A DNA stretch of 64,000 nucleotides from Asparagopsis taxiformis. Its lineage: Eukaryota > Rhodophyta > Florideophyceae > Bonnemaisoniales > Bonnemaisoniaceae. The DNA is taken from positions 1-64,000 of the forward strand of contig JALQPE010000474.1 in assembly GCA_030407315.1 (NCBI GenBank). Direction: 5' to 3'. Of this stretch, positions 1 through 64,000 are shown piece after piece (the stretch's first letter is position 1; each line of letters opens with the position of its first letter). Position numbers and translations under genes: made by a program. Under the pieces are notes generated by a model that was not told the DNA's origin, did no database searches, and saw nothing but the letters and a program-made list of their open reading frames with translations.

Positions 1-1724
1 CGGCGGACGCAGCACGTGCTGCGCAATTCGATACGAGAGCTCCCCCGCCACGTGAGACGTACATTCCGTGGACTGGGTACGTTCGGCACCGACGGACACG
101 CGAGTCCACGAAAAACGAACGTGCCGACGCGGTACGCTTACCAGGGAACGCCCTCGGACCCGTTTGCCACGCGTTTGCAGAGCACACGACAATGCTCGAC
201 GCATTTGCGAACGTGGTGTCGTACCGCATGTACCGACTTAACGATGTACGTGAACATCTCTCGTGAACGAGAGTCAAAGCGTACATAAGCTCAAACGTGA
301 GCTGGAGGGACTTTGTCCCTACGTTTAAAGCCGTTTTCTCCGGCCGGAATCCGATTAGTTACTCGGATTCCTCGCCCAAATACGTGATGGGTTCAGCACA
401 CTCGGAGTGTGCGAGGGAGTGGCAGTACGTGCGCTGCACTTCTTCCTCGAAGGGGACGCCCGACGGTTCTACGATTCCCAGTGTACGACTGGTGTGATCA
501 CGACTGATCCGACGAAGAGGTTCTCGTGGCCTCACGTGAATCAACGCGTTGATCAAACGATACTGCAAGACGCGTGCTCAGAGGCCTACGAAAAGGTCAC
601 GATGATCCACGCAGAGTCCTAACGAGGACGAGAAGCAGTACGCTGATAGACTCGACACCGCCACTCGGGCGTGTAACTACGTGTTTACGGATCGACTCCT
701 CGTTCACCACTACGTACGTGGTTTGCTGACCCTCGACGCGGGCAGCAGTGGACGGAACGACTCCGGTCACTTCCCGAACGAGAGAGGAACGACCTCACCG
801 GTTGTGAGACGATTGGCGAACGGCCGAAGGAACGACCTTCCGTGCACGTACGGCAGCTGTCGCGTCAGCCGCGAAACGAAAGTGCGGTTTTCCGTGAAGC
901 CTACGTTTGGCTATTTCCGACCACGAGTCGAGGAAGTTCGCGGACTACGATGAGTCCGCGTACTTACGTGACGAACGGGCTAGCGAGCCCATTACCACGA
1001 TGGTAACCCGAACATCCCCGCGGGGACGACGACGACTGTCGCTCCGCTGCGGTTCACGTTGCCGAGAAATTTAGAGGCGATACTCTTCACGAACGGCCGC
1101 CGCCCAACGATACGAAAACGGCAAACGAAAAGCCGGACGATCTCGAAGCTCGATTGAACCGTCCATGCGAGGACGTGCCGAAGCTCACGAGCGAGCAGAC
1201 GCAATTGGCGCACTCCGTAATCCCGAATGATTACTGGACGCTATCGTGTTGGTCATGCCGCGAAGATGGCCACTCGACGTTTACGTGTCCGCGTCTGACG
1301 CCAGATCAACGGATCTTTTTTCGCGTACAAGTACTACCTCTTCACGTGAAGAGCAACCCGCGGCAGGCTGAGTACTTCCGCCAACGAATGGCCAAACGTA
1401 ACCAGGAACGACCTGGTGAGCGAGGGAACGTGACCCCGCGGAGGTACGGCACGCCGCCTACGATACTCCGAAACCCCATCGTGACGGGGGAAGGCCTTCG
1501 ACAGGCGCCGCGCGACTTTCGTCGTAATGACCGACGTGACCCCCGCCCGTGGGCGAACGAACGAAATGGCCAGCGTAATGGCCGCAGCGGAGTCTACGTG
1601 ACGACTTCCGCTGACGAAACACCACTCGAGGTGGAAACCGAGTCACGATGACGAGCGAGCTTCGTGGGCTCACGACGACGACGTGTCGAACGGCCTCGCG
1701 CCGGAAAACGACCAGGCGATGTAG
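1..1724 (+). pseudogene. Gag fragment, frameshifted (element 1)
   Basis: This is the C-terminal two thirds of Gag. The CCHC zinc knuckle (C-x2-C-x4-H-x4-C, beginning Cys-Trp-Ser-Cys) lies near 1249-1290, and the same arginine-rich tail as the intact copy follows before a TAG at 1722-1724. The reading frame changes many times relative to the intact Gag at 59526-61928, so no full protein can be made. It would have encoded the structural nucleocapsid and capsid polyprotein of the retrotransposon particle. It overlaps the upstream end of pol in another frame, as in the intact copy. Confidence 0.85.
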
Positions 1725-1808
1725 GTCCACGAGCCACCCACATCGCCTGAACCCTTACGTGAAAGGGGGACGACCGACGTCGATGATTGGTCCTCCGCAG
1801 GCTCACCG

Positions 1809-3161
1809 ATGAACGAGAGTTACGTAAAGCTCACGGCCGCGAAGGCCAACTCGAGTCACACGACACCCGACGTGGGGGAAGAAACGAAGTCCGACGGGGA
1901 CAACCGAACCTCACACGAAGAGGAAGCCTCGCAGACGAGCGAGACGCGCTACCCGGAAGCACGACGCTTCCGAGCGCGAGAAAGCCAAGCACGCGGCTTA
2001 TACGAAGCGTGTCGACACAAAAGAAGCCATACGGGCTCATACGGTGAAGCGAGAATCGCTAGCGAAGACGTAGACCGCGCGCCGGTCAGGACCGAACCGT
2101 TGGTCCTCGACGGGCATACGTGCCTACTTGCGTCGAAGCATTATATCGTATCCGGAACGATCGGACTAGACCTCAAACGTGATGAGGGCGATTACCATCG
2201 CGATGGATACGTGCAGCGGCTACAACTTGATACGAACAAGTTTACTACCCTACGACTGGGTCGACCGCTGTCTACGTGACGAAGAGCTACCGAAGCTCGG
2301 AGACGCCAACGGGCGACGTTTGCCTATCGAAGGCGCCATCCTGCTTCGCGTCAGGCTGGGGAACTCTCGCTGTTCCGCGTAAAATTCTTCGTACCCAACA
2401 CGCTGGCTGTTCCCGTTCAATGGGCACGTCCGTTCATGTCGAAGCATGTCGATGCTATACGCTGTCGAGCGCAGACAATCGACCTCCACGGGGGATACGA
2501 TACCCATTAGTTGCGGGAGGGCGATACGAAGACTCCGTTACGACGGAGGGGGAAGAGACGAATCCAACGTGGAGCCCCCGAAACGCCGCGAGCGTAACGC
2601 TGCCTCGAAGAGGCCGAGCCGAACGTTCTCGGTTCGCCTGACGCGTAACACGCGTGTACCGGCGATTCCGCAACGGACCGTCAACGTGACGACGGACGCG
2701 ACCCGGACTCGTGTTTTCCTCGCCACCGAAGCGTCGGTGCAGTTCCGGCATGGGCCCTGCGCATAGCCAACGGAGTGGTCGAAAAGTAGGCCGGAGAAGA
2801 GACGTCTCTATTATCGTTTCGAACTTTCACGAGAAGGACCCGCGATTTGCCGAAAGGCGCGAACGATTGCCGTACGCGGTAACGCTCCCGTTGGGAATCG
2901 TCCCACTCAATCGTGGAGAGGCGCTGAAGCCTCGCGAGTGTTTTGAACCTACAGCTAGTCGACGCACGACGCGGACGAATACGAAAACGGGTTGGGCGAC
3001 GAAACGCCAACACGTTGGTTAACGAAAAAGGGTAACGACCCCGCCACGATTGGCAGTCGACAATCGATTTTGTCGCACCTCGACGACGAGGATTTACGAA
3101 AGCGCATCAACGAGAATGCTAGCTACACATTGGATCGTCCATGTGGACGAGAGCGGACGCT
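1809..3161 (+). pseudogene. Pol N-terminal fragment, frameshifted (element 1)
   Basis: Begins at the ATG equivalent to the pol start of the third element and covers the protease region (the Asp-Thr-Cys-Ser-Gly motif near 2200-2215) and the following linker. It ends abruptly at 3161, before reverse transcriptase motif 1. Several one-base indels break the frame. The segment is truncated by the 5' LTR starting at 3162. Confidence 0.85.
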
Positions 3162-3827
3162 TGTAGTATACGTGGCAATTCCGAAATTGCAAATATTTAC
3201 GTTTTTCCGCGGAATTCGAATTTCGGCGGACACGACCGGCGACAGCAATGCACGAACATTGCTGGCGCATGCGCGCGCGCAACCGGCACACGTGTGCAAC
3301 GAACGTACTGGCAACGGCCAACGGACCAACGGGTCCCTACGTGTGACCCACAAGGTCCTTTCCCATTCGGGGACGTTACGAGCAGTGTTTACACTGTAAA
3401 GCGATGCCATCGTGGCCATATAGGTATTGGCATCGTGCCGGGAGGGAAAGGGGACAATTCAATCGAACGAGCAACGGCTCTAGTCTACGACTGACTTCTA
3501 CGTTTTACGTTTACGTTTTGCCTAACGAGGCTTCGTCTCCGTCGAGCTGCGTACTCCCTACCCATCGCCGCACGTAAGGCTGATTGCGTGTAGTGCCTCC
3601 GGGCTTGGTTGAGAGCGCCTCCGGTGACGTACCACCTCGTTTGCTAACGTAATCCTCGCGTGGATTGTTGCGTCGTGACGCTCGTGTCTACTCGCTAACC
3701 ACTCTACCTTCTACCGTTCTAACAATACAGTCAAACACCAGCGGGTGGACTGCTCGTTTCGTTTCGTAAGGACAGCGTGTCCACTGGCTCGTACCAGCTA
3801 CTACGTCTAACGAACTATCGTTCCACA
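3162..3827 (+). repeat. 5' LTR of element 2
   Basis: Starts TGTAGTATACGTGGC and ends TTCCACA, giving the standard TG...CA ends. It is 666 bp and aligns along its whole length with 16100-16758 and 58771-59426, with only scattered differences and small indels. It should hold the promoter and polyadenylation signals of the element. An internal repeated stretch (TACGTTTTACGTTTACGTTTT) lies near 3498. Confidence 0.95.
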
Positions 3828-3828
3828 C

Positions 3829-3841
3829 TGGTCTCTCGACC
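3829..3841 (+). promoter_or_regulatory. Primer-binding site of element 2
   Basis: TGGTCTCTCGACC begins one base after the LTR end. TGG complements the CCA tail of a tRNA, and the rest would pair with a tRNA 3' end reading GGTCGAGAGACCA. The same sequence occupies the same place after the 5' LTR of the third element (59428). The priming tRNA was not identified. Confidence 0.8.
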
Positions 3842-3926
3842 TAGAAGTTGCTACGAGCATAACGACAACCAACGAGGTTGAGCTCTTTTACGTTAACGAA
3901 AAGCTACGTGCTACAGACGACGGTCT

Positions 3927-6326
3927 ATGAATTACGCTGTGTCGAATTCCAGCGCGTCGCCCAGGCAACCGTTGCCAACGTCAGCGGACGCCGAAGCCGA
4001 CGTGGCCTTGTCAGCAGAAGCGATCTTCGCGACTGATCGATCTATCCCGCCGGATATCGAGGCGATCGGCCAGCTACCACGTACGGTAAGCCCGTTTGAG
4101 TCCGTGAGTATGGACCCCGCAACGCGCGGTCAGCTCAACGAAGGGAACGTGACTCCCACGGCACTACGTGTAGTGTACGAAGACCTTCGAGGTCACATCG
4201 AAAGGGCGAGCGACGCGGCCGTCGACGAAGCCGTAAGGCAGAGACTCGGAGTCTCGGAGCGCGAAGCTCGTGCGTTACGTGAACGCTCAGCGACCCTCGA
4301 ACGGGAAAACGAAGATTTACGAAACCGCCTCTCCGCCGTGGAGGGAAGACTCGACTCGTTTGTCGTAGTATTCAACGAAATCGTCGCCGGACGTTCCGCT
4401 CCGCCGAGCGGAAGCGATCCGAATTACGAAGGCTCGCGCGCCTATAACTCGCAATCCTCCCCGGCCGTTCCGGGAGGATACCCACCAACACCCGGTCCGA
4501 CGACCCCGACAACGTACGGAAGGGGGGCGACAGTGCAACGAGCCATCGCCCACCCCAACGAGACGCCACGAAGGCAATTACGTTTTAACGATACGCCAGA
4601 CCACGCGCGGTCGGCGGACGCAGCACGAGCTGCGCAATTCGATACGAGAGCTCCCCCGCCACGTGAGACGTACATTCCGTGGCTGGGTACGTTCGGCACG
4701 ACGGACACGCGAGTCCACGAAAACGAACGTGCCGACGCGGTACGCTTACCAGGGAACGCCCTCGGACCCGTTTGCCACGCGTTGGCAGAGCACACGACAA
4801 TGCTCGACGCATTTGCGAACGTGGTGTCGTACCGCATGTACCGACTTAACGATGTACGTGAACATCTCTACGTGAACGAGAGTCAAAGCGTACATAAGCT
4901 CAAACGTGAGCTGGAGGGACTTTTCCCTACGTTAAAGCCGTTCTCCGGCCGGAATCCGATTACGTTACTCGGATTCCTCGCCCAAATACGTGATGGGTTC
5001 AGCACACTCGGAGTGTGCGAGGGAGTGGCAGTACGTGCGCTGCACTTCTTCCTCGAAGGGGACGCCCGACGGTTCTACGATTCCCAGTGTACGACTGGTG
5101 ATCACGACTGATCCGACGAAGAGGTTCTCGTGGCCTCACGTAATCAACGCGTTGATCAAACGATACCTGCAAGACGACGTGCTGCAGGAGGCCTACGAAA
5201 AGGTCACGATGATCACGCAGAGTCCTAACGAGGACGAGAATCAGTACGCTGATAGACTCGACACCGCCACGCGGGCGTGTAACTACGTGTTTACGGATCG
5301 ACTCCTCGTTCACCACTACGTACGTGGTTTGCTGCCCTCGACGCGGGCAGCCGTGACGGAACGACTCCGGTCACTCCCCGAACGAGAGAGGAACGACCTC
5401 ACCGTTGTGAGACGATTGGCGACGGCCGAAGGAACGACCTTCCGTGCACGTACGGCAGCTGTCGCGTCAGCCGCGAAACCGAAAGTGCGGTTTCCGGTGA
5501 AGCCTACGTTGGCTATTTCCGACCACGAGTCGAGGAAGTTCGCGGACTACGATGAGTCCGCGTACTTACGTAATGAACGGGCTAGCGAGCCCAGTTACCA
5601 CGATGGTAACCCGAACATCCCCGCGAGGGACGATGACGACGTGTCGCTCGCTGCGGCTCACGTTGCCGAGAATTTGGAGGCGATCCTCTTCACGAACGGG
5701 CCGCCGCCCAACGATACGAAAACGGCAAACGAAAAGCCGGACGAGCTCGAAGCTCGATTGAACCGTCCATGCGAGGACGTGCCGAAGCTCACGAGCGAGC
5801 AGACGCAATTGGCGCACTCCGTAATCCCGAATGATTACTGGACGCTGTCGTGTTGGTCATGCCGCGAAGATGGCCACTCGACGTTTACGTGTCCGCGTCT
5901 GACGCCAGATCAACGGATCTTTTTCGCGTACAAGTACTACCTCTTCCACGTGAAGAGCAACCCACGTCAGGCTGAGTACTTCCGCCAACGAATGGCCAAA
6001 CGTAACCAGGAACGACCTGGTGAGCGAGGGAACGTGACCCGCGGAGGTACGGCACGCCGCCTACGATACTCCGAAACCCCAATCGTGACGGGGGAAGGCC
6101 CTTCGACAGGCGCCGCGGCGACTTTCGTAATGACCGACGTGACCCCCGCCCGTGGGCGAACGAACGAAATGGCCAGCGTAATGGCCGCAGCGGAGTCTAC
6201 GTGACGACTTCCGCTGACGAAACACCACTCGAGGTGGAAACGAGTCACGATGACGAACGAGCTTCGTGGGCTCACGACGACGACGTGTCGAACGGCCTCG
6301 CGCCGGAAAACGACCAGGCGATGTAG
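3927..6326 (+). pseudogene. gag: gag, frameshifted (element 2)
   Basis: Starts at the same ATG as the intact 800-codon gag of the third element. It reads correctly for 394 codons and then loses two bases at about 5100 (TGGTGATC where the intact copy has TGGTGTGATC), which ends the frame at 5111. The remaining reading continues in another frame (4990-6204) and breaks again at about 6040 by loss of one base. The protein has an N-terminal coiled-coil-like segment (residues about 110-145), a proline-rich linker, the capsid-like central part and a CCHC knuckle near 5850-5891. Whether these are real lesions or sequencing errors cannot be told from the sequence. Confidence 0.9.
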
Positions 6327-6409
6327 GTCACGAGCCACCCACATCGCCTGAACCCTTACGTGAAAGGGGGACGACCGACGTCGATGATTGGTCCTCCGCA
6401 GGCTCACCG

Positions 6410-9400
6410 ATGAACGAGAGTTACGTAAAGCTCACGGCCGCGAAGGCCAACTCGAGTCACACGACACCCGACGTGGGGAAAGAAACGAAGTCCGACGGGA
6501 AACGAACCTCACACGAAGAGGAAGCCTCGCAGACGAGCGAGACGCGCTACCCGGAAGCACGACGCTTCCGAGCGCGAGAAAGCCAAGCACGCGGCTTATA
6601 CGAAGCGTGTCGACGCAAAAGAAGCCATACGGGCTCATACGGTGAAGCGACGAACCGCTAGCGAAGACGTAGACCGCGCGCCGGTCAGGACCGAACCGTT
6701 GGTCCTCGACGGGCATACGTGCCTACTTGCGTCGAAGCATTATATCGTGTCCGGAACGATCGGACTAGACCTCAACGTGATGAGGGCGATTACCATCGCG
6801 ATGGATACGTGCAGCGGCTACAACTTGATACGAACAAGTTTACTACCCTACGACTGGGTCGACCGCTGTCTACGTGACGAAGAGCTACCGAAGCTCGGAG
6901 ACGCCAACGGGCGACGTTTGCCTATCGAAGGCGCCATCCTGCTTCGTGTCAGGCTTGGGAACTCGCTGTTCCGCGTAAAATTCTTCGTAGCCAACACGCT
7001 GGCTGTTCCCGTTATAATGGGCACGTCGTTCATGTCGAAGCATGTCGATGCTATACGCTGTCGAGCGCAGACAATCGACCTCCATCGAGGGGATACGATA
7101 CCCATTATCGCGGAGGGCGATACGACGACTCCGTACGAGGAGGGGGAAGAGACGAATCCAAACGTGGAACCCCGAAACGCCGCGAGCGTAACGCGGCCTC
7201 GAATAGCCGAGCCGAACGTTCTCGGTTCGCCTGACGAAGTACACGCGTGTACCGGCGATGTCGCAACGGACCGTCAACGTGACGACGGATGCGACCGGAC
7301 TCGTGTTCCTCGAACCGAAAGCGTCGGTGCAATTCCGGCATGGGCTGCGCATAGCCAACGGAGTGGTCGACGTAGGACCGAGAGAGACGTTCTCTATTAT
7401 CGTGTCGAACTTCACGAAGAAGGACCGCGAATTGCCGAAAGGCGCGACGATTGCGTACGCGGTACGCTCCCCGTTGGGAATCGTCCCACTCAAGCGTGAG
7501 GGCGGCGAAGCCCTCGCGAAGGTTTTGAACCTACCGCTAGTCGACGCGACGACGCGGACAATACGAACGGGTTGGGCGACGAAACGCCAGACCCGTTGGT
7601 CAACGAAAAGGGGAACGACCCCGCCACGGATTGGCAGTCGACAATCGATTTGTCGCACCTCGACGACGAGGATTTACGAAAGCGCATCAACGAGATGCTA
7701 GCTACACATTCGTCAATGTGGACGAGCGGACGCCTCGGCGAAATCAATGCTACGGAGCATCGAATCGAACTCGAACCGGGCACGCGGCCCATACGTTCAA
7801 TGCCCTATCGTCAGGGTCCGGCTCTACGTACGATAGCCGAGGAGCAGATCACGAAGATGCTCAACGAAGGGGTTATCGAACCCGCGTCCAGCGAATGGGC
7901 GTCACCAATCGTGTTGGTGCCGAAGAAGGACGGATCCTTACGTTTCTGTGTCGACTACAGGCGTTTGAACGCGAAAACGATCGCTGATTCGTACCCGCTT
8001 CCTCGTATGGAAGACTGCCTTGATTCGTTGGCGACGCCGCCATCTTCACGACACTCGATTGTAACGCCGGTTACTGGCAAGTGCCCGTCTCCGCCGAGGA
8101 CCGTGATAAGACAACGTTTACGTCTTTCATGGGAACGTATCGCTACGTGCGAATGCCATTCGGGCTACGAAATGCCCCCGCTACGTTTCAGCGGACGTTG
8201 GACATAATCCTCTCCGGAGTACGTTGGCAATCGTGCCTGTCTACTTAGACGACGTAATCGTCTTTTCGAAAGACCTCGAGTCTCACCTGGGTCACGTTGA
8301 CCAGGTGCTTTCCCTGCTACGCGCAGCGGGAGTAACGTTAAAGCTCACGAAGTGCTCGTTCTTTCAACCACGAGTTGACTACCTGGGGCACGTGATTACC
8401 CCAGGGAAGCTGCACGTCGCAGCACGGAACAAGGAAGCCTTTCGTACGGCTACGTTCCCCGCAGACAAGACGCAATGTCGATCGTTTTTGGGCGCGGCCA
8501 ACGTTTACCGCCGTTTCGTAAAGGCGTATGCCGAGATCGCTCGGCCACTCAACACGATGTTGAAGAAGGACGCTTCCCCCGATTGGACGAACCCAACGGA
8601 CGCGCAAACGAATGCGTTCGAAACGTTGAAGACAATACTGGTGTCGCCACCAGTATTGCACCTTCCGAAGGCGGGACGTCCGTTCATGATCGATACCGAC
8701 GCGTCGGCGTATCAGCTGGGAGCTACGTTGCTCCAGCAGCAAAACGAAGATAAGCCCAACGAATGGGTGCCGATTGGGTACTGGTCGAAGACCCTTAACG
8801 AAACCGAACGGGTTACTCGGCGACCGAGCGCGAGTGCTACTCCGTCGTCTGGGCGATAACGTCGCTCCGACCCTACGTAGAGGGTCAGCGGTTCACCGTA
8901 CGTACGGACCACGAAGCCTTACGTTGGCTGATGACGTTGACGGACGCGTCCGGACGACTACTACGATGGAGGCTACGCGTTGCCGAATTCGATTTCGAAG
9001 TTACGTACAGGCCTGGGCGCGTGCACCAGGTACCTGACGCTTTATCACGTGTGATATCTACGTATGACGACGGTCGACCCGTCGACGATGACGTACCATC
9101 GTACGGGGACGCGGTCCTCGTGACGACTCGCAGTCGGCGACAACCCACACGAAATGGGCAAGGACGAACGACGTCCGTACGTAAAAAGGCAACGAATGCC
9201 AGGGGTCACGACGACCCGTCGAACGAGACTCGTGATGAACGAACACCAGCCACGACGGCTGGCCACGATGGACTCGAGTTCAACCGCGACGCGTCGCTCG
9301 ATGACGTTCTTGACGAGGAACCGGATTTCCTCGACGAACAGCGCGCTGCTGAAGACGATTCGGCACGCGTGCCACCAGCTGACGTTCAGCTTCCCATTAC

Positions 9401-10842
9401 GAGGGACGAGCTTATCGAAGCTCAACGCGAGGACGCGTTCTGTCAAACGATACTGACACGACAGTCCGAGACGCAGGACGCTGCATTCTTCGAAGGCCAC
9501 GATGGCTTACTCCGACGCCGGAACCCTCACGACGAGGAACGTACACAAATCGTTGTGCCGGCTTCGTTACGGCCGCGGCTGCTGGAGTTAACGCACCACC
9601 ACGTCCTCGCTGGACATCCCGGACAAACGCGTATGTACTATACCCTACGGAGGACGTACTACTGGCCCGCGATGGCCGCCGACATCCACGCAACGGTACG
9701 AAACTGCGTTGGATGTGCGAAGAACCGCGTGAAGCTTCGCAAACGGACGAACCCGTTACGTTTATTTCCGGCTACGGAGCCGTTGCGAGACCTATGTATC
9801 GACATACTAGGTCCGCTTACGAAGACCACGCGTGGTAACCGATTTATTCTCGTGATAACGGACCGCTTCACGAAGCTGACTAGAGTCGTACCTCTACGAA
9901 ATATCGATTCCGCCAACGTGGCGAGCGCGTTCGTCAACGCGTGGGTCTTCTCGTATGGACCCCCACGGACGCTCATAAGCGATAACGGAAAGCAGTTCGC
10001 TGCTAAGTTTTTCCAGCGTCTGCAACGAAATTGGCGTAACGAACGTCTTTACGTCGACGTACCACCCCCAAACGAACGGGCAGGTGGAGCGCTACAACAG
10101 GACGATCCTGGCGATGCTGCGCAATTACGTGAACGAAAACCAGAACGACTGGGATCGATACGCATCGGCGTTAACGTTTGCGTACAACACGCATGTGCAT
10201 TCGAGCACGGGCACGACGCCCTTCGATTTGATTCTCACGAATCCACCGCCACCGTTGGCGCTACACACGTCGGTAACGAACCGCGAACTACCCGACGGGG
10301 GAGGGCGAGCCACTTACGTCGTGAGCTCGCCACAACGATGGATAACGCGTATCGAACGCTGAAGGCCGCGCAGGCACGTTATAAACGAAATTTCGACAAA
10401 CGAGTCCGTGTCTCGAATCGAAACATCCGCGCGGGAGAATACGTATTCATCGACCCGACGGACGGGACCACGAAGGGCACGAAGCTCGGCAACCACGCGT
10501 TGGGACCGTTCCGCGTACTACGTAACGACGTACGAACGTTCGTCATCCAACGAGGAGACGTAGTTGAACGTGTCAACTCGGACCGCGTTGCGTACGCGCC
10601 AACGCCGGCGAACGCGCCCCCGCCGGAGCCATACGATGCCACCGAGGCAGACCTCGACAAGAACCGCGACGGTCCGGCGTATGTAGTAGACGACCTACTC
10701 AACCACGCGTGAACGAGGACGGAACCTAGACTTCCTCGTGAAGTGGGTCGGGTATCGTAACCCTACGTGGGAGCCCCGCCGGAACGTATCTGAAGAGAGC
10801 GTCTCTCGATACTTCGCACGCGTGCGACGAGCAACAACGTGA
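6410..10842 (+). pseudogene. pol: pol polyprotein, several frameshifts (element 2)
   Basis: Domains in order: retropepsin-like protease (about 6780-7060, active-site string Asp-Thr-Cys-Ser-Gly), reverse transcriptase (about 7840-8400, with Tyr-Leu-Asp-Asp near 8240-8255), RNase H (Asp-Thr-Asp-Ala-Ser near 8695), integrase with a zinc-binding HHCC motif (about 9590-9730) and DDE core (first Asp near 9800, Asp-Asn-Gly near 9980, Glu near 10085), and a C-terminal chromodomain. Compared with the third copy and with the expected domain continuity, frames change near 7168, 8033, 8237, 8815, 10015-10030, 10310 and 10705. It would make the enzymes for reverse transcription and integration, but this copy is not translatable as one product. 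Confidence 0.9.
10708..10842 (+). other. Chromodomain at the Pol C-terminus
   Basis: Read from about 10708, one frame away from the end of the integrase ORF, the translation contains Phe-Leu-Val-Lys-Trp-Val-Gly-Tyr, then Thr-Trp-Glu-Pro, then a tail ending at the TGA at 10840-10842. This is the classic chromodomain signature (aromatic Trp-x-Gly-Tyr and TWEP), which in chromoviruses steers integration to particular chromatin. The preceding Asp-Asp-Leu-Leu-Asn-His belongs to the same domain, so a single-base frameshift lies at about 10705. Confidence 0.85.
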
Positions 10843-13281
10843 AAGGCCACGACGGCCCCCGAAAACGCACACGAGCGTCGGGTTAAGCGCACGCGTGCGC
10901 GACGTTGCACGATGCAACAAACGAAGGCGACGAGCCGCACGAACGAGAAGCGAAGGCACAACGAGTGGCCGGGACGTCCACCCTTGCGTTGGGGGGGGCG
11001 CGATGCGTGCTAGAGCCGTCGCTCTTTTCGTTTTCGACACCATACGTTGGTGGAGGCACGAGCGCCAACGAAAGATTGGACGACGAGTCCACGCGCGGAC
11101 GATTCACACGATGTGAAGAGCCACGACTGGCTCGACAGTGTTGACCGTCCCACGGGCAAAGGTGACGACACCACGGGCCACGGACGGACAACACGTCAGA
11201 TTTTTCGCGCGAAAAATTATACTTGGGCCAGCGGGCCATGGACGCACGGTACGAAAAATCGGGCCGATTACAGTGCGCTAATCCGGCCAAATCTCGGGAC
11301 ACGCGTGCCCCGAAAATTTCGTAATTTTGGCATGTCACGTGAGCCATCGTACGTCCCCGTGGACAGCCGCTGACAACGAGTCGCATCGACCAACGAGGTC
11401 AACGCCAACAGCTCGCGAGCTAACGGCAACGTGACGCCGGAAGGCGGAGAAACGACGTAGGACGGACGCGTCCCCAACGAAGATGGCAACGGCCTCATTA
11501 CGAAACTTCCCGCACGAAGCGGAACGAAGCTATACGTTAGCCGACGAATTAGACCAACGGGTCTCAGCGCACGAAGCGCGCGAGTAAAGCGTGCGAACGA
11601 CGAGCCAACGAGGCCGCGACGACGGACGGCGAACCGAATCGCCATCGTGAGGCACGACGCCGAACACGGTAGCCACGTACGGCAACCACGGAACGACACA
11701 ACGGTGTCCTGCCACGCGGGCATAACGAACGACGCGCGAAAGCGAAAAGCCCGCCGGCTAGCCGAAACGCACGAGCAAACCCGAAAGGGGTAGACCACGT
11801 ACGGTCACGAAGCTAAGACGCGCACGTCCGCGTCGCAAAACAAGAAGCTAACGAGCTTAGACCCGTTCGAATTCGAAGGCGCGCGCGCCACCGGCCACGT
11901 CGGCCAGGATACGAGCGCGTACGCGGACGTCGCTAACGATAACGACGCACGCCAACGGGTCGAACGTACGAAACGAAATACGAATACGCAACGGCGTACA
12001 AGCTGGTAGCCAACGTAAACGGCACAGCTGAAGGCAACGAGCCGACGAAAAGTTGGCTCACGTAGCAGCCTCAACCACCCGCGGGCATGCGAAACGACTC
12101 CGTCAATCGCGTCCCCGTCGGGTTCGCAAGGCGAATAAACGAATACGCAACGGCGTAGAGGGCGAGCATTACGTATGCCCAGGTGCACGTCGCACCACAT
12201 AACGGATGAGCTAACGAAACGCTCCTCGGACGCCGCGGCGAACGACGCCACCACGCGAAGCGGACTAGCGCAACGATTGCGCCACCGGCTAACGTGAAGC
12301 CGCGGGAACGTGAAGCGCGACGGCGCTAACGGTGTTAACGGCTATACGAAAAGCCAAGCCCGCCGGCAAAGACGTTGTCAACGGAACTGCGACGCACCAC
12401 GACGCACTGCCGCGTACACGCAACGGCGTGAAACGTCAAGCCAACTCACGCGCGAGTCGGCCTGACGTTTGGCGAATTTTCCGTCCAGCTCATCGGAGCA
12501 AATTAAAATTGGCACCGACGTGCTACGTGCCAAAGAGCTCGAACGCTCAACGAAATTCGACACCCGACGGGTTATCCGCACGAGAAACGACGGCGGAAAC
12601 GAATTCCGAGGTAGTTACAAAATGATAACGCCACTGGCCAACGTGAAGCCGCGGGAACGTGAAGCGCGACGGCGCTAATTACGTCAACGGCTATACGAAA
12701 TGCAAAGCCCGCCGGCAACCACGTCGTCAACGGAACCGCAACGTACTGCGACGAATTGCTGCGTACACGCCACGGCGTAGAACGTCAAACCGACTCACGC
12801 GCGAGTCGGTCTGACGCTCGATGAATTTTTCGCCCAGCTCATCGGAGCAAATTAAAATTGGTACCGACGTGCTACGTGCCAAAGAGCTCGAACGCTCAAC
12901 GAAATTCGACACCCGACGGGGTTATCCGAACGAGAAACGACGGCGGAAACGATTTTTGAGTTAGTTACTAAATGATACGCACGCCAACGGGCTCTACGAT
13001 CGAGGTTAACGTACCACTCGCAGTGAAAAGCCGCCGCTACGCGCCGCCGCGAACTCGAAGCACGGGCTACGTAAGCCTTACGAAACCCGACGGGGTAGAC
13101 GCCACAACAAAAAATTGTGGGGAGGGGCTTAACGCTAACCCCTCCCCCGCGGCAGACGACCTGCCAATACGTATTACGAAGCTCAACGGAGCCATGCGAT
13201 TACGCAAAGAAACAAGACGAAGTTTACGAAAGCAACACGGTGCTAGAGCCTACGTGGCCTACGAACTAACCTAGGAACGAC
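10843..13281. other. Long noncoding 3' region of element 2
   Basis: About 2.4 kb between the pol stop and the antisense ORF. It is rich in ACG/CGA/CGT trinucleotides like the rest of the element. I found no long frame with domain character on either strand. It contains the 2 x ~349-bp tandem duplication listed separately. Confidence 0.6.
12285..12975 (+). repeat. Two tandem copies of a ~349-bp unit
   Basis: The string AACGTGAAGCCGCGGGAACG recurs at 12291 and 12640, and the two following ~340-bp stretches match through to GAGAAACGACGGCGGAAACG and a shared ending GTTAC-AAATGATA. Copies differ at scattered bases. Each contains an AT-richer island (GAGCAAATTAAAATTGG) that stands out from the GC-rich surroundings. 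Confidence 0.85.
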
Positions 13282-15507
13282 CTAGTAGCGACGAGAACGC
13301 TTGCCCGCAGGGTCATACGGACCAGGGCCTTCGCCGCGGCTATCGTGGCTGCGGCTGCGACTGGGCTGAACGAAGCCCGGCGCGTACGGATCGACGGTCT
13401 GCGTGACCACGGGGGCTCGCTCGCGACGCGACGCGGGATCCCTAGCGTAAGGATCCGCAGTCCCGTGACTGCGCGTATCCGAAGGGCGCGCCGAAGCGGG
13501 GTCGCGTGGCAGGTACGCCGCTGCGTGACCATACCCGACGGGGTCACCGAAGCCGCCGCCACTCGCGTAACCGTAAGGTTCATTACGAACGCCAACGGGC
13601 GGCGCGTAACTACGAGTCGCCGCGGCGAGACGCTCGGAAATCGCGCGTTCCGTTGCCAAGCGGGCAGTCAGGTCCAACGTCTGGGCCCTGAACTCTTCGG
13701 CTGCGCGAGCCACGGATGAGATGAGGGAAAGAATAACCCAGCCCTCCGCACGAGGCGGAGCGGCCATCGACGTACCGAGAAGCCGGCGGGCATCCTCATC
13801 GGAGACGCGGTCGTCCAGGCTAACGAAGCGTGGCGCGCGCTCGGCCGGCGTGGCCACATCCGGACGACCGACGTGGGCAACGTTGCCCCCTCCCGTAGCC
13901 TCGCGTGGCACGATCTCTCGAGGATCCGGCGCACGCGGCGCTTCGTTTTGATGGCCACGACGGCCAGAACGCGTCCCTCGGGGGCGCTCGTTGCCCCCGA
14001 GGCCGCCGAAATAACCGGTACGATTGCCACGACGGCGTTCGGAACGGGAAGCGACCCGCGGCACGTAAGCCCCATCACTTCGTACCTGGACGAACTCTTG
14101 GTTGTCCCCGGTGCGTAATCGGGCGTACAACGCGATACTCCGGCCCCAACGCAAGGGCGCCGCGAGCCTCAGCCAACGCGCTGGTAACGGAGACAAACGT
14201 GTCGGAACCGTCCACCGGGATTGCACGAAGCATCTCGTAGTCGGCCAGGAAGTCCAACGTGGACTCCGGCAGCAGGCACGCGCGCCCGAACACACGACGT
14301 TCCACGAACAGCGAGCATGCGAGCATCGCTGCGTGTTCGATATCCACGGCCATGAGGAAACGTTCCTTCACGGGGGCAGGCGCGTCCTTCACGGCATCGG
14401 TGAAATAATGTACCACGCGTGGTAGCAACGTGGACGACCCACGGGGGTACGGAAACTCCTCTACTACTTCCGGCAACGGCGGGAAGTAGAGCTCGCTCGG
14501 GACGACCCACGGAGCTGACGCGTGCGACACGCGGTAGTCGTCTGCGTTCACGTGACGGAGCGCGAAGTGGTCGTCGTACGACACGACACTTTTGGAGATG
14601 ACGCTCAACGAAAGAGCAGTCTTCCATTCGGCACGTTGCCGTTCGGAAAGTGTCCGCGGACATACGAATACGGACGCCACCGAGATGAACGGCGGTTCCT
14701 CGGGCGTCCCCTTCCACAGGAACGCGTCCATACGATCGACGTAGATCGCGTCGTTGACGTCACGCAACCACGAGCGGTCGCAACGTATCGACGCCGGGAT
14801 CTGGTAACGTTCCGATCCCGGTGGCCCGTTGGCGAAACGACGCCCGGCTGCCCGCCCCCACGTATCCTCGGCGGAACGCATGTAGTCGACAACCGCGCGG
14901 GCGTCTAGACGATCTCTTGCCAACGTGGCGAGATCGTCATCCGTGATACCCACGCGGGGCAACGCAGCCCACGCGTGGGTCAGGACGCCTACGTTTAGCG
15001 CCGCACCGCCACGTGAGGCGGTGCCGACTGTCCCAACGGGGTCACCACCCTCCGGCGAGGGATCCTGGCGAGGGGAACGCGGCGAGCCGTCACGACGAGG
15101 CACGCCCGTGCGGGCCGCCGCCACAGCACGACGCGAACGAGCGGCCGCTGCCATCGCGGCTACACCCATCGACGGGGCCGCGGCATCCGGAATGACGGGT
15201 GACGAATTCCCCGAGTCGGACGCCGTTGCGTCATCATCACGTGGGGCATCGGCCCTAGCAGCCTCGGCAGGCGTCACGGAAGCCACCAGGCGAGACGGAG
15301 CCATCGGGCGAGACGAAGAGGCGACGGCCTGCGAAGCAACGGCTGACCCGCCCTAACGGATGGGGCGGGCGCGACGGACGCTTCCGTCGCTGGCGGCGCA
15401 CCGGCCCCGACGAGGGAGGGAGCGCCCTGCGAAGGGTTCCTCGCTCCACCTCCAGCAGAGCCGGCGGGCCGCGGAGTGTGGGTATCGGTGCTACGCGTAG
15501 TGACCAT
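13282..15507 (-). pseudogene. Large antisense ORF between pol and the 3' LTR (frameshifted)
   Basis: On the strand opposite gag-pol, three overlapping frames join into a protein of about 740 residues: one from a start at 15507 (or 15651, which would add a 48-residue strongly hydrophobic leader resembling a membrane segment), one to 14075, and one ending at the stop at 13282. Frame changes are needed near 15290 and 14150-14250. The N-terminus is Ala/Pro/Arg-rich and low-complexity, the middle looks like a folded domain rich in Trp, Tyr and hydrophobic residues, and the C-terminus is Gly/Tyr/Arg/Ser-rich. I recognise no domain. Antisense or extra 3' ORFs are known in some long plant and other Gypsy elements, but homology is not shown. 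Confidence concerns the existence of the coding signal, not function. Confidence 0.55.
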
Positions 15508-16083
15508 CGTGGTCAGTTCGTACGCAACGAAGACGAACAGTGCAACGAGCACGAGAACGAGAGCCACGCGGGCGAAACGGAACAAGAGAACGAAAGGAAC
15601 GGAGGTAGTAGTACCCAGCGGGGGAAAAAGGTAAGGGAGAACGAAAGGCAACGGCCTGGATGACGATGGTGAGAGGAAGGGTGAGCGACGATCGCTATCA
15701 CGTTAAGCCGCGGCTTAAATAACCTTCGGACGACCGTTGTCGTAATGCCCGCTGGCAGATTCACGAAAGGGCCGCGGCCTGCGCTCGTATCGCGCTGAAT
15801 TGAAGCACACCCGCGTGGTGGAATTGGACACTGCATTCGTTGCAGGGAAACGCCTAAGCGAGGCATTGACGTACGATGCCAACGGGCGGGCCTCGATGAT
15901 TACGAAAGAGCCGGAGCGCACGCGCGCGCTCCGGCGCCGTGGCGATTCGATCAGCCAACCGGGCCGCGTACGTTTAAACGAGATTTTTCGGGACAACCAC
16001 GTCCGCAGTTGTACCCGAAAAGGCGCCACGGCCCCGTGTCTCAGGCGCGTCCTGACGGGCCTCGCGTGGCCGGGACGTCCACG
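15508..16083. other. Region upstream of the antisense ORF and before the 3' LTR
   Basis: Apart from the possible hydrophobic N-terminal extension of the antisense ORF, no gene is evident. If the antisense ORF is real its promoter should lie here or in the 3' LTR. Confidence 0.4.
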
Positions 16084-16099
16084 TGTGGGGGTGGGGCTG
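16084..16099 (+). promoter_or_regulatory. Probable polypurine tract of element 2
   Basis: GTGTGGGGGTGGGGCT lies immediately upstream of the 3' LTR start at 16100, the position where plus-strand DNA synthesis is primed. It is G-rich but interrupted by T and C, so it is an imperfect polypurine tract. Confidence 0.55.
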
Positions 16100-16758
16100 T
16101 GTAGTATACGTGGCAAGTCCGAAATTGCAAATATTTACGTTTTCCGCGGAATTCGAATTTCGGCGGATACGACCGGCGACAGCAATGCACGAACATTGCT
16201 GGCGCATGCGCGCGCGCAACCGGCACACGTGTGCAACGAACGTATTGGCAACGGCCAACGGACCAACGGGTCCCTACGTGTGACCCACAAGGTCCTTTCC
16301 CATTCGGGGACGTTACGAGCAGTGTTTACACTGTAAAGCGATGCCATCGTGGCCATATAGGTATTGGCATCGTGCCGGGAGGGAAAGGGGACAATACATC
16401 GAACGAGCAACGGCTCTAGTCTACGACTGACTTCTACGTTTTACGTTTACGTTTTGCCTAGCGAGGCTTCGTCTCCGTCGAGCTGCGTACTCCCTACCCA
16501 TCGCCGCACGTAAGGCTGATTGCGTGTAGTGCCTCCGGGCTTGGTTGAGAGCGCCTCCGGTGACGTACCACCTCGTTTGCTAACGTAATCCTCGCGTGGA
16601 TTGTTGCGTCGTGACGCTCGTGTCTACTCGCTAACCACTCTACCTTCTACCGTTCTAACAATACAGTCAAACACCAGCGGGTGGACTGCTCGTTTCGTTT
16701 CGTAAGGACAGCGTGTCCGTAGCTCGTACCAGCTATCTAGAACTAACGTTGTTCCACA
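16100..16758 (+). repeat. 3' LTR of element 2
   Basis: A 659-bp copy starting TGTAGTATACG and ending GTTCCACA, matching 3162-3827 throughout. The next base (16759) begins an open frame of a DNA-transposon transposase, so this LTR interrupts that gene. Confidence 0.95.
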
Positions 16759-18942
16759 TACACGGATGACTTTGAACCATTCACAAGCAGGAAGGGAATT
16801 TTTGGTGGATGCTATATGTTACCTCTCAATCTACCGCCTCGGAAAAGGGGAAGCTACCAAGCGGTTCGAGTGATTGGTTTGCCACCTCCGGGAGTGTCCA
16901 CAAATTGTGTATTGCGATATATCGTTCAAGATATAGTGCGAGGAAGCACAGAGGGTTTCCCAACGAAAAATGCAGAGGGAGAAGATGTTGTGGTATTTCT
17001 AGACCCAGTGGGGAGCATTGGAAACTATCCTGCAGTTTCACATACCCTGGATGTTCTTGGACACACATCAAACTCTCCGTGCCACATCTGCAGTTTCCGC
17101 AAATATGACCTGAGTAGTACTGGTGGCACGAAGAATGCATACACTTCGGTAGTGAACGGGCAAACATCGACGCATGCCAGGAGCAAGTATCGGAATGCAT
17201 CGACACGTAAGGATGCCACAGAAACCCAGCTTCGCACTCTCGGACTGGCTGCAGAAGAAGGAGAAGATTTACCATTTCATGTCCTGAGCACTTCCTTGGA
17301 AGCAGTGCAGGAAGAAGTACCGAAGACGGAAAACGGAGTTTCAGTTGTCCCAGCAATTTTTGACCCGTACCGTTCCGCAGTGATAGCACCTGACCATCTA
17401 TTGTCTGGACTGGCACAAGATGTACTGAACGCTTGTATTTCAGCTGCCAGCCCACGAATTCGAGAGGTAGCTGAATTGCAAATTCTGGGCGCTCTGAAGA
17501 AGTTCAGGATGGGAAGGCAGAACCGTTTATTTGGAACCAACAATCTGCTTTCCATGAACATGAGTGACATATTCAGTGTGCTGCTGATAGCACCTATGGC
17601 ATTCGAAAACGCAGCTCAAATGATGGATGGGAAAGGGGAAGGTCATCGTGAAAAATTTGATGGGGCCGTCAAACTAGTAGTGATGTTTCAGAAGCTGGTT
17701 TCGTGTATTAGTTTCATGCCCGTATGGTGGAAAGACGGTCCACATGAAGTAGAGACGGCTGACGGAGAAGGTGGCAGGAATGAATACATTCTGGGAAGAA
17801 CCGTAGACTACGTGGAGACGTTGAATGAGTATTGTCGGAAAGTGAAGGGAGCAGGAGCACATTTGGACAAGCCTAATGTTCATCGTCTTGTCGAGTTTTG
17901 TGTTCATACGCTTCCTGCCTACGGCTCTGTGAAGCACGTGCAGGAGCTTATATTCGAACGGATGCATCAGCCGCTGAAGAAAGTTGTGAGAATGTCCAAT
18001 CACCAAAGCGAACAGCTTTCAGCGCTGGAATTAGTTCTTGCGGATGACTGGCAGACGAGAGTGGCCATTGTTTTGCGCGAAATCGGCATGGAGCCACAAC
18101 ATTGGTCCTCGTCCTAATGCTCTCAAATGGTCAACGTTCTTTCACAGGAGCTAGGGAGAGAAATAGATGTGGAAGACGAGGTAGTAAAAAACTGCTTTCA
18201 GGAACCGGTTCTCCAGCTTCTCTCCCAGCGTCGAGGAAAGATATTGTCGGCGGATGGTGAAATTGTGACGTGGAGAGGGCATGGAGGTATATCTATTGAC
18301 GAGGTCAAGGAGTACATGAATGGAAAATGTGATATGGCAGAGGGTGCTGTAGGTGTTTTCAAACGGTTCTTTACCGAAAGGTACGGAAGCGGAACAAGCG
18401 GGTGTGGAAAGTATGCCGAATGGGTGAGAAGAGTTTCTAGAAGCACTACGACAGAGTGGGGAAAGAAAACAGTGCAGAGGTCTGGCTCTCTAGAATCAGG
18501 AGCTATCATCCATGCTGTTTGCCCTGAACAGAGGACATGTGAGGATGGTGCAACTTCACAAGCGATTCTGTACCCGGCGTCTCGTCTCACATCAGAGATA
18601 ATGCGGGGAAGAATTAATTATGAACCGCGGTTTTTTATTGTTCTAGCGTTCTTTATTCTGAGGAACGAGAGTGCGAGAGATGAGCAAGGTACAGCTTATG
18701 GAGTTTGCCTGGGTTTGCAAAAAACTGATGAAGGAGTGTTCAAGGTCGAAGAGAGGCGACGAACAGTAATTGTGGAGATGAGTGAGGGAGTCACTGAGGT
18801 GTTTGCTATGCACTATTGCAATGGGAATGTATGCGAATATGATGAGAACATGAGGGAGGTAAGGCACGGACTCGGACTGCTGGAGGGTGGAGAGATATAT
18901 GCACTATGTAGGCGAGACGGATTTCCACTGAGGGCTGCATGA
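16759..18942 (+). pseudogene. DDE transposase of cluster I, N-terminally truncated and with one internal stop
   Basis: The frame is open from the LTR junction at 16759 and runs to a TAA at 18115-18117. It then continues in the same frame from 18127 to a TGA at 18942, so one in-frame stop divides an otherwise continuous protein. The start includes Phe-Gly-Gly-Cys-Tyr and Asn-Leu-Pro-Pro-Arg. The middle has Gly-Asn-Tyr-Pro-Ala-Val, Leu-Gly-His and Cys-His-Ile-Cys. A later Asp-His-Leu-Leu and a Phe-Glu-Arg-Met-His-Gln-Pro-Leu-Lys segment follow. This order resembles the CACTA/Plavaka/KDZ group of RNase H-fold transposases. The usual Asp of the Gly-Asp-Tyr-Pro motif is Asn here, which would disable catalysis. 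The N-terminal part was removed at the Gypsy insertion. An AATAAA follows the stop at about 18955. Confidence 0.8.
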
Positions 18943-19061
18943 TTTTTAGGGAAGAATAAATGAATAACCAGATGCATCACATATGAATTGTACACTCTAG
19001 GGCGTTGGTGGATTGGTGCAAAGTAGTGGGGAGAGGATCTGAGAGGATGGAGGGAGGTATG

Positions 19062-19100
19062 CTTACAGCAAAGTCATCGTAACGATGACTTTGCTGTAAG
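19062..19100. repeat. 39-nt palindrome, solitary copy
   Basis: Arms CTTACAGCAAAGTCATCGT and ACGATGACTTTGCTGTAAG (19 nt each) around a single A. The sequence is identical or nearly so to six further copies in this window and lies between the transposase gene and the first ParB-like gene. It could form a cruciform or bind a dimeric protein. Confidence 0.95.
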
Positions 19101-19930
19101 AAAACGTTTCATTACAGCAAATTCATCGATTGTTAAGGTTAAGTAACCAACTTTAGGATGTCCAGAGGACCTGCTCGTTGTAAGGAATATTGATCAACTG
19201 ACGAAGAGGAAGCATTTTGAATCGAATAGGGTAGGAAGGCAATGAGATTTAGTATGCAAGAAAACTGAATCGCAGTAGTGCATAGGTAGTTGAAATGAAT
19301 TCATATTGATGTTCTTTGGTGTATTGTCCATTGGAGCACATTGAAAACCATTTATATGATCACCGTTTAAATAGTCTATGAATCCTTTGCAGCCGAGTAC
19401 GCCAATAGGAAGAAATTCAAGCAGTGGACTGCACGGGAACCGTTTATTTGTGAGTAGCAAAAGTTAGTGTAGAAATGAATTTTTCAGACTTGTAGGAGAG
19501 GTGGATCGTAGTAAATGTATAAAACTCACGTAGAATCAATTGATAGGAATCAATGGTACGGAAGAAGAAGCGAGGTGGAGAGTGTGGATGAAATAGGTTG
19601 TTGGAATATGAATGATAATTGACGTGGTAAGGTAAACGGGTTCGATTGCATTATATGCGCTAGAGGTACATACTATTAGGTGTAGATTGATGGAAAGGGC
19701 TAAACGCTTTGTGGAGGTATCAGGATCAGGTAGAGTCAGAGGTGCTGAGCGGGTGCAGCGTAAGGTTCATCAGGACTGAAGGTAGGTAGGGGATGTCCTG
19801 TCCGGACAGTATATGAGAGGAAGCTGAGAGACGGGAAGCGCACTCGGAGGTACCACAATTGTGGATTTCATGGTCTACACAACATTTGAACAGAGAACCG
19901 ATTGAACGAACTGAGATTGCAGGGATTACA
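19101..19930. other. Intergenic stretch upstream of the first ParB-like gene
   Basis: AT-richer DNA without a convincing gene. A partial echo of the palindrome (ATTACAGCAAATTCATCGAT) lies at about 19111-19131. An in-frame ATG at 19859 could extend the next gene by 24 residues, but the ATG at 19931 gives a more natural N-terminus. Confidence 0.4.
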
Positions 19931-22811
19931 ATGGGAGACAATAGTATCATGAATACTCCAGCGGAGAAGAGCAATTCTCCTTCTGCTGAAGAGAAAAGCA
20001 TCACTATTGCTCAGTACAGCTCTTCTAAAGTGCAAGTTGATCCTCGCAAAGTGAAATTTCCGACAGTGAACTCCCGTTTGGTGCGACCGGGTCGTGTAAA
20101 CGAACTGGCCAGCATTTTCATGGATAGAGGTTTCTCTACCACTGGAACTATGATTACAATCTGCAAAATGGAAGATAACGAAGGAGACGAGTTTTACTGC
20201 ATCGATGGCTCTCATCGCATAGCTGCTCTGCAACTATGCCTGGAGAAGTACTCAGGAAAGAACAGGGATTCCTTGGAATTGGTTTGGGTACAACAGTTGA
20301 TTGCGCCGAACGGGCGTCTAATTTTCGATGCGCTGGAGGTTCTGAAACTGTCTCTCGAAGCCAATATACAAACTCACGATGTCGCGTTTACAATGCTTTG
20401 GACAGGAACAGAGAAATCGAGGATGCAAGAACCGAGGGAAGAGATCCGGATTTTCTCGAATTGACTCTGCCGATATGTACGGGTGCGTGCTCGATCTTGT
20501 CAATAACGCAATATTCCGCAATGGCACGGACGGACGAGGGACGCGCGATAAGGAGTGGTTCCAATGGTTTGTGCTCGAGATGACAGCGTCGTGGACAAGG
20601 ATGAGGAGGAAGAGAGGACTTGTCAGAAATATCGGAAGCGGAAGCCCGTTCACGATGCGCACTTGGCTACTGGCTCTGTTGGCCATCTATGATATGGCAG
20701 AGGTCGTCCGCAAGTGGTTGAACTCTGCAACGATGGAGGAATTCGTGCGAACGGATTTGGCAGCAGAAAACGCGAAGGAGGTCGGGGATAATGATCATCG
20801 CATTGGAGAGCGCATTGTATTCGTCCTTGTCGACTTTCATGACGACGTGGTAGACAGAATCAGTCTGAGAACCAAGAACGGGATGTTTACAAACAGTTTT
20901 TACGACAAACTGGAATATGCTACCGGGACAAAGGCAATGCAGGAGACGAAAGCGGAGGAGGAGAGGGAACGGAATCGCATGACCCCCGGAGAAATAGAAA
21001 AAGCACTTGTTGCTGGCGCCAAAGCAGAAGACGAAGAAGCACCTACTGCCGCAGAACAGGGAAATAATTCTACAGAGAAGGAAACGGTGGAAACTCTCAA
21101 GCAGAAGAAGGAGTATCTGCCGAAGCCCAAGTAGAGCAGGAAGTTTCTGCTGTTGTGGAGGAAGAACAGGAAATTACTCCAAATGTGGTGGCTGAAGAAG
21201 TGATTCCTGCTGTCGCGACGAAAGCAATAGAAGAGGCACCTCTGAGCACCCCGAAAGAAGCAGAAGACCGTCCTGCCGCAGCAAAAGAGGGAGGACAGGA
21301 ACGTCCTGCCACGCGTCTTGCAGCAGCTGAGAAGAGGGAAGCAGAACGTCTTGCTGTTCTCCAAAAAGAACAGGAACGTCTTTCAGCTTCAAGGGCAGAG
21401 CGGGAAAGTCGTGCCAGGGATAATTCGCCGGAAGGATTGTCAGAGAAGATTTTCCTCAGGGAAGGAAACAAAGCGGCGATACGCAAAGTCTGGATATCAA
21501 CTTGGACAATAGTGGTCGCATGGACATAGACACGCCTGGACAACAAGCTGGAGATGCGCAGAACCGCTCTGTGATATTGAAACTTCGAATCAGGACACCA
21601 GAAACTAACAGCACTAGCCCGGCAGAAGCGGACAAGGAGAATTCGGGAAGAAGCGGGAGTTCTGGTGGAAGCGGCGATGAAAACGAGTCCAGGTTGCATA
21701 AGAAGCGAAGAAGGGAAGATACTAGCGCGAAGTTTTCTGAGCCCAATACGCCGGATGACAACATTGAGATTGGGCCTCCCCGGGAAAAGAAGAGTAGAGT
21801 CAATGCAAGAAAACGAACGACTGGAGAAGAAGCACCACTCTTCACTGACGAGCAAGAAAACTCCCTTCCAGACCGCACATTCGCAGAGGAAATACCTGAG
21901 AAGCTGCCTTTATGCGTTCCTTCCAACTCGAGAATGAAGTATTATATCAAGAAGAAGATATTGATACAATCCGGACGGAGATAATGGAAGCAGCTGCAGG
22001 CTACTCTACTTTGGTATGTCCCCTCGGTTCTTGTGAAAGCCAACAATACTTCAGCTACCAGAGAAGAATGATCGACGAGCTTGGTTACGTGGTGTTGCAA
22101 GACATTTTCTCTTCTACTACAGTGGGAGCAGCTACGCACGAGTTATTCACACAGATGGCCAGCACATTCCAAGGTACTACAAGTGGCTCAAGTGCAAGTC
22201 AGAAGAACCCGTGGAAACCACTTCGACCGAAAGGCAGCACTGGTGTATTCAAGACGGACCGGAAAAGCATCTGCGATGACCTTGAGCAAGAAAGCGCGCG
22301 GCAGTACAGGAACAAGCTGATTCTGGAGCTAGGTAAGGCGATTTGTGCGGAGAACCTGAAGCTCGGGTTTGGAAGAGAAGAAGCGGTGGTCTTTCCAGAA
22401 ACGGGTCTTCGTCTGATTTTGACCGCAGAAGGTAGTCAGGAGCAACTTATGCATACCGATGTTCCCGTCCGTGAGGGAACTGGAACTGGTCCTCTCAACT
22501 CGCCATCATATTTCATGATGGCTGCTGGTGCAGATGGGTTCATCATTCGTATCGCCAAGTTCAGCCATGTGTGCCTATGTCATCCAGCGAAAGACAAGTA
22601 CCGCGTGCCAGTGACGAACGTGCGCATCCCACCGTATTCCCTGCTTGTATGCCGAACGGACGTGTATCACGGAGGAATGGGATTCGCGGAGGGTCGTTCT
22701 TCGGTGAGGTACCAGCATTCTATCCGGTCCCACCTATCACTGCGAACTTCCAGGGAGAAGTTGCTACAGCCTCCCTTCAATGTCAACTACTGGGAGCGTT
22801 TAGATATCTGA
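19931..22811 (+). pseudogene. ParB-like domain / 2OG-Fe(II) dioxygenase protein A (frameshifted)
   Basis: Five overlapping frames join into a protein of roughly 950 residues. The N-terminal part (to about 20290) is ParB-like, with Asp-Gly-Ser-His-Arg-Ile-Ala-Ala-Leu near 20203-20229 corresponding to the ParB/sulfiredoxin-type box. A helical middle, a Glu/Ala/Lys-rich coiled segment and a Ser/Lys-rich linker follow. The C-terminal part (21990-22790) looks like a 2-oxoglutarate/Fe(II) dioxygenase: His-Thr-Asp at 22452, distal His in Val-Tyr-His-Gly-Gly at 22668, and Arg in Val-Arg-Tyr about 13 residues later. Frame changes fall near 20400, 21130, 21510 and 21930. It is paralogous to proteins B and C. 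Substrate unknown; DNA bases or chromatin proteins are inferred from the fusion and neighbours. Confidence 0.72.
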
Positions 22812-23032
22812 TGAAACTAGTTCTTAATAGCATTCTATGGCAGGCATCAAGGCCGCCTTCAAGTAAACGATGAAAGTTAGGCTAGTACATGACGTTTGCG
22901 TATGTAGACGGGTCAGGAGATATACAATACTCAATTTAATATGAGAAGGGGAGGAAACTATGGCGGGCACTACTAGAATAGAACAAGGTAATATCGCAGT
23001 CGTCTTTGGTTGCAACATTGAGGTGAGGAAGG

Positions 23033-23268
23033 CTTACAGATGATGCAGTTTCGCTGGGGTGCTGACAGCAAAGTCATCGTTACGATGACTTTGCTGTAAG
23101 AAATCAAATCATTACAGCGGCCACAATTTTTTACCGGGTAAAAAATTCTTGCTGATTTTTTACCAGGTAAAATTTTCTCACCACTGTAATCAAACCTTTC
23201 CTTACAGCAAAGTCATCGTAACGATGACTTTGCTGTAAGCATCCCGGGTAAACGGCTTCGGCTGTAAG
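23033..23268. repeat. Compound palindromic hub 1
   Basis: Two copies of the 39-nt palindrome (23062-23100, centre T, first base changed in CTGACAG; 23201-23239, centre A) enclose an inner inverted repeat (ATTACAG...CTGTAAT with two TTTTTTACC-GGTAAAA segments). Outside them lie the outer inverted motifs CTTACAGATGATGCAG on the left and GGTAAACGGCTTCGGCTGTAAG on the right. The whole unit is therefore a palindrome made of palindromes. Confidence 0.85.
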
Positions 23269-23809
23269 CGGTTGGGAGTTTCGTCCGTCTCCCACCCTGG
23301 GAAGGGTGAGAAGGGAAGTGTGGAGCCGGGAACATCGTACAACGATGGTTCGGACGGCTGTTGACGGCTCTGGGGAGCACTCTGCGTCGTGCAAGCCTGG
23401 TTTGCGCTGGCTGCACTACCTGGTATTGAACGGTTCTGTGCGCAAAGTTTACTCATGAAGGAGGTAGGGTGTTGTGTACCACACCAACCATAGTTACTAA
23501 CATTTCCAGTGTACTCTAGTGATGTAATTATTATTCTAGTTTCTAACTATACAATGATATTAAGTAAGTCAGATGTGCACAGAGCATGGTCTAAGCCTAG
23601 CACGGTAGAGAAAGATGGAAGAAAGATTGAAGGGTAGGCATGCAGAAGTATGAAGGCAGCAGTATGTGTAGACTATGGCAGTGGTAAGAAAATATTTCAT
23701 GCACCAAAGGGTGGACAGAGTGACATTAGAGAGGTGGTGTGTAGGGGGAAGGTAGGTGGAGATGATGAAGGAGGACAACAGAAATGAGAGCGAGGGTTGA
23801 GACCAACGG
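23269..23809. other. Spacer between hubs 1 and 2
   Basis: The left 70-90 bp match, in inverted orientation, the sequence just left of hub 3 (GGGAGTTTCGTC...GGTGAGAAG versus CTTCTCACC...GACGAAACTCCC). A minus-strand ORF from 23456 runs through this stretch into hub 1 and stops there (84 codons, Pro/Ser-rich); it may be a truncated gene start. Nothing else is recognised. Confidence 0.5.
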
Positions 23810-24019
23810 CTTACAGATGGAGCAGTTTACCAGGGATGCTTACAGCAAAGTCATCGTAACGATGACTTTGCTGTCAAGAAACAAAACATTACAGTAGCCA
23901 TGATTTCTTTACCCGGTAAAAAAATTCCTGGCCTCTGTAATGAAACGTTTCCTTACAGCAAAGTCATCGTAACGATGGCTTTGCTGTAAGGATCCTTGGT
24001 AAACTGCCTGAGCTGTAAT
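23810..24019. repeat. Compound palindromic hub 2
   Basis: Same organisation as hubs 1 and 3: 39-nt palindromes at about 23839-23878 (one extra base, CTGTCAAG) and 23952-23990 (one substitution) around an inner CATTACAG...CTGTAATG inverted repeat with a TTTACCCGGTAAA core. Outer arms are CTTACAGATGGAGCAGTTTACC and GGTAAACTGCCTGAGCTGTAA. Confidence 0.85.
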
Positions 24020-24080
24020 TGTCGTACAACGAAAAGTGATGTGGAAGGTTCGGATTGGTCAACCGCTGAATATCATTACC

Positions 24081-24110
24081 AGGGTGTATACTAATAGGAA
24101 TATGTCAGTT
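24081..24110 (+). promoter_or_regulatory. TATA-like element upstream of gene B
   Basis: GTGTATACTAATAGG lies about 135 bp before the ATG at 24224 and is followed by a pyrimidine-rich leader (CTTCTTCTCTCTTTCTG). The same arrangement of a TATA-like element 75-135 bp before ATG recurs at 28156 and 32701. Confidence 0.4.
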
Positions 24111-24223
24111 CTCTAAGTTTCGCCTATCTTACTCAGCTTACGCAGCAGAACAACTTGTCGTTCAGATCTTCTTCTCTCTTTCTGAATCTTTCACTCTTCG
24201 TTTGTCAATCACTCATCAAAACA

Positions 24224-27200
24224 ATGGCTCAACAATCCCCGAACGCTTTCGACCGCCAGGTGCGCTCTGCCCCGCCGCCCGTGACACGATTCTCCCACTC
24301 CTCTCCCTTCTCTGGCCCCCCTGTCCCCATGGACGTTTGCGAAGCTGCTGCTGCGCTGACCCAGCTCAGCCCAGCACCTAAGCCCGTCCCCTCCCCCCTT
24401 CCGCTTCCGATCCCGCGGTTGTCCCGACAATCGACGCTGGCGTTCCCGCAACTCCGCTTCTGGCTCAATCTGCCGAAGCGGCGCCAGCCGTCGAGGGATC
24501 TGGTGCTCCTCTGCCTAGCTCGCCTGCTCCGGACATGATCATCGCGTCCGGCAGCGACTTGGCAGAGGATGCGGAGAAGGTCGATGATCACAACGCTCGT
24601 GACATCGTACCGAACATGCCTCTCCGCAGCACCAGGCTGGCCTACCCTGGCACAGTGCCCATCCCGGTGGATGTGGACTACGACATAAGTCCGGAGAGCT
24701 GCCGAAAAATTCCAGTCTTCATTTCCCCTCTGGATGTTTCTCCTCCGGCAGTCGTGTCCAGGGTGGTCAGGCCGCATCGCGTTGATGAGTTGAAGAAAAC
24801 GTTTCTCACTCAGGGATTTTCCGTGATTGCTTCACGCGTGTCCGTCTGCGAGGTGATTGATTCCAATGCCAAAGTACGACTGCAATACGTCGATGGATCT
24901 CACCGAGTGACCGCGTTGAAGGCCATTCTCGAGTCGGCTGGACCTGCTCCTGCGAAGGACAGTCCAGAGTGGGAGGAGTTTGTCAAGTCTGACATCTACC
25001 GTCGCTTTGGAACTATTCCAGTCGACTTTCTCCTCCCACCGACTCGGCTTGGCCGGGATGTCTTCTGCTCCGAAGAAGTACTCCCGCTTTCACGGCTGAT
25101 GAACTTCCACACCCACAATGTCAGCGAGGTAACAGTTGCTGACAATGTGTGCTCTGTGATGGAGTTCATCAATATCCACCGCCTGGGAAAGAAGAAGATC
25201 GAGCCGACTGTTCAATACATAAAAGAACGGAAAGCGCTGAGCTGGATTCGTCCGAGACAGCTCATGCGCTACGTCTCGATCGCGCGAGGGTTCAAGACCA
25301 TTGAAAGCCCTGCTTTCAAGTACTGGTCGAGCATCCCGAACAGGCCGGAGTTCGTGCAGTTTTCTTCAACTGAAGATCTGGCTCGGTGTACGGTGAACTT
25401 GTTGTTCAATGGGTCGTTCAGGAGTGCTCCGGATGTGCAGAAGTGTTTCATCCTGGAGATGACGGCGCGCTACACTTGTAGCCGTCGGTCGGCCGGGCTT
25501 AAACCGTACTCGGTTGGTACCATTGGGCAGGAATGGATTGCTGGTTTGTTGGAAATCTTCGGGTACGTGAAGGAGGTGGCCGAGTACTGGAACGTGTCGG
25601 ATGTGTTGCGGATGCTGGATGGTTCAATTCCCAGCGTGGGTGACCCGAGCAAGAGCTTCGACATTCGCTCGCGCGTTGTCGAAGTTCTTGCTCAGATGGT
25701 CCCCAAGAAGGGGTGTTGGGCAGACTTCCGTCCCAAGGAAGGCCCCCCGATGGTTACAAGTCGGAGAACATTTTTCCCCGTAAGAAGTCTGTCTTCGGGA
25801 AGGACGCCAGGAAAATGCTCCTGCGCGTCACTGGGTACCGCGACATGATTATGCGGAAACGCTTTCACGCGATGTACCCAGACATCCCACATGCTGCGCT
25901 CCCAGCCACATGTGGTGATGATGCCCCCATCCCTTCCTCTTCCAATTCCTTGCCCATCCCTTCATCCTCCATCCCTTTGCCCCCACCACCTCAACTGGAA
26001 TCTTCCAGCGATTCCGAGGTTGCCCCTGTTCCTGTCTCTACCCCTGCCGTGTCGGCATCCTCCCCTGCGGTGACCCCGGTCAAGCCGACTGCGCGTGGTC
26101 CCCAGGATGGCAGCGAACGCTCTGGTCCAGTTTCCCGCCGGGACTGGTACCCCCAACCGTCCTGTCCAAGCCACGCAGGAGCAGGTCTCACCGGCTTCGC
26201 AGCCTGAGCCTGCGACTCCGGCTGCCGAGCAGCACCCTGCTGCTCCGGCCCCCGCTGTCGAAGCTTCCCGTTCTGCATCTGCTAGCAGTTCGGGAAGCTC
26301 CAGCGATGACAGTTTCGTCGCTTCACCATCCGGTGGGGTTGGACAGAAGACGGTTGCGAGGATTTCGACGGAGGGCCCTACTCCCGAGAATGTGGTCGAG
26401 GGCAGCAGTGCGAAGGGTGGTGCAGATCCTGACGGGGATGTTATCGAAGTCAGTGATTCTGCACCGCCCGGAGTGGAAACTTCTGGGAGGAAAGTGATGC
26501 CCAGAAGGAGTACCCGCCTGCAAGCGAGTCGTTCCGGTCGTGGTGGAACGGCGGGTGGTGCTGTGGAGGTCGTCGAGCTGGAGAGCGCCCCCGAGGATGC
26601 GGGTGAAAACTCCATCCTCGGGAAGCGTAACTTGGAAGCAGCTTCTGCGACGCCCGAGCCTTCTACCAAAAAGAAAAGGCTCGGTGAGACTTCATCAAAG
26701 TCGTCGTCAAAGAAATCCAAGTCGGCTTCCCGAGGTCGCTCTCGGGAGCCGGTTCTCCAGTTCGACGACGCCCAGGAGAATCCCATTCCCGACAGTATCG
26801 TCGATGAGAATGTGGCCGCCGTTCTCCCCAGCGCAATTGCGTCTGGCAGCCGGATGAAGTACTATATGGAAAGTACGACGGTGGAGACGGTTCGGGCGGA
26901 AATGAGGGCGGCAGCATTCCAGGTAGCTGCATCGCCGGGAGCCGAGGAAACGATGGTGAACAGTACTTTGCGGTGAAGCGGGCGTTGCTGGAGAACTTGG
27001 GGGTTATTGTTTTGGAACGCTTGTTGGAATCGTCCACGGCTGGGAGTGCGACGCATGAGCTGTTCGGTCACTTCGCTAGGCAGTTCCCGCTGGTTGAGGA
27101 GGTTGAAAAACCCTCCCAGCAGTCTGATTCTAACGATGACGACAGGGAGCCACAGGACGAGCCGCCAGCTTTCGCAAAGCCCGGCTTCGATCCTTCGCCG

Positions 27201-27838
27201 TGGCAGTTCATCCACAACGTGGGTGATGCGAAGGACCGCATAGATGGTGGTCGTGGGCGCCTCTCTCTGCCGCGGCGTGAGTTGTGCGACAAGTTGGAGG
27301 AGGAAATTTGGATATGTATAAGAACAAGTTGGTGGCAGAGCTTGCTCTTGGTGTTTGTGCGGAGTTCTCAAGCTGGGAATGGAGGGTGAGGATCCTGTCT
27401 TCTTCCCGAAGACAGGATTGCGGCTGCTTCTTACAGCAGATGGGGCTGCGGACCAGGATGGGCACACGGACTTCAAGGTATCCACAAATAGTGTTGGCAG
27501 TCCTACCAAGTCTCCATCATATTTCATGATGTCGAGCGGAGCCGATGGGTTCTCTATAGTAGCTGCCCCCTATAGTCATGTATGCCTAGTCAATCCGGAC
27601 GCTGATATGTGGAAGGTTCCCCCTCTCACCTTTTGTGCCGCCCTATTCCGTATTGGTTGGTCGCGGTGACCTTTACCATTACGGGGTCGGCTTCAGCCGA
27701 GGAGATCTTCCTGCAGGCGAGAAGTTAGTCTATGGCCTGCCCACGCGCGGCCACATCTACTTGAAGACGGAGAAGGACGTCCTCACGGACCACATCCACA
27801 CCGTCGAATATTACAAGTACGATAGGAGCAATAGATAG
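24224..27838 (+). pseudogene. ParB-like domain / 2OG-Fe(II) dioxygenase protein B (frameshifted)
   Basis: Starts at the ATG in a favourable context (ACAATGG) after a pyrimidine-rich leader. A Pro/Ala-rich N-terminus changes frame near 24300-24400 and runs into the ParB-like domain (Val-Asp-Gly-Ser-His-Arg-Val-Thr-Ala-Leu near 24890-24920) and an all-helical region to 25700. A frame change there leads to Ser/Pro/Glu-rich low-complexity linkers (25900-26700). The C-terminal dioxygenase (26970-27830) is spread over three frames: His-Thr-Asp at 27463, Tyr-His-Tyr-Gly with the distal His at 27677, and Ser-Pro-Ser-Tyr-Phe-Met-Met shared exactly with protein A. Total about 1150-1200 residues. At least five frame changes make it non-functional as read. 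It lies between hubs 2 and 3. Confidence 0.72.
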
Positions 27839-28155
27839 CATACCAGAAGTATTAAAACCTATACTACTGTTCCCTGCTAAAAAGTTCTGTCTTTCTCATC
27901 TCAACATTGTTATCTTAGCCCACTTTTCGGTTTTCATCTATACATCTGGCCTTCATCTCATAGTTTAGTGCTACTCAGCAGATTGCTTGCTACTTTTTAA
28001 TATTAGTCGACAACGTTGTATGATTTTACTAGCTAGGCCGTAGGGGGAGACTAGTTTCAACCCTTGACAACGCGCACATTTCGACTACGAGAGCCGTCAC
28101 TGTGATAAATTATTGGTAGAATTTTCGTCTATCTTCCCACCTACACTAGGCTACC
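27839..28155. other. Intergenic stretch after gene B
   Basis: AT-rich, no gene seen on either strand. Confidence 0.4.
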
Positions 28156-28313
28156 TATATATATACAGGGTATACCCAGAACAGAGACCACGTGAGGTAA
28201 AATACTCCTGAGAGCTGCTCACAGCCGTACAGACCTTTGCTGAGCAATTTTCCCGACTTCACACTTCGCTTCTCACCTTTACTAAGATGGGAGAACGACG
28301 AAACTCCCTGCTG
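28156..28313 (+). promoter_or_regulatory. Promoter-and-start remnant running into hub 3
   Basis: TATATATATAC at 28156-28166 is followed about 120 bp later by a pyrimidine-rich leader and an ATG (28287, AAGATGGGAGAAC). The geometry matches gene B and looks like a complete promoter and start codon. The reading frame enters hub 3 within ten codons and ends at 28475, so the coding part appears lost or replaced by the hub. Confidence 0.35.
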
Positions 28314-28522
28314 CTTACAGCCGAAGCCGTTTACCAGGGTTCCTTACAGCAAAGTCATCGTTACGATGACTTTGCTGTAAGAAAAGAAAACATTACAGCA
28401 GCCACGATTTCTTTACCGGGTAAAAAAATTGTGGCCGCTGTAATGATTTGCTTTCTTACAGCAAAGTCATCGTAACGATGACTTTGCTGTCAGCATCCCC
28501 GGTAAACGGCCCGCACTGTAAT
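28314..28522. repeat. Compound palindromic hub 3
   Basis: 39-nt palindromes at 28343-28381 (centre T) and 28455-28493 (centre A, one substitution near the end) enclose a ~55-bp near-perfect inverted repeat (CATTACAGCAGCCACGATTT ... GTGGCCGCTGTAATG) with a TTTACCGGGTAAA core. Outer arms CTTACAGCCGAAGCCGTTTACC and GGTAAACGGCCCGCACTGTAA. Hub 3 and its left flank are an inverted match to hub 1 and its right flank. Confidence 0.88.
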
Positions 28523-28797
28523 GGGGTGACTGCTTCTCCTACATCGCTCTCTTACTGGTGTTCTACATGCTGCGTTGCTACACAATTTCTCACTCACATC
28601 TTTCTAGTTTCTCTCCTTTTCGTATCCATAGGTAAAGCAGTAGAAAAGTGGATAGTTTGCACTCCAGGCCGCAGATGCCTTCCTGCAGTCATGTCACGAT
28701 TGTTGTAGTCTAGTCTATAATATCTAGCGCTCTTGCAAGATGATGCACAGTCTATTGTCTCTGCCAATGCATGTTTACTCAAATCTATCAAAGTAGC
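28523..28797. other. Intergenic stretch between hub 3 and the ParB-MTase-SET gene
   Basis: 275 bp, no gene; it would include the 3' end of the minus-strand transcript. Confidence 0.4.
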
Positions 28798-31700
28798 TCA
28801 GTTAGCTGGCCAATATTTTCTACCATAGTCGGCAAATATCTCCTCATCAGCTTCAACGTCTCTGGTCAGAACGACCTTGACAGCATGGGGATTCTTGATA
28901 TTTGAAGCAAAGTCCGGTTTGTCTATGGCATCGCCTTGTCGAAACTCGGCTGACTGTGTTCGACTCACCTCGGTCGCTTTCTCCGTTCCGTCAATGACCC
29001 GACAATCATTGAGGTAGCTGGTACAATTATAGACCGCTGGAACGAGCCAGACCTTCCGAACAGGTGCACCCCTCCCTATGTACGTGGTTTCCAATTCCAT
29101 GTTGTAGTCCTGGAACCTCTCTCCTGTGCACCCAAATCCTTCCGGGCCGTACATCACTGATCTCTGCGGTTCCGAGTCTCGAATCTTCGCATAGAAAATC
29201 GTCCCGTTGTACCAGCCAATGACCGTCCCCTTCTTCAGTTTCTTCGCCGCGAATACGCCAAACCCACCACCTCTTACCTCCGATTGCGAAACATAGACAC
29301 CGTAGAATGCGGCATCGGCAGCCAGAATCGCGTCCGGGTCTATGCTCCAAAACGAGTGCATGTCCTCGGCCGGCCACTGGTCCATAGGCACCCCGCTCAA
29401 TCTGTGAAGCATAGACCCGTCCTTCTTCATTGACGCAACGAACACAAGCAGATGGTTCGGCAATGCTGTCACAGCAGGGAAACCTTCTGGTGCATCTGAG
29501 ATGTGCTTCTGACGAAGCCTTGGAGCTTTTCCTGTGACCGGTACCGACTCGTCCCCAAGAATACTCTCCACCTCACGCTGCAAGATCCCCCATATCGCCC
29601 GGCTTTCACCTCACTGACGAAAGCATGCAGTATCCACTCCTGCGATGCATCGTGGCACCTTTTTTCCTTCTCACACCCAATGAACCGACGATACGTACCA
29701 TCCCTCAACGTCATACACGCTATGGCTGTGCTGTATGTTCCCGAGAAGAAATCCATCACGATATCGTTCTGCTTCGAAAATCGTTCCAGAAGCTCACGAA
29801 GAGTGGTCAACGCCTTCTGCTCATGGCGCAGTCGGTTGTTCTGCCCATCATATTGAGCTTCACCAGCCGACAACCTCGGAACGTTGTCAATCGCGTTGGT
29901 GAACCCAGGGTGCCTCGATATGTCCGGATTGTGCAACCTGTAATCCACCATATCGTATGCAGCCATACCCTTCCCCCGCTTATACGCATGGATAACGAAA
30001 TCGTGCATATTATGCAGTGTGCACGTTTTCGTCGATGGATTGGACGTAAAGCTGTGTGGTCGGCGAGATAGCACGACTGGAACACTGTCCACAATCATCT
30101 TGCCAGGCTCGGCATTTCTGATTGCATCCATCCATGCCACGAGTTGGCGCACGCTGGAATAGATCAGAGCATGGCCGCCAGGCCGAAGAACTCGAACTAT
30201 TTCACACGCAACACTCGCCAACTCTTCCGGCTCCAGAATATCGTACTCCGAGTTTTCTCTGCCGCCTTCCCGTCTCGTGTTGAATGGAGGATCAGTGAGC
30301 ACAAGCTGAACACTGTCCTCCAACACGCCATCTTCCAGGAAACTAATTTTGTCCTCCACCTCTTTGGCTACATCAGTGGTGTCACAATTCACAGTGTGAA
30401 TGTAACGCCCCATCACAGCTTCCAGCTTGGTGACGTATTCTGGCTTGGTTTCCTTTCCGACGTCAACGAGCGGTGCTTCTGTAGGCGATACAGTGTCAAC
30501 CTCCATAGCGTCATCCTCTTCCGCACCTTCTCTTGTTGCTGTTTCGCTAGCAACCGCCGCATTATCGTCCTCTCCACCACCGCGCTCCAGCCTAGCCTTC
30601 TTCCTCTGTGGCTCCAGACTATCCTCTTCTATATCCTCGCTGCCATTGTTTGGCACTGCTGCGGATATTTCCATCTGCGCAGGTGCACCTTCAAGGATGC
30701 CAGGCTCGGGCGTATCCTCAAGACTGTGCAACTCATCCATGGTCAGAGGAAGCTTTCGTTGCTCTCGGGTTCGCAATAACCAAGCCTTCAGCCTCCTCTG
30801 ACCATCCAGGGCATGAGACGTGTTCAACTTGGCTCGCATGAACGAGTTCAAGCCGAACTTGTCAGGAGTGTCGAAAAGCAAGGCTCGAAGTCTCTGCATC
30901 AGCTGACCACGCTCGGCGAACACATTCACCTCAGTGACACATTGGCGTATCGACAGCAGGAAGGCGCTTGTCAATGATCGCAGCCTTGCATCCACAGCCA
31001 CTGGAAGGTCGGCACAGAACCCGTTTTCACTGTCTACAGTTTTCGGGACAATGGTCAGGTTTTTCCGATGCTCCTCGACCGCGCAGCCATCAGACCGATT
31101 CGGGAGTGACCTGAAGCAAAGGCTCACAGGATCGAATACCATGAACGGCCAGCACATCGATTCAACATCCTCATACCCCAACACTCTTGCCCCGGTATCC
31201 CACGCAGCTAACACACGGTCGACAACAAATCCAAGCTGGTTGGCTTGCGCACTGGATGTTGCAATTCCAACCATTCCACCACCACCAATGGCCCCGGATG
31301 TGGCTCTGGCCCGCCTAGATGGCACACTGCCCATCTCCTTACTGCGAATAGCCAAGATACACTGGCACATCATAACCATCAGCCTCCTGAACCGCTTCTG
31401 GCTAGCCTGCAAAGAATCTTGCATGTCGGATGTAGCGCCGTCCAGAAAGTACCTGCTCGAAAGCAGTTCGCGGTTCAGTGGAGAGGACAATTCTCCGCGG
31501 GGTGTCTTGCCAAACATTTCGACGGCACGAGAACTAGTCACCCCCACCTGTTTCGGAAACTCAACCATCCTCGGAGAATCACCCATCTCTGCATTGAGTC
31601 CCCATGCATGACAAAACATTTGCCACAGACGCAAATCAATCGAACTCGAATCTTCTGCTCGGTGATACGGCCGAAGCACAGCCAGGATAGACATGCATGA

Positions 31701-32263
31701 GCTGTACTGCGGTTTACCACTCAGGCTTGAAGCAATTTGGCCGCTTGGATCGCAGGATTTGATCCAGCCCAACACATCAGCCATCCTCACAGACGAAATA
31801 TGAGCGTACTTGTCCTTTCCTTTTGGACCCAGTACTCGTCTCTGAGATCAACGGCGATCATCAGATACTCAACAAACATCATGCGCCTTTGCAGGCCTGC
31901 AATGTCGTTGGATGTCGTCGCTCTCACACGGTCCAGCACAACAGCAGTACTGCTGTTGGTGTCCGCCACGATAGACTCTTCTCGCATAGGAATCGTAACG
32001 CCAGGAGGAAAGACGCCCTTCTCCATTCCACGTACAATTGCCATGCAGCGGTGCGCTCCATCCAATATCTCCAGAACGCCTTCTCGAAACCTGCCAGTCA
32101 CGGGATGAGCTGTGTCATAACCGCTGTTGCGAATGCTCTCCATGAGCGCTTCCACATGACTTGCATCAACATCGCGAATCGATACGAATTTGCTGACTTG
32201 ATTGGGGTCGATGAACACCCATCCGTCGTGCTTTTCACCGTGATTGTGGAACGTTCCTTCCAT
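28798..32263 (-). pseudogene. ParB-like / DNA methyltransferase / SET protein (two frame changes)
   Basis: Starts at the ATG at 32263 (GCCATGG context). The first ~150 residues are ParB-like, with Leu-Asp-Gly-Ala-His-Arg-Cys-Met-Ala-Ile near 32040-32070. Near 31815 the frame changes into a long segment beginning Tyr-Ala-His-Ile. Its second half is a DNA methyltransferase: Asp-Pro-Pro-Phe-Asn near 30282-30297 and, later, Asp-Phe-Phe-Ser-Gly-Thr near 29740-29760. The order DPPF before the SAM-site motif is that of beta-class N6-adenine/N4-cytosine enzymes. Near 29600 the frame changes again into a SET domain: Gly-Gly-Gly-Phe-Gly-Val-Phe near 29250-29270, Tyr-Leu-Asn-Asp-Cys near 29000-29015, Glu-Glu-Ile-Phe-Ala-Asp-Tyr-Gly near 28825-28845. 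Joined length is about 1150 residues. The changes could be lesions, sequencing errors or very small introns. Confidence 0.75.
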
Positions 32264-32776
32264 GGCGAACAAAGGTAGAGTTTTTAAGAAAGGAATAGTT
32301 GGTTGCTGCTTGACCAGGGTGGCGCAAAGCAGAAGTTGGTTGTTTAAAACAAAGTGTCAGCGAGTGGTAGCACTTCGGTGGCTGTTTCCTTTCCACCCCT
32401 GTCCGAACCTTTACAAGATAACTACATCGACTGTTAGCTCAATAATCAATGTAATACTAAAGTAATACTCAAAATATTTTTCCATGCAATTTATTGGGCC
32501 CCGTAACATCTCTAAACGTATCTTTGTAGTCCAATCGTATGCATCCGACATTCACTTCTAGAACGATTATTCACATCAAATTTTATGCTGCAATCAGTTC
32601 ATGGCAGACATCATCCACACTGACGTGTCAATTTTGTCAATTGTCCATTCTATTTCTACACCACCTAAACATCTCTTCTGGACCTTTCCAATCCTCCTAG
32701 TATATACTACTCTTTAGCAGAAGGTAACGGTTAGGCTTTCACTAATACAACAATTCTATCCCATAGCTATCCCAAC
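32264..32776. promoter_or_regulatory. Divergent promoter region
   Basis: About 510 bp of AT-rich DNA between two divergently read genes. TATATAC at 32701-32707 lies about 75 bp before the ATG at 32777 and is a plausible TATA element for the rightward gene. Confidence 0.4.
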
Positions 32777-34138
32777 ATGCTTCCTCTCGCTCCAAACGAC
32801 GTTATAGAAGTTCAATGGGAACTTCGGCCGTTTGGGAGGAAACGAAAAATTGTGTGGTGGTCTGCAATCGTCAAGGAAATTACTCAGGTCAAGACTGAAA
32901 CAGACCCATTCCTCCATGCATTGCTCGAATACAAAGCTGAATATGGTTTCGACTCTACCCTTTCTCAAGTCAAGATTTCAGATCGTAACGAGCTCGTCGA
33001 CAAGGATTCCGGAAGGGTTCTCCCGTGGCGAAGTGGTGAGCTTCGCAGTATGGACTCACCTGCATCCCCAGCAGAGAGAGACCCGGACTACGGCATTGAC
33101 CACACTCGCCACCGCCACCGCGGCATCCTTCAAGATTGCACTGCGGATCAAATGAAGAAGACCATAGCAGAAATGCTGGCAAGATTGGAAAAGCTGGAGT
33201 CAGCTGCCAAACATCCTCTTCCCCCTCCATTCGATTCCAACAGCTCCATGACCTCCTCTGCTCTGACTGTATGTAGCATTCTGTTTCAGAAGCTTGGTGT
33301 GTACACGGACAAGCCCCTCTCCCTCCGGATGACAAAATCCGAGCACTCCAGGGGAATGCGACAAACATCGCAAGAAGAAATCAGAGTACAGGCCGACTGC
33401 TCCCTTGCTCAATTCCGCACTATTGCCATTCAATGCAAGGCGAAAGAGAATCGTGACGTTCTCTTCCAGCCGTCCTTTGAGGACATCACCTTTCCCTCTG
33501 GAAATGAGTCGGATCTTTCCATCATTTTCCCCACCTTTCAGGCACTATGTGACTCCATAGGTACCTCGCAACACGGGTTCCAGAAAATATTGGTGAAGAG
33601 CAGGGCGGAACGCGATGGAGGCAGCTCATCGATTGTCCGAATTTTAGGAAATCTAGTCGACGTTGATTGCTCTCATGATGCTCCTTCTTCCGCATTTCTC
33701 GTCGGCTCATCTGCTTACGTCCTGTCCAGCCCAGACCAACGTATGACAGTTCTTTGCAGAGACTCCTACGAGTTTGACCATGTCAACAATACATTTTTAC
33801 ATCCCCTATGTCTTAGCCAACTATCACAGTCTAGCATCGTGGACTCTTTCCACCTACGTGATAAGGCTACTGTTACCTATGGAGCAACGTTTTCGTTACT
33901 GTGGAGACGTATTCAGCGCCGAGCTTGTTACAGCACTTTCCAGCCTCTATCAACCGCAGAGACGTTTGGTACACTACATCTACGCTTACCTTGCTGTATT
34001 TTCAGTGGTACTACTACATGCCAGGAGCTTGAAGACATTGGCTATGAGGCTATCTCTCGTCTTGGCTTCAATGCGGATTCAGACACTACCCACCCTCCCT
34101 CTCCTCCACCTGCCACCTGCAGTCCGGAGCAAAAATGA
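32777..34138 (+). CDS. Protein with N-terminal Tudor-like domain, unknown function
   Basis: An intact 453-codon frame. Residues about 8-87 read like a Tudor or chromo-barrel domain: Glu-Val-Gln-Trp, then Trp-Trp-Ser-Ala-Ile-Val-Lys-Glu-Ile, then Tyr-Lys-Ala-Glu-Tyr-Gly-Phe, ending Leu-Pro-Trp-Arg. Such domains bind methylated Lys or Arg, or DNA. A short heptad-like helix (about 115-145) may dimerise. The remaining 300 residues are not recognised, and the C-terminus is Pro/Ser-rich. The position next to a SET-containing gene fits a reader of the SET product, but that is inference. I see no equivalent in cluster II. Confidence 0.65.
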   Translation: MLPLAPNDVIEVQWELRPFGRKRKIVWWSAIVKEITQVKTETDPFLHALLEYKAEYGFDSTLSQVKISDRNELVDKDSGRVLPWRSGELRSMDSPASPAERDPDYGIDHTRHRHRGILQDCTADQMKKTIAEMLARLEKLESAAKHPLPPPFDSNSSMTSSALTVCSILFQKLGVYTDKPLSLRMTKSEHSRGMRQTSQEEIRVQADCSLAQFRTIAIQCKAKENRDVLFQPSFEDITFPSGNESDLSIIFPTFQALCDSIGTSQHGFQKILVKSRAERDGGSSSIVRILGNLVDVDCSHDAPSSAFLVGSSAYVLSSPDQRMTVLCRDSYEFDHVNNTFLHPLCLSQLSQSSIVDSFHLRDKATVTYGATFSLLWRRIQRRACYSTFQPLSTAETFGTLHLRLPCCIFSGTTTCQELEDIGYEAISRLGFNADSDTTHPPSPPPATCSPEQK

Positions 34139-34454
34139 TAAAGCACACCTATCCGTAGTTATCCTGTTCCTGGGTATTCCATTCTAGAGCTCCTGTGGCC
34201 ATCAATTTCTAGTAAAGACGGATACCCTCGCCCCTTCCTACTTCGACTATTCCACTACCTGTCTCTGCGCTATTCCTTCGACTTGACACTATCGTCTGAC
34301 TGGTTTCCTGATGTCTCGTATCTATCTACTTCCATCTATTACAAAATTCAACTCAACAGAAATTTTATTTCTTCATTCTTCGTCTACTACACCGAAACCG
34401 GTTTCATCCGATACTACTCCCCTTCATTCTCGATTTCATCATCGACGAATACCT
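34139..34454. other. Convergent 3' spacer
   Basis: Sits between the stop of the Tudor-like gene and the stop of the minus-strand accessory gene. A pyrimidine-rich stretch with no gene. Confidence 0.4.
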
Positions 34455-35261
34455 TCACATATTCTTCATCTCCTCCGTCCTCTTCCATAGACCTGAAGCT
34501 CTCCTCCAGCACTGATTCCCCCCATCGTCTACATTCAGTTCTTCATATCTATCACGCGATATAGTCAAAACCTCCTCATTCATGAAACGACTACTCACCC
34601 GCTCCCCGGGAAGAAGCAGTTTCACTGCTTCATTGATTTCCCGGATTTGCGCTCCTCCCACCTCTGCTCCACTTTGAAATTTCAAAATCGTTCGGAACCC
34701 GTATGCAAGTATGTAGATGAATTGCAAGGAGTATTCTGAACGTCGCAGGAACATGTTCCTATCAGAACATTGCGTGTAGGCGACTGCAAAGTTCAGTGCA
34801 ACCTCTACTAAATTGATCCTCCTAGTCACAAACCTCTTGTCCGGTTCTCCAATAATTTGAACTTCGTACTCGACTTTGAATAGCATTTCTTTTCGCACAG
34901 CAATGAAGTCGCGAAGAATCTTCATATTCTTGTCATCCATTGCTGCGCGCTCCGCTGCATTCATTTTCCTCTGCGCCGAGTACAGACTTGGAACTGACTC
35001 AATGTCCAGCCCACCGTCGTGCAAATGATGCTCCATGCGGACTGAACATTGAAACCCACTGTATAGAACGAATCCAAGATCTCGGATGAACCGGTTTCGC
35101 ACATAATCTCTGGACTTGTTCATAAACCCGGTCACTGCCGTGAGTGCCGATTTCGTCACAGTGATGCCTACCTCCTTTCTGTGCAACGGCCCATTGTCAC
35201 CAACCTTTCTTCGCTTCTGCTTTCGAGCGGCCCCATCACTTCCCTCGGACGTCCCATGCAT
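34455..35261 (-). CDS. Accessory protein family, cluster I copy (partial N-terminus)
   Basis: The frame is open from 35627, but codons beyond about 35450 lie in the inverted-end and repeat sequence, so the natural protein probably begins at the Met at 35261 (268 residues) or has lost its N-terminus at the transposon end. Residues about 35-80 (Val-Thr-Lys-Ser ... Arg-Asn-Arg-Phe-Ile-Arg-Asp-Leu-Gly-Phe) align by eye with a stretch of the larger minus-strand protein at 41129-43413. A later hydrophobic helical stretch (Ser-Leu-Gln-Phe-Ile-Tyr-Ile-Leu) also has a counterpart there. No catalytic motif is visible. Function unknown. Confidence 0.55.
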   Translation of the reverse strand: MHGTSEGSDGAARKQKRRKVGDNGPLHRKEVGITVTKSALTAVTGFMNKSRDYVRNRFIRDLGFVLYSGFQCSVRMEHHLHDGGLDIESVPSLYSAQRKMNAAERAAMDDKNMKILRDFIAVRKEMLFKVEYEVQIIGEPDKRFVTRRINLVEVALNFAVAYTQCSDRNMFLRRSEYSLQFIYILAYGFRTILKFQSGAEVGGAQIREINEAVKLLLPGERVSSRFMNEEVLTISRDRYEELNVDDGGNQCWRRASGLWKRTEEMKNM

Positions 35262-35454
35262 TCCATCGATGCGAGCAGAGTCCGTTCCGCGAATTGTCTC
35301 CTCAATGGTCCCGGTAGTCACATACCCCCGCGCCCTCCACCGTTCGATACCTTCCGACGTTCCATTGGAGCTGGAACGGTCTCCTCCCTGTCTGAAAGAA
35401 TTGTTTTGACACGTATTCTTGATTAAAGAGGTCACAACTTGGCAGCGCAATTCA

Positions 35455-35501
35455 CGTCTGTGTTTTCGGAAGTGGACGCGGACGTCCAGTCTCTCTAGTA
35501 C
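35455..35501 (+). repeat. Left 47-bp inverted end of the cluster II element
   Basis: Begins CGTCTGTGTTTTCGG and includes GGACGCGGACGTCC and CTCTAGTAC. It matches the reverse complement of 57093-57139 at 41 of 47 positions counted by eye. A hairpin (GAACGTCCGCGTCCAAAAAA / TTTTTTGGATGCGGACGTCC) follows at 35538-35586. No target-site duplication was identified. Confidence 0.7.
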
Positions 35502-35579
35502 GGGTCCTAGTCGGCCCCGAGATTTACTAGAACAAATGAACGTCCGCGTCCAAAAAAAAATAAAAATTTTTTGGATGCG

Positions 35580-35759
35580 GACGTCCACTTTCTCTAGTAC
35601 ATATGGCGGAATACTAGGGCCCGACATCCACTTTCTCTAGTACATATGGCGGAATACTAGGACCCGACATCCACTTTCTCTAGTACATATGGCGGAATAC
35701 TAGGACCCGACATCCACTTTCTCTAGTACATATGGCGGAATACTAGGACCCGACATCCA
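35580..35759 (+). repeat. 43-bp minisatellite, about four units
   Basis: The unit GACATCCACTTTCTCTAGTA continues with CATATGGCGGAATACTAGGACCC and repeats with almost no variation, the first unit reading GACGTCC. The CTCTAGTAC core also occurs in the inverted ends, so this is probably a subterminal array of the transposon. Confidence 0.9.
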
Positions 35760-36159
35760 GTATACAATATATCAGCGAAAACCGGGAGGGAAGAAATTAC
35801 AGCGGATGGTAAATTCAGGGCCCATATCGGACCGTATTTTATTCTCTCATTTAGGAAACTGCTCGTATACAATACGTCTCTCTAGAATAGGGAATACATA
35901 TCTGGTCAGAATAGGAAATAAATACCCGGTTAGAATAGGAAATACGTATCCAGCCAGAATACAAATACCTGTCAGCATATCGTCGATCACCCATCTCCCT
36001 CACTATCGCGTTCTCCCTACCATCCGAACGCCATGCACCACCATCCGCACATACTGCAAGAACCCTCACGACCTAGATTACAAAAAATACGCTCCTTCCC
36101 AATACCATCCCCGCTTTCCTCGACACCACCCCAGCCCATTAAATCATCAAGACATCAAA

Positions 36160-37370
36160 CACGAACATGGTCAGCAAAATCTTACACCACTTGAAACGCA
36201 CTCTCACTTCTATCGTATGCCCCAAAATATACACATACCAGAAACACCTCACAGCTTCATTCCCCATCTTCCTACATCCCTTCTTCACTCTCCTTCAGTC
36301 CTGCCGTTCCTGCTTCACCACTCCTGCATCACATACACAACATCAGAATCAACCACAACAGTCAGACTCAAAAGCAACGCTTACCACGACAGATATCCTA
36401 GAAACTCCCTTACTTACCTCTCCGAGAGGATGACTGAATCATCCATCCTACACAAAATACAAACCATGATCCAAAAACCTTGCAATGAATAATCAAAGTC
36501 AGCAGTCCATATCTTCGCAAAACAAGTCTTGGTGCTCAGTAAAACTTACCTTCTGTCATCAACATTCCTGCATCATCTACACAACATCGGAATCAACCAC
36601 AACAGTCAGACTCAAAACCAACCTTCCATCACAGCATACTTTCAAAACTCGCACACTTACCTTCGCTCCACACAATACACACCATGACTCAATAGGCTTC
36701 CAATGAAAAATATCGCATCAACGGAAATAGTCAGACTCAAAACCAACCTTCCCTCGCTGCTTACTTTCAAAACTCGCACACTTACTTTACCTGTTCCATC
36801 CTGCACACAATAAAAACCATAAATCACGTAATCGTGTAGCCAAGAAAAGTAGTCAGCATTCCGCATCTTCGCACAACCGGTCTGGGCGCCCAATGTGACT
36901 TACCTTCCGTCATCACTATTCCTCCATCACCTACGCAACATCGGATTCAATCGCAACAGTCAGATTGAAAACCAACGTTTCCCTCGCTACATACCCTGAG
37001 AACTCGCAAATGTACCTCTCATCCATCCTACACACAATACAAACCATGATCCAAAAACCTTGCAATTAACAATAATCATAGTCAGCAGTCCATATCTTCG
37101 CAAAGCACATCTTGGCACTCAATGAAACTTACCTTCCGTCATCAACATTCCTGCATCATCTACACAACATCGGAATCAACCACAACAGTCAGACTCAAAA
37201 TCAACCTTCCCTCACAGCATACTTTCAAAACTTCACGTACCTCTCTTCCATCCTCCGCTCAATACACACCATCAGTCAACAGGCTTCCCATGAAAATATC
37301 GCATCAACGGAAATAGTCAGACTCAAAACCCACGCTTCCCTCAACGCATACCCTCGAGGGTAGAGGATGG
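36160..37370 (+). repeat. Degenerate tandem array, ~585-bp period with shorter internal repeats
   Basis: The phrase AACATCGGAATCAACCACAA plus CAGTCAGACTCAAAA recurs near 36580 and 37165 (about 585 bp apart). Variants lie near 36340 and 36940. A second phrase, ATCGCATCAACGGAAATAGT, recurs at about 36711 and 37298. The stretch is C/A-rich and T-containing with no coding potential. Confidence 0.8.
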
Positions 37371-37377
37371 AACGAAG

Positions 37378-37415
37378 GTACGTGCGCGAATCTTGATCAA
37401 GATTCGCGCACGTAC
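37378..37415. repeat. Perfect 38-nt palindrome
   Basis: GTACGTGCGCGAATCTTGA is followed immediately by its exact reverse complement. It is unrelated in sequence to the 39-nt palindrome but has the same 19-nt arm length. It lies about 600 bp upstream of the intact transposase. Confidence 0.95.
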
Positions 37416-38012
37416 AAAGCAAAGTCGGTCAAAGAAGATCAGTCGGTGATGAGGGCGGAGTGGAGCCTGCGGCGTCGACCGGACAGCTTTCTGCGTCCGC
37501 TTAAGTCTTGCTGTGCATACTCGAAATCATCGCCGGCAGTGAGATTGAGTATGGCCCAAGCCATGGTCTCTGATTCCCCGAACAATGAGATCCGGATCGA
37601 GAACAACGAATATAAACATATAATCATATATATGAGAATCCATTTGCTTTCCTTACATGATCTGTGGCATATCCGCTGTAAAGCACATTCAGATTCCACG
37701 AAGTTTGGAAATAAAAAAGTTTATTATTACAAATGAATTAATTGAAAATTCATCTCCCAGGGCAGTCGTTCGTCCTTCCATGCACACGTTGCCAGCACGC
37801 AATGTGATGTAACAGTTGGAAATGATTGAACTCTCGGTTAAATTCCACCGTTGGGATGTCAGCTGGAGTGAGCACAAAACTACTACCCAAAAAACTACGA
37901 ACACGTTACATTCCAAGTCTCGAAAGCACCACAAAAATAAAATTGGTCGCATCTGGACGGCACAGTCTCCCCTGTTCAGCTCGCAATCCTCCCTTTTGCG
38001 TCAAAACTCGAC
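37416..38012. other. Region upstream of the intact transposase
   Basis: No gene. A TA-rich patch (TATAAACATATAATCATATA, about 37610-37630) could hold a TATA element but is nearly 400 bp from the ATG. Confidence 0.35.
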
Positions 38013-41000
38013 ATGGAATGCAAGTATGAAGGGTGCTTCTACTACTGCGTAGATGCTTATGCGCTCGCGCTGCATGAGCGAACGTGTCGCTACCGTTTCA
38101 ACCCCTCTCCCCAACATTTCAACAACGCTCGTGTCCCTGCCGTCACCCATGAGCCTGCTCGAAACGGCGACCATGATTCCCCGCAACCCAGCTCCCCAGA
38201 CCCAGAATCTGGTCGTGCTTCCTCCAGCGACTCACCCTGTGACGCTTCACTGCCACCAACCTCAACCCCCTCCCGCGCAGACCTCCTCGTGCAATCCCTC
38301 GCCGCCAGTCTCACAACCCTCGAGTACAAGGCCGGCGCTGGCCGCGTGAGCGAAGTCATCACCATCCTACAAGACCCCGCATTCTCCCTAGAAAAGTTCA
38401 ACAGCGCCGTTCGCACCGTAGAAGAATGTCGCCACGTTACCGCTTCCATGGTCGAAACACATTTCCGCACCGAAGGTTACAAGAGCCACATCATTCCAGA
38501 CAAAACTGGTAAGTACTCGGCACAGCTGTACCTCCGCGACCCAGTCGACATGCTCCGCAGGCAGTTAGCACTGGCTAACGACCAAAATACTCTCTTCCAC
38601 CCCTCCCCACAGACCGCCCCAGACGGCACCGCAATATTTTCTCATCCCCTACACACAGAATTCGCGAAAACGCTGCACCAGGTTACTAGACAGCGCGTGC
38701 AGCTCTCGGAAGATCCACAGGTCGTATGGGCAGAGGAAAATGATCCCACCGCTTCCTCCTTTGCCGGCCTCCTCCAAGTGTACTCCGACAAGAGCAGCAC
38801 AAGCCTCAAGAGCTCCGCAATCGTCGCATACCCCATACACGTCACACTGCTCAACTTCTCCGCCCCCCTCCGTCGCCACTGCATCCGTACCGGCCTCACC
38901 ATCGTCGGGTATCTTCCGTACATTGTTAACCCTTCGTCCAACGCCTTGTTCGGTGATGAAATGCCGACAACCTCTAGTTCTGCTAGTCGCGCTCGCAAAA
39001 TTGATATTCTTCATAAAGCACTCGAAAAAGTGTTTTCGTCCCTATCCACCGCGTTCTCTTCCGGGTTCCCCTGCACAGACTCCACTGCAACTGCCCGCCA
39101 ATGCTTTCCCATCCTAGCCAATTATTGCTGCGACTTTCCAGAGGCCAAAGAGCTGTCATGCACTCGCAACAGCACTACCACCACACATCCCTGCCACCGC
39201 TGCTACATCCCCGCCACTCAACTTGAATCCAGCGCGCCACACCAGCCCCGCTCCCTCGATGATACACGCTCTGCACGCCAAGAGAGCGCTCAGGAGCATA
39301 CAACTGCTCCGCTCGAAGCTCTCTCCCTCCTCGAACAACACTCTGTCCTCGAATCGACCGCTCTTTTACCCACCAACAGTCCCCTAGACCCCTACAACAT
39401 TTTCTCCTTCGAGCCTCTGCACAATCTCCACCTCGGCATCTCAAAGCTCATCAAACAGTGCATTGTCCACCGCCTCAGCTCCCCAGACCTCACCACCACT
39501 GCCTCCCATTCCGGGACACCTCGCACCTTCAAGAAGGTGAAAAAATCCATCCTCGCCGGCTCAAACAGCATTCTGTCCGCTATCGAACGCGACTACTACA
39601 TCACCGGTCTTCATGTCGACTTCTCCAAGGGTGAGAAGGGCACCAATTTGAACGGCCTCTTCACGGAGGACGGCATACGCGGCATGCTCGCAGCCAAAGA
39701 CTATCACCATGTCGACATGGTGTTCCCTTTCATCGCAGCATTCATTGACACATGCTGTGACGAAGTAGATACAGCCCCCCTCACTTCCATCTGCACGCAA
39801 TACTCTGACCTCGTCGCATGGGTCATGAAACGCGGTCGCATCAAGCACTGGACTGCCGCCGAACTAGAAAGCCTCCAGAACTCCATTTCCTATTTCAAAC
39901 AATCAATGCTCTCCACCCTCGGCCCATTCCACACCACAGGTCTCAAAACTTTCAAGTTCCATCTTCTAGACCATCTTCCCGGTGACTTGCAGAGATATGG
40001 CGCCCTGGAACACATTGATGCAGGCCCCTACGAACACTCGCATCTTCTGTTCAAACAGAGTTATAGGAAAACCTCTCGAAGGCGCTCCACAGCCATGGAA
40101 GAGACTATTCGCCACATGGAATTCTCCTTGGCCACTCCAACTGGTCACACCCCATCGAACACATTGGGAAACCCACGCATGATATCGCCCACAGACGGTG
40201 CAGTACTCGTTCGCGACGGATTCACCGTTGCACTGCACGACTTTGCCTCCCTGCTGCCCGATGCAACCCTCCTCGTTGCAGATATCGACGGACAGCCCGA
40301 TCCTGCCACTCTTTTGCCTCTGCACAACTCCTCGTTCCCGTCTGGCACCATAACGCTATTCCAGCAACTCGGTGACACAGCTGCACAAGCGTTCCTCACC
40401 CTCGCTAGACTGCGCGCCACGGCAGAAGGCCCTCCAATACATGACATGGACATTTCCGTCACCGTGGTAAAGTCCGCCTACGTCATGGGAGGGTACGTCC
40501 CAGATGCCGACGACTTTGACCCGCACAGTGGCATGCTTCGCCCCACAAACGTGTCGAGGCACAAGCAGCAGCGCGTCTTTGCAACTTCATCGTTCGGCCC
40601 CGCAAAGAGATCGCAGTACTCCTTTGTCGTCATCTCCGGAACTGCCGATGACTACAGAACCATATGGGTAGGGCGCGTCCTGGCACTGGTACGCCTGCAG
40701 TCTCCAAACCTGTTTCAACCTGTAGAACTCGCTTTCGTTCAGTATATGACCTGCTTTGCCCCAAAAACCGCTGTGGAAAAATCACTTGGGTGCATTTGTT
40801 TAAAGTGGTCCACATGGGACCCGGACAACGGATCCGTTGACAGCAATGACACTGCATCCCACAGTGCAGGTGGTCCTTGGTTTGACCTCATTCCTGCATC
40901 TACTATATCTGGCACCGTGCACATCGTACGAAGTAACTTTCCAGTCAAGCCATTTACGAAACAAATGCACTGGTCGGACCACCGTTTCTATCTCAACCGC

Positions 41001-41051
41001 TTCTACACCAACACTGATTACCAATTCACAGATGATAATGAAGAAGAATAA
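38013..41051 (+). CDS. Intact DDE transposase of cluster II (CACTA/Plavaka/KDZ-like)
   Basis: A 1012-residue uninterrupted frame. The N-terminal zinc finger is C2HC (Cys3, Cys8, His21, Cys25). A Pro/Ser-rich linker follows, then the RNase H-fold core: Val-Tyr-Ser-Asp at 259 (first catalytic Asp candidate), Cys-Cys-Asp-Phe-Pro-Glu at 372-377 (second), the zinc-binding His-Pro-Cys-His-Arg-Cys at 392-397, and Phe-Glu-Pro-Leu-His at 466-470 (third acidic residue region). A later Tyr-Glu-His-Ser-His-Leu-Leu-Phe-Lys segment (about 672-681) is typical of the same group. The last ~250 residues form an extra domain also present in degraded form in the cluster I copy. It would cut and paste an element with inverted ends, most simply 35455-57139. 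The stop codon overlaps an AATAAA. Confidence 0.8.
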   Translation: MECKYEGCFYYCVDAYALALHERTCRYRFNPSPQHFNNARVPAVTHEPARNGDHDSPQPSSPDPESGRASSSDSPCDASLPPTSTPSRADLLVQSLAASLTTLEYKAGAGRVSEVITILQDPAFSLEKFNSAVRTVEECRHVTASMVETHFRTEGYKSHIIPDKTGKYSAQLYLRDPVDMLRRQLALANDQNTLFHPSPQTAPDGTAIFSHPLHTEFAKTLHQVTRQRVQLSEDPQVVWAEENDPTASSFAGLLQVYSDKSSTSLKSSAIVAYPIHVTLLNFSAPLRRHCIRTGLTIVGYLPYIVNPSSNALFGDEMPTTSSSASRARKIDILHKALEKVFSSLSTAFSSGFPCTDSTATARQCFPILANYCCDFPEAKELSCTRNSTTTTHPCHRCYIPATQLESSAPHQPRSLDDTRSARQESAQEHTTAPLEALSLLEQHSVLESTALLPTNSPLDPYNIFSFEPLHNLHLGISKLIKQCIVHRLSSPDLTTTASHSGTPRTFKKVKKSILAGSNSILSAIERDYYITGLHVDFSKGEKGTNLNGLFTEDGIRGMLAAKDYHHVDMVFPFIAAFIDTCCDEVDTAPLTSICTQYSDLVAWVMKRGRIKHWTAAELESLQNSISYFKQSMLSTLGPFHTTGLKTFKFHLLDHLPGDLQRYGALEHIDAGPYEHSHLLFKQSYRKTSRRRSTAMEETIRHMEFSLATPTGHTPSNTLGNPRMISPTDGAVLVRDGFTVALHDFASLLPDATLLVADIDGQPDPATLLPLHNSSFPSGTITLFQQLGDTAAQAFLTLARLRATAEGPPIHDMDISVTVVKSAYVMGGYVPDADDFDPHSGMLRPTNVSRHKQQRVFATSSFGPAKRSQYSFVVISGTADDYRTIWVGRVLALVRLQSPNLFQPVELAFVQYMTCFAPKTAVEKSLGCICLKWSTWDPDNGSVDSNDTASHSAGGPWFDLIPASTISGTVHIVRSNFPVKPFTKQMHWSDHRFYLNRFYTNTDYQFTDDNEEE

Positions 41052-41128
41052 ATCTAAATCGCAGCACTCTATTGATAATGTACTACATGATAAACCTTCT
41101 AGTCAACGTCACATTTACTGCACTAATT

Positions 41129-43413
41129 TCAACCATCCTCCATTACGCCAAAACCGTTATCAGCAGTGGCTGCATGGCGCCGCTCCATGCCCCCATACTG
41201 TGGGGCATTGATTTCGACATTCAGGTTTGCACTCAGGTGTCCAGCATATGGGTCAACGACGAAAAGTTCTGCGCCAATTAGTCCTTGCGCAATCACACAA
41301 TCCATTACAGCACCGAGGTTTGACGTAATATGCGATTGAATCCAATCCTCGGACACTAGAACAAGTGATGAGCAGCGGTTTACATCATCAACGACATGAA
41401 CAATTCCAGACCCCTCTCCGCTTTGCCACACTTCAACAGCCTCTCTCGTCACAGTACGGCTTGCAAACACATGCCGTGACTGTGCACTAGTCCGCTGTTC
41501 GCTCTCGACAACGTCCGTTTCTTCCCTTGCTTGCGAGCCTTGGAGACAAGACATGCAGTACACCACCATACCAACTAATTGCTGAAAAGCTACCCCCACA
41601 TATTGACTGTACCGCCTTGTAAACTCCTTCTGCCGTGCACCTCCTTTCCCCTTCGGTTCATCCAAACACTCCACAGTAGTCACTAGCCAAGCATCCAGGC
41701 GCGCCAGCGTTAGTATGCTCGTCTCTATGTCCATTACTTGTTCTGGTCGTATCGAATAACCCCTGAAGATGTCCAGCACATTCACAGCTACTCGGTTGTT
41801 AAACCATGCATCACCATTCACTTCCATTTCGAAGCTGTCAGGAACCAAGCCTTTGCTGTATCGCAGCTCTGAGAACGGTGCCGTTCGCCACCTCCCCATA
41901 TCCAAATCACCGTTACTTTCCCGTTTCAAAAGCTTCTCAGACGCTTCGCGCTTTTGTTCCTCTCGCTCGTCCATCTCAGCTCGCGTCGTCAGCATCGTGC
42001 ATCTAGACATTAATTTCGTGTACCCCAGCGAACCGAACAATCTGTCCCTCGCATTACGCTTCCGTGCACTCATCACGTCGGACAGTTTCTGCGTCACCTT
42101 CACTTTCAATTCCTTGCTCCCCGCCACAGCCTCTTGACAGCACACACGCTGCTCCTCATCGGAAAACACATCACACCACGGACTTTGACGCAGTACGTGT
42201 CGCACCAAGTCATTCAGCAGATCACTCTCGTCCCTGTACGAAGGTGTATACCACTGCAGATTCTTGATGATATAGCCCGGAGGGGTAGCAATATATCCTA
42301 CACCGTTTTCGCTCCAAAGTGCCCCTTCTACCGGCTCTACCTCGATGGTACGTCCAGTCCAACGTCTCTGCGTTTGTTCCGCTATAGGGTCCAGCTCCAT
42401 AGTCTCGTTCTTGCACCACTTTGTCAGGTTTTCCTCAACCGCCCTAAGAACTCCAAGGTATTTCACAGGAATGGCTTTCTGTATTTTCGACTTACCGCCA
42501 CCGTGATCACTGATTCTACCTGTTCTCGCAATTGCAGTAAGGCTGGCATTTTCCGCCTGCAGAGTCTTCACCTTAGCCTCCAACGCAACTATCTCCGTGG
42601 TGAGCGCCTTGTTTGCTATGTCCTGGCTAAACACTTTTTTTTCCAGCTCCGCGATCTTCTTCTTCTGCGCATTGATGCGACTCGCCATTAAATCGATGGA
42701 TTCCGGCGGATGCAACCTCTCTGCCCTCACCGTCCCCCCATCTCCCACGCTATCGGGAATATGATGTCCTCCATCGCCAATAGCCTGACGTCGCGGGGGC
42801 GTTACGCGCATATTTGGCACCAATGACAGTCTGTTGTGACGAGGCCCGCACTCCGGCTGCTCTCTCCCCTCAGTACCACCTGACCGCCGATGATAGTTGG
42901 CATCCTGTGAACGTTGCTCAGAAACAACATCCCTTGCCGCTATCCTCGGGTCCCTGACTGCATTACCTGCTGGGGCTGATGTACTCGGCATAGTTGGCGC
43001 AGTGGGGGTCACAGCCTCCAGTGTCTCGGAACCCCCGGCTGGGACTCCGTCTGCAGCACCTCCGCATCTGCCAACCCGGGAGGAACTACCTTTGCCATAG
43101 CACTCTGCCGCAATTCCAACATGTTTTGAGCCACTATCATGTCATCATCATGATGTTCACTGTCCCTGCGAGCACGCTTGCCTCGGTCAAGCCCCATCTC
43201 TCTCCGCGCCGTTCCTCCTTCCTCACTTTCTCGCTGCGGATCCCCAGTTCTGCGCCGGTCCGTCTTGCGACTACCGGACCGCGGTTCAATGCTGCCGGTA
43301 GGCCCAGACCGCTTCTTCGCACGGGATTGTCGGGCACTCGATACAGCAGCTGCTGACCGGGTTTTCTGGAGGCCCGGAGGCTTTGGAGCTTTCTTCGCAA
43401 TACGCGGCGGCAT
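41129..43413 (-). CDS. Accessory protein family, cluster II copy (one frame change)
   Basis: A 627-codon frame from 43012 is preceded by a 135-codon frame from 43413 that is one frame away; they join near 43015-43040, giving about 760 residues. The N-terminus is basic and rich in Arg, Lys, Pro and Ser. A heptad-repeat coiled coil follows (residues about 110-160 of the larger frame: Lys-Lys-Ile-Ala-Glu-Leu-Glu-Lys-Lys-Val and so on). A conserved helical core shared with the cluster I copy comes next, and the C-terminus is unrecognised. It ends 77 bp from the convergent transposase stop. It may be a DNA- or transposase-binding partner, but nothing in the sequence proves that. Confidence 0.6.
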
Positions 43414-43646
43414 AATGAAGCTTTCCCGGAAGCGATGGAACGATTGAGTTGCACGAGATACAAAAAAGATTGCTGTATAGTGTCGGTAACCACAACGGTC
43501 TGCGATGAACGTTCAGGTCAGGTCAAGTACCGGATAATACGCCAACAGCCCAGATTGTATACGGTAGGCAGTCATCAACAGTATTTAATGAGGTACAATT
43601 ACAGCTGTAGAGCTAGGCCGCGAGCACCCCTATGTCCGGAAGACGT

Positions 43647-43850
43647 CCTGATTTGAATTAAAATTTGGGCTATTCTCAAAAACATGCACATGTGAACATG
43701 TTTTTGAGATGGGGGTGTGCCGTACGGCACTTTCGACCGCCCAAATCGATGTTTTTTGCAATATTTTTTTCTGCCCTGAATTGTAGAATTTCTGGGCCGG
43801 ACAGCAATGCAACTGAGCTGGACATCCACCGGGCGTCCATTTCAACTTGG
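43647..43850 (-). repeat. R repeat copy 1 (left inverted end)
   Basis: Contains the hallmark parts of the repeat: a hairpin CTCAAAAACATG-N10-CATGTTTTTGAG, the 14-nt perfect palindrome GTGCCGTACGGCAC (the core GCCGTACGGC intact here), and GAGCTGGACATCCACCGG at the inner side. Orientation is opposite to all other copies in the window. Confidence 0.9.
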
Positions 43851-44072
43851 TCGTGTATTTTGCATCTGCACGCATAACAGCATCCAAGCAGTCAGGTTCA
43901 CTGCTCGGACGAAGTGCATCTAGAGTGTGAACGATTGGTTTTTGACAGGCGAGTACTGCTCAATAGGTTTCACCCTGGAGTAATGGTGGCTGGACATGCT
44001 GCATTATATGATATACTTCAACTCTGGAACGTAGCTTTATTTGTAGTCGAAATGAAAACATCTTTCGTGACC

Positions 44073-47000
44073 CTAATTCCATGCTCTAAACGCTGTCCCA
44101 TAATGAACGTAGAGCTCCTGCCCCGGACGGATATCGCGGATTGCACGTACTACAATGATCTTCGGATTTTCTAGGTCCTTCGCCTTGAGCTTCTTCCCCG
44201 TCGAACCGCTGCTGTAGTTCTCGACAAACTCGACGTTGGCCATCCGCCTGGTGTCTTCCGCCGGAGTGTCCTCACCTCGCAAATACCGCGGGTCGTTGAT
44301 GAACTGCGCCGAACAGAACGGAGCCGGAACAATCCAAATTGGATGCTCGATGTTTTCGTCGTCCTCCGCTGTTGCATACAGCTTGATGGCATACATCAAG
44401 AATGTTTCCTTCGTTATCGCCATGTGACCCTCTCCGTACGCGAACCTCATCGACTCCTTGCTCATATCAGAGTACACAACAGTTCCGTAGTATGCACATA
44501 CTTCGTCGCCAACATTAAATGTCTGTTCAGCGAAGAGCCCTCTTCCTGCATTTGGATGCTTAATCAGCGATGGTCGAACGCTCAATTTTTTCGCAACACA
44601 ATCGTGTGCCCGCATCACGCGAGGGTTTTCAGTTTGCAACCAGCGGCGCAGGGAAGGTGGCCAATAATGTACCGGTTTTTCCATGTGCTCGTGCGACGCA
44701 ATCGACTCTGGGCACAGCTGCCAGAGGTACTGCCGAATATATTTCGGGAACCTCTGGTACAGGGGAAGGCCAGGTGGGGGTTCGATGATCCTGCGTTCCC
44801 TCTGCGTACGCATCGTGACAGAGGGGGACGCCAAGAACTTCTCAGCACTCTGTTTCGCTTCTGTCGTGACCCTCATGTCAGTGTTGTTTGAAAGAATTAC
44901 ACGTGACATGACTGCACACAGCTTTGGAAGCGATCGTGCCACACACAATTTGTCCATGTCACTGCCAACGAAAACACGGTGCTCAGGCAAGCTCATAGCT
45001 GCTTTTCCCGTTGCGAAAGTGCCAGAGAATGGATCGACAACAATATCACCAGGCTGTGAATGCTGGCTGATCAACTCCATCATGAGAGCGACGCTCTTCT
45101 GCTCTGCACGAACTCTGACCGTAGCACCGGTTGTGCTCCTTGTTCGCCACACCATCTCATTCGAATCGATGGCGGGCATATTGATGGTGACGTTGCACCA
45201 CGCCGGGTACGTGCCGTCCATGTATCCGTGGTTCCTATAGGCCACCATCTCGCTTCCAGTCTTGAACGGAACACCTCGCTTCCAGAAGTGGATAGCGACC
45301 TCTGCCATGTTCATGCGTTGGTACCTCTTCCGCCCCGGCATTTGATAGAGGTGCCCAGGTAGTCGGACAAACAACAGAGGTACCTCGTCAACGAAGAAAA
45401 CTGAATTCCGAACGACGTCCTCCTCCTCCTCGTCCTCCTCCTCCTCCTCATCCGCACTTTCTTCGCCACTGTGCTGCGATGCTTCGGAGTCCGAATTCAT
45501 GGACGTAACCTCTTCTTCATCCGACCCGTCATCACTGGCAGCAGCATCGGTTGGGCCTTCTGACTGCGGTCCTTTGTACGTTTCCAAGTAATGGAACCAT
45601 TCGTAGAACTGCAAAACGGAGCAGAACACGATGCCGTGGCCACCGGGGCGCAACAGCTCGTCAAACACTTCGATGCTAGCCTGCATATCTTCTGCAGTTA
45701 GCCTGTCGTACGAAGAGTTGGAATCGTTCCTCTTACGACGAACATTGTAGGGCGGATCAGTCAGAATGAGCTGAACGTTGCCCGTGATGGGCACGTGTTC
45801 TCGGCTCTCGTCGGCACTGACCAAATCTTCGAAAGGGACGTCATACACCCGGCAATACTGACTCATTTTCGAAAGAAAGTCCTTTGCGAGAGCCTGCCCT
45901 TCACTTTCCTGCTCTTCTGTCGCATGGGGTGACGGTGACGGGGGAGACGGCCCTTGGGCAGTAAGACTGGTCCTCCCAGGTCCAAGTTGAAGCCTGGTTG
46001 TGTGTCTTGTCGACGGAACCAAACCTCTCCCTCCTGTGTTGCGACGAGTGGGAGTGTCATCAACCGGCTTGGGGACCTTTTCTGCGTCCGCGGCTTGTGG
46101 TGCCGGGCGGAGGACAGCCATAACGTCTTCGTCGAGGGTGTCAAAGTACGCTGGCAGCTTGTCCGGATTTCCGCTTGACAAGTATATTTCCAGCGCCCCC
46201 CAGCGGTCGGACTCCGGCCAGGTGTACAGGTCCGGGTTGACGATAAGAAACTGCAACCGGTCGAAGAACTTCCTCACAAGGTCCCTAAATGCACTGTGCT
46301 GCGCACTGGTTCTTGTCTCTACTTTTCCACCATATCCATCAGGATGAGATAGGGGAGCTTTGTCGTGGTAGAGATCTAGCTTCTGCTCTATCGGTGCGAA
46401 TAGACCTTCATCGAGCACGTCAAACCAATGCTCACTGCTGTCGAAAATGATGTACGGCGCCATCAACTCTTCGAAGCTGGAAAACTTTGCGGCGAAGGCC
46501 ACATCGGTCCAAGCATGGTATAAAACTTGAACCACGTAACAAGCTCGATTAGTGCTTTTCCGATGGGCTGGGACGCGTGCGGCTTCGTTCCCCTCCTCGG
46601 CCGCGTCGCCTATTCGGCGACGCGGCAGGTTCTTGTTGTGATTTCGGATGATAGACAACGCTTGGAAATACATCAATACCTCGAACGTTTCCGGTGGAGC
46701 AAGAACGAAGGCGCTTGGTTCCCCGCGCTGCGGCGCCTGTAGTGGCGAAGGAAGCATGTTACATCCAATAAGGAAGGTCTGCGGCACGATCCCAGAAAGG
46801 ATGCAGTGCTCAACCCATTGCCCGATACGCTCATCCTGTCTTGAAAACTCGGCAATCGGTAATGCCAGACGAACAATCTGCTTGGCTCGCTCAACGTTCA
46901 TCTCTGCCATGACGATTTCGGCAACATCCGCCTCGACTCCAGCATTCTTCGAACGACCGCTGAAGGCCATGCTGAGTCGACCTTGCAGCGCCAGAAATTG

Positions 47001-47276
47001 TTCTTCCGTGCCCTGCGCAACCCAAGCGCCAAGGTCCGCGTATGTGAAACCTCCCGGCTTGTCCGTCAAGTCTGCGAAACTTGAGTGGGCGAACAAATCC
47101 AGCAAGAGGCGGAGGAAGTCTTTGCCAGCGAGAGTAGTTTCGCGGGCGGCGCGACCTACGTTTCGACGTGTACCCATGTCACTAGAATCCTCCCAAGGGC
47201 TAGCGGGTTCGCGCAGAATTGGCACGGTTGCGTCGTCAACGATCGGATTGCTGTTGCGCCTGCGCTTATTCGTCAT
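44073..47276 (-). CDS. DNA methyltransferase-SET fusion protein, intact
   Basis: A 1067-residue uninterrupted frame. Residues 1-430 are helical and unrecognised and include a Pro/Ser/Thr-rich linker. The methyltransferase has Leu-Thr-Asp-Pro-Pro-Tyr-Asn at 505-511 (target-base motif) and Asp-Pro-Phe-Ser-Gly-Thr at 748-753 (SAM-site motif), in beta-class order expected for N6-adenine or N4-cytosine methylation. A very acidic insert (about 580-620) sits inside it. The SET domain spans about 898-1061: Gly-Arg-Gly-Leu-Phe at 911-915, Phe-Ile-Asn-Asp-Pro at 993-997 and Leu-Tyr-Val-His-Tyr-Gly at 1055-1060, with Tyr clusters between. It is a paralogue of the 28798-32263 protein but lacks the ParB-like N-terminus. 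Likely nuclear, methylating DNA and a protein such as a histone; targets are inferred. Confidence 0.82.
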   Translation of the reverse strand: MTNKRRRNSNPIVDDATVPILREPASPWEDSSDMGTRRNVGRAARETTLAGKDFLRLLLDLFAHSSFADLTDKPGGFTYADLGAWVAQGTEEQFLALQGRLSMAFSGRSKNAGVEADVAEIVMAEMNVERAKQIVRLALPIAEFSRQDERIGQWVEHCILSGIVPQTFLIGCNMLPSPLQAPQRGEPSAFVLAPPETFEVLMYFQALSIIRNHNKNLPRRRIGDAAEEGNEAARVPAHRKSTNRACYVVQVLYHAWTDVAFAAKFSSFEELMAPYIIFDSSEHWFDVLDEGLFAPIEQKLDLYHDKAPLSHPDGYGGKVETRTSAQHSAFRDLVRKFFDRLQFLIVNPDLYTWPESDRWGALEIYLSSGNPDKLPAYFDTLDEDVMAVLRPAPQAADAEKVPKPVDDTPTRRNTGGRGLVPSTRHTTRLQLGPGRTSLTAQGPSPPSPSPHATEEQESEGQALAKDFLSKMSQYCRVYDVPFEDLVSADESREHVPITGNVQLILTDPPYNVRRKRNDSNSSYDRLTAEDMQASIEVFDELLRPGGHGIVFCSVLQFYEWFHYLETYKGPQSEGPTDAAASDDGSDEEEVTSMNSDSEASQHSGEESADEEEEEDEEEEDVVRNSVFFVDEVPLLFVRLPGHLYQMPGRKRYQRMNMAEVAIHFWKRGVPFKTGSEMVAYRNHGYMDGTYPAWCNVTINMPAIDSNEMVWRTRSTTGATVRVRAEQKSVALMMELISQHSQPGDIVVDPFSGTFATGKAAMSLPEHRVFVGSDMDKLCVARSLPKLCAVMSRVILSNNTDMRVTTEAKQSAEKFLASPSVTMRTQRERRIIEPPPGLPLYQRFPKYIRQYLWQLCPESIASHEHMEKPVHYWPPSLRRWLQTENPRVMRAHDCVAKKLSVRPSLIKHPNAGRGLFAEQTFNVGDEVCAYYGTVVYSDMSKESMRFAYGEGHMAITKETFLMYAIKLYATAEDDENIEHPIWIVPAPFCSAQFINDPRYLRGEDTPAEDTRRMANVEFVENYSSGSTGKKLKAKDLENPKIIVVRAIRDIRPGQELYVHYGTAFRAWN

Positions 47277-47600
47277 AATGGAATGAGTGGAAATTCGGTA
47301 CAGGATGGCGACCGCTCGGCGAGACAGTCAAATTTGACGACGTATCTCGTGACGTTTGCACTCTTTCGTGAGGAACACTGGTTGATATCGAACGGAACAG
47401 AGTATACGGGTACACAGCACTGGAAAGGTCTTGAAACCCGTAACCGGTGTAGGTAATAAGTTGTGACGGATACGTGGTAGAGAAAAATTTTAAAAAGATT
47501 GTGATTCCCTGTCTTTGAGGGTTGTACTGCACGGCCGCCATGGCGGCTGTGACTGCAGTCACATAGGTTGTCACAGGTGCATCACGCTTACCAGGTGAGC

Positions 47601-47807
47601 GACATCCGGACGGCCACTGGACATGGGGATGTCCAGCTCAGATGCATTGCTGGCCAGACCAGAAATTCTACAATTTCGGGCAGCAAAAATATTGCAAAAA
47701 AACATCGATTTGGGCGGTCGATTGTGCCGTACGGCACACCCCCATCTCAAAAACATGTTCACATGTGCATGTTTTTGAGAATAGCCCAAATTTTAATTCA
47801 AATCAGG
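47601..47807 (+). repeat. R repeat copy 2 (right inverted end)
   Basis: Matches the reverse complement of copy 1 over most of its length. The inner ~25 bp is more divergent; the rest, including GTGCCGTACGGCAC and the CTCAAAAACATG hairpin, is nearly exact. Confidence 0.9.
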
Positions 47808-48831
47808 ATGCAGATATTCGTCTTCTAGCATTGTCAGAACACATTCGTATAACCACATTTGGAGAACCTGAGCCCAGAGCTATCGGTTTTGGCGGGAGCT
47901 AAGCCATATCTCATATAATCAGTAACTACTTCCCGCCAGCTGAGTGGTGGAACCCCTGCTATTTCTACCAACGAGACATACGGGGTGTCAACTCGGCAAT
48001 CGTATATGATTTGGGTGCTAAATTTATTCAAGAGACGAATGGGCTTCGAAAAGGAGCCCAACAACGTCTTCTTGTGATCCATGGGTATAGGACTACTCTA
48101 TTCTTCTCCAGGCTTCCACCATAGCCTCCTCCACCACCTCCGTTAATGGATCGAATATCCGAACCGCACCTCAACATGCTTTTCTTCTCATCCATGGGTA
48201 CTGACATCTGCGAGATGTGAGTCACATGTTCTCCAGGCTTGCACCATAGCCTCCTCCACCACCTCCGTTAATGGCAACATGTGAGATGTCAGTACCGGAC
48301 AAGTTCTCCAGGCTTCCTCCGTAGCCACCTCCTCCACCTCCGTCTGTGGGAATCAACACAACATCACCACTGCGTCTTACCTCACATCCACATCTCTCCG
48401 GGATGAAAACGGACGGACGACATAGGGTTTGTAGACGTTTAGAATCTTGTTAGAAAAAAGTAAACGAAAGAGAAGTTCTCTTTCATGGAATGATATCTCG
48501 TCCCTGTCGCAATATGTTCCATTTTCATTTTCTCGGGTTGCACACCCATCATGGGTGATCAAGGCCTGGATCGAACCCTCCGAGGGTCTTCGATGGATAG
48601 GACAGATAGTGGAAGGCTTTTAAGCCTGTGACCAAGCGGCTATTGATTGGTTGGAGGAAGGAAATTACAGAGGAAATATAGCTGAGTACGGTGCTCGCGA
48701 TAGCTGTTAGGTTAAAGTCAAATATGTTTTTCGATTATTTTTCGTACGGAAATGGCTTCGAAAAGACGATGGAGAGCATCGTCATGAAGGAGAGGATTCT
48801 TTCTGCTTGTTAGAATCGGTTTAGAGGAGAT
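47808..48831. other. Spacer with Gly-rich coding-like repeats
   Basis: No full gene is recognised. Three copies of a ~46-bp unit (48104-48150, 48229-48274, 48304-48350; TTCTCCAGGCTTCCACCATA then GCCTCCTCCACCACCTCC) translate on the minus strand as a run of six Gly, Tyr-Gly-Gly-Ser-Leu-Glu. Reading through copies 3 and 2 is continuous and then hits a stop. Confidence 0.5.
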
Positions 48832-49893
48832 AGCTAATGCATTACTGGCCAGCCCAGAACTTGTAGAATTTCGGGCAGGAAAAAAATTGCAAAATTTTAT
48901 CGATTTAGGCGGTCGAAAGTGCCGTACGGCACACCCCCATCTCAAAAACATGTTCACATGTGCATGTTTTTGAGAATAGCCCAAATTTTAATTCAAATCA
49001 AGGTGTCTAATTTGGCCAGAACGGCCCCAGGCACCGGCCGCCGCCCCGAGTGGGGTTGTCACTGGCTTCTGTAGGCACTAACTGTAAGGCTAAATGGCGT
49101 CTGACGAAGGGTCAATTTCAGGCTCAATACGCCAGGGACAGGTCTTGGTCCTTGTTCCATCATGGTCCCGCCTCACTCTCTCACGACCAACCTGAAATGG
49201 ACGTCCGGTGGATGTCCAGCTCGATTGCACTGCTGGCCAGCCCAGAAATTCTAAAATTTCGGGCACAAAAAAATTGTAAAAATCATCGATTTGGGCGGGT
49301 CGATTGTGCCGTACGGCACACCCCCATCTCAAAAACATGTTCACATGTGCATGTTTTTGAGAATAGCCCAAATTTTAATTCAAATCAGGGTGTCTAATTT
49401 GGCCACAACGGCCCCAGGAACCGGAGCCGCCGCCCCGAGCGGGGTCATCACTGGCTTCTGTAAGCACTAACTGTAAGGCTAAATGGCGCCGAAAGATGGG
49501 TCGATTCCAGGCTTCAAGCCTAAGTTATGCTAGGTACGCATCTTCTTCCGTGTTTCATAATGGTCCCGCCTTACTCCCTCAACACAAACACTACTCACCC
49601 ATCACGTTACTCATATTCCGTGCACTTTATATTAGTAGTGATCCCGCCTGCTTAGTTACTGCAATGCGTGGATGTAGGCAGCACACGATCAACCTGAAAT
49701 GGACGTCCGGTGGATGTCCAGCTCGATTGCACTGCTGGCCAGCCCAGAAATTCTAAAATTTCGGGCACAAAAAATCTTGCAAAAATCAACGATTTGGGCG
49801 GGTCGATTGTGCCGTACGGCACACCCCCATCTCAAAAACATGTTCACATGTGCATGTTTTTGAGAATAGCCCAAATTTTAACTCAAATCAGGG
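48832..49893 (+). repeat. Left R-repeat array: copies 3-5 with shared spacers
   Basis: R copies at 48832-49002 (5' truncated), 49189-49390 and 49691-49893 are all in the same orientation. Spacers begin GTGTCTAATTTGGCC and continue with GGCCCCAGG...CACTGGCTTCTGTA. The first spacer is ~185 bp (type 1, ending TTGTTCCATCATGGTCCCGC), the second ~300 bp (type 2, including GAAGCCTAAGTTATGCT-like sequence and TTAGTAGTGA). Both spacer types recur in the right array in the reverse order. Confidence 0.88.
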
Positions 49894-50239
49894 TGTTCCC
49901 CGGATAAAGGGGTGCTCGCAGCCGCCCCAAAAGCCGCCTAGCTTGACAGCTGTAATTTTAACACATTACACATCAAGGACACTGCCTGCTTCACGCCACC
50001 TCGTCAGGTTTCGAGAGCCCGACTCGGGCCCGTTCCGAACGGACACTCACATCTCGATTGCCTGTCTTGCATTCCAGCGGTCACGATAGGTGTGTACCTA
50101 ACAAAATTTCGGTTGTATTGTGTTATTATTTCCAGCGATTGGCGTTCACGACCATTCTTCAAGCAACGTGAAACCTACCATCCACATCACTCGAATACGT
50201 CAACGTCAACCATCTCTTTTACTTTCCAACTCAACAATC
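49894..50239. promoter_or_regulatory. Upstream region of the intact ParB-dioxygenase gene
   Basis: About 345 bp without another gene. The last 130 bp form a C/A/T-rich leader (CATCTCTTTTACTTTCCAAC) before the start codon; TTGTATTGTGTTATTATTTCC at about 50113-50133 is the best TATA-like stretch. Confidence 0.35.
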
Positions 50240-53200
50240 ATGGCGGATACGCATTTCAGCAGTTTGTTTTCAACGGTTTGCGGCGATCAAGTGAGCGCGT
50301 CAGCGGAGTCGCGCGGACTCAAGCGCGGCGTCGATGTCAATTTGTTTGCGGACGTGGACGGTGCGGCTGTGCATATTGGGACGGCTTCGGTGAGCACTGC
50401 TGGTGGCGATGTTGGCCTTCCGCGCACGCTGCACAACCACAAGCTGCCGGAAACCGACGAGGCCGACTACATCGTCGTGCGCAACATTGCGACTAAGGAC
50501 AAGTTCAAGGACCTCCCGTTCCCGTACATGTTTGATGGCGCCGAGGGACCGCCGGAGACGATGGGTGGAGCATACGCCGCGGCGTTTTACCCTTGGGATA
50601 CTCGGATGATGCGCCCCGCTGCGGAGGATGGCCCTAGCGACATTCGTACCCCTGCTGCAGCGTCAAACTTCAACGCAGCGACGAACCAGGCCAGCTCGGG
50701 ACGGATGCCCAGTACCGGTCCGGCAGGCGAAATCACTGGTTCGGGGGGTACGAAGCATCCAGCACGCTCCGTCCCGGTTTCGGGAGGCACGAAGCGCCCT
50801 GCTCGCTCTGCAAGACCCTCCAGTGGAGGCACGAAGCACCCTGCTCGCTCCAACGTCACCGAAGCTACTACGCAGGACGTAACCGAAGTGGACGACGAAC
50901 CGGAGGTGGCGGAAAGCATTCGTGAGCAGCAGGGGACGCAAATTACGGTGCCCAAGTTTGTGACGTCGGATTACGTCGGAGAAGGAGCGACTGTGCTGGT
51001 GAGGCAGCTAGTGGAACCGGCCGTGACCCTTCGGGATGTGAAAGAAGACCACGTGGAGGACCTGCGCAACAATATGTTGGCTGTGGGGTATGTGAGCTCT
51101 TCGCGTATCACTGTGACGGTGCTGAGGTCGCAGAACACGCATCTGCCCGCCGACACGCGTCTGTTCCAGAATGGCAAATTCCATGCCAATGCGAACGTGA
51201 CCGTGATCGACGGACTGCATCGTCTCAATGCTATGCATAGCATTGCCGATGACTTCACGCGCCTCACCCGTATGCACAGAACCAAGCTGCCACAGGACGC
51301 AAACCGCTTGCGCTGGGTTACTCAGCCTCTGGATGTGTACTACCTTCGCCGCAAGGACGACAGTGATCTTCAGCCTCATGAGATCATCCACAAGAGTGCA
51401 GAGTCGAACCATACGACTGGGACGCAACTGACGGAGCGCTCCCTGGTTCGAATCTTGTCGTCCATCCAGCAGTTCATCCGTACGATTGCTGTTGCAAATA
51501 ACGTGGAAAACGCTGGCGACTTGCGTGAGTCTGATGTCATCCGAACATTGTTCGAGGCGCAGTTCATGGGGATGATGAATTCAACGAACACGGCCCGGCG
51601 GTGGACGCGTTTGGCTATAGCAACGCTGAAGCATCCTGTTCTCGACGAAGTGTTGCGTGAGCTGAACAATTCCGAGCGCCGCAACGAGATTGGGATAACG
51701 CACCTGGACCACAAGATAGTGCGCGAGTTGCTGGAAGAAAACTTTGTCTTCGTCTTGCGTGGTCTTTCGGAGTACTTGAACCCTGCTCATGGTGGACGTC
51801 CGGATGGACGCTTTGACGTGAACGACTTCTATACATACGTCCGTCGCGTGACTGCAATAGCAAATTCTCTGTACGCTGCGTATGGGCGCCCAAAGAGTAT
51901 TATGCGCAAGTCATTTCTGAGCACAGAGATGGCAATTGGGTCGGTTAAGCAGCCGAAGGAGTTGCAATGGCATCTCACCAATGCCATTGCAATGTATAGA
52001 GGGGACGACCGGAGCAGTGAGGTTCGAATGCGACGGAGAACCACGCGTTTACAGGATTTGGAAACGAACTTGAAAGAGTTTTTCAATCCGACATTGAAGA
52101 AGAAGACTAAGGCTCGACGCAAACGCCGCCCTTCTGCTGCCAATGTGAGACTCACTCACAAGAAGCAGCGGAATGTCGAACATGAGCCTGCTTCGCATGG
52201 CATCCGCCGCCGTTCACAGCGACTTCGCTCGACGGGGAGCACACGCCTCGAGGAAGAAGAGCCGGTTGTGGTACAACAATCCGCCGGGGAAGAAGAGCAG
52301 GCCGTTGTTGATAAACCCACCGATCAACAACAAGCCACTGCTTCCGGTGATGAGGTTGACGAAGACTCCGCCCGTTCCCCCGATTCTGCCGTTGAGATTG
52401 TCCCCCAAGATAACCAACGTGCTGGTGCGACTCCCTCCAACCAAGAATCTGTCCATACCGCTTCGGACGAGGAAGACAAACAGGGTGCAGACGAGGGCCA
52501 AGTCGAAAGCAAGGGGGTCCGCGAAGTGACAATTACATTCACTGTTCCGGAAGGAGTGGAAGTCGATGAAGACGGTTACATCGTTCGTGACTCTCCTTCT
52601 GAACACGACCTCCTGTTCGACGACCGTATGCCATCTCTTCCCGACGATTTCGAAGTCAAAGACCGAGCTGAAGGGCATCATCTGGCGCAGCGTCCCGCGG
52701 ACGTCATCGCATCGGTGAGGGTTGGCTGTCTGCCCCCGATTGAGCTCAGGTTGTTATTGGAGAGTGTGGAAATCGATGAGGAGGGCAGAGAGGTGAGGTA
52801 TTTGAAGCAAGTGGCGATGGACCCTGTGTTTGAGGGGCTGCATATTCCGGAACAACATCGGGCTCGTCATCTTGTTTTCGAGATCGACACCATCTATCCG
52901 ATGTTTTTCGCAGCGTGGAAGATGGCTGCCAAGGCGATGTGTGAGCCTACATCGACGTTTCTACCCTCGAGGCTGGACTTCGCCCAGGTTGCGCGAATGT
53001 CTACAAGCTGGAAGGATTCGTATGAGGCCGGCACTGGTATGGCGTACTTCCACAATTGCCGAACGGAAATCAACGAGCGAGGGTATACGGTGATGCACAA
53101 TTTCGCGGATGTAAGCTACCTCGATGCGTCGGACAAGTTCCCATTTGACTTGGGTCTCATGGAAGAAATTCCTAACCAGGAATTGTTTCGGTACTTTTTG

Positions 53201-54196
53201 GGAACGTGGGAGGGGGAGGAGGTGCACAAGGACCCTGGGAACCGGCAGCTGTGGAGTCCCATTGTCAATACTGGGGACGATGAAACAGATGAGAAGAACC
53301 GGAATGAGGGGAGGGCTCGCTTCACGTCTACGCGCCACTGCCTGGTTGACTATGCCGAGAACGATGAGACGCATATCGACCGGTTCAAGTTTGTGACGCG
53401 GCGAGCCCTGCTGGATGTGTGGTTGGGAATCCTTGTCCGGCTGATAGGGCTGGAGGAGTGCGGTTTACCGGGAGAAAAACTTGTCATGCCGGCATCTGGG
53501 GGACGGTTTTTGATAACGGGAAAGGGGTGTCCTCGGCAGGTCCCACACAATGATTTCCCTGTTCCTCCTCGCGACCGCAAAGATCAACTTCCGGGTTACT
53601 TTGTTATTGCCAACGGAGATGACCCATTCCCTATCTGGGTGTGTCCAGGGTCCCACAAGTACGTCTTTTCCAAAGCGCTGGAATTAGATATGTACGCCAA
53701 GACGATGAAGCTGAAGAAGGTAATCGTTCCGCCACGTTCAGTCTTCATCGGTCACGGCCATGTACAACATGCCGGGGCAGGGCATGTCGACAGAGTTGTG
53801 TCACACACGACAACGAGGTATCACACGTATTTCAGGAATGCGTCGTATCCGATTCCCGACAATGTTTCGTTTGGTTTCATCAGGCGGTTGGGATTCGAAG
53901 AAGAAGTAATCGCCAATGCTCCGCGCCGGTCTGCCAGGCAAAGTCAACCGGCACCTGTCAATGTTCGCCACAAGACAGTTGTTCCCATCCCGGTCAAGAA
54001 AGATCGTAGGCCGAAGACAGGGCAACTCGGAATCATGCGGATGAAGACGACAGAAGCTCCCAAGAAGAGAACCCTCACACCGGGTCAAAAATTCATCTTG
54101 AGCTATTCAACTCCACAGTTGCCGATAACGCCTATTCTGCCGGGAGATCCTGAATATAGTGAGGACGAAGAGGAAGAACAATTTTCCGACGGCTAG
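50240..54196 (+). CDS. ParB-like domain / 2OG-Fe(II) dioxygenase protein C, intact
   Basis: An uninterrupted 1318 residues from the ATG in AATCATGG. The frame is open 40 codons further upstream, but that segment is leader-like. Residues 165-204 hold three near-repeats of Ser-Gly-Gly-Thr-Lys-His-Pro-Ala-Arg-Ser. A ParB-like domain spans about 235-370 with Val-Ile-Asp-Gly-Leu-His-Arg-Leu-Asn-Ala-Met at 322-332. A helical region follows (380-610), then a basic stretch (615-665) suited to nuclear import or DNA binding, and an acidic linker (670-755). The dioxygenase is about 900-1215: His1103-x-Asp1105, Cys-Pro-Gly-Ser-His at about 1134-1138 as in PhyH-type enzymes, His1177 in Val-Gln-His-Ala-Gly, and Arg1193. 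The complete HxD...H...R set predicts an active enzyme. Basic and acidic tails end the protein. Substrate unknown. Confidence 0.8.
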   Translation: MADTHFSSLFSTVCGDQVSASAESRGLKRGVDVNLFADVDGAAVHIGTASVSTAGGDVGLPRTLHNHKLPETDEADYIVVRNIATKDKFKDLPFPYMFDGAEGPPETMGGAYAAAFYPWDTRMMRPAAEDGPSDIRTPAAASNFNAATNQASSGRMPSTGPAGEITGSGGTKHPARSVPVSGGTKRPARSARPSSGGTKHPARSNVTEATTQDVTEVDDEPEVAESIREQQGTQITVPKFVTSDYVGEGATVLVRQLVEPAVTLRDVKEDHVEDLRNNMLAVGYVSSSRITVTVLRSQNTHLPADTRLFQNGKFHANANVTVIDGLHRLNAMHSIADDFTRLTRMHRTKLPQDANRLRWVTQPLDVYYLRRKDDSDLQPHEIIHKSAESNHTTGTQLTERSLVRILSSIQQFIRTIAVANNVENAGDLRESDVIRTLFEAQFMGMMNSTNTARRWTRLAIATLKHPVLDEVLRELNNSERRNEIGITHLDHKIVRELLEENFVFVLRGLSEYLNPAHGGRPDGRFDVNDFYTYVRRVTAIANSLYAAYGRPKSIMRKSFLSTEMAIGSVKQPKELQWHLTNAIAMYRGDDRSSEVRMRRRTTRLQDLETNLKEFFNPTLKKKTKARRKRRPSAANVRLTHKKQRNVEHEPASHGIRRRSQRLRSTGSTRLEEEEPVVVQQSAGEEEQAVVDKPTDQQQATASGDEVDEDSARSPDSAVEIVPQDNQRAGATPSNQESVHTASDEEDKQGADEGQVESKGVREVTITFTVPEGVEVDEDGYIVRDSPSEHDLLFDDRMPSLPDDFEVKDRAEGHHLAQRPADVIASVRVGCLPPIELRLLLESVEIDEEGREVRYLKQVAMDPVFEGLHIPEQHRARHLVFEIDTIYPMFFAAWKMAAKAMCEPTSTFLPSRLDFAQVARMSTSWKDSYEAGTGMAYFHNCRTEINERGYTVMHNFADVSYLDASDKFPFDLGLMEEIPNQELFRYFLGTWEGEEVHKDPGNRQLWSPIVNTGDDETDEKNRNEGRARFTSTRHCLVDYAENDETHIDRFKFVTRRALLDVWLGILVRLIGLEECGLPGEKLVMPASGGRFLITGKGCPRQVPHNDFPVPPRDRKDQLPGYFVIANGDDPFPIWVCPGSHKYVFSKALELDMYAKTMKLKKVIVPPRSVFIGHGHVQHAGAGHVDRVVSHTTTRYHTYFRNASYPIPDNVSFGFIRRLGFEEEVIANAPRRSARQSQPAPVNVRHKTVVPIPVKKDRRPKTGQLGIMRMKTTEAPKKRTLTPGQKFILSYSTPQLPITPILPGDPEYSEDEEEEQFSDG

Positions 54197-54470
54197 ATAG
54201 CTTAACAACTACTACTTTGGTAAACAATTATCGAGAATATAATCATCTCCTTTATCACTTCCAATCTATGAACCTAGTATAATGTACTTCCGTTCCATGC
54301 TTTCAAACTAGATTGTCCATTCCCTCGTGGGTTGGAGCATGATTTCCAGGACGATTCCCTCACATCTCTAGACTCGATGGTCTATGGTAGAAATAGCAGA
54401 ACAATTGGGTTTGTACGTGCTTCATCGCCTACTTGCTTCCGGTAATGGGTGGACGTGCACGATACACGAT
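54197..54470. other. 3' spacer of gene C
   Basis: No gene seen. AT-rich, including TATAATGTACTT and TATAATCATCTCC stretches. Confidence 0.4.
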
Positions 54471-55495
54471 CAACCTGAAATGGACGTCCGGTGGATGTCC
54501 AGCTCAGATGCATTGCTGGCCAGCCCAGAAACTCTACAATTCAGGGCAGAAAAAAATATTGCAAAAAACATCGATTTGGGCGGTCGATTGTGCCGTACGG
54601 CACACCCCCATCTCAAAAACATGTTCACATGTGCATGTTTTTGAGAATAGCCCAAATTTTAATTCAAATCAGGGTGTCTAATTTGGCCACAACGGCCCCA
54701 GGAACCGGCCGCCGCCCCGAGCGGGGCCATCACTGGCTTCTGTAAGCACTAACTGTAAGCCAAAATCGCGTCTTACGAAGGTTCGATTCCAGGCTTGAAG
54801 CCTAAGTTATGCTTGGGTGACATCTTTTTCCCTGTTTCATCATGGTCCCGCCTTACTCCCTCAACACAAACACTACTCACCTATCACGTTACTCATATTC
54901 CGTGTACTTTGTATTAGTAGTGAACCCGCTGGCTTAGTTTCTGCAATGCGTGGATGTAGGCAGCACACGACCAACCTGAAATGGACGTCCGGTGGATGTC
55001 CAGCTCAGATGCATTGCTGGCCAGCCCAGAAATTCTAAAATTTCGGGCACAAAAAAATATTGCAAAAAACATCGATTTGGGCGGTCGATTGTGCCGTACG
55101 GCACACCCCCATCTCAAAAACATGTTCACATGTGCATGTTTTTGAGAATAGCCCAAATTTTAATTCAAATCAGGGTGTCTAATTTGGCCACAACGGCCCC
55201 AGGAACCGACCGCCGGCCCGATCGGGGGCTATCACTGGCGTCTGTAAGCACCAACTGTAAGCCGGAGCCGGCTGCCGCCCCGATCGGGGCTATCACTGGC
55301 TTCTATTAGCACCAACTGTAAGCCAAAATCGCGTCTCACGAAGGGTCGATTTCAGGCTCAACACGTCAGGGAAAGGTCTTGGTCCTTGTTTCATCATGGT
55401 CCCGCCCCACCCTCTCGCGACCAACCTGAAATGGACGTCCGGTGGATGTCCAGCTCGATTGCATTGCTGGCCAGCCCAGAAATTCTAAAATTTCC
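54471..55495 (+). repeat. Right R-repeat array: copies 6-8 with shared spacers
   Basis: R copies at 54471-54674, 54972-55175 and 55422-55495 (3' truncated after AATTCTAAAATTTC). Spacers are type 2 and then type 1, mirror-ordered relative to the left array, while the repeats themselves keep the same orientation. Each full copy has GTGCCGTACGGCAC and the CTCAAAAACATG hairpin. The type-1 spacer has gained an internal ~60-bp duplication (CTGCCGCCCCGATCGGGGCTATCACTGG). Confidence 0.88.
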
Positions 55496-56814
55496 GAAAA
55501 ATCAATTTGGTGGCCCAGCATCTCCTGTGCCGAAAATTCCCGCACTCACTTCTGATATACGTCTAGACTTGTTTCCCACTTGTACGCATCAGGGAAGGCG
55601 TCACGGAAGGTTGACACTACGCTACTTGTGTACCGCGTCGTCTGAAATAGCGAGTAGTGTTTGTTGTATAGTTGTGGAGTATGCGTCTAGTGGTTTGTAA
55701 AGCTTGCAGAACGGGATAGGGATGTGGGTGGCCCTATTTTATGAATACATGAGTACCAATATTCAGGGTTGACAAAGCGGAAAGGCATAGGCTCATACAT
55801 GTTTGAGATTGCATAGTAGAGAAAATATTTCATCGAAATTTACATGGAGCTGATGGAGGTTTTAAGGATGAGGTATGAGAGGAAGAAAATTCTTCTGTGG
55901 TATGAGGATGTGTTCTGTGGGGGGATGGAATCTTGGGATGGTACAGGGGGAGGTGGAAATGTACGGAGTGCGGGTTTAGAATGGATTGTGATTCGGAGAG
56001 GAGTGCCGACAAGCATATTATGGGGATTGGGGAGACGCTGCGGGGTGTTGGGGTAGTGAGGGCGGAGGAGGTGTTTAGGTGGGACCGTAGGAGGGTGCGG
56101 TTGAAGGCGCCGAGAGGAGGGGTTTTTAGGAAAGTGAGGAGAAAGAAGGGGAGGGGGTGGCGTCTGTTCTGGCTGTGGTGAGTGGGGATGTGATGGAGAA
56201 GAAGGGGTTATTGTATTTGGGGAGGGAGGGGAGTGGGAGGAAGGGTGCGAAGTGGGGGGTTGATATGTGTTTCAGAGCGGGGAGGTTTCTGGGGATACGG
56301 CGGGGGAGCCACCCCGCAGTGCGGGAGCGTGGGCCGGTGGTGGTGGTGTATACGGTATCGAAGATGCGGATGGCGTGGGGGCATGGAGCAGCTGAGGGAG
56401 GGAGGGGTGGAGCAGGTCGGGTACGGGATGGGGAGTGAGAGGTTTTGGAAGAGTAAGCTGCAGGGGAAGTTTGTGTAGAGGGCGAAGGAGAGGGGTTGAG
56501 GGTAGAGGAGAGAGGGTATTGAAGAACAATACGTTTCAAAGGTGATGGGGGAGAGCATGGTCGAGGAGATAGGGGGTGTTTTGCCCTATTCTGAGGTAGT
56601 ATGAGGACTGGTTATACGAAATCTGTACGGTAGAGCAGAAAAGTAGGTATGGAATGGAGGTGTGCACCGTGGAAGCGGGGATAGGTAGCTGAAAATGCGT
56701 GCTAGAGTGGTATTGGGGGTGTTTGAGGTACAGTACGGGGGAGGTGAGCACCAACAGGAAGGGGGTGTGAGCGAGAGGATGAAAAAATTAAAGACGAAAT
56801 TGGAGTCGACCGAC
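55496..56814. other. G-rich stretch with possible decayed zinc-finger sequence
   Basis: From about 55840 the plus strand is strongly G/A/T-rich, the strand complement of the C-rich DNA near 36160-37370 at the opposite end of the cluster. A short frame at 55933-56181 contains Trp-Lys-Cys-Thr-Glu-Cys followed by a spaced His, loosely like the zinc finger at the start of the 38013 transposase, so this may be a remnant of another transposase. No intact gene is seen. Confidence 0.35.
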
Positions 56815-57092
56815 AAGGAAAAATAGAGTGGTCGCCGTGATGGATGCGGACATCCATGTCGAGCACGGCGGCAGAAATTTCTGGGGTCGAAATTTTTGAA
56901 TTTCTGAACCGGCGCCCGTCCTAGGTGGACATAGACATGGCGGAAGTCCATCCCGAGGGGGACATCCGTGGTACTAGAAACAATGAATGTCGCCCTAGTA
57001 ATACTAGACGTACTAGACCGCATGGACGTCCGGTTCTAGGCGGACATCCAAAAATACTGGAGAACATGGACGTCCGCCTAGTAATACTAGGT
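56815..57092 (-). repeat. Right subterminal repeats of the cluster II element
   Basis: Multiple GGACGTCC-type motifs and CTAGTAATACTAG-like palindromes (for example CCTAGTAATACTAGACGTAC near 56992 and CCTAGTAATACTAGGTGTAC near 57076) echo the GACATCC/CTCTAGTAC units near 35580-35759. Confidence 0.6.
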
Positions 57093-57139
57093 GTACTAGA
57101 GGTTGTGGACGTCCGCGTCCATTTCCGAGAACACAGACG
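57093..57139 (-). repeat. Right 47-bp inverted end of the cluster II element
   Basis: Reverse complement begins CGTCTGTGTTCTCGG and ends CTCTAGTAC, matching 35455-35501 at 41 of 47 positions. Outer flanks also show a weaker TTCAC match. This would place the right end of a ~21.7-kb element at 57139 or slightly beyond. Confidence 0.7.
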
Positions 57140-58770
57140 ATGTGAACACGGCGGCAAGCAAAAGCGTTGAAACTCCGTTAGAGGTTATCTGGCCTGGCAA
57201 TTCAGCGAGTTATTAGGGCGATAATGGCTGAAGGCCGAGGCCGATGAGGCAGACGTTGCCGTAGGGGCAGGAGCGGTACATTCGTCGAAGACGAGGATGC
57301 GGGTCACCCTTGCGAAGGTAGGATTACGACGCAAACCGCGTTGCGGGACTGCACTAGAACCCCGACGAGGGCAGGCACAGGCCATGCGAAGACGCACCTG
57401 AGTGCGGATATATCCGCTGAAACCCAACTGCTGGATGGACGCGGGAGGCGGAGACATCTGGCGACTCAGGCGACCCTAACGGCATCAAGCGCGCAAGTAA
57501 AGGATTACTAGCATCGCAGCAACCACGGGGGAATGAAGACGACGCACAGTTGCGTTCGGGAAGACCCTCATCGGGAGCTAGCGCGACGACGCGAGTAGCG
57601 GCTGAACTGCCTCCTCGCCACCCTCTCGGAATAACTGCTTGCGCAGTGGACGCCTGGCGTCCTCCAACTCACCTTCTAATCCCAACCCGGGTTCGCAATT
57701 CTGCTGCCTCCAGGCGTGCGGCCAACCTCCCTATCCGGTGCGGGCGCTCTCGGGCGATGTACGCTGTTCGCGTCCTTGCTTATAGCGAGCAGCTACGTGT
57801 GCACGACAATGCGAGTCCATCCAACGGATCTTATGATGTAACGCCCATTGGCAGAGGCAAAAATGGAAGCCACCGTACCATCCCCGAGATCATCGGCCAA
57901 CGCGCACATGCGGAATCGATAGCAATTCGCGACTCGACAATTCCCCACGTAGGATATCAACAGCAGGAGGCTGACGCGTGACTACATCATCACCGTTCAC
58001 GGATGGCTCAGAGCCTTGGTCGGATGTCAGAAGCGCCTCCATGGCGGGACCCCTTGGGAGGGGCGCTGTGGGCTGAAGGGTGGCGCGGTAGGCGCGACGG
58101 TCATCGGGACCTGACTTTCGTACAGTCATCGGCACCACTGGGTGGTAAGGAAGCAACAGGGCTAAGCTCCGTCCTGCGTAAGGCGAACTTGGCCTCCGCC
58201 TCGGCGGCCGTCCACCACGGACGCGGCACAAATGCTCGCCAACAGGCTGGATATTGTAAGAGTCGGGGCCGATCGAAAAAGACCTGTCAGGCTCCACGCC
58301 GTAATACCCATCTTCGGTGAACTCACCATCTCTGCGATAAGGCGGCAGCTCTGCGACGTACCATCTCGAGGGTAACACGTTTAATACGTAACGCCCTCCC
58401 GGAGTCAAGCGAGTCCCTGAGGACCAACTTTCTCCTGTGCCACTCCGCGTTATGTTGGACTGACCATTCCTGCGGATGATACACCCCCAGGGCAACCTTC
58501 AGCAACGCTGCCTACGAACCAGGTAACCCGACTATGGTGGACCACGTCCCTCACGGAACCTTCGGGATATCGTAACAAGTCTGCTCCCTATTGAGGATTC
58601 CCTCGCCATCAACCGGAGCAAGCCCCGCGTCCTCGGCGGTACGAGCAACTCGATCCCTATAAGGATATCCCTCTCCAACTCGAGGTACGATCGGAACCTG
58701 TCCATTCGCCATTCGGGCGCGTCGCGAGAGCGAATTGTGGAAATACACCAGCGACGGAGGGTCGGCAACG
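57140..58770. other. GC-rich unrecognised region left of element 3
   Basis: Base composition is like the Gypsy elements. The only frame with protein-like character is on the minus strand at 57890-58495 (201 codons), rich in Pro, Arg, Gly, Tyr and Trp with no domain I recognise. It may be a fragment of another retroelement. Confidence 0.35.
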
Positions 58771-59426
58771 TGTAGTATACGTGGCAATTCCGAAATTGCA
58801 AATATTTACGTTTTCCGCGGAATTCGAATTTCGGCGGATACGACCGGCGACAGCAATGCACGAACATTGCTGGCGCATGCGCGCGCGCAACCTGCACACG
58901 TGTGCAACGAACGTATTGGCAACGGCCAACGGACCAACGGGTCCCTACGTGTGACCCACAAGGTCCTTTCCCATTCGGGGACGTTACGAGCAGTGTTTAC
59001 ACTGTAAAGCGATGCCATCGTGGCCATATAGGTATTGGCATCGTGCCGGGAGGGAAAGGGGACAAGACAACGATCGAGCAACGGCTCTAGTCTACGACTG
59101 ACTTCTACGTTTACGTTTACGTTTTGCCTAACGAGGCTTCGTCTCCGTCGAGCTGCGTACTCCCTACCCATCGCCGCACGTAAGGCTGATTGCGTGTAGT
59201 GCCTCCGGGCTTGGTCGAGAGCGCCTCCGGTGACGTACCACCTCGTTTGCTAACGTAATCCTCGCGTGGATTGTTGCGTCGTGACGCTCGTGTCTACTCG
59301 CTAACCACTCTACCTTCTACCTAACAATACAGTCAAACACCAGCGGGTGGACTGCTCGTTTCGTTTCGTAAGGACAGCGTGTCCGTGGCTCGTACCAGCT
59401 ACTTCTAGAACTAACGTGGTTCCACA
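58771..59426 (+). repeat. 5' LTR of element 3
   Basis: 656 bp, TGTAGTATACG...GGTTCCACA, aligning throughout with the two LTRs of element 2. It lacks a few bases present in the others, for example one TTTACG unit near 59106 and CGTT near 59320. Confidence 0.95.
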
Positions 59427-59427
59427 C

Positions 59428-59440
59428 TGGTCTCTCGACC
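59428..59440 (+). promoter_or_regulatory. Primer-binding site of element 3
   Basis: TGGTCTCTCGACC one base after the LTR, identical to that of element 2. Confidence 0.8.
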
Positions 59441-59525
59441 TAGAAGTTGCTACGAGCATAACGACAACCAACGAGGTTGAGCTCTTTTACGTTAACGAAA
59501 AGCTACGTGCTACAGACGACGGTCT

Positions 59526-61928
59526 ATGAATTACGCTGTGTCGAATTCCAGCGCGTCGCCCAGGCAACCGTTGCCAACGTCAGCGGACGCCGAAGCCGAC
59601 GTGGCCTTGTCAGCAGAAGCGATCTTCGCGACTGATCGATCTATCCCGCCGGATATCGAGGCGATCGGCCAGCTACCACGTACGGTAAGCCCGTTTGAGT
59701 CCGTGAGTATGGACCCCGCAACGCGCGGTCAGCTCAACGAAGGGAACGTGACTCCCACGGCACTACGTGTAGTGTACGAAGACCTTCGAGGTCACATCGA
59801 AAGGGCGAGCGACGCGGCCGTCGACGAAGCCGTAAGGCAGAGACTCGGAGTCTCGGAGCGCGAAGCTCGTGCGTTACGTGAACGCTCAGCGACCCTCGAA
59901 CGGGAAAACGAAGATTTACGAAACCGCCTCTCCGCCGTGGAGGGAAGACTCGACTCGTTTGTCGTAGTATTCAACGAAATCGTCGCCGGACGTTCCGCTC
60001 CGCCGAGCGGAAGCGATCCGAATTACGAAGGCTCGCGCGCCTATAACTCGCAATCCTCCCCGGCCGTTCCGGGAGGATACCCACCAACACCCGGTCCGAC
60101 GACCCCGACAACGTACGGAAGGGGGGCGACAGTGCAACGAGCCATCGCCAACCCCGACGAGACGCCACGAAGGCAATTACGTTTTAACGATACGCCAGAC
60201 CACGCGCGGTCGGCGGACGCAGCACGTGCTGCGCAATTCGATACGAGAGCTCCCCCGCCACGTGAGACGTACATTCCGTGGCTGGGTACGTTCGGCACGA
60301 CGGACACGCGAGTCCACGAAAACGAACGTGCCGACGCGGTACGCTTACCAGGGAACGCCCTCGGACCCGTTTGCCACGCGTTGGCAGAGCACACGACAAT
60401 GCTCGACGCATTTGCGAACGTGGTGTCGTACCGCATGTACCGACTTAACGATGTACGTGAACATCTCTACGTGAACGAGAGTCAAAGCGTACATAAGCTC
60501 AAACGTGAGCTGGAGGGACTTTTCCCTACGTTAAAGCCGTTCTCCGGCCGGAATCCGATTACGTTACTCGGATTCCTCGCCCAAATACGTGATGGGTTCA
60601 GCACACTCGGAGTGTGCGAGGGAGTGGCAGTACGTGCGCTGCACTTCTTCCTCGAAGGGGACGCCCGACGGTTCTACGATTCCCAGTGTACGACTGGTGT
60701 GATCACGACTGATCCGACGAAGAGGTTCTCGTGGCCTCACGTAATCAACGCGTTGATCAAACGATACCTGCAAGACGACGTGCTGCAGGAGGCCTACGAA
60801 AAGGTCACGATGATCACGCAGAGTCCTAACGAGGACGAGAATCAGTACGCTGATAGACTCGACACCGCCACGCGGGCGTGTAACTACGTGTTTACGGATC
60901 GACTCCTCGTTCACCACTACGTACGTGGTTTGCTGCCCTCGACGCGGGCAGCAGTGACGGAACGACTCCGGTCACTCCCCGAACGAGAGAGGAACGACCT
61001 CACCGTTGTGAGACGATTGGCGACGGCCGAAGGAACGACCTTCCGTGCACGTACGGCAGCTGTCGCGTCAGCCGCGAAACCGAAAGTGCGGTTTCCGGTG
61101 AAGCCTACGTTGGCTATTTCCGACCACGAGTCGAGGAAGTTCGCGGACTACGATGAGTCCGCGTACTTACGTAATGAACGGGCTAACGAGCCCAGTTACC
61201 ACGATGGTAACCCGAACATCCCCGCGAGGGACGACGACGACGTGTCGCTCGCTGCGGTTCACGTTGCCGAGAATTTGGAGGCGATCCTCTTCACGAACGG
61301 GCCGCCGCCCAACGATACGAAAACGGCAAACGAAAAGCCGGACGAGCTCGAAGCTCGATTGAACCGTCCATGCGAGGACGTGCCGAAGCTCACGAGCGAG
61401 CAGACGCAATTGGCGCACTCCGTAATCCCGAATGATTACTGGACGCTGTCGTGTTGGTCATGCCGCGAAGATGGCCACTCGACGTTTACGTGTCCGCGTC
61501 TGACGCCAGATCAACGGATCTTCTTCGCGTACAAGTACTACCTCTTCCACGTGAAGAGCAACCCACGTCAGGCTGAGTACTTCCGCCAACGAATGGCTAA
61601 ACGTAACCAGGAACGACCTGATGAGCGAGGGAACGTGATCCCGCGGAGGTACGGCACGCCGCCTACGATACTCCGAAACCCCAATCGTGACGGGGGAAGG
61701 CCCTTCGACAGGCGCCGCGGCGACTTTCGTAATGACCGACGGGACCCCCGCCCGTGGGCGAACGAACGAAATGGCCAACGTAATGGCCGCAGCGGAGTCT
61801 ACGTGACGACCTCCGCTGACGAAACACCACTCGAGGTGGAAACGAGTCACGATGACGAACGAGCTTCGTGGGCTCACGACGACAACGTGTCGAACGGCCC
61901 CGCGCCGGGAAACGACCAGGCGATGTAG
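59526..61928 (+). CDS. gag: Gag, intact
   Basis: An 800-residue Gag. Residues about 80-145 are helical with a probable coiled coil, about 155-230 is a Pro/Gly/Thr-rich linker, about 270-480 is the capsid-like helical region, and the CCHC zinc knuckle (C-x2-C-x4-H-x4-C) lies near residues 645-658. An Arg/Asn/Gly-rich tail suited to RNA binding follows. Starting at the same ATG, element 2 is identical for most of its first 394 codons. The gene ends TAG, overlapping the open upstream part of pol in the -1 frame, so pol is probably expressed by frameshifting. Confidence 0.93.
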   Translation: MNYAVSNSSASPRQPLPTSADAEADVALSAEAIFATDRSIPPDIEAIGQLPRTVSPFESVSMDPATRGQLNEGNVTPTALRVVYEDLRGHIERASDAAVDEAVRQRLGVSEREARALRERSATLERENEDLRNRLSAVEGRLDSFVVVFNEIVAGRSAPPSGSDPNYEGSRAYNSQSSPAVPGGYPPTPGPTTPTTYGRGATVQRAIANPDETPRRQLRFNDTPDHARSADAARAAQFDTRAPPPRETYIPWLGTFGTTDTRVHENERADAVRLPGNALGPVCHALAEHTTMLDAFANVVSYRMYRLNDVREHLYVNESQSVHKLKRELEGLFPTLKPFSGRNPITLLGFLAQIRDGFSTLGVCEGVAVRALHFFLEGDARRFYDSQCTTGVITTDPTKRFSWPHVINALIKRYLQDDVLQEAYEKVTMITQSPNEDENQYADRLDTATRACNYVFTDRLLVHHYVRGLLPSTRAAVTERLRSLPERERNDLTVVRRLATAEGTTFRARTAAVASAAKPKVRFPVKPTLAISDHESRKFADYDESAYLRNERANEPSYHDGNPNIPARDDDDVSLAAVHVAENLEAILFTNGPPPNDTKTANEKPDELEARLNRPCEDVPKLTSEQTQLAHSVIPNDYWTLSCWSCREDGHSTFTCPRLTPDQRIFFAYKYYLFHVKSNPRQAEYFRQRMAKRNQERPDERGNVIPRRYGTPPTILRNPNRDGGRPFDRRRGDFRNDRRDPRPWANERNGQRNGRSGVYVTTSADETPLEVETSHDDERASWAHDDNVSNGPAPGNDQAM
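61907..61913 (+). promoter_or_regulatory. Candidate -1 ribosomal frameshift site
   Basis: G GGA AAC in the gag reading phase (codons GGA and AAC follow CCG), 13 bases before the gag TAG. This is a canonical X-XXY-YYZ slippery heptamer, and pol lies in the -1 frame, open across this point. Copies 1 and 2 read G GAA AAC here, which is not canonical. Confidence 0.55.
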
Positions 61929-62011
61929 GTCACGAGCCACCCACATCGCCTGAACCCTTACGTAAAAGGGGGACGACCGACGTCGATGATTGGTCCTCCG
62001 CAGGCTCACCG

Positions 62012-64000
62012 ATGAACGAGAGTTACGTAAAGCTCACGGCCGCGAAGGCCAACTCGAGTCACACGACACCCGACGTGGGGGAAGAAACGAAGTCCGACGG
62101 GACGAACGAACCTCACACGAAGAGGAAGCCTCGCAGACGAGCGAGACGCGCTACCCGGAAGCACGACGCTTCCGAGCGCGAGAAAGCCAAACACGCGGCT
62201 TATACGAAGCGTGTCGACGCAAAAGAAGCCATACGGGCTCACACGATGAAGCGACGAACCGCTAGCGAAGACGTAGACCGCGCGCCGGTCAGGACCGAAC
62301 CGTTGGTCCTCGACGGGCATACGTGCCTACTTGCGTCGAAGCATTATATCGTATCCGGAACGATCGGACTAGACCTCAACGTGATGAGGGCGATTACCAT
62401 CGCGATGGATACGTGCAGCGGCTACAACTTGATACGAACAAGTTTACTACCCTACGACTGGGTCGACCGCTGTCTACGTGACGAAGAGCTACCGAAGCTC
62501 GGAGACGCCAACGGGCGACGTTTGCCTATCGAAGGCGCCATCCTGCTTCGTGTCAGGTTGGGGAACTCGCTGTTCCGCGTAAAATTCTTCGTAGCCAACA
62601 CGCTGGCTGTTCCCGTTATAATGGGCACGTCGTTCATGTCGAAGCATGTCGATGCTATACGCTGTCGAGCGCAGACAATCGACCTCCATCGGGGGGATAC
62701 GATACCCATTATCGCGGAGGGCGATACGACGACTCCGTACGAGGAGGGGGAAGAGACGAATCCAAACGTGGAACACCCGAAACGCCGCGAGCGTAACGCG
62801 GCCTCGAATAGGCCGAGCCGAACGTTCTCGGTTCGCCTGACGAAGTACACGCGTGTACCGGCGATGTCGCAACGGACCGTCAACGTGACGACGGATGCGA
62901 CCGGACTCGTGTTCCTCGAACCGAAAGCGTCGGTGCAATTCCGGCATGGGCTGCGCATAGCCAACGGAGTGGTCGACGTAGGACCGAGAGAGACGTTCTC
63001 TATCATCGTGTCGAACTTCACGAAGAAGGACCGCGAATTGCCGAAAGGCGCAACGATTGCGTACGCGGTACGCTCCCCGTTGGGAATCGTCCCACTCAAG
63101 CGTGAGGGCGGCGAAGCCCTCGCGAAGGTTTTGAACCTACCGCTAGTCGACGCGACGACGCGGACAAATACGAACGGGTTGGGCGACGAAACGCCAGACC
63201 CGTTGGTCAACGAAAAGGGGAACGACCCCGCCACGGATTGGCAGTCGACAATCGATTTGTCGCACCTCGACGACGAGGATTTACGAAAGCGCATCAACGA
63301 GATGCTAGCTACACATTCGTCAATGTGGACGAGCGGACGCCTCGGCGAAATCAATGCTACGGAGCATCGAATCGAACTCGAACCGGGCACGCGGCCCATA
63401 CGTTCAATGCCCTATCGTCAGGGTCCGGCTTTACGTACGATAGCCGAGGAGCAGATCACGAAGATGCTCAACGAAGGGGTTATCGAACCCGCGTCCAGCG
63501 AATGGGCGTCACCAATCGTGTTGGTGCCGAAGAAGGACGGATCCTTACGTTTCTGTGTCGATTACAGGCGTTTGAACGCGAAAACGATCGCTGATTCGTA
63601 CCCGCTTCCTCGTATGGAAGACTGCCTTGATTCGTTGGGCGACGCCGCCATCTTCACGACACTCGATTGTAACGCCGGTTACTGGCAAGTGCCCGTCTCC
63701 GCCGAGGACCGTGATAAGACAACGTTTACGTCTTTCATGGGAACGTATCGCTACGTGCGAATGCCATTCGGGCTACGAAATGCCCCCGCTACGTTTCAGC
63801 GGACGTTGGACATCATCCTCTCCGGAGTACGTTGGCAATCGTGCCTGGTCTACTTAGACGACGTAATCGTCTTTTCGAAAGACCTCGAGTCTCACCTGGG
63901 TCACGTTGACCAGGTGCTTTCCCTGCTACGCGCAGCGGGAGTAACGTTAAAGCTCACGAAGTGCTCGTTCTTTCAACCACGAGTTGACTACCTGGGGCAC
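62012..64000 (+). CDS. pol: Pol polyprotein, open to the window end (partial)
   Basis: Open without stop from the ATG at 62012 (and upstream through the gag overlap) to position 64000, about 663 codons. A basic N-terminal segment is followed by the protease (Ala-Met-Asp-Thr-Cys-Ser-Gly near 62403-62423, flap-like Ile-Met-Gly-Thr-Ser near 62620). Reverse transcriptase follows, with Ala-Ser-Pro-Ile-Val-Leu-Val-Pro-Lys-Lys-Asp-Gly, Phe-Cys-Val-Asp-Tyr-Arg-Arg-Leu-Asn, Leu-Asp-Cys-Asn-Ala-Gly-Tyr and Tyr-Leu-Asp-Asp near 63850-63862. RNase H and integrase would lie beyond the window. No lesion is seen. Confidence 0.92.
   Translation, partial: MNESYVKLTAAKANSSHTTPDVGEETKSDGTNEPHTKRKPRRRARRATRKHDASEREKAKHAAYTKRVDAKEAIRAHTMKRRTASEDVDRAPVRTEPLVLDGHTCLLASKHYIVSGTIGLDLNVMRAITIAMDTCSGYNLIRTSLLPYDWVDRCLRDEELPKLGDANGRRLPIEGAILLRVRLGNSLFRVKFFVANTLAVPVIMGTSFMSKHVDAIRCRAQTIDLHRGDTIPIIAEGDTTTPYEEGEETNPNVEHPKRRERNAASNRPSRTFSVRLTKYTRVPAMSQRTVNVTTDATGLVFLEPKASVQFRHGLRIANGVVDVGPRETFSIIVSNFTKKDRELPKGATIAYAVRSPLGIVPLKREGGEALAKVLNLPLVDATTRTNTNGLGDETPDPLVNEKGNDPATDWQSTIDLSHLDDEDLRKRINEMLATHSSMWTSGRLGEINATEHRIELEPGTRPIRSMPYRQGPALRTIAEEQITKMLNEGVIEPASSEWASPIVLVPKKDGSLRFCVDYRRLNAKTIADSYPLPRMEDCLDSLGDAAIFTTLDCNAGYWQVPVSAEDRDKTTFTSFMGTYRYVRMPFGLRNAPATFQRTLDIILSGVRWQSCLVYLDDVIVFSKDLESHLGHVDQVLSLLRAAGVTLKLTKCSFFQPRVDYLGH

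Follow-up and report, generated by a model that had tools for sequence, protein, structure and literature searches.

Among transposon proteins that act on their own element's sequence against silencing are TnpA of En/Spm and VANC of Vandal, neither of which is known to contain an enzyme domain, and some phage and bacterial DNA methyltransferases carry ParB. In Ectocarpus, Sola1-1_Ec32 encodes a 1,104-aa protein that combines a ParB-like part with an N4C/N6A methyltransferase and has been likened to transposon proteins of green and red algae (PMC12477816). Like the locus described here, it is a giant algal DNA transposon with a ParB-like part (a weak match in one of our two elements) and a bacterial-type methyltransferase in one protein, encoded opposite the transposase; however, the passages of that paper on which we draw name a Sola transposase and mention neither SET nor an oxygenase, whereas our locus has SET fused to the methyltransferase and a ParB-like/2OG-type protein. 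Fungal Plavaka, EnSpm, Zisupton and Kyakuja elements carry TET/JBP oxygenases, probably for anti-silencing (Kojima 2025, PMC12730594), and resemble our locus, with its putative oxygenase genes, as Plavaka/EnSpm-type transposons with an oxygenase gene. In contrast to our locus, ParB goes unmentioned in the main text of that paper, and the passages on methyltransferases consulted deal with SET, C5 and host enzymes. The paper also cites Vandal anti-silencing in Arabidopsis and SET genes within oomycete HarbingerS and MuDR transposons, a likeness to our locus, although its passage on the latter mentions no DNA methyltransferase fusion. Petroll 2025 (Bostrychia) may already describe part of the features reported below. 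The original prediction could not match the gene set to a described system; the ingredients have been published singly, but the combination and its two fusions (methyltransferase with SET, and ParB-like with a 2OG-type domain) were not found in the portions of the literature searched.

We analysed a 64,000-nucleotide stretch of Asparagopsis taxiformis DNA (contig JALQPE010000474.1; the window), and copies and sites were sought in 141.5 Mb of genome on 3,156 contigs. GC content in 2-kb blocks of the window is 45-64%, whereas about 44% is given for the short reads of the Asparagopsis taxiformis L6 draft (PMC12115072). Phycobilisome genes were found in the genome, which indicates a red-algal host; a PAP2 search (12 matches among 19 candidates) did not reveal the cluster of bromoperoxidase genes anticipated for that species. 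The window holds two DNA transposons end to end, A and B (Table 1), with differing gene order, as predicted. A 660-bp LTR of the retrotransposon that truncates A ends directly before it, and B sits where A is broken, abutting its damaged end. The bounds originally proposed for the pair proved sound, as 16758 is the last LTR base and 57139 is the outer end of the right terminal repeat of B. New relative to the original prediction are the direct contact between the clusters, the count of two ParB-like/2OG-type genes in A, a putative ParB-like stretch ahead of the methyltransferase of A, the 467-aa frame of A and the repeated palindromes of both elements.

Table 1. Features of elements A and B, in positions of the window.
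Feature	Positions	Strand	Basis or remark
Element A	16759..35454	+	left part missing, cut by LTR retrotransposon
Transposase A, C-terminal part, two frames	16759..18939	+	RAG1-like DDE core, BAH-like C-terminal part (predicted)
39-bp palindromic site of A, copy 1	19062..19100	.	
ParB-like/2OG-type gene 1 of A, several frames	19817..22808	+	P0017 (1,086 aa) is a near-identical open form
Palindromic site of A, copy 2	23062..23100	.	
Palindromic site of A, copy 3	23201..23239	.	
Palindromic site of A, copy 4	23839..23877	.	
Palindromic site of A, copy 5	23952..23990	.	one core mismatch
ParB-like/2OG-type gene 2 of A, several frames	24098..27835	+	96% identical to open C436 gene
Palindromic site of A, copy 6	28343..28381	.	
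Palindromic site of A, copy 7	28455..28493	.	
ParB-like-N6/N4 methyltransferase-SET gene of A	28801..32356	-	N6_N4_Mtase E=1.3e-16, SET 3.7e-7
467-aa frame of A, function unknown	32735..34135	+	open frame
Accessory protein of A, C-terminal part, truncated by B	34458..35454	-	copies elsewhere
Element B, complete Plavaka-type transposon, 21,685 bp	35455..57139	+	terminal inverted repeats at both ends, collinear copy C1850
Left terminal inverted repeat of B	35455..35488	+	TIR pattern
Plavaka transposase of B, 1,036-aa frame	37941..41048	+	PF18759 E=1.7e-24
Accessory coiled-coil-like protein of B, 670-aa frame	41132..43141	-	open frame
B module: palindrome GTGCCGTACGGCAC and 13-bp-arm inverted repeat	43646..43827	-	
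N6/N4 methyltransferase-SET fusion of B, 1,084-aa frame	44076..47327	-	N6_N4_Mtase 3.1e-15, SET 1e-6
B module, four copies upstream of ParB-like/2OG gene (47627-47808, 48838-49008, 49182-49395, 49684-49896)	47627..49896	+	
ParB-like/2OG-type protein of B, 1,364-aa frame	50102..54193	+	motifs, homology to A protein
B module, two copies downstream of ParB-like/2OG gene	54429..55180	+	
Right terminal inverted repeat of B	57106..57139	-	TIR pattern

A complete A of 19,410 bp lies at C436:188459-207868, lacks an internal segment that the window has and carries CACTACGGTGTTG termini at both ends, which present the 5'-CACTA of CACTA/EnSpm transposons. This terminal motif occurs at 904+930 exact sites (1,834 in total) across the genome and at none in the control. 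A 3-bp target duplication is a hallmark of CACTA/EnSpm; the flanks of the single copy of A that we read duplicate GA (2 bp) and no more. For B, a collinear second copy in C1850 matches at 99.2% over 11,928 and 98.3% over 5,191 positions in its largest blocks, and the terminal pattern with up to 2 mismatches was found at 1353+1383 sites (2,736; control 0). Fungal PlavakaA ends in TGT..ACA and PlavakaB in CATCA..TGATG, with target duplications of 2 or 3 bp (PMC12730594). The ends of B (CGTCTGTG..CACAGACG) show neither form, so B is a Plavaka by its transposase but falls outside both lineages by its ends. No target duplication was seen at the junction of B in the window, which is not clean.

The predicted DDE transposase in each cluster is supported in B by PF18759, at 87 bits against a Pfam cut-off of 26.3, which marks Plavaka membership; in 9 of 13 copies on the contigs examined, the gene lies 3.1-3.6 kb inside the left-type repeat. 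A Pfam scan of transposase A gave no match, EnSpm-type or other, and its assignment relies on structure prediction: the fold resembles RAG1, which would suit a member of the broader CACTA-Mirage-Chapaev-Transib group, and the C-terminal part is BAH-like. Elsewhere, transposase A occurs as a 1,227-aa open frame truncated at the 5' end of its locus (L005), and a database protein of 1,267 aa (P0018) is 99% identical to it. Searching viral contigs with its alignment returned 143 stretches that fit the pattern and no relatives. Both elements are DDE-type transposons, and any relationship between their transposases is distant at best.

Each element carries, inside its terminal repeats, a methyltransferase-SET gene and one or more ParB-like/2OG-type genes. 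As originally proposed, a DPPY/DPPF-type methyltransferase is fused to SET in both clusters: PF01555 scored above its cut-off in both, the DPPY/DPPF motif was read in the methyltransferases, and the gene of A, three broken frames in the window, is a single 1,186-aa frame in C436. PF00856 also exceeded its cut-off in both elements (30.9, 29.6 and 27.5 bits versus 22.4). SET methyltransferases typically contain NHxCxPN, which is missing here and replaced by LNDCR or INDPR, with the final tyrosine-glycine kept. The A and B proteins are homologous (25% over 445 aa, E=1.7e-37). Among solved structures, their family profile best matched the adenine N6 methylases DpnA, CcrM and RsrI, with MboIIA lower and N4 enzymes at about 2e-3, and its SET matches were EZH2 and SET8. 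The A methyltransferase matched phrog_4272 (function unknown; 1.7e-5) and, weakly, the ParB-like partition protein phrog_1033 (E=0.003), with no Pfam ParB match; in the B methyltransferase, neither Pfam nor phrog profiles revealed ParB. For each of the four methyltransferases scanned, phrog_67 was the top phage-family match; it differs in being prokaryotic and in having a profile without a SET part. A phage tblastn search returned 39 records, with similarity confined to the methyltransferase core among the 12 matches listed, and a viral-contig search with the methyltransferase-SET alignment gave 7 stretches that fit the pattern and no relatives. Database homologues of the B protein numbered 16, one of which (P0001) is 99% identical and was left out of alignment A1, composed of the window protein and the other 15; a further alignment, A4, omitted 10 of 50 homologues. 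Those 15 share 27-36% identity with the B protein, so the fusion probably occurs in other genomes too.

The ParB-like/2OG-type proteins contain DGxHRxxA (ParB-like) and HxD...H...R (2OG-type) motifs, and the residues of the latter, which are those of 2OG-Fe(II) dioxygenases and TET/JBP, were invariant across four sequences. Homology links the proteins of A to that of B (29% over 207 aa, E=1.2e-14). Their genes are well preserved: gene 2 of A is an open frame of 1,253-1,261 aa without a stop in all 37 best-scoring copies, and the B gene lacks a stop in 33 of 34. Profile support is thinner than the original assignment implied: for ParB, members of the alignment gave sub-threshold matches only, to DndB (0.12) and GmrSD_N (0.04), and a profile search at E up to 10 yielded no 2OG family. 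The protein keeps HxD and is unmatched to TET/JBP. PDB profile searches with the protein and its parts gave nothing or weak unrelated matches, and a structure model from a three-sequence alignment (pLDDT 30) was too poor for fold comparison. On these motifs, the 2OG-type proteins of A and B are putative oxygenases, probably DNA-oxidising. In sequence pairs with sufficient divergence, dN/dS was 0.20-0.41 for these genes (dS >0.03) and 0.27-0.51 for methyltransferase-SET genes (dS >0.02; nine chosen loci); among transposase loci, L002 and L003 lack a 900-aa frame, and the comparison drew on four of the remaining five.

The accessory protein of A is mostly a 470-537-aa frame in other loci and has no stop in 89 of the 90 best-scoring copies; of 11 copies inspected, 10 have it 832-838 bp inside a terminal repeat. 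The two accessory proteins had been assigned to one family, which we reject for want of support: BLASTP between them gave E=1.2, and a BLASTP comparison of five proteins of A with four of B likewise showed them no similarity. The 467-aa frame of A likewise had no BLASTP match among the B proteins.

In the window, A and B each repeat their own palindromic site seven times in spacers around these genes. The exact 33-bp core of the A palindrome was found at 8,325 sites genome-wide and the hairpin motif of B at 3632+3701 exact sites (7,333), with none in either control. These modules could serve simply as promoters, terminators or hot spots of recombination and have no connection with the ParB-like proteins, a reading that falls somewhat short of an even chance. 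Their placement in intergenic spacers, including a convergent one (28343-28493), is consistent with it, as is the membership of the B palindromes in repeats of ~170-250 bp; however, it accounts poorly for a core kept exactly at so many places with many spacings at 110-114 and 138-141 bp and for palindromes retained in the shorter units examined (2 of 2 for A, 8-9 kb; 5 of 5 for B, 10-16 kb).

Read naturally, the domains point to a part in chromatin marking, with activity predicted from sequence. We consider it an even bet that the enzymes are self-directed and keep the element's own chromatin readable in the face of host silencing. ParB-like parts, or the accessory protein, would bring the enzymes to the element's palindromic and subterminal sites. 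The methyltransferase would there methylate DNA (6mA being likelier than 4mC), the substrate of the SET part would be a protein and probably a histone, and oxidation of a methylated base would fall to the 2OG part. Together, these activities would counter silencing. Transposase A could read the mark through its BAH-like part, and shorter units that retain sites would be served in trans. That the targeting is partition-like, with element-specific palindromes loading ParB-like proteins, fused enzymes writing and erasing DNA and protein marks, the transposase reading them and each family having its own site and proteins, is a doubtful extension. The same enzymes might instead control copy number or the timing of transposition, such that the methyltransferase marks terminal and internal sites, the transposase acts only on methylated copies or on hemimethylated ones just replicated, and the 2OG part resets the mark. 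Dam control of IS10 offers a precedent, and the BAH-like part and the numerous palindromes, present also in shorter units, are consistent with this reading, which nevertheless appears unlikely: it does not require a SET domain, and purifying selection and intact frames are compatible with either reading. Still less probable is that the enzymes act chiefly on competing transposons or host genes; oxidised cytosines in Coprinopsis and Laccaria do also cover other transposons (PMC12730594), but here each element has its own site, carried by the few units examined.

Linkage within 25 kb was scored among best candidates only, so that all counts are lower bounds. A methyltransferase match accompanied ParB-like/2OG genes of A in at least 13 of 37 copies (12 at 4.2-5.2 kb, opposite strand), accessory A in at least 43 of 90 (38 at 4.0-5.3 kb, same strand), Plavaka in at least 13 of 123, ParB-like/2OG genes of B in at least 2 of 34 and transposase A in at least 5 of 40. 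ParB-like/2OG genes adjoined accessory A in at least 9 of 37 copies for A and Plavaka in at least 4 of 34 for B, all at 13.17 kb; for transposase A, accessory A was nearby in at least 1 of 40 and ParB-like/2OG genes in none among the 40 matches listed. Linked copies recur at fixed spacings; many copies have no partner within 25 kb among the matches listed. Despite these lone copies and the nesting in the window, we dismiss chance neighbours brought together by unrelated transposons as having almost no likelihood, because each gene set lies within its own terminal repeats and recurs elsewhere in collinear copies and, for accessory A and Plavaka, at fixed distances from those repeats, and because the methyltransferase-SET and 2OG-type genes are homologous between A and B.

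Transposons were already known to carry anti-silencing enzymes singly; here, a predicted DNA writer is fused to a predicted protein-lysine writer and accompanied by a probable DNA eraser in two transposon families, each with more than 1,000 terminal-repeat sites. This gene content suggests that the elements edit the marks by which the host would recognise or silence them. Such self-editing of chromatin, and the enzymes used, can be tested directly in the living alga, for which the element-specific palindromes provide a concrete binding prediction. If the partition-like reading is true, eukaryotic transposons would have built a targeting system that resembles bacterial partition.

Elements A and B are genuine units, because copies of each recur elsewhere in the genome. 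The window covers positions 1-64,000 of a contig 72,224 bp long, and genome-wide counts were taken from the 141.5-Mb assembly (3,156 contigs). Phycobilisome genes are present in this assembly, with 11 of 13 matches on one plastid-like contig, and the host is therefore treated as a red alga. On another contig, C1850, B is collinear with the window copy, with the largest blocks matching at 99.2% over 11,928 and 98.3% over 5,191 positions, and the DNA on its left flank is other than that in the window. On contig C436, a copy of A matches in blocks of 95-99% and lacks the sequence found at 17313-22135 of the window. The whole element spans 188459-207868 there (19,410 bp), carries CACTACGGTGTTG at both termini and contains subterminal GACAGT repeats, with 8 in the first 400 bases, 8 in the last 400 and 11 elsewhere. 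On contig C64, the ends of A lie 19,324 bp apart and enclose matches to the accessory, the methyltransferase and the ParB-like/2OG-type (ParB-2OG) protein. In the window, A and B do not meet as expected of a simple insertion: the DNA to the right of B (57140-58769) matches neither the rest of A nor the other loci compared.

Positions of elements and repeats in the window
Feature	Positions	Strand	Description
Gypsy-type LTR retrotransposon sequence	1-16758 and 58770-64000		3162-8391 repeated at 58771-64000 (98.8%)
Large frames	13282-15352	minus	within the Gypsy-type LTR retrotransposon stretch
LTR repeat, 660-bp	16099-16758		98% identity to 3162-3812 and 58770-59426
Element A	16759-35454		begins directly after the 660-bp LTR repeat
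Element B	35455-57139		21,685 bp; starts at the base after the end of A; inverted ends at 35455 and 57139
43-bp tandem repeat, 4.2 copies	35580-35759		near left end of B
Perfect 34-bp palindrome, ACGTGCGCGAATCTTGATCAAGATTCGCGCACGT	37380-37413		upstream of Plavaka transposase

B encodes a Plavaka transposase, a 670-aa coiled-coil-like frame, a fusion of a DNA methyltransferase with SET (MTase-SET) and a 1,364-aa ParB-like/2OG-type frame. The genes of A comprise a transposase, two tandem ParB-like/2OG-type genes with 34% identity to each other, a 1,186-aa methyltransferase-SET gene with a putative ParB-like part, a 467-aa frame and an accessory, for which the frames are mostly 470-537 aa. Several A genes are broken in the window copy and form open frames in copies elsewhere. 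Stops were absent from 37 of 37 scored copies of ParB-2OG A (best of 7,334 candidates), 33 of 34 of ParB-2OG B (best of 4,715) and 89 of 90 of accessory A (best of 1,407), which are not genome-wide rates because only the best-scoring copies are included. Among the best-scoring copies, dN/dS ranged from 0.20 to 0.41 in ParB-2OG comparisons (dS > 0.03) and from 0.27 to 0.51 in MTase-SET comparisons (dS > 0.02); methyltransferase family b gave 0.24-0.93 and transposase A 0.30-0.90, close pairs being uninformative. These ratios fit purifying selection on the cargo genes, which they appear to indicate.

The original prediction held that the two clusters share a transposase, a ParB-like/2OG dioxygenase, an MTase-SET and an accessory of one family. 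This shared set stands for the MTase-SET proteins (E=1.7e-37) and the 2OG-type parts (E=1.2e-14), both of which are homologous between A and B, but not for the accessories, between which sequence comparison detected no similarity. The transposases are at most distantly related: BLASTP gave E=0.04 and hhalign E=0.0013 with a probability of 19%, although the hhalign alignment keeps the D, CxxC and DPY..H motifs collinear.

The terminal repeats of A have 904+930 exact sites genome-wide and those of B 1353+1383 sites with at most 2 mismatches, each with a reversed-pattern control of 0; these numbers count sites, not whole copies. Gene-to-repeat distances were measured for 100 listed sites per pattern, on contigs up to C117 and C102. 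Among the matches listed, accessory A lies 832-838 bp inside the terminal repeat in 10 of 11 copies, Plavaka 3.1-3.6 kb inside the left-type repeat in 9 of 13, and ParB-2OG B 3.3 kb inside the right-type repeat in 1 of 1. For the methyltransferase, again among the matches listed, the distance inward from the repeat is 6.4-6.5 kb for 8 of 16 loci and 5.2 kb for one other; the 16 include other methyltransferase types. Fixed offsets between gene families also recur across the genome. Taken together with the collinear copies, these offsets and set distances bear out the proposal that the families recur together and near element ends.

Both elements also carry palindromic sites, which the original prediction did not include. 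In A, a near-perfect palindrome of 39 bp occurs seven times in the spacers around the ParB-2OG genes, in the window and in C436. Its 33-bp core has 8,325 exact sites genome-wide (control 0), and among the matches listed many are spaced 110-114 or 138-141 bp apart. B contains seven copies of its own module, around the ParB-2OG gene and beside the methyltransferase, each with the palindrome GTGCCGTACGGCAC and an identical 36-bp inverted repeat; this 36-bp motif has 3632+3701 exact sites genome-wide (control 0). Of the units between facing neighbouring ends that the listed matches cover, both A units (8.1 kb and 8.8 kb) hold 5-7 palindromic sites, and all five B units (10-16 kb) hold 3-7. One shuffle of the A+B region yielded zero palindromes of the scanned kind.

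The ParB-like assignment is likely, based on a DGxHRxxA motif in five sequences, a methyltransferase of A that matches ParB weakly (E=0.003) and sub-threshold matches to DndB and GmrSD_N, families that have a ParB-type fold in common. The 2OG-type assignment is likewise likely, with HxD...H...R found in four sequences. For gene 2 of A, the sole database match was P0017, which is almost identical to the product of gene 1 in that element, and therefore no relative elsewhere was found by this search, which needs shared exact words. A further 2OG-type frame with HLD lies on the minus strand just outside A in C436 (209911-210732; L040:8911-9732), and therefore further elements may carry a 2OG-type domain.

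MTase-SET had 16 database matches, one 99% identical and 15 at 27-36%, with both Pfam domains precomputed in 12 of the 16. In an alignment of 16 sequences (window plus 15), both prolines of DPPY are invariant and the motif is kept in 14, the database proteins P0007 and P0008 lacking D and Y. Among solved structures, adenine methylases matched best, followed by SET of EZH2, which suggests that 6mA is a likelier product than 4mC. The phage DNA methyltransferase family phrog_67 was the best phage match for 4 of 4 methyltransferases scanned. Beyond the MTase-SET genes, at least two more types of N6/N4 methyltransferase occur in the genome and lack SET: the first part of one contains DGMHRQCA, and the other ends in a cysteine-rich stretch. 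No SET occurred in the frames read at their loci (L011 and L014, contigs C2077 and C609). For PF01555, the best 150 of 2,605 candidates in the genome were scored, and all 150 were over the cut-off. The legend of Figure 4 in PMC12115072 includes abbreviations for site-specific and adenine-specific DNA methyltransferases on the bromoform (mbb) cluster contig of Asparagopsis; as far as that legend goes, these may be transposon genes of the A/B kind.

TET/JBP genes are described in fungal Plavaka and other transposons, with SET genes cited from oomycete transposons (PMC12730594), and Plavaka-flanked giant repeats are mentioned for Amoebidium (PMC11244446). Full-text literature searches on these combinations returned, in the excerpts seen, no MTase-SET or ParB-2OG fusion in a transposon. 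The Bostrychia genome paper reportedly describes giant Plavaka elements, and part of the findings on A and B may already be described there. Beyond the genes, linkage and sites that we observed in A and B, we propose that element-coded enzymes would be directed to the element's own DNA, that they would methylate both DNA and a protein, that an element-coded enzyme would oxidise a methylated base, and that the transposase may include a reader part.
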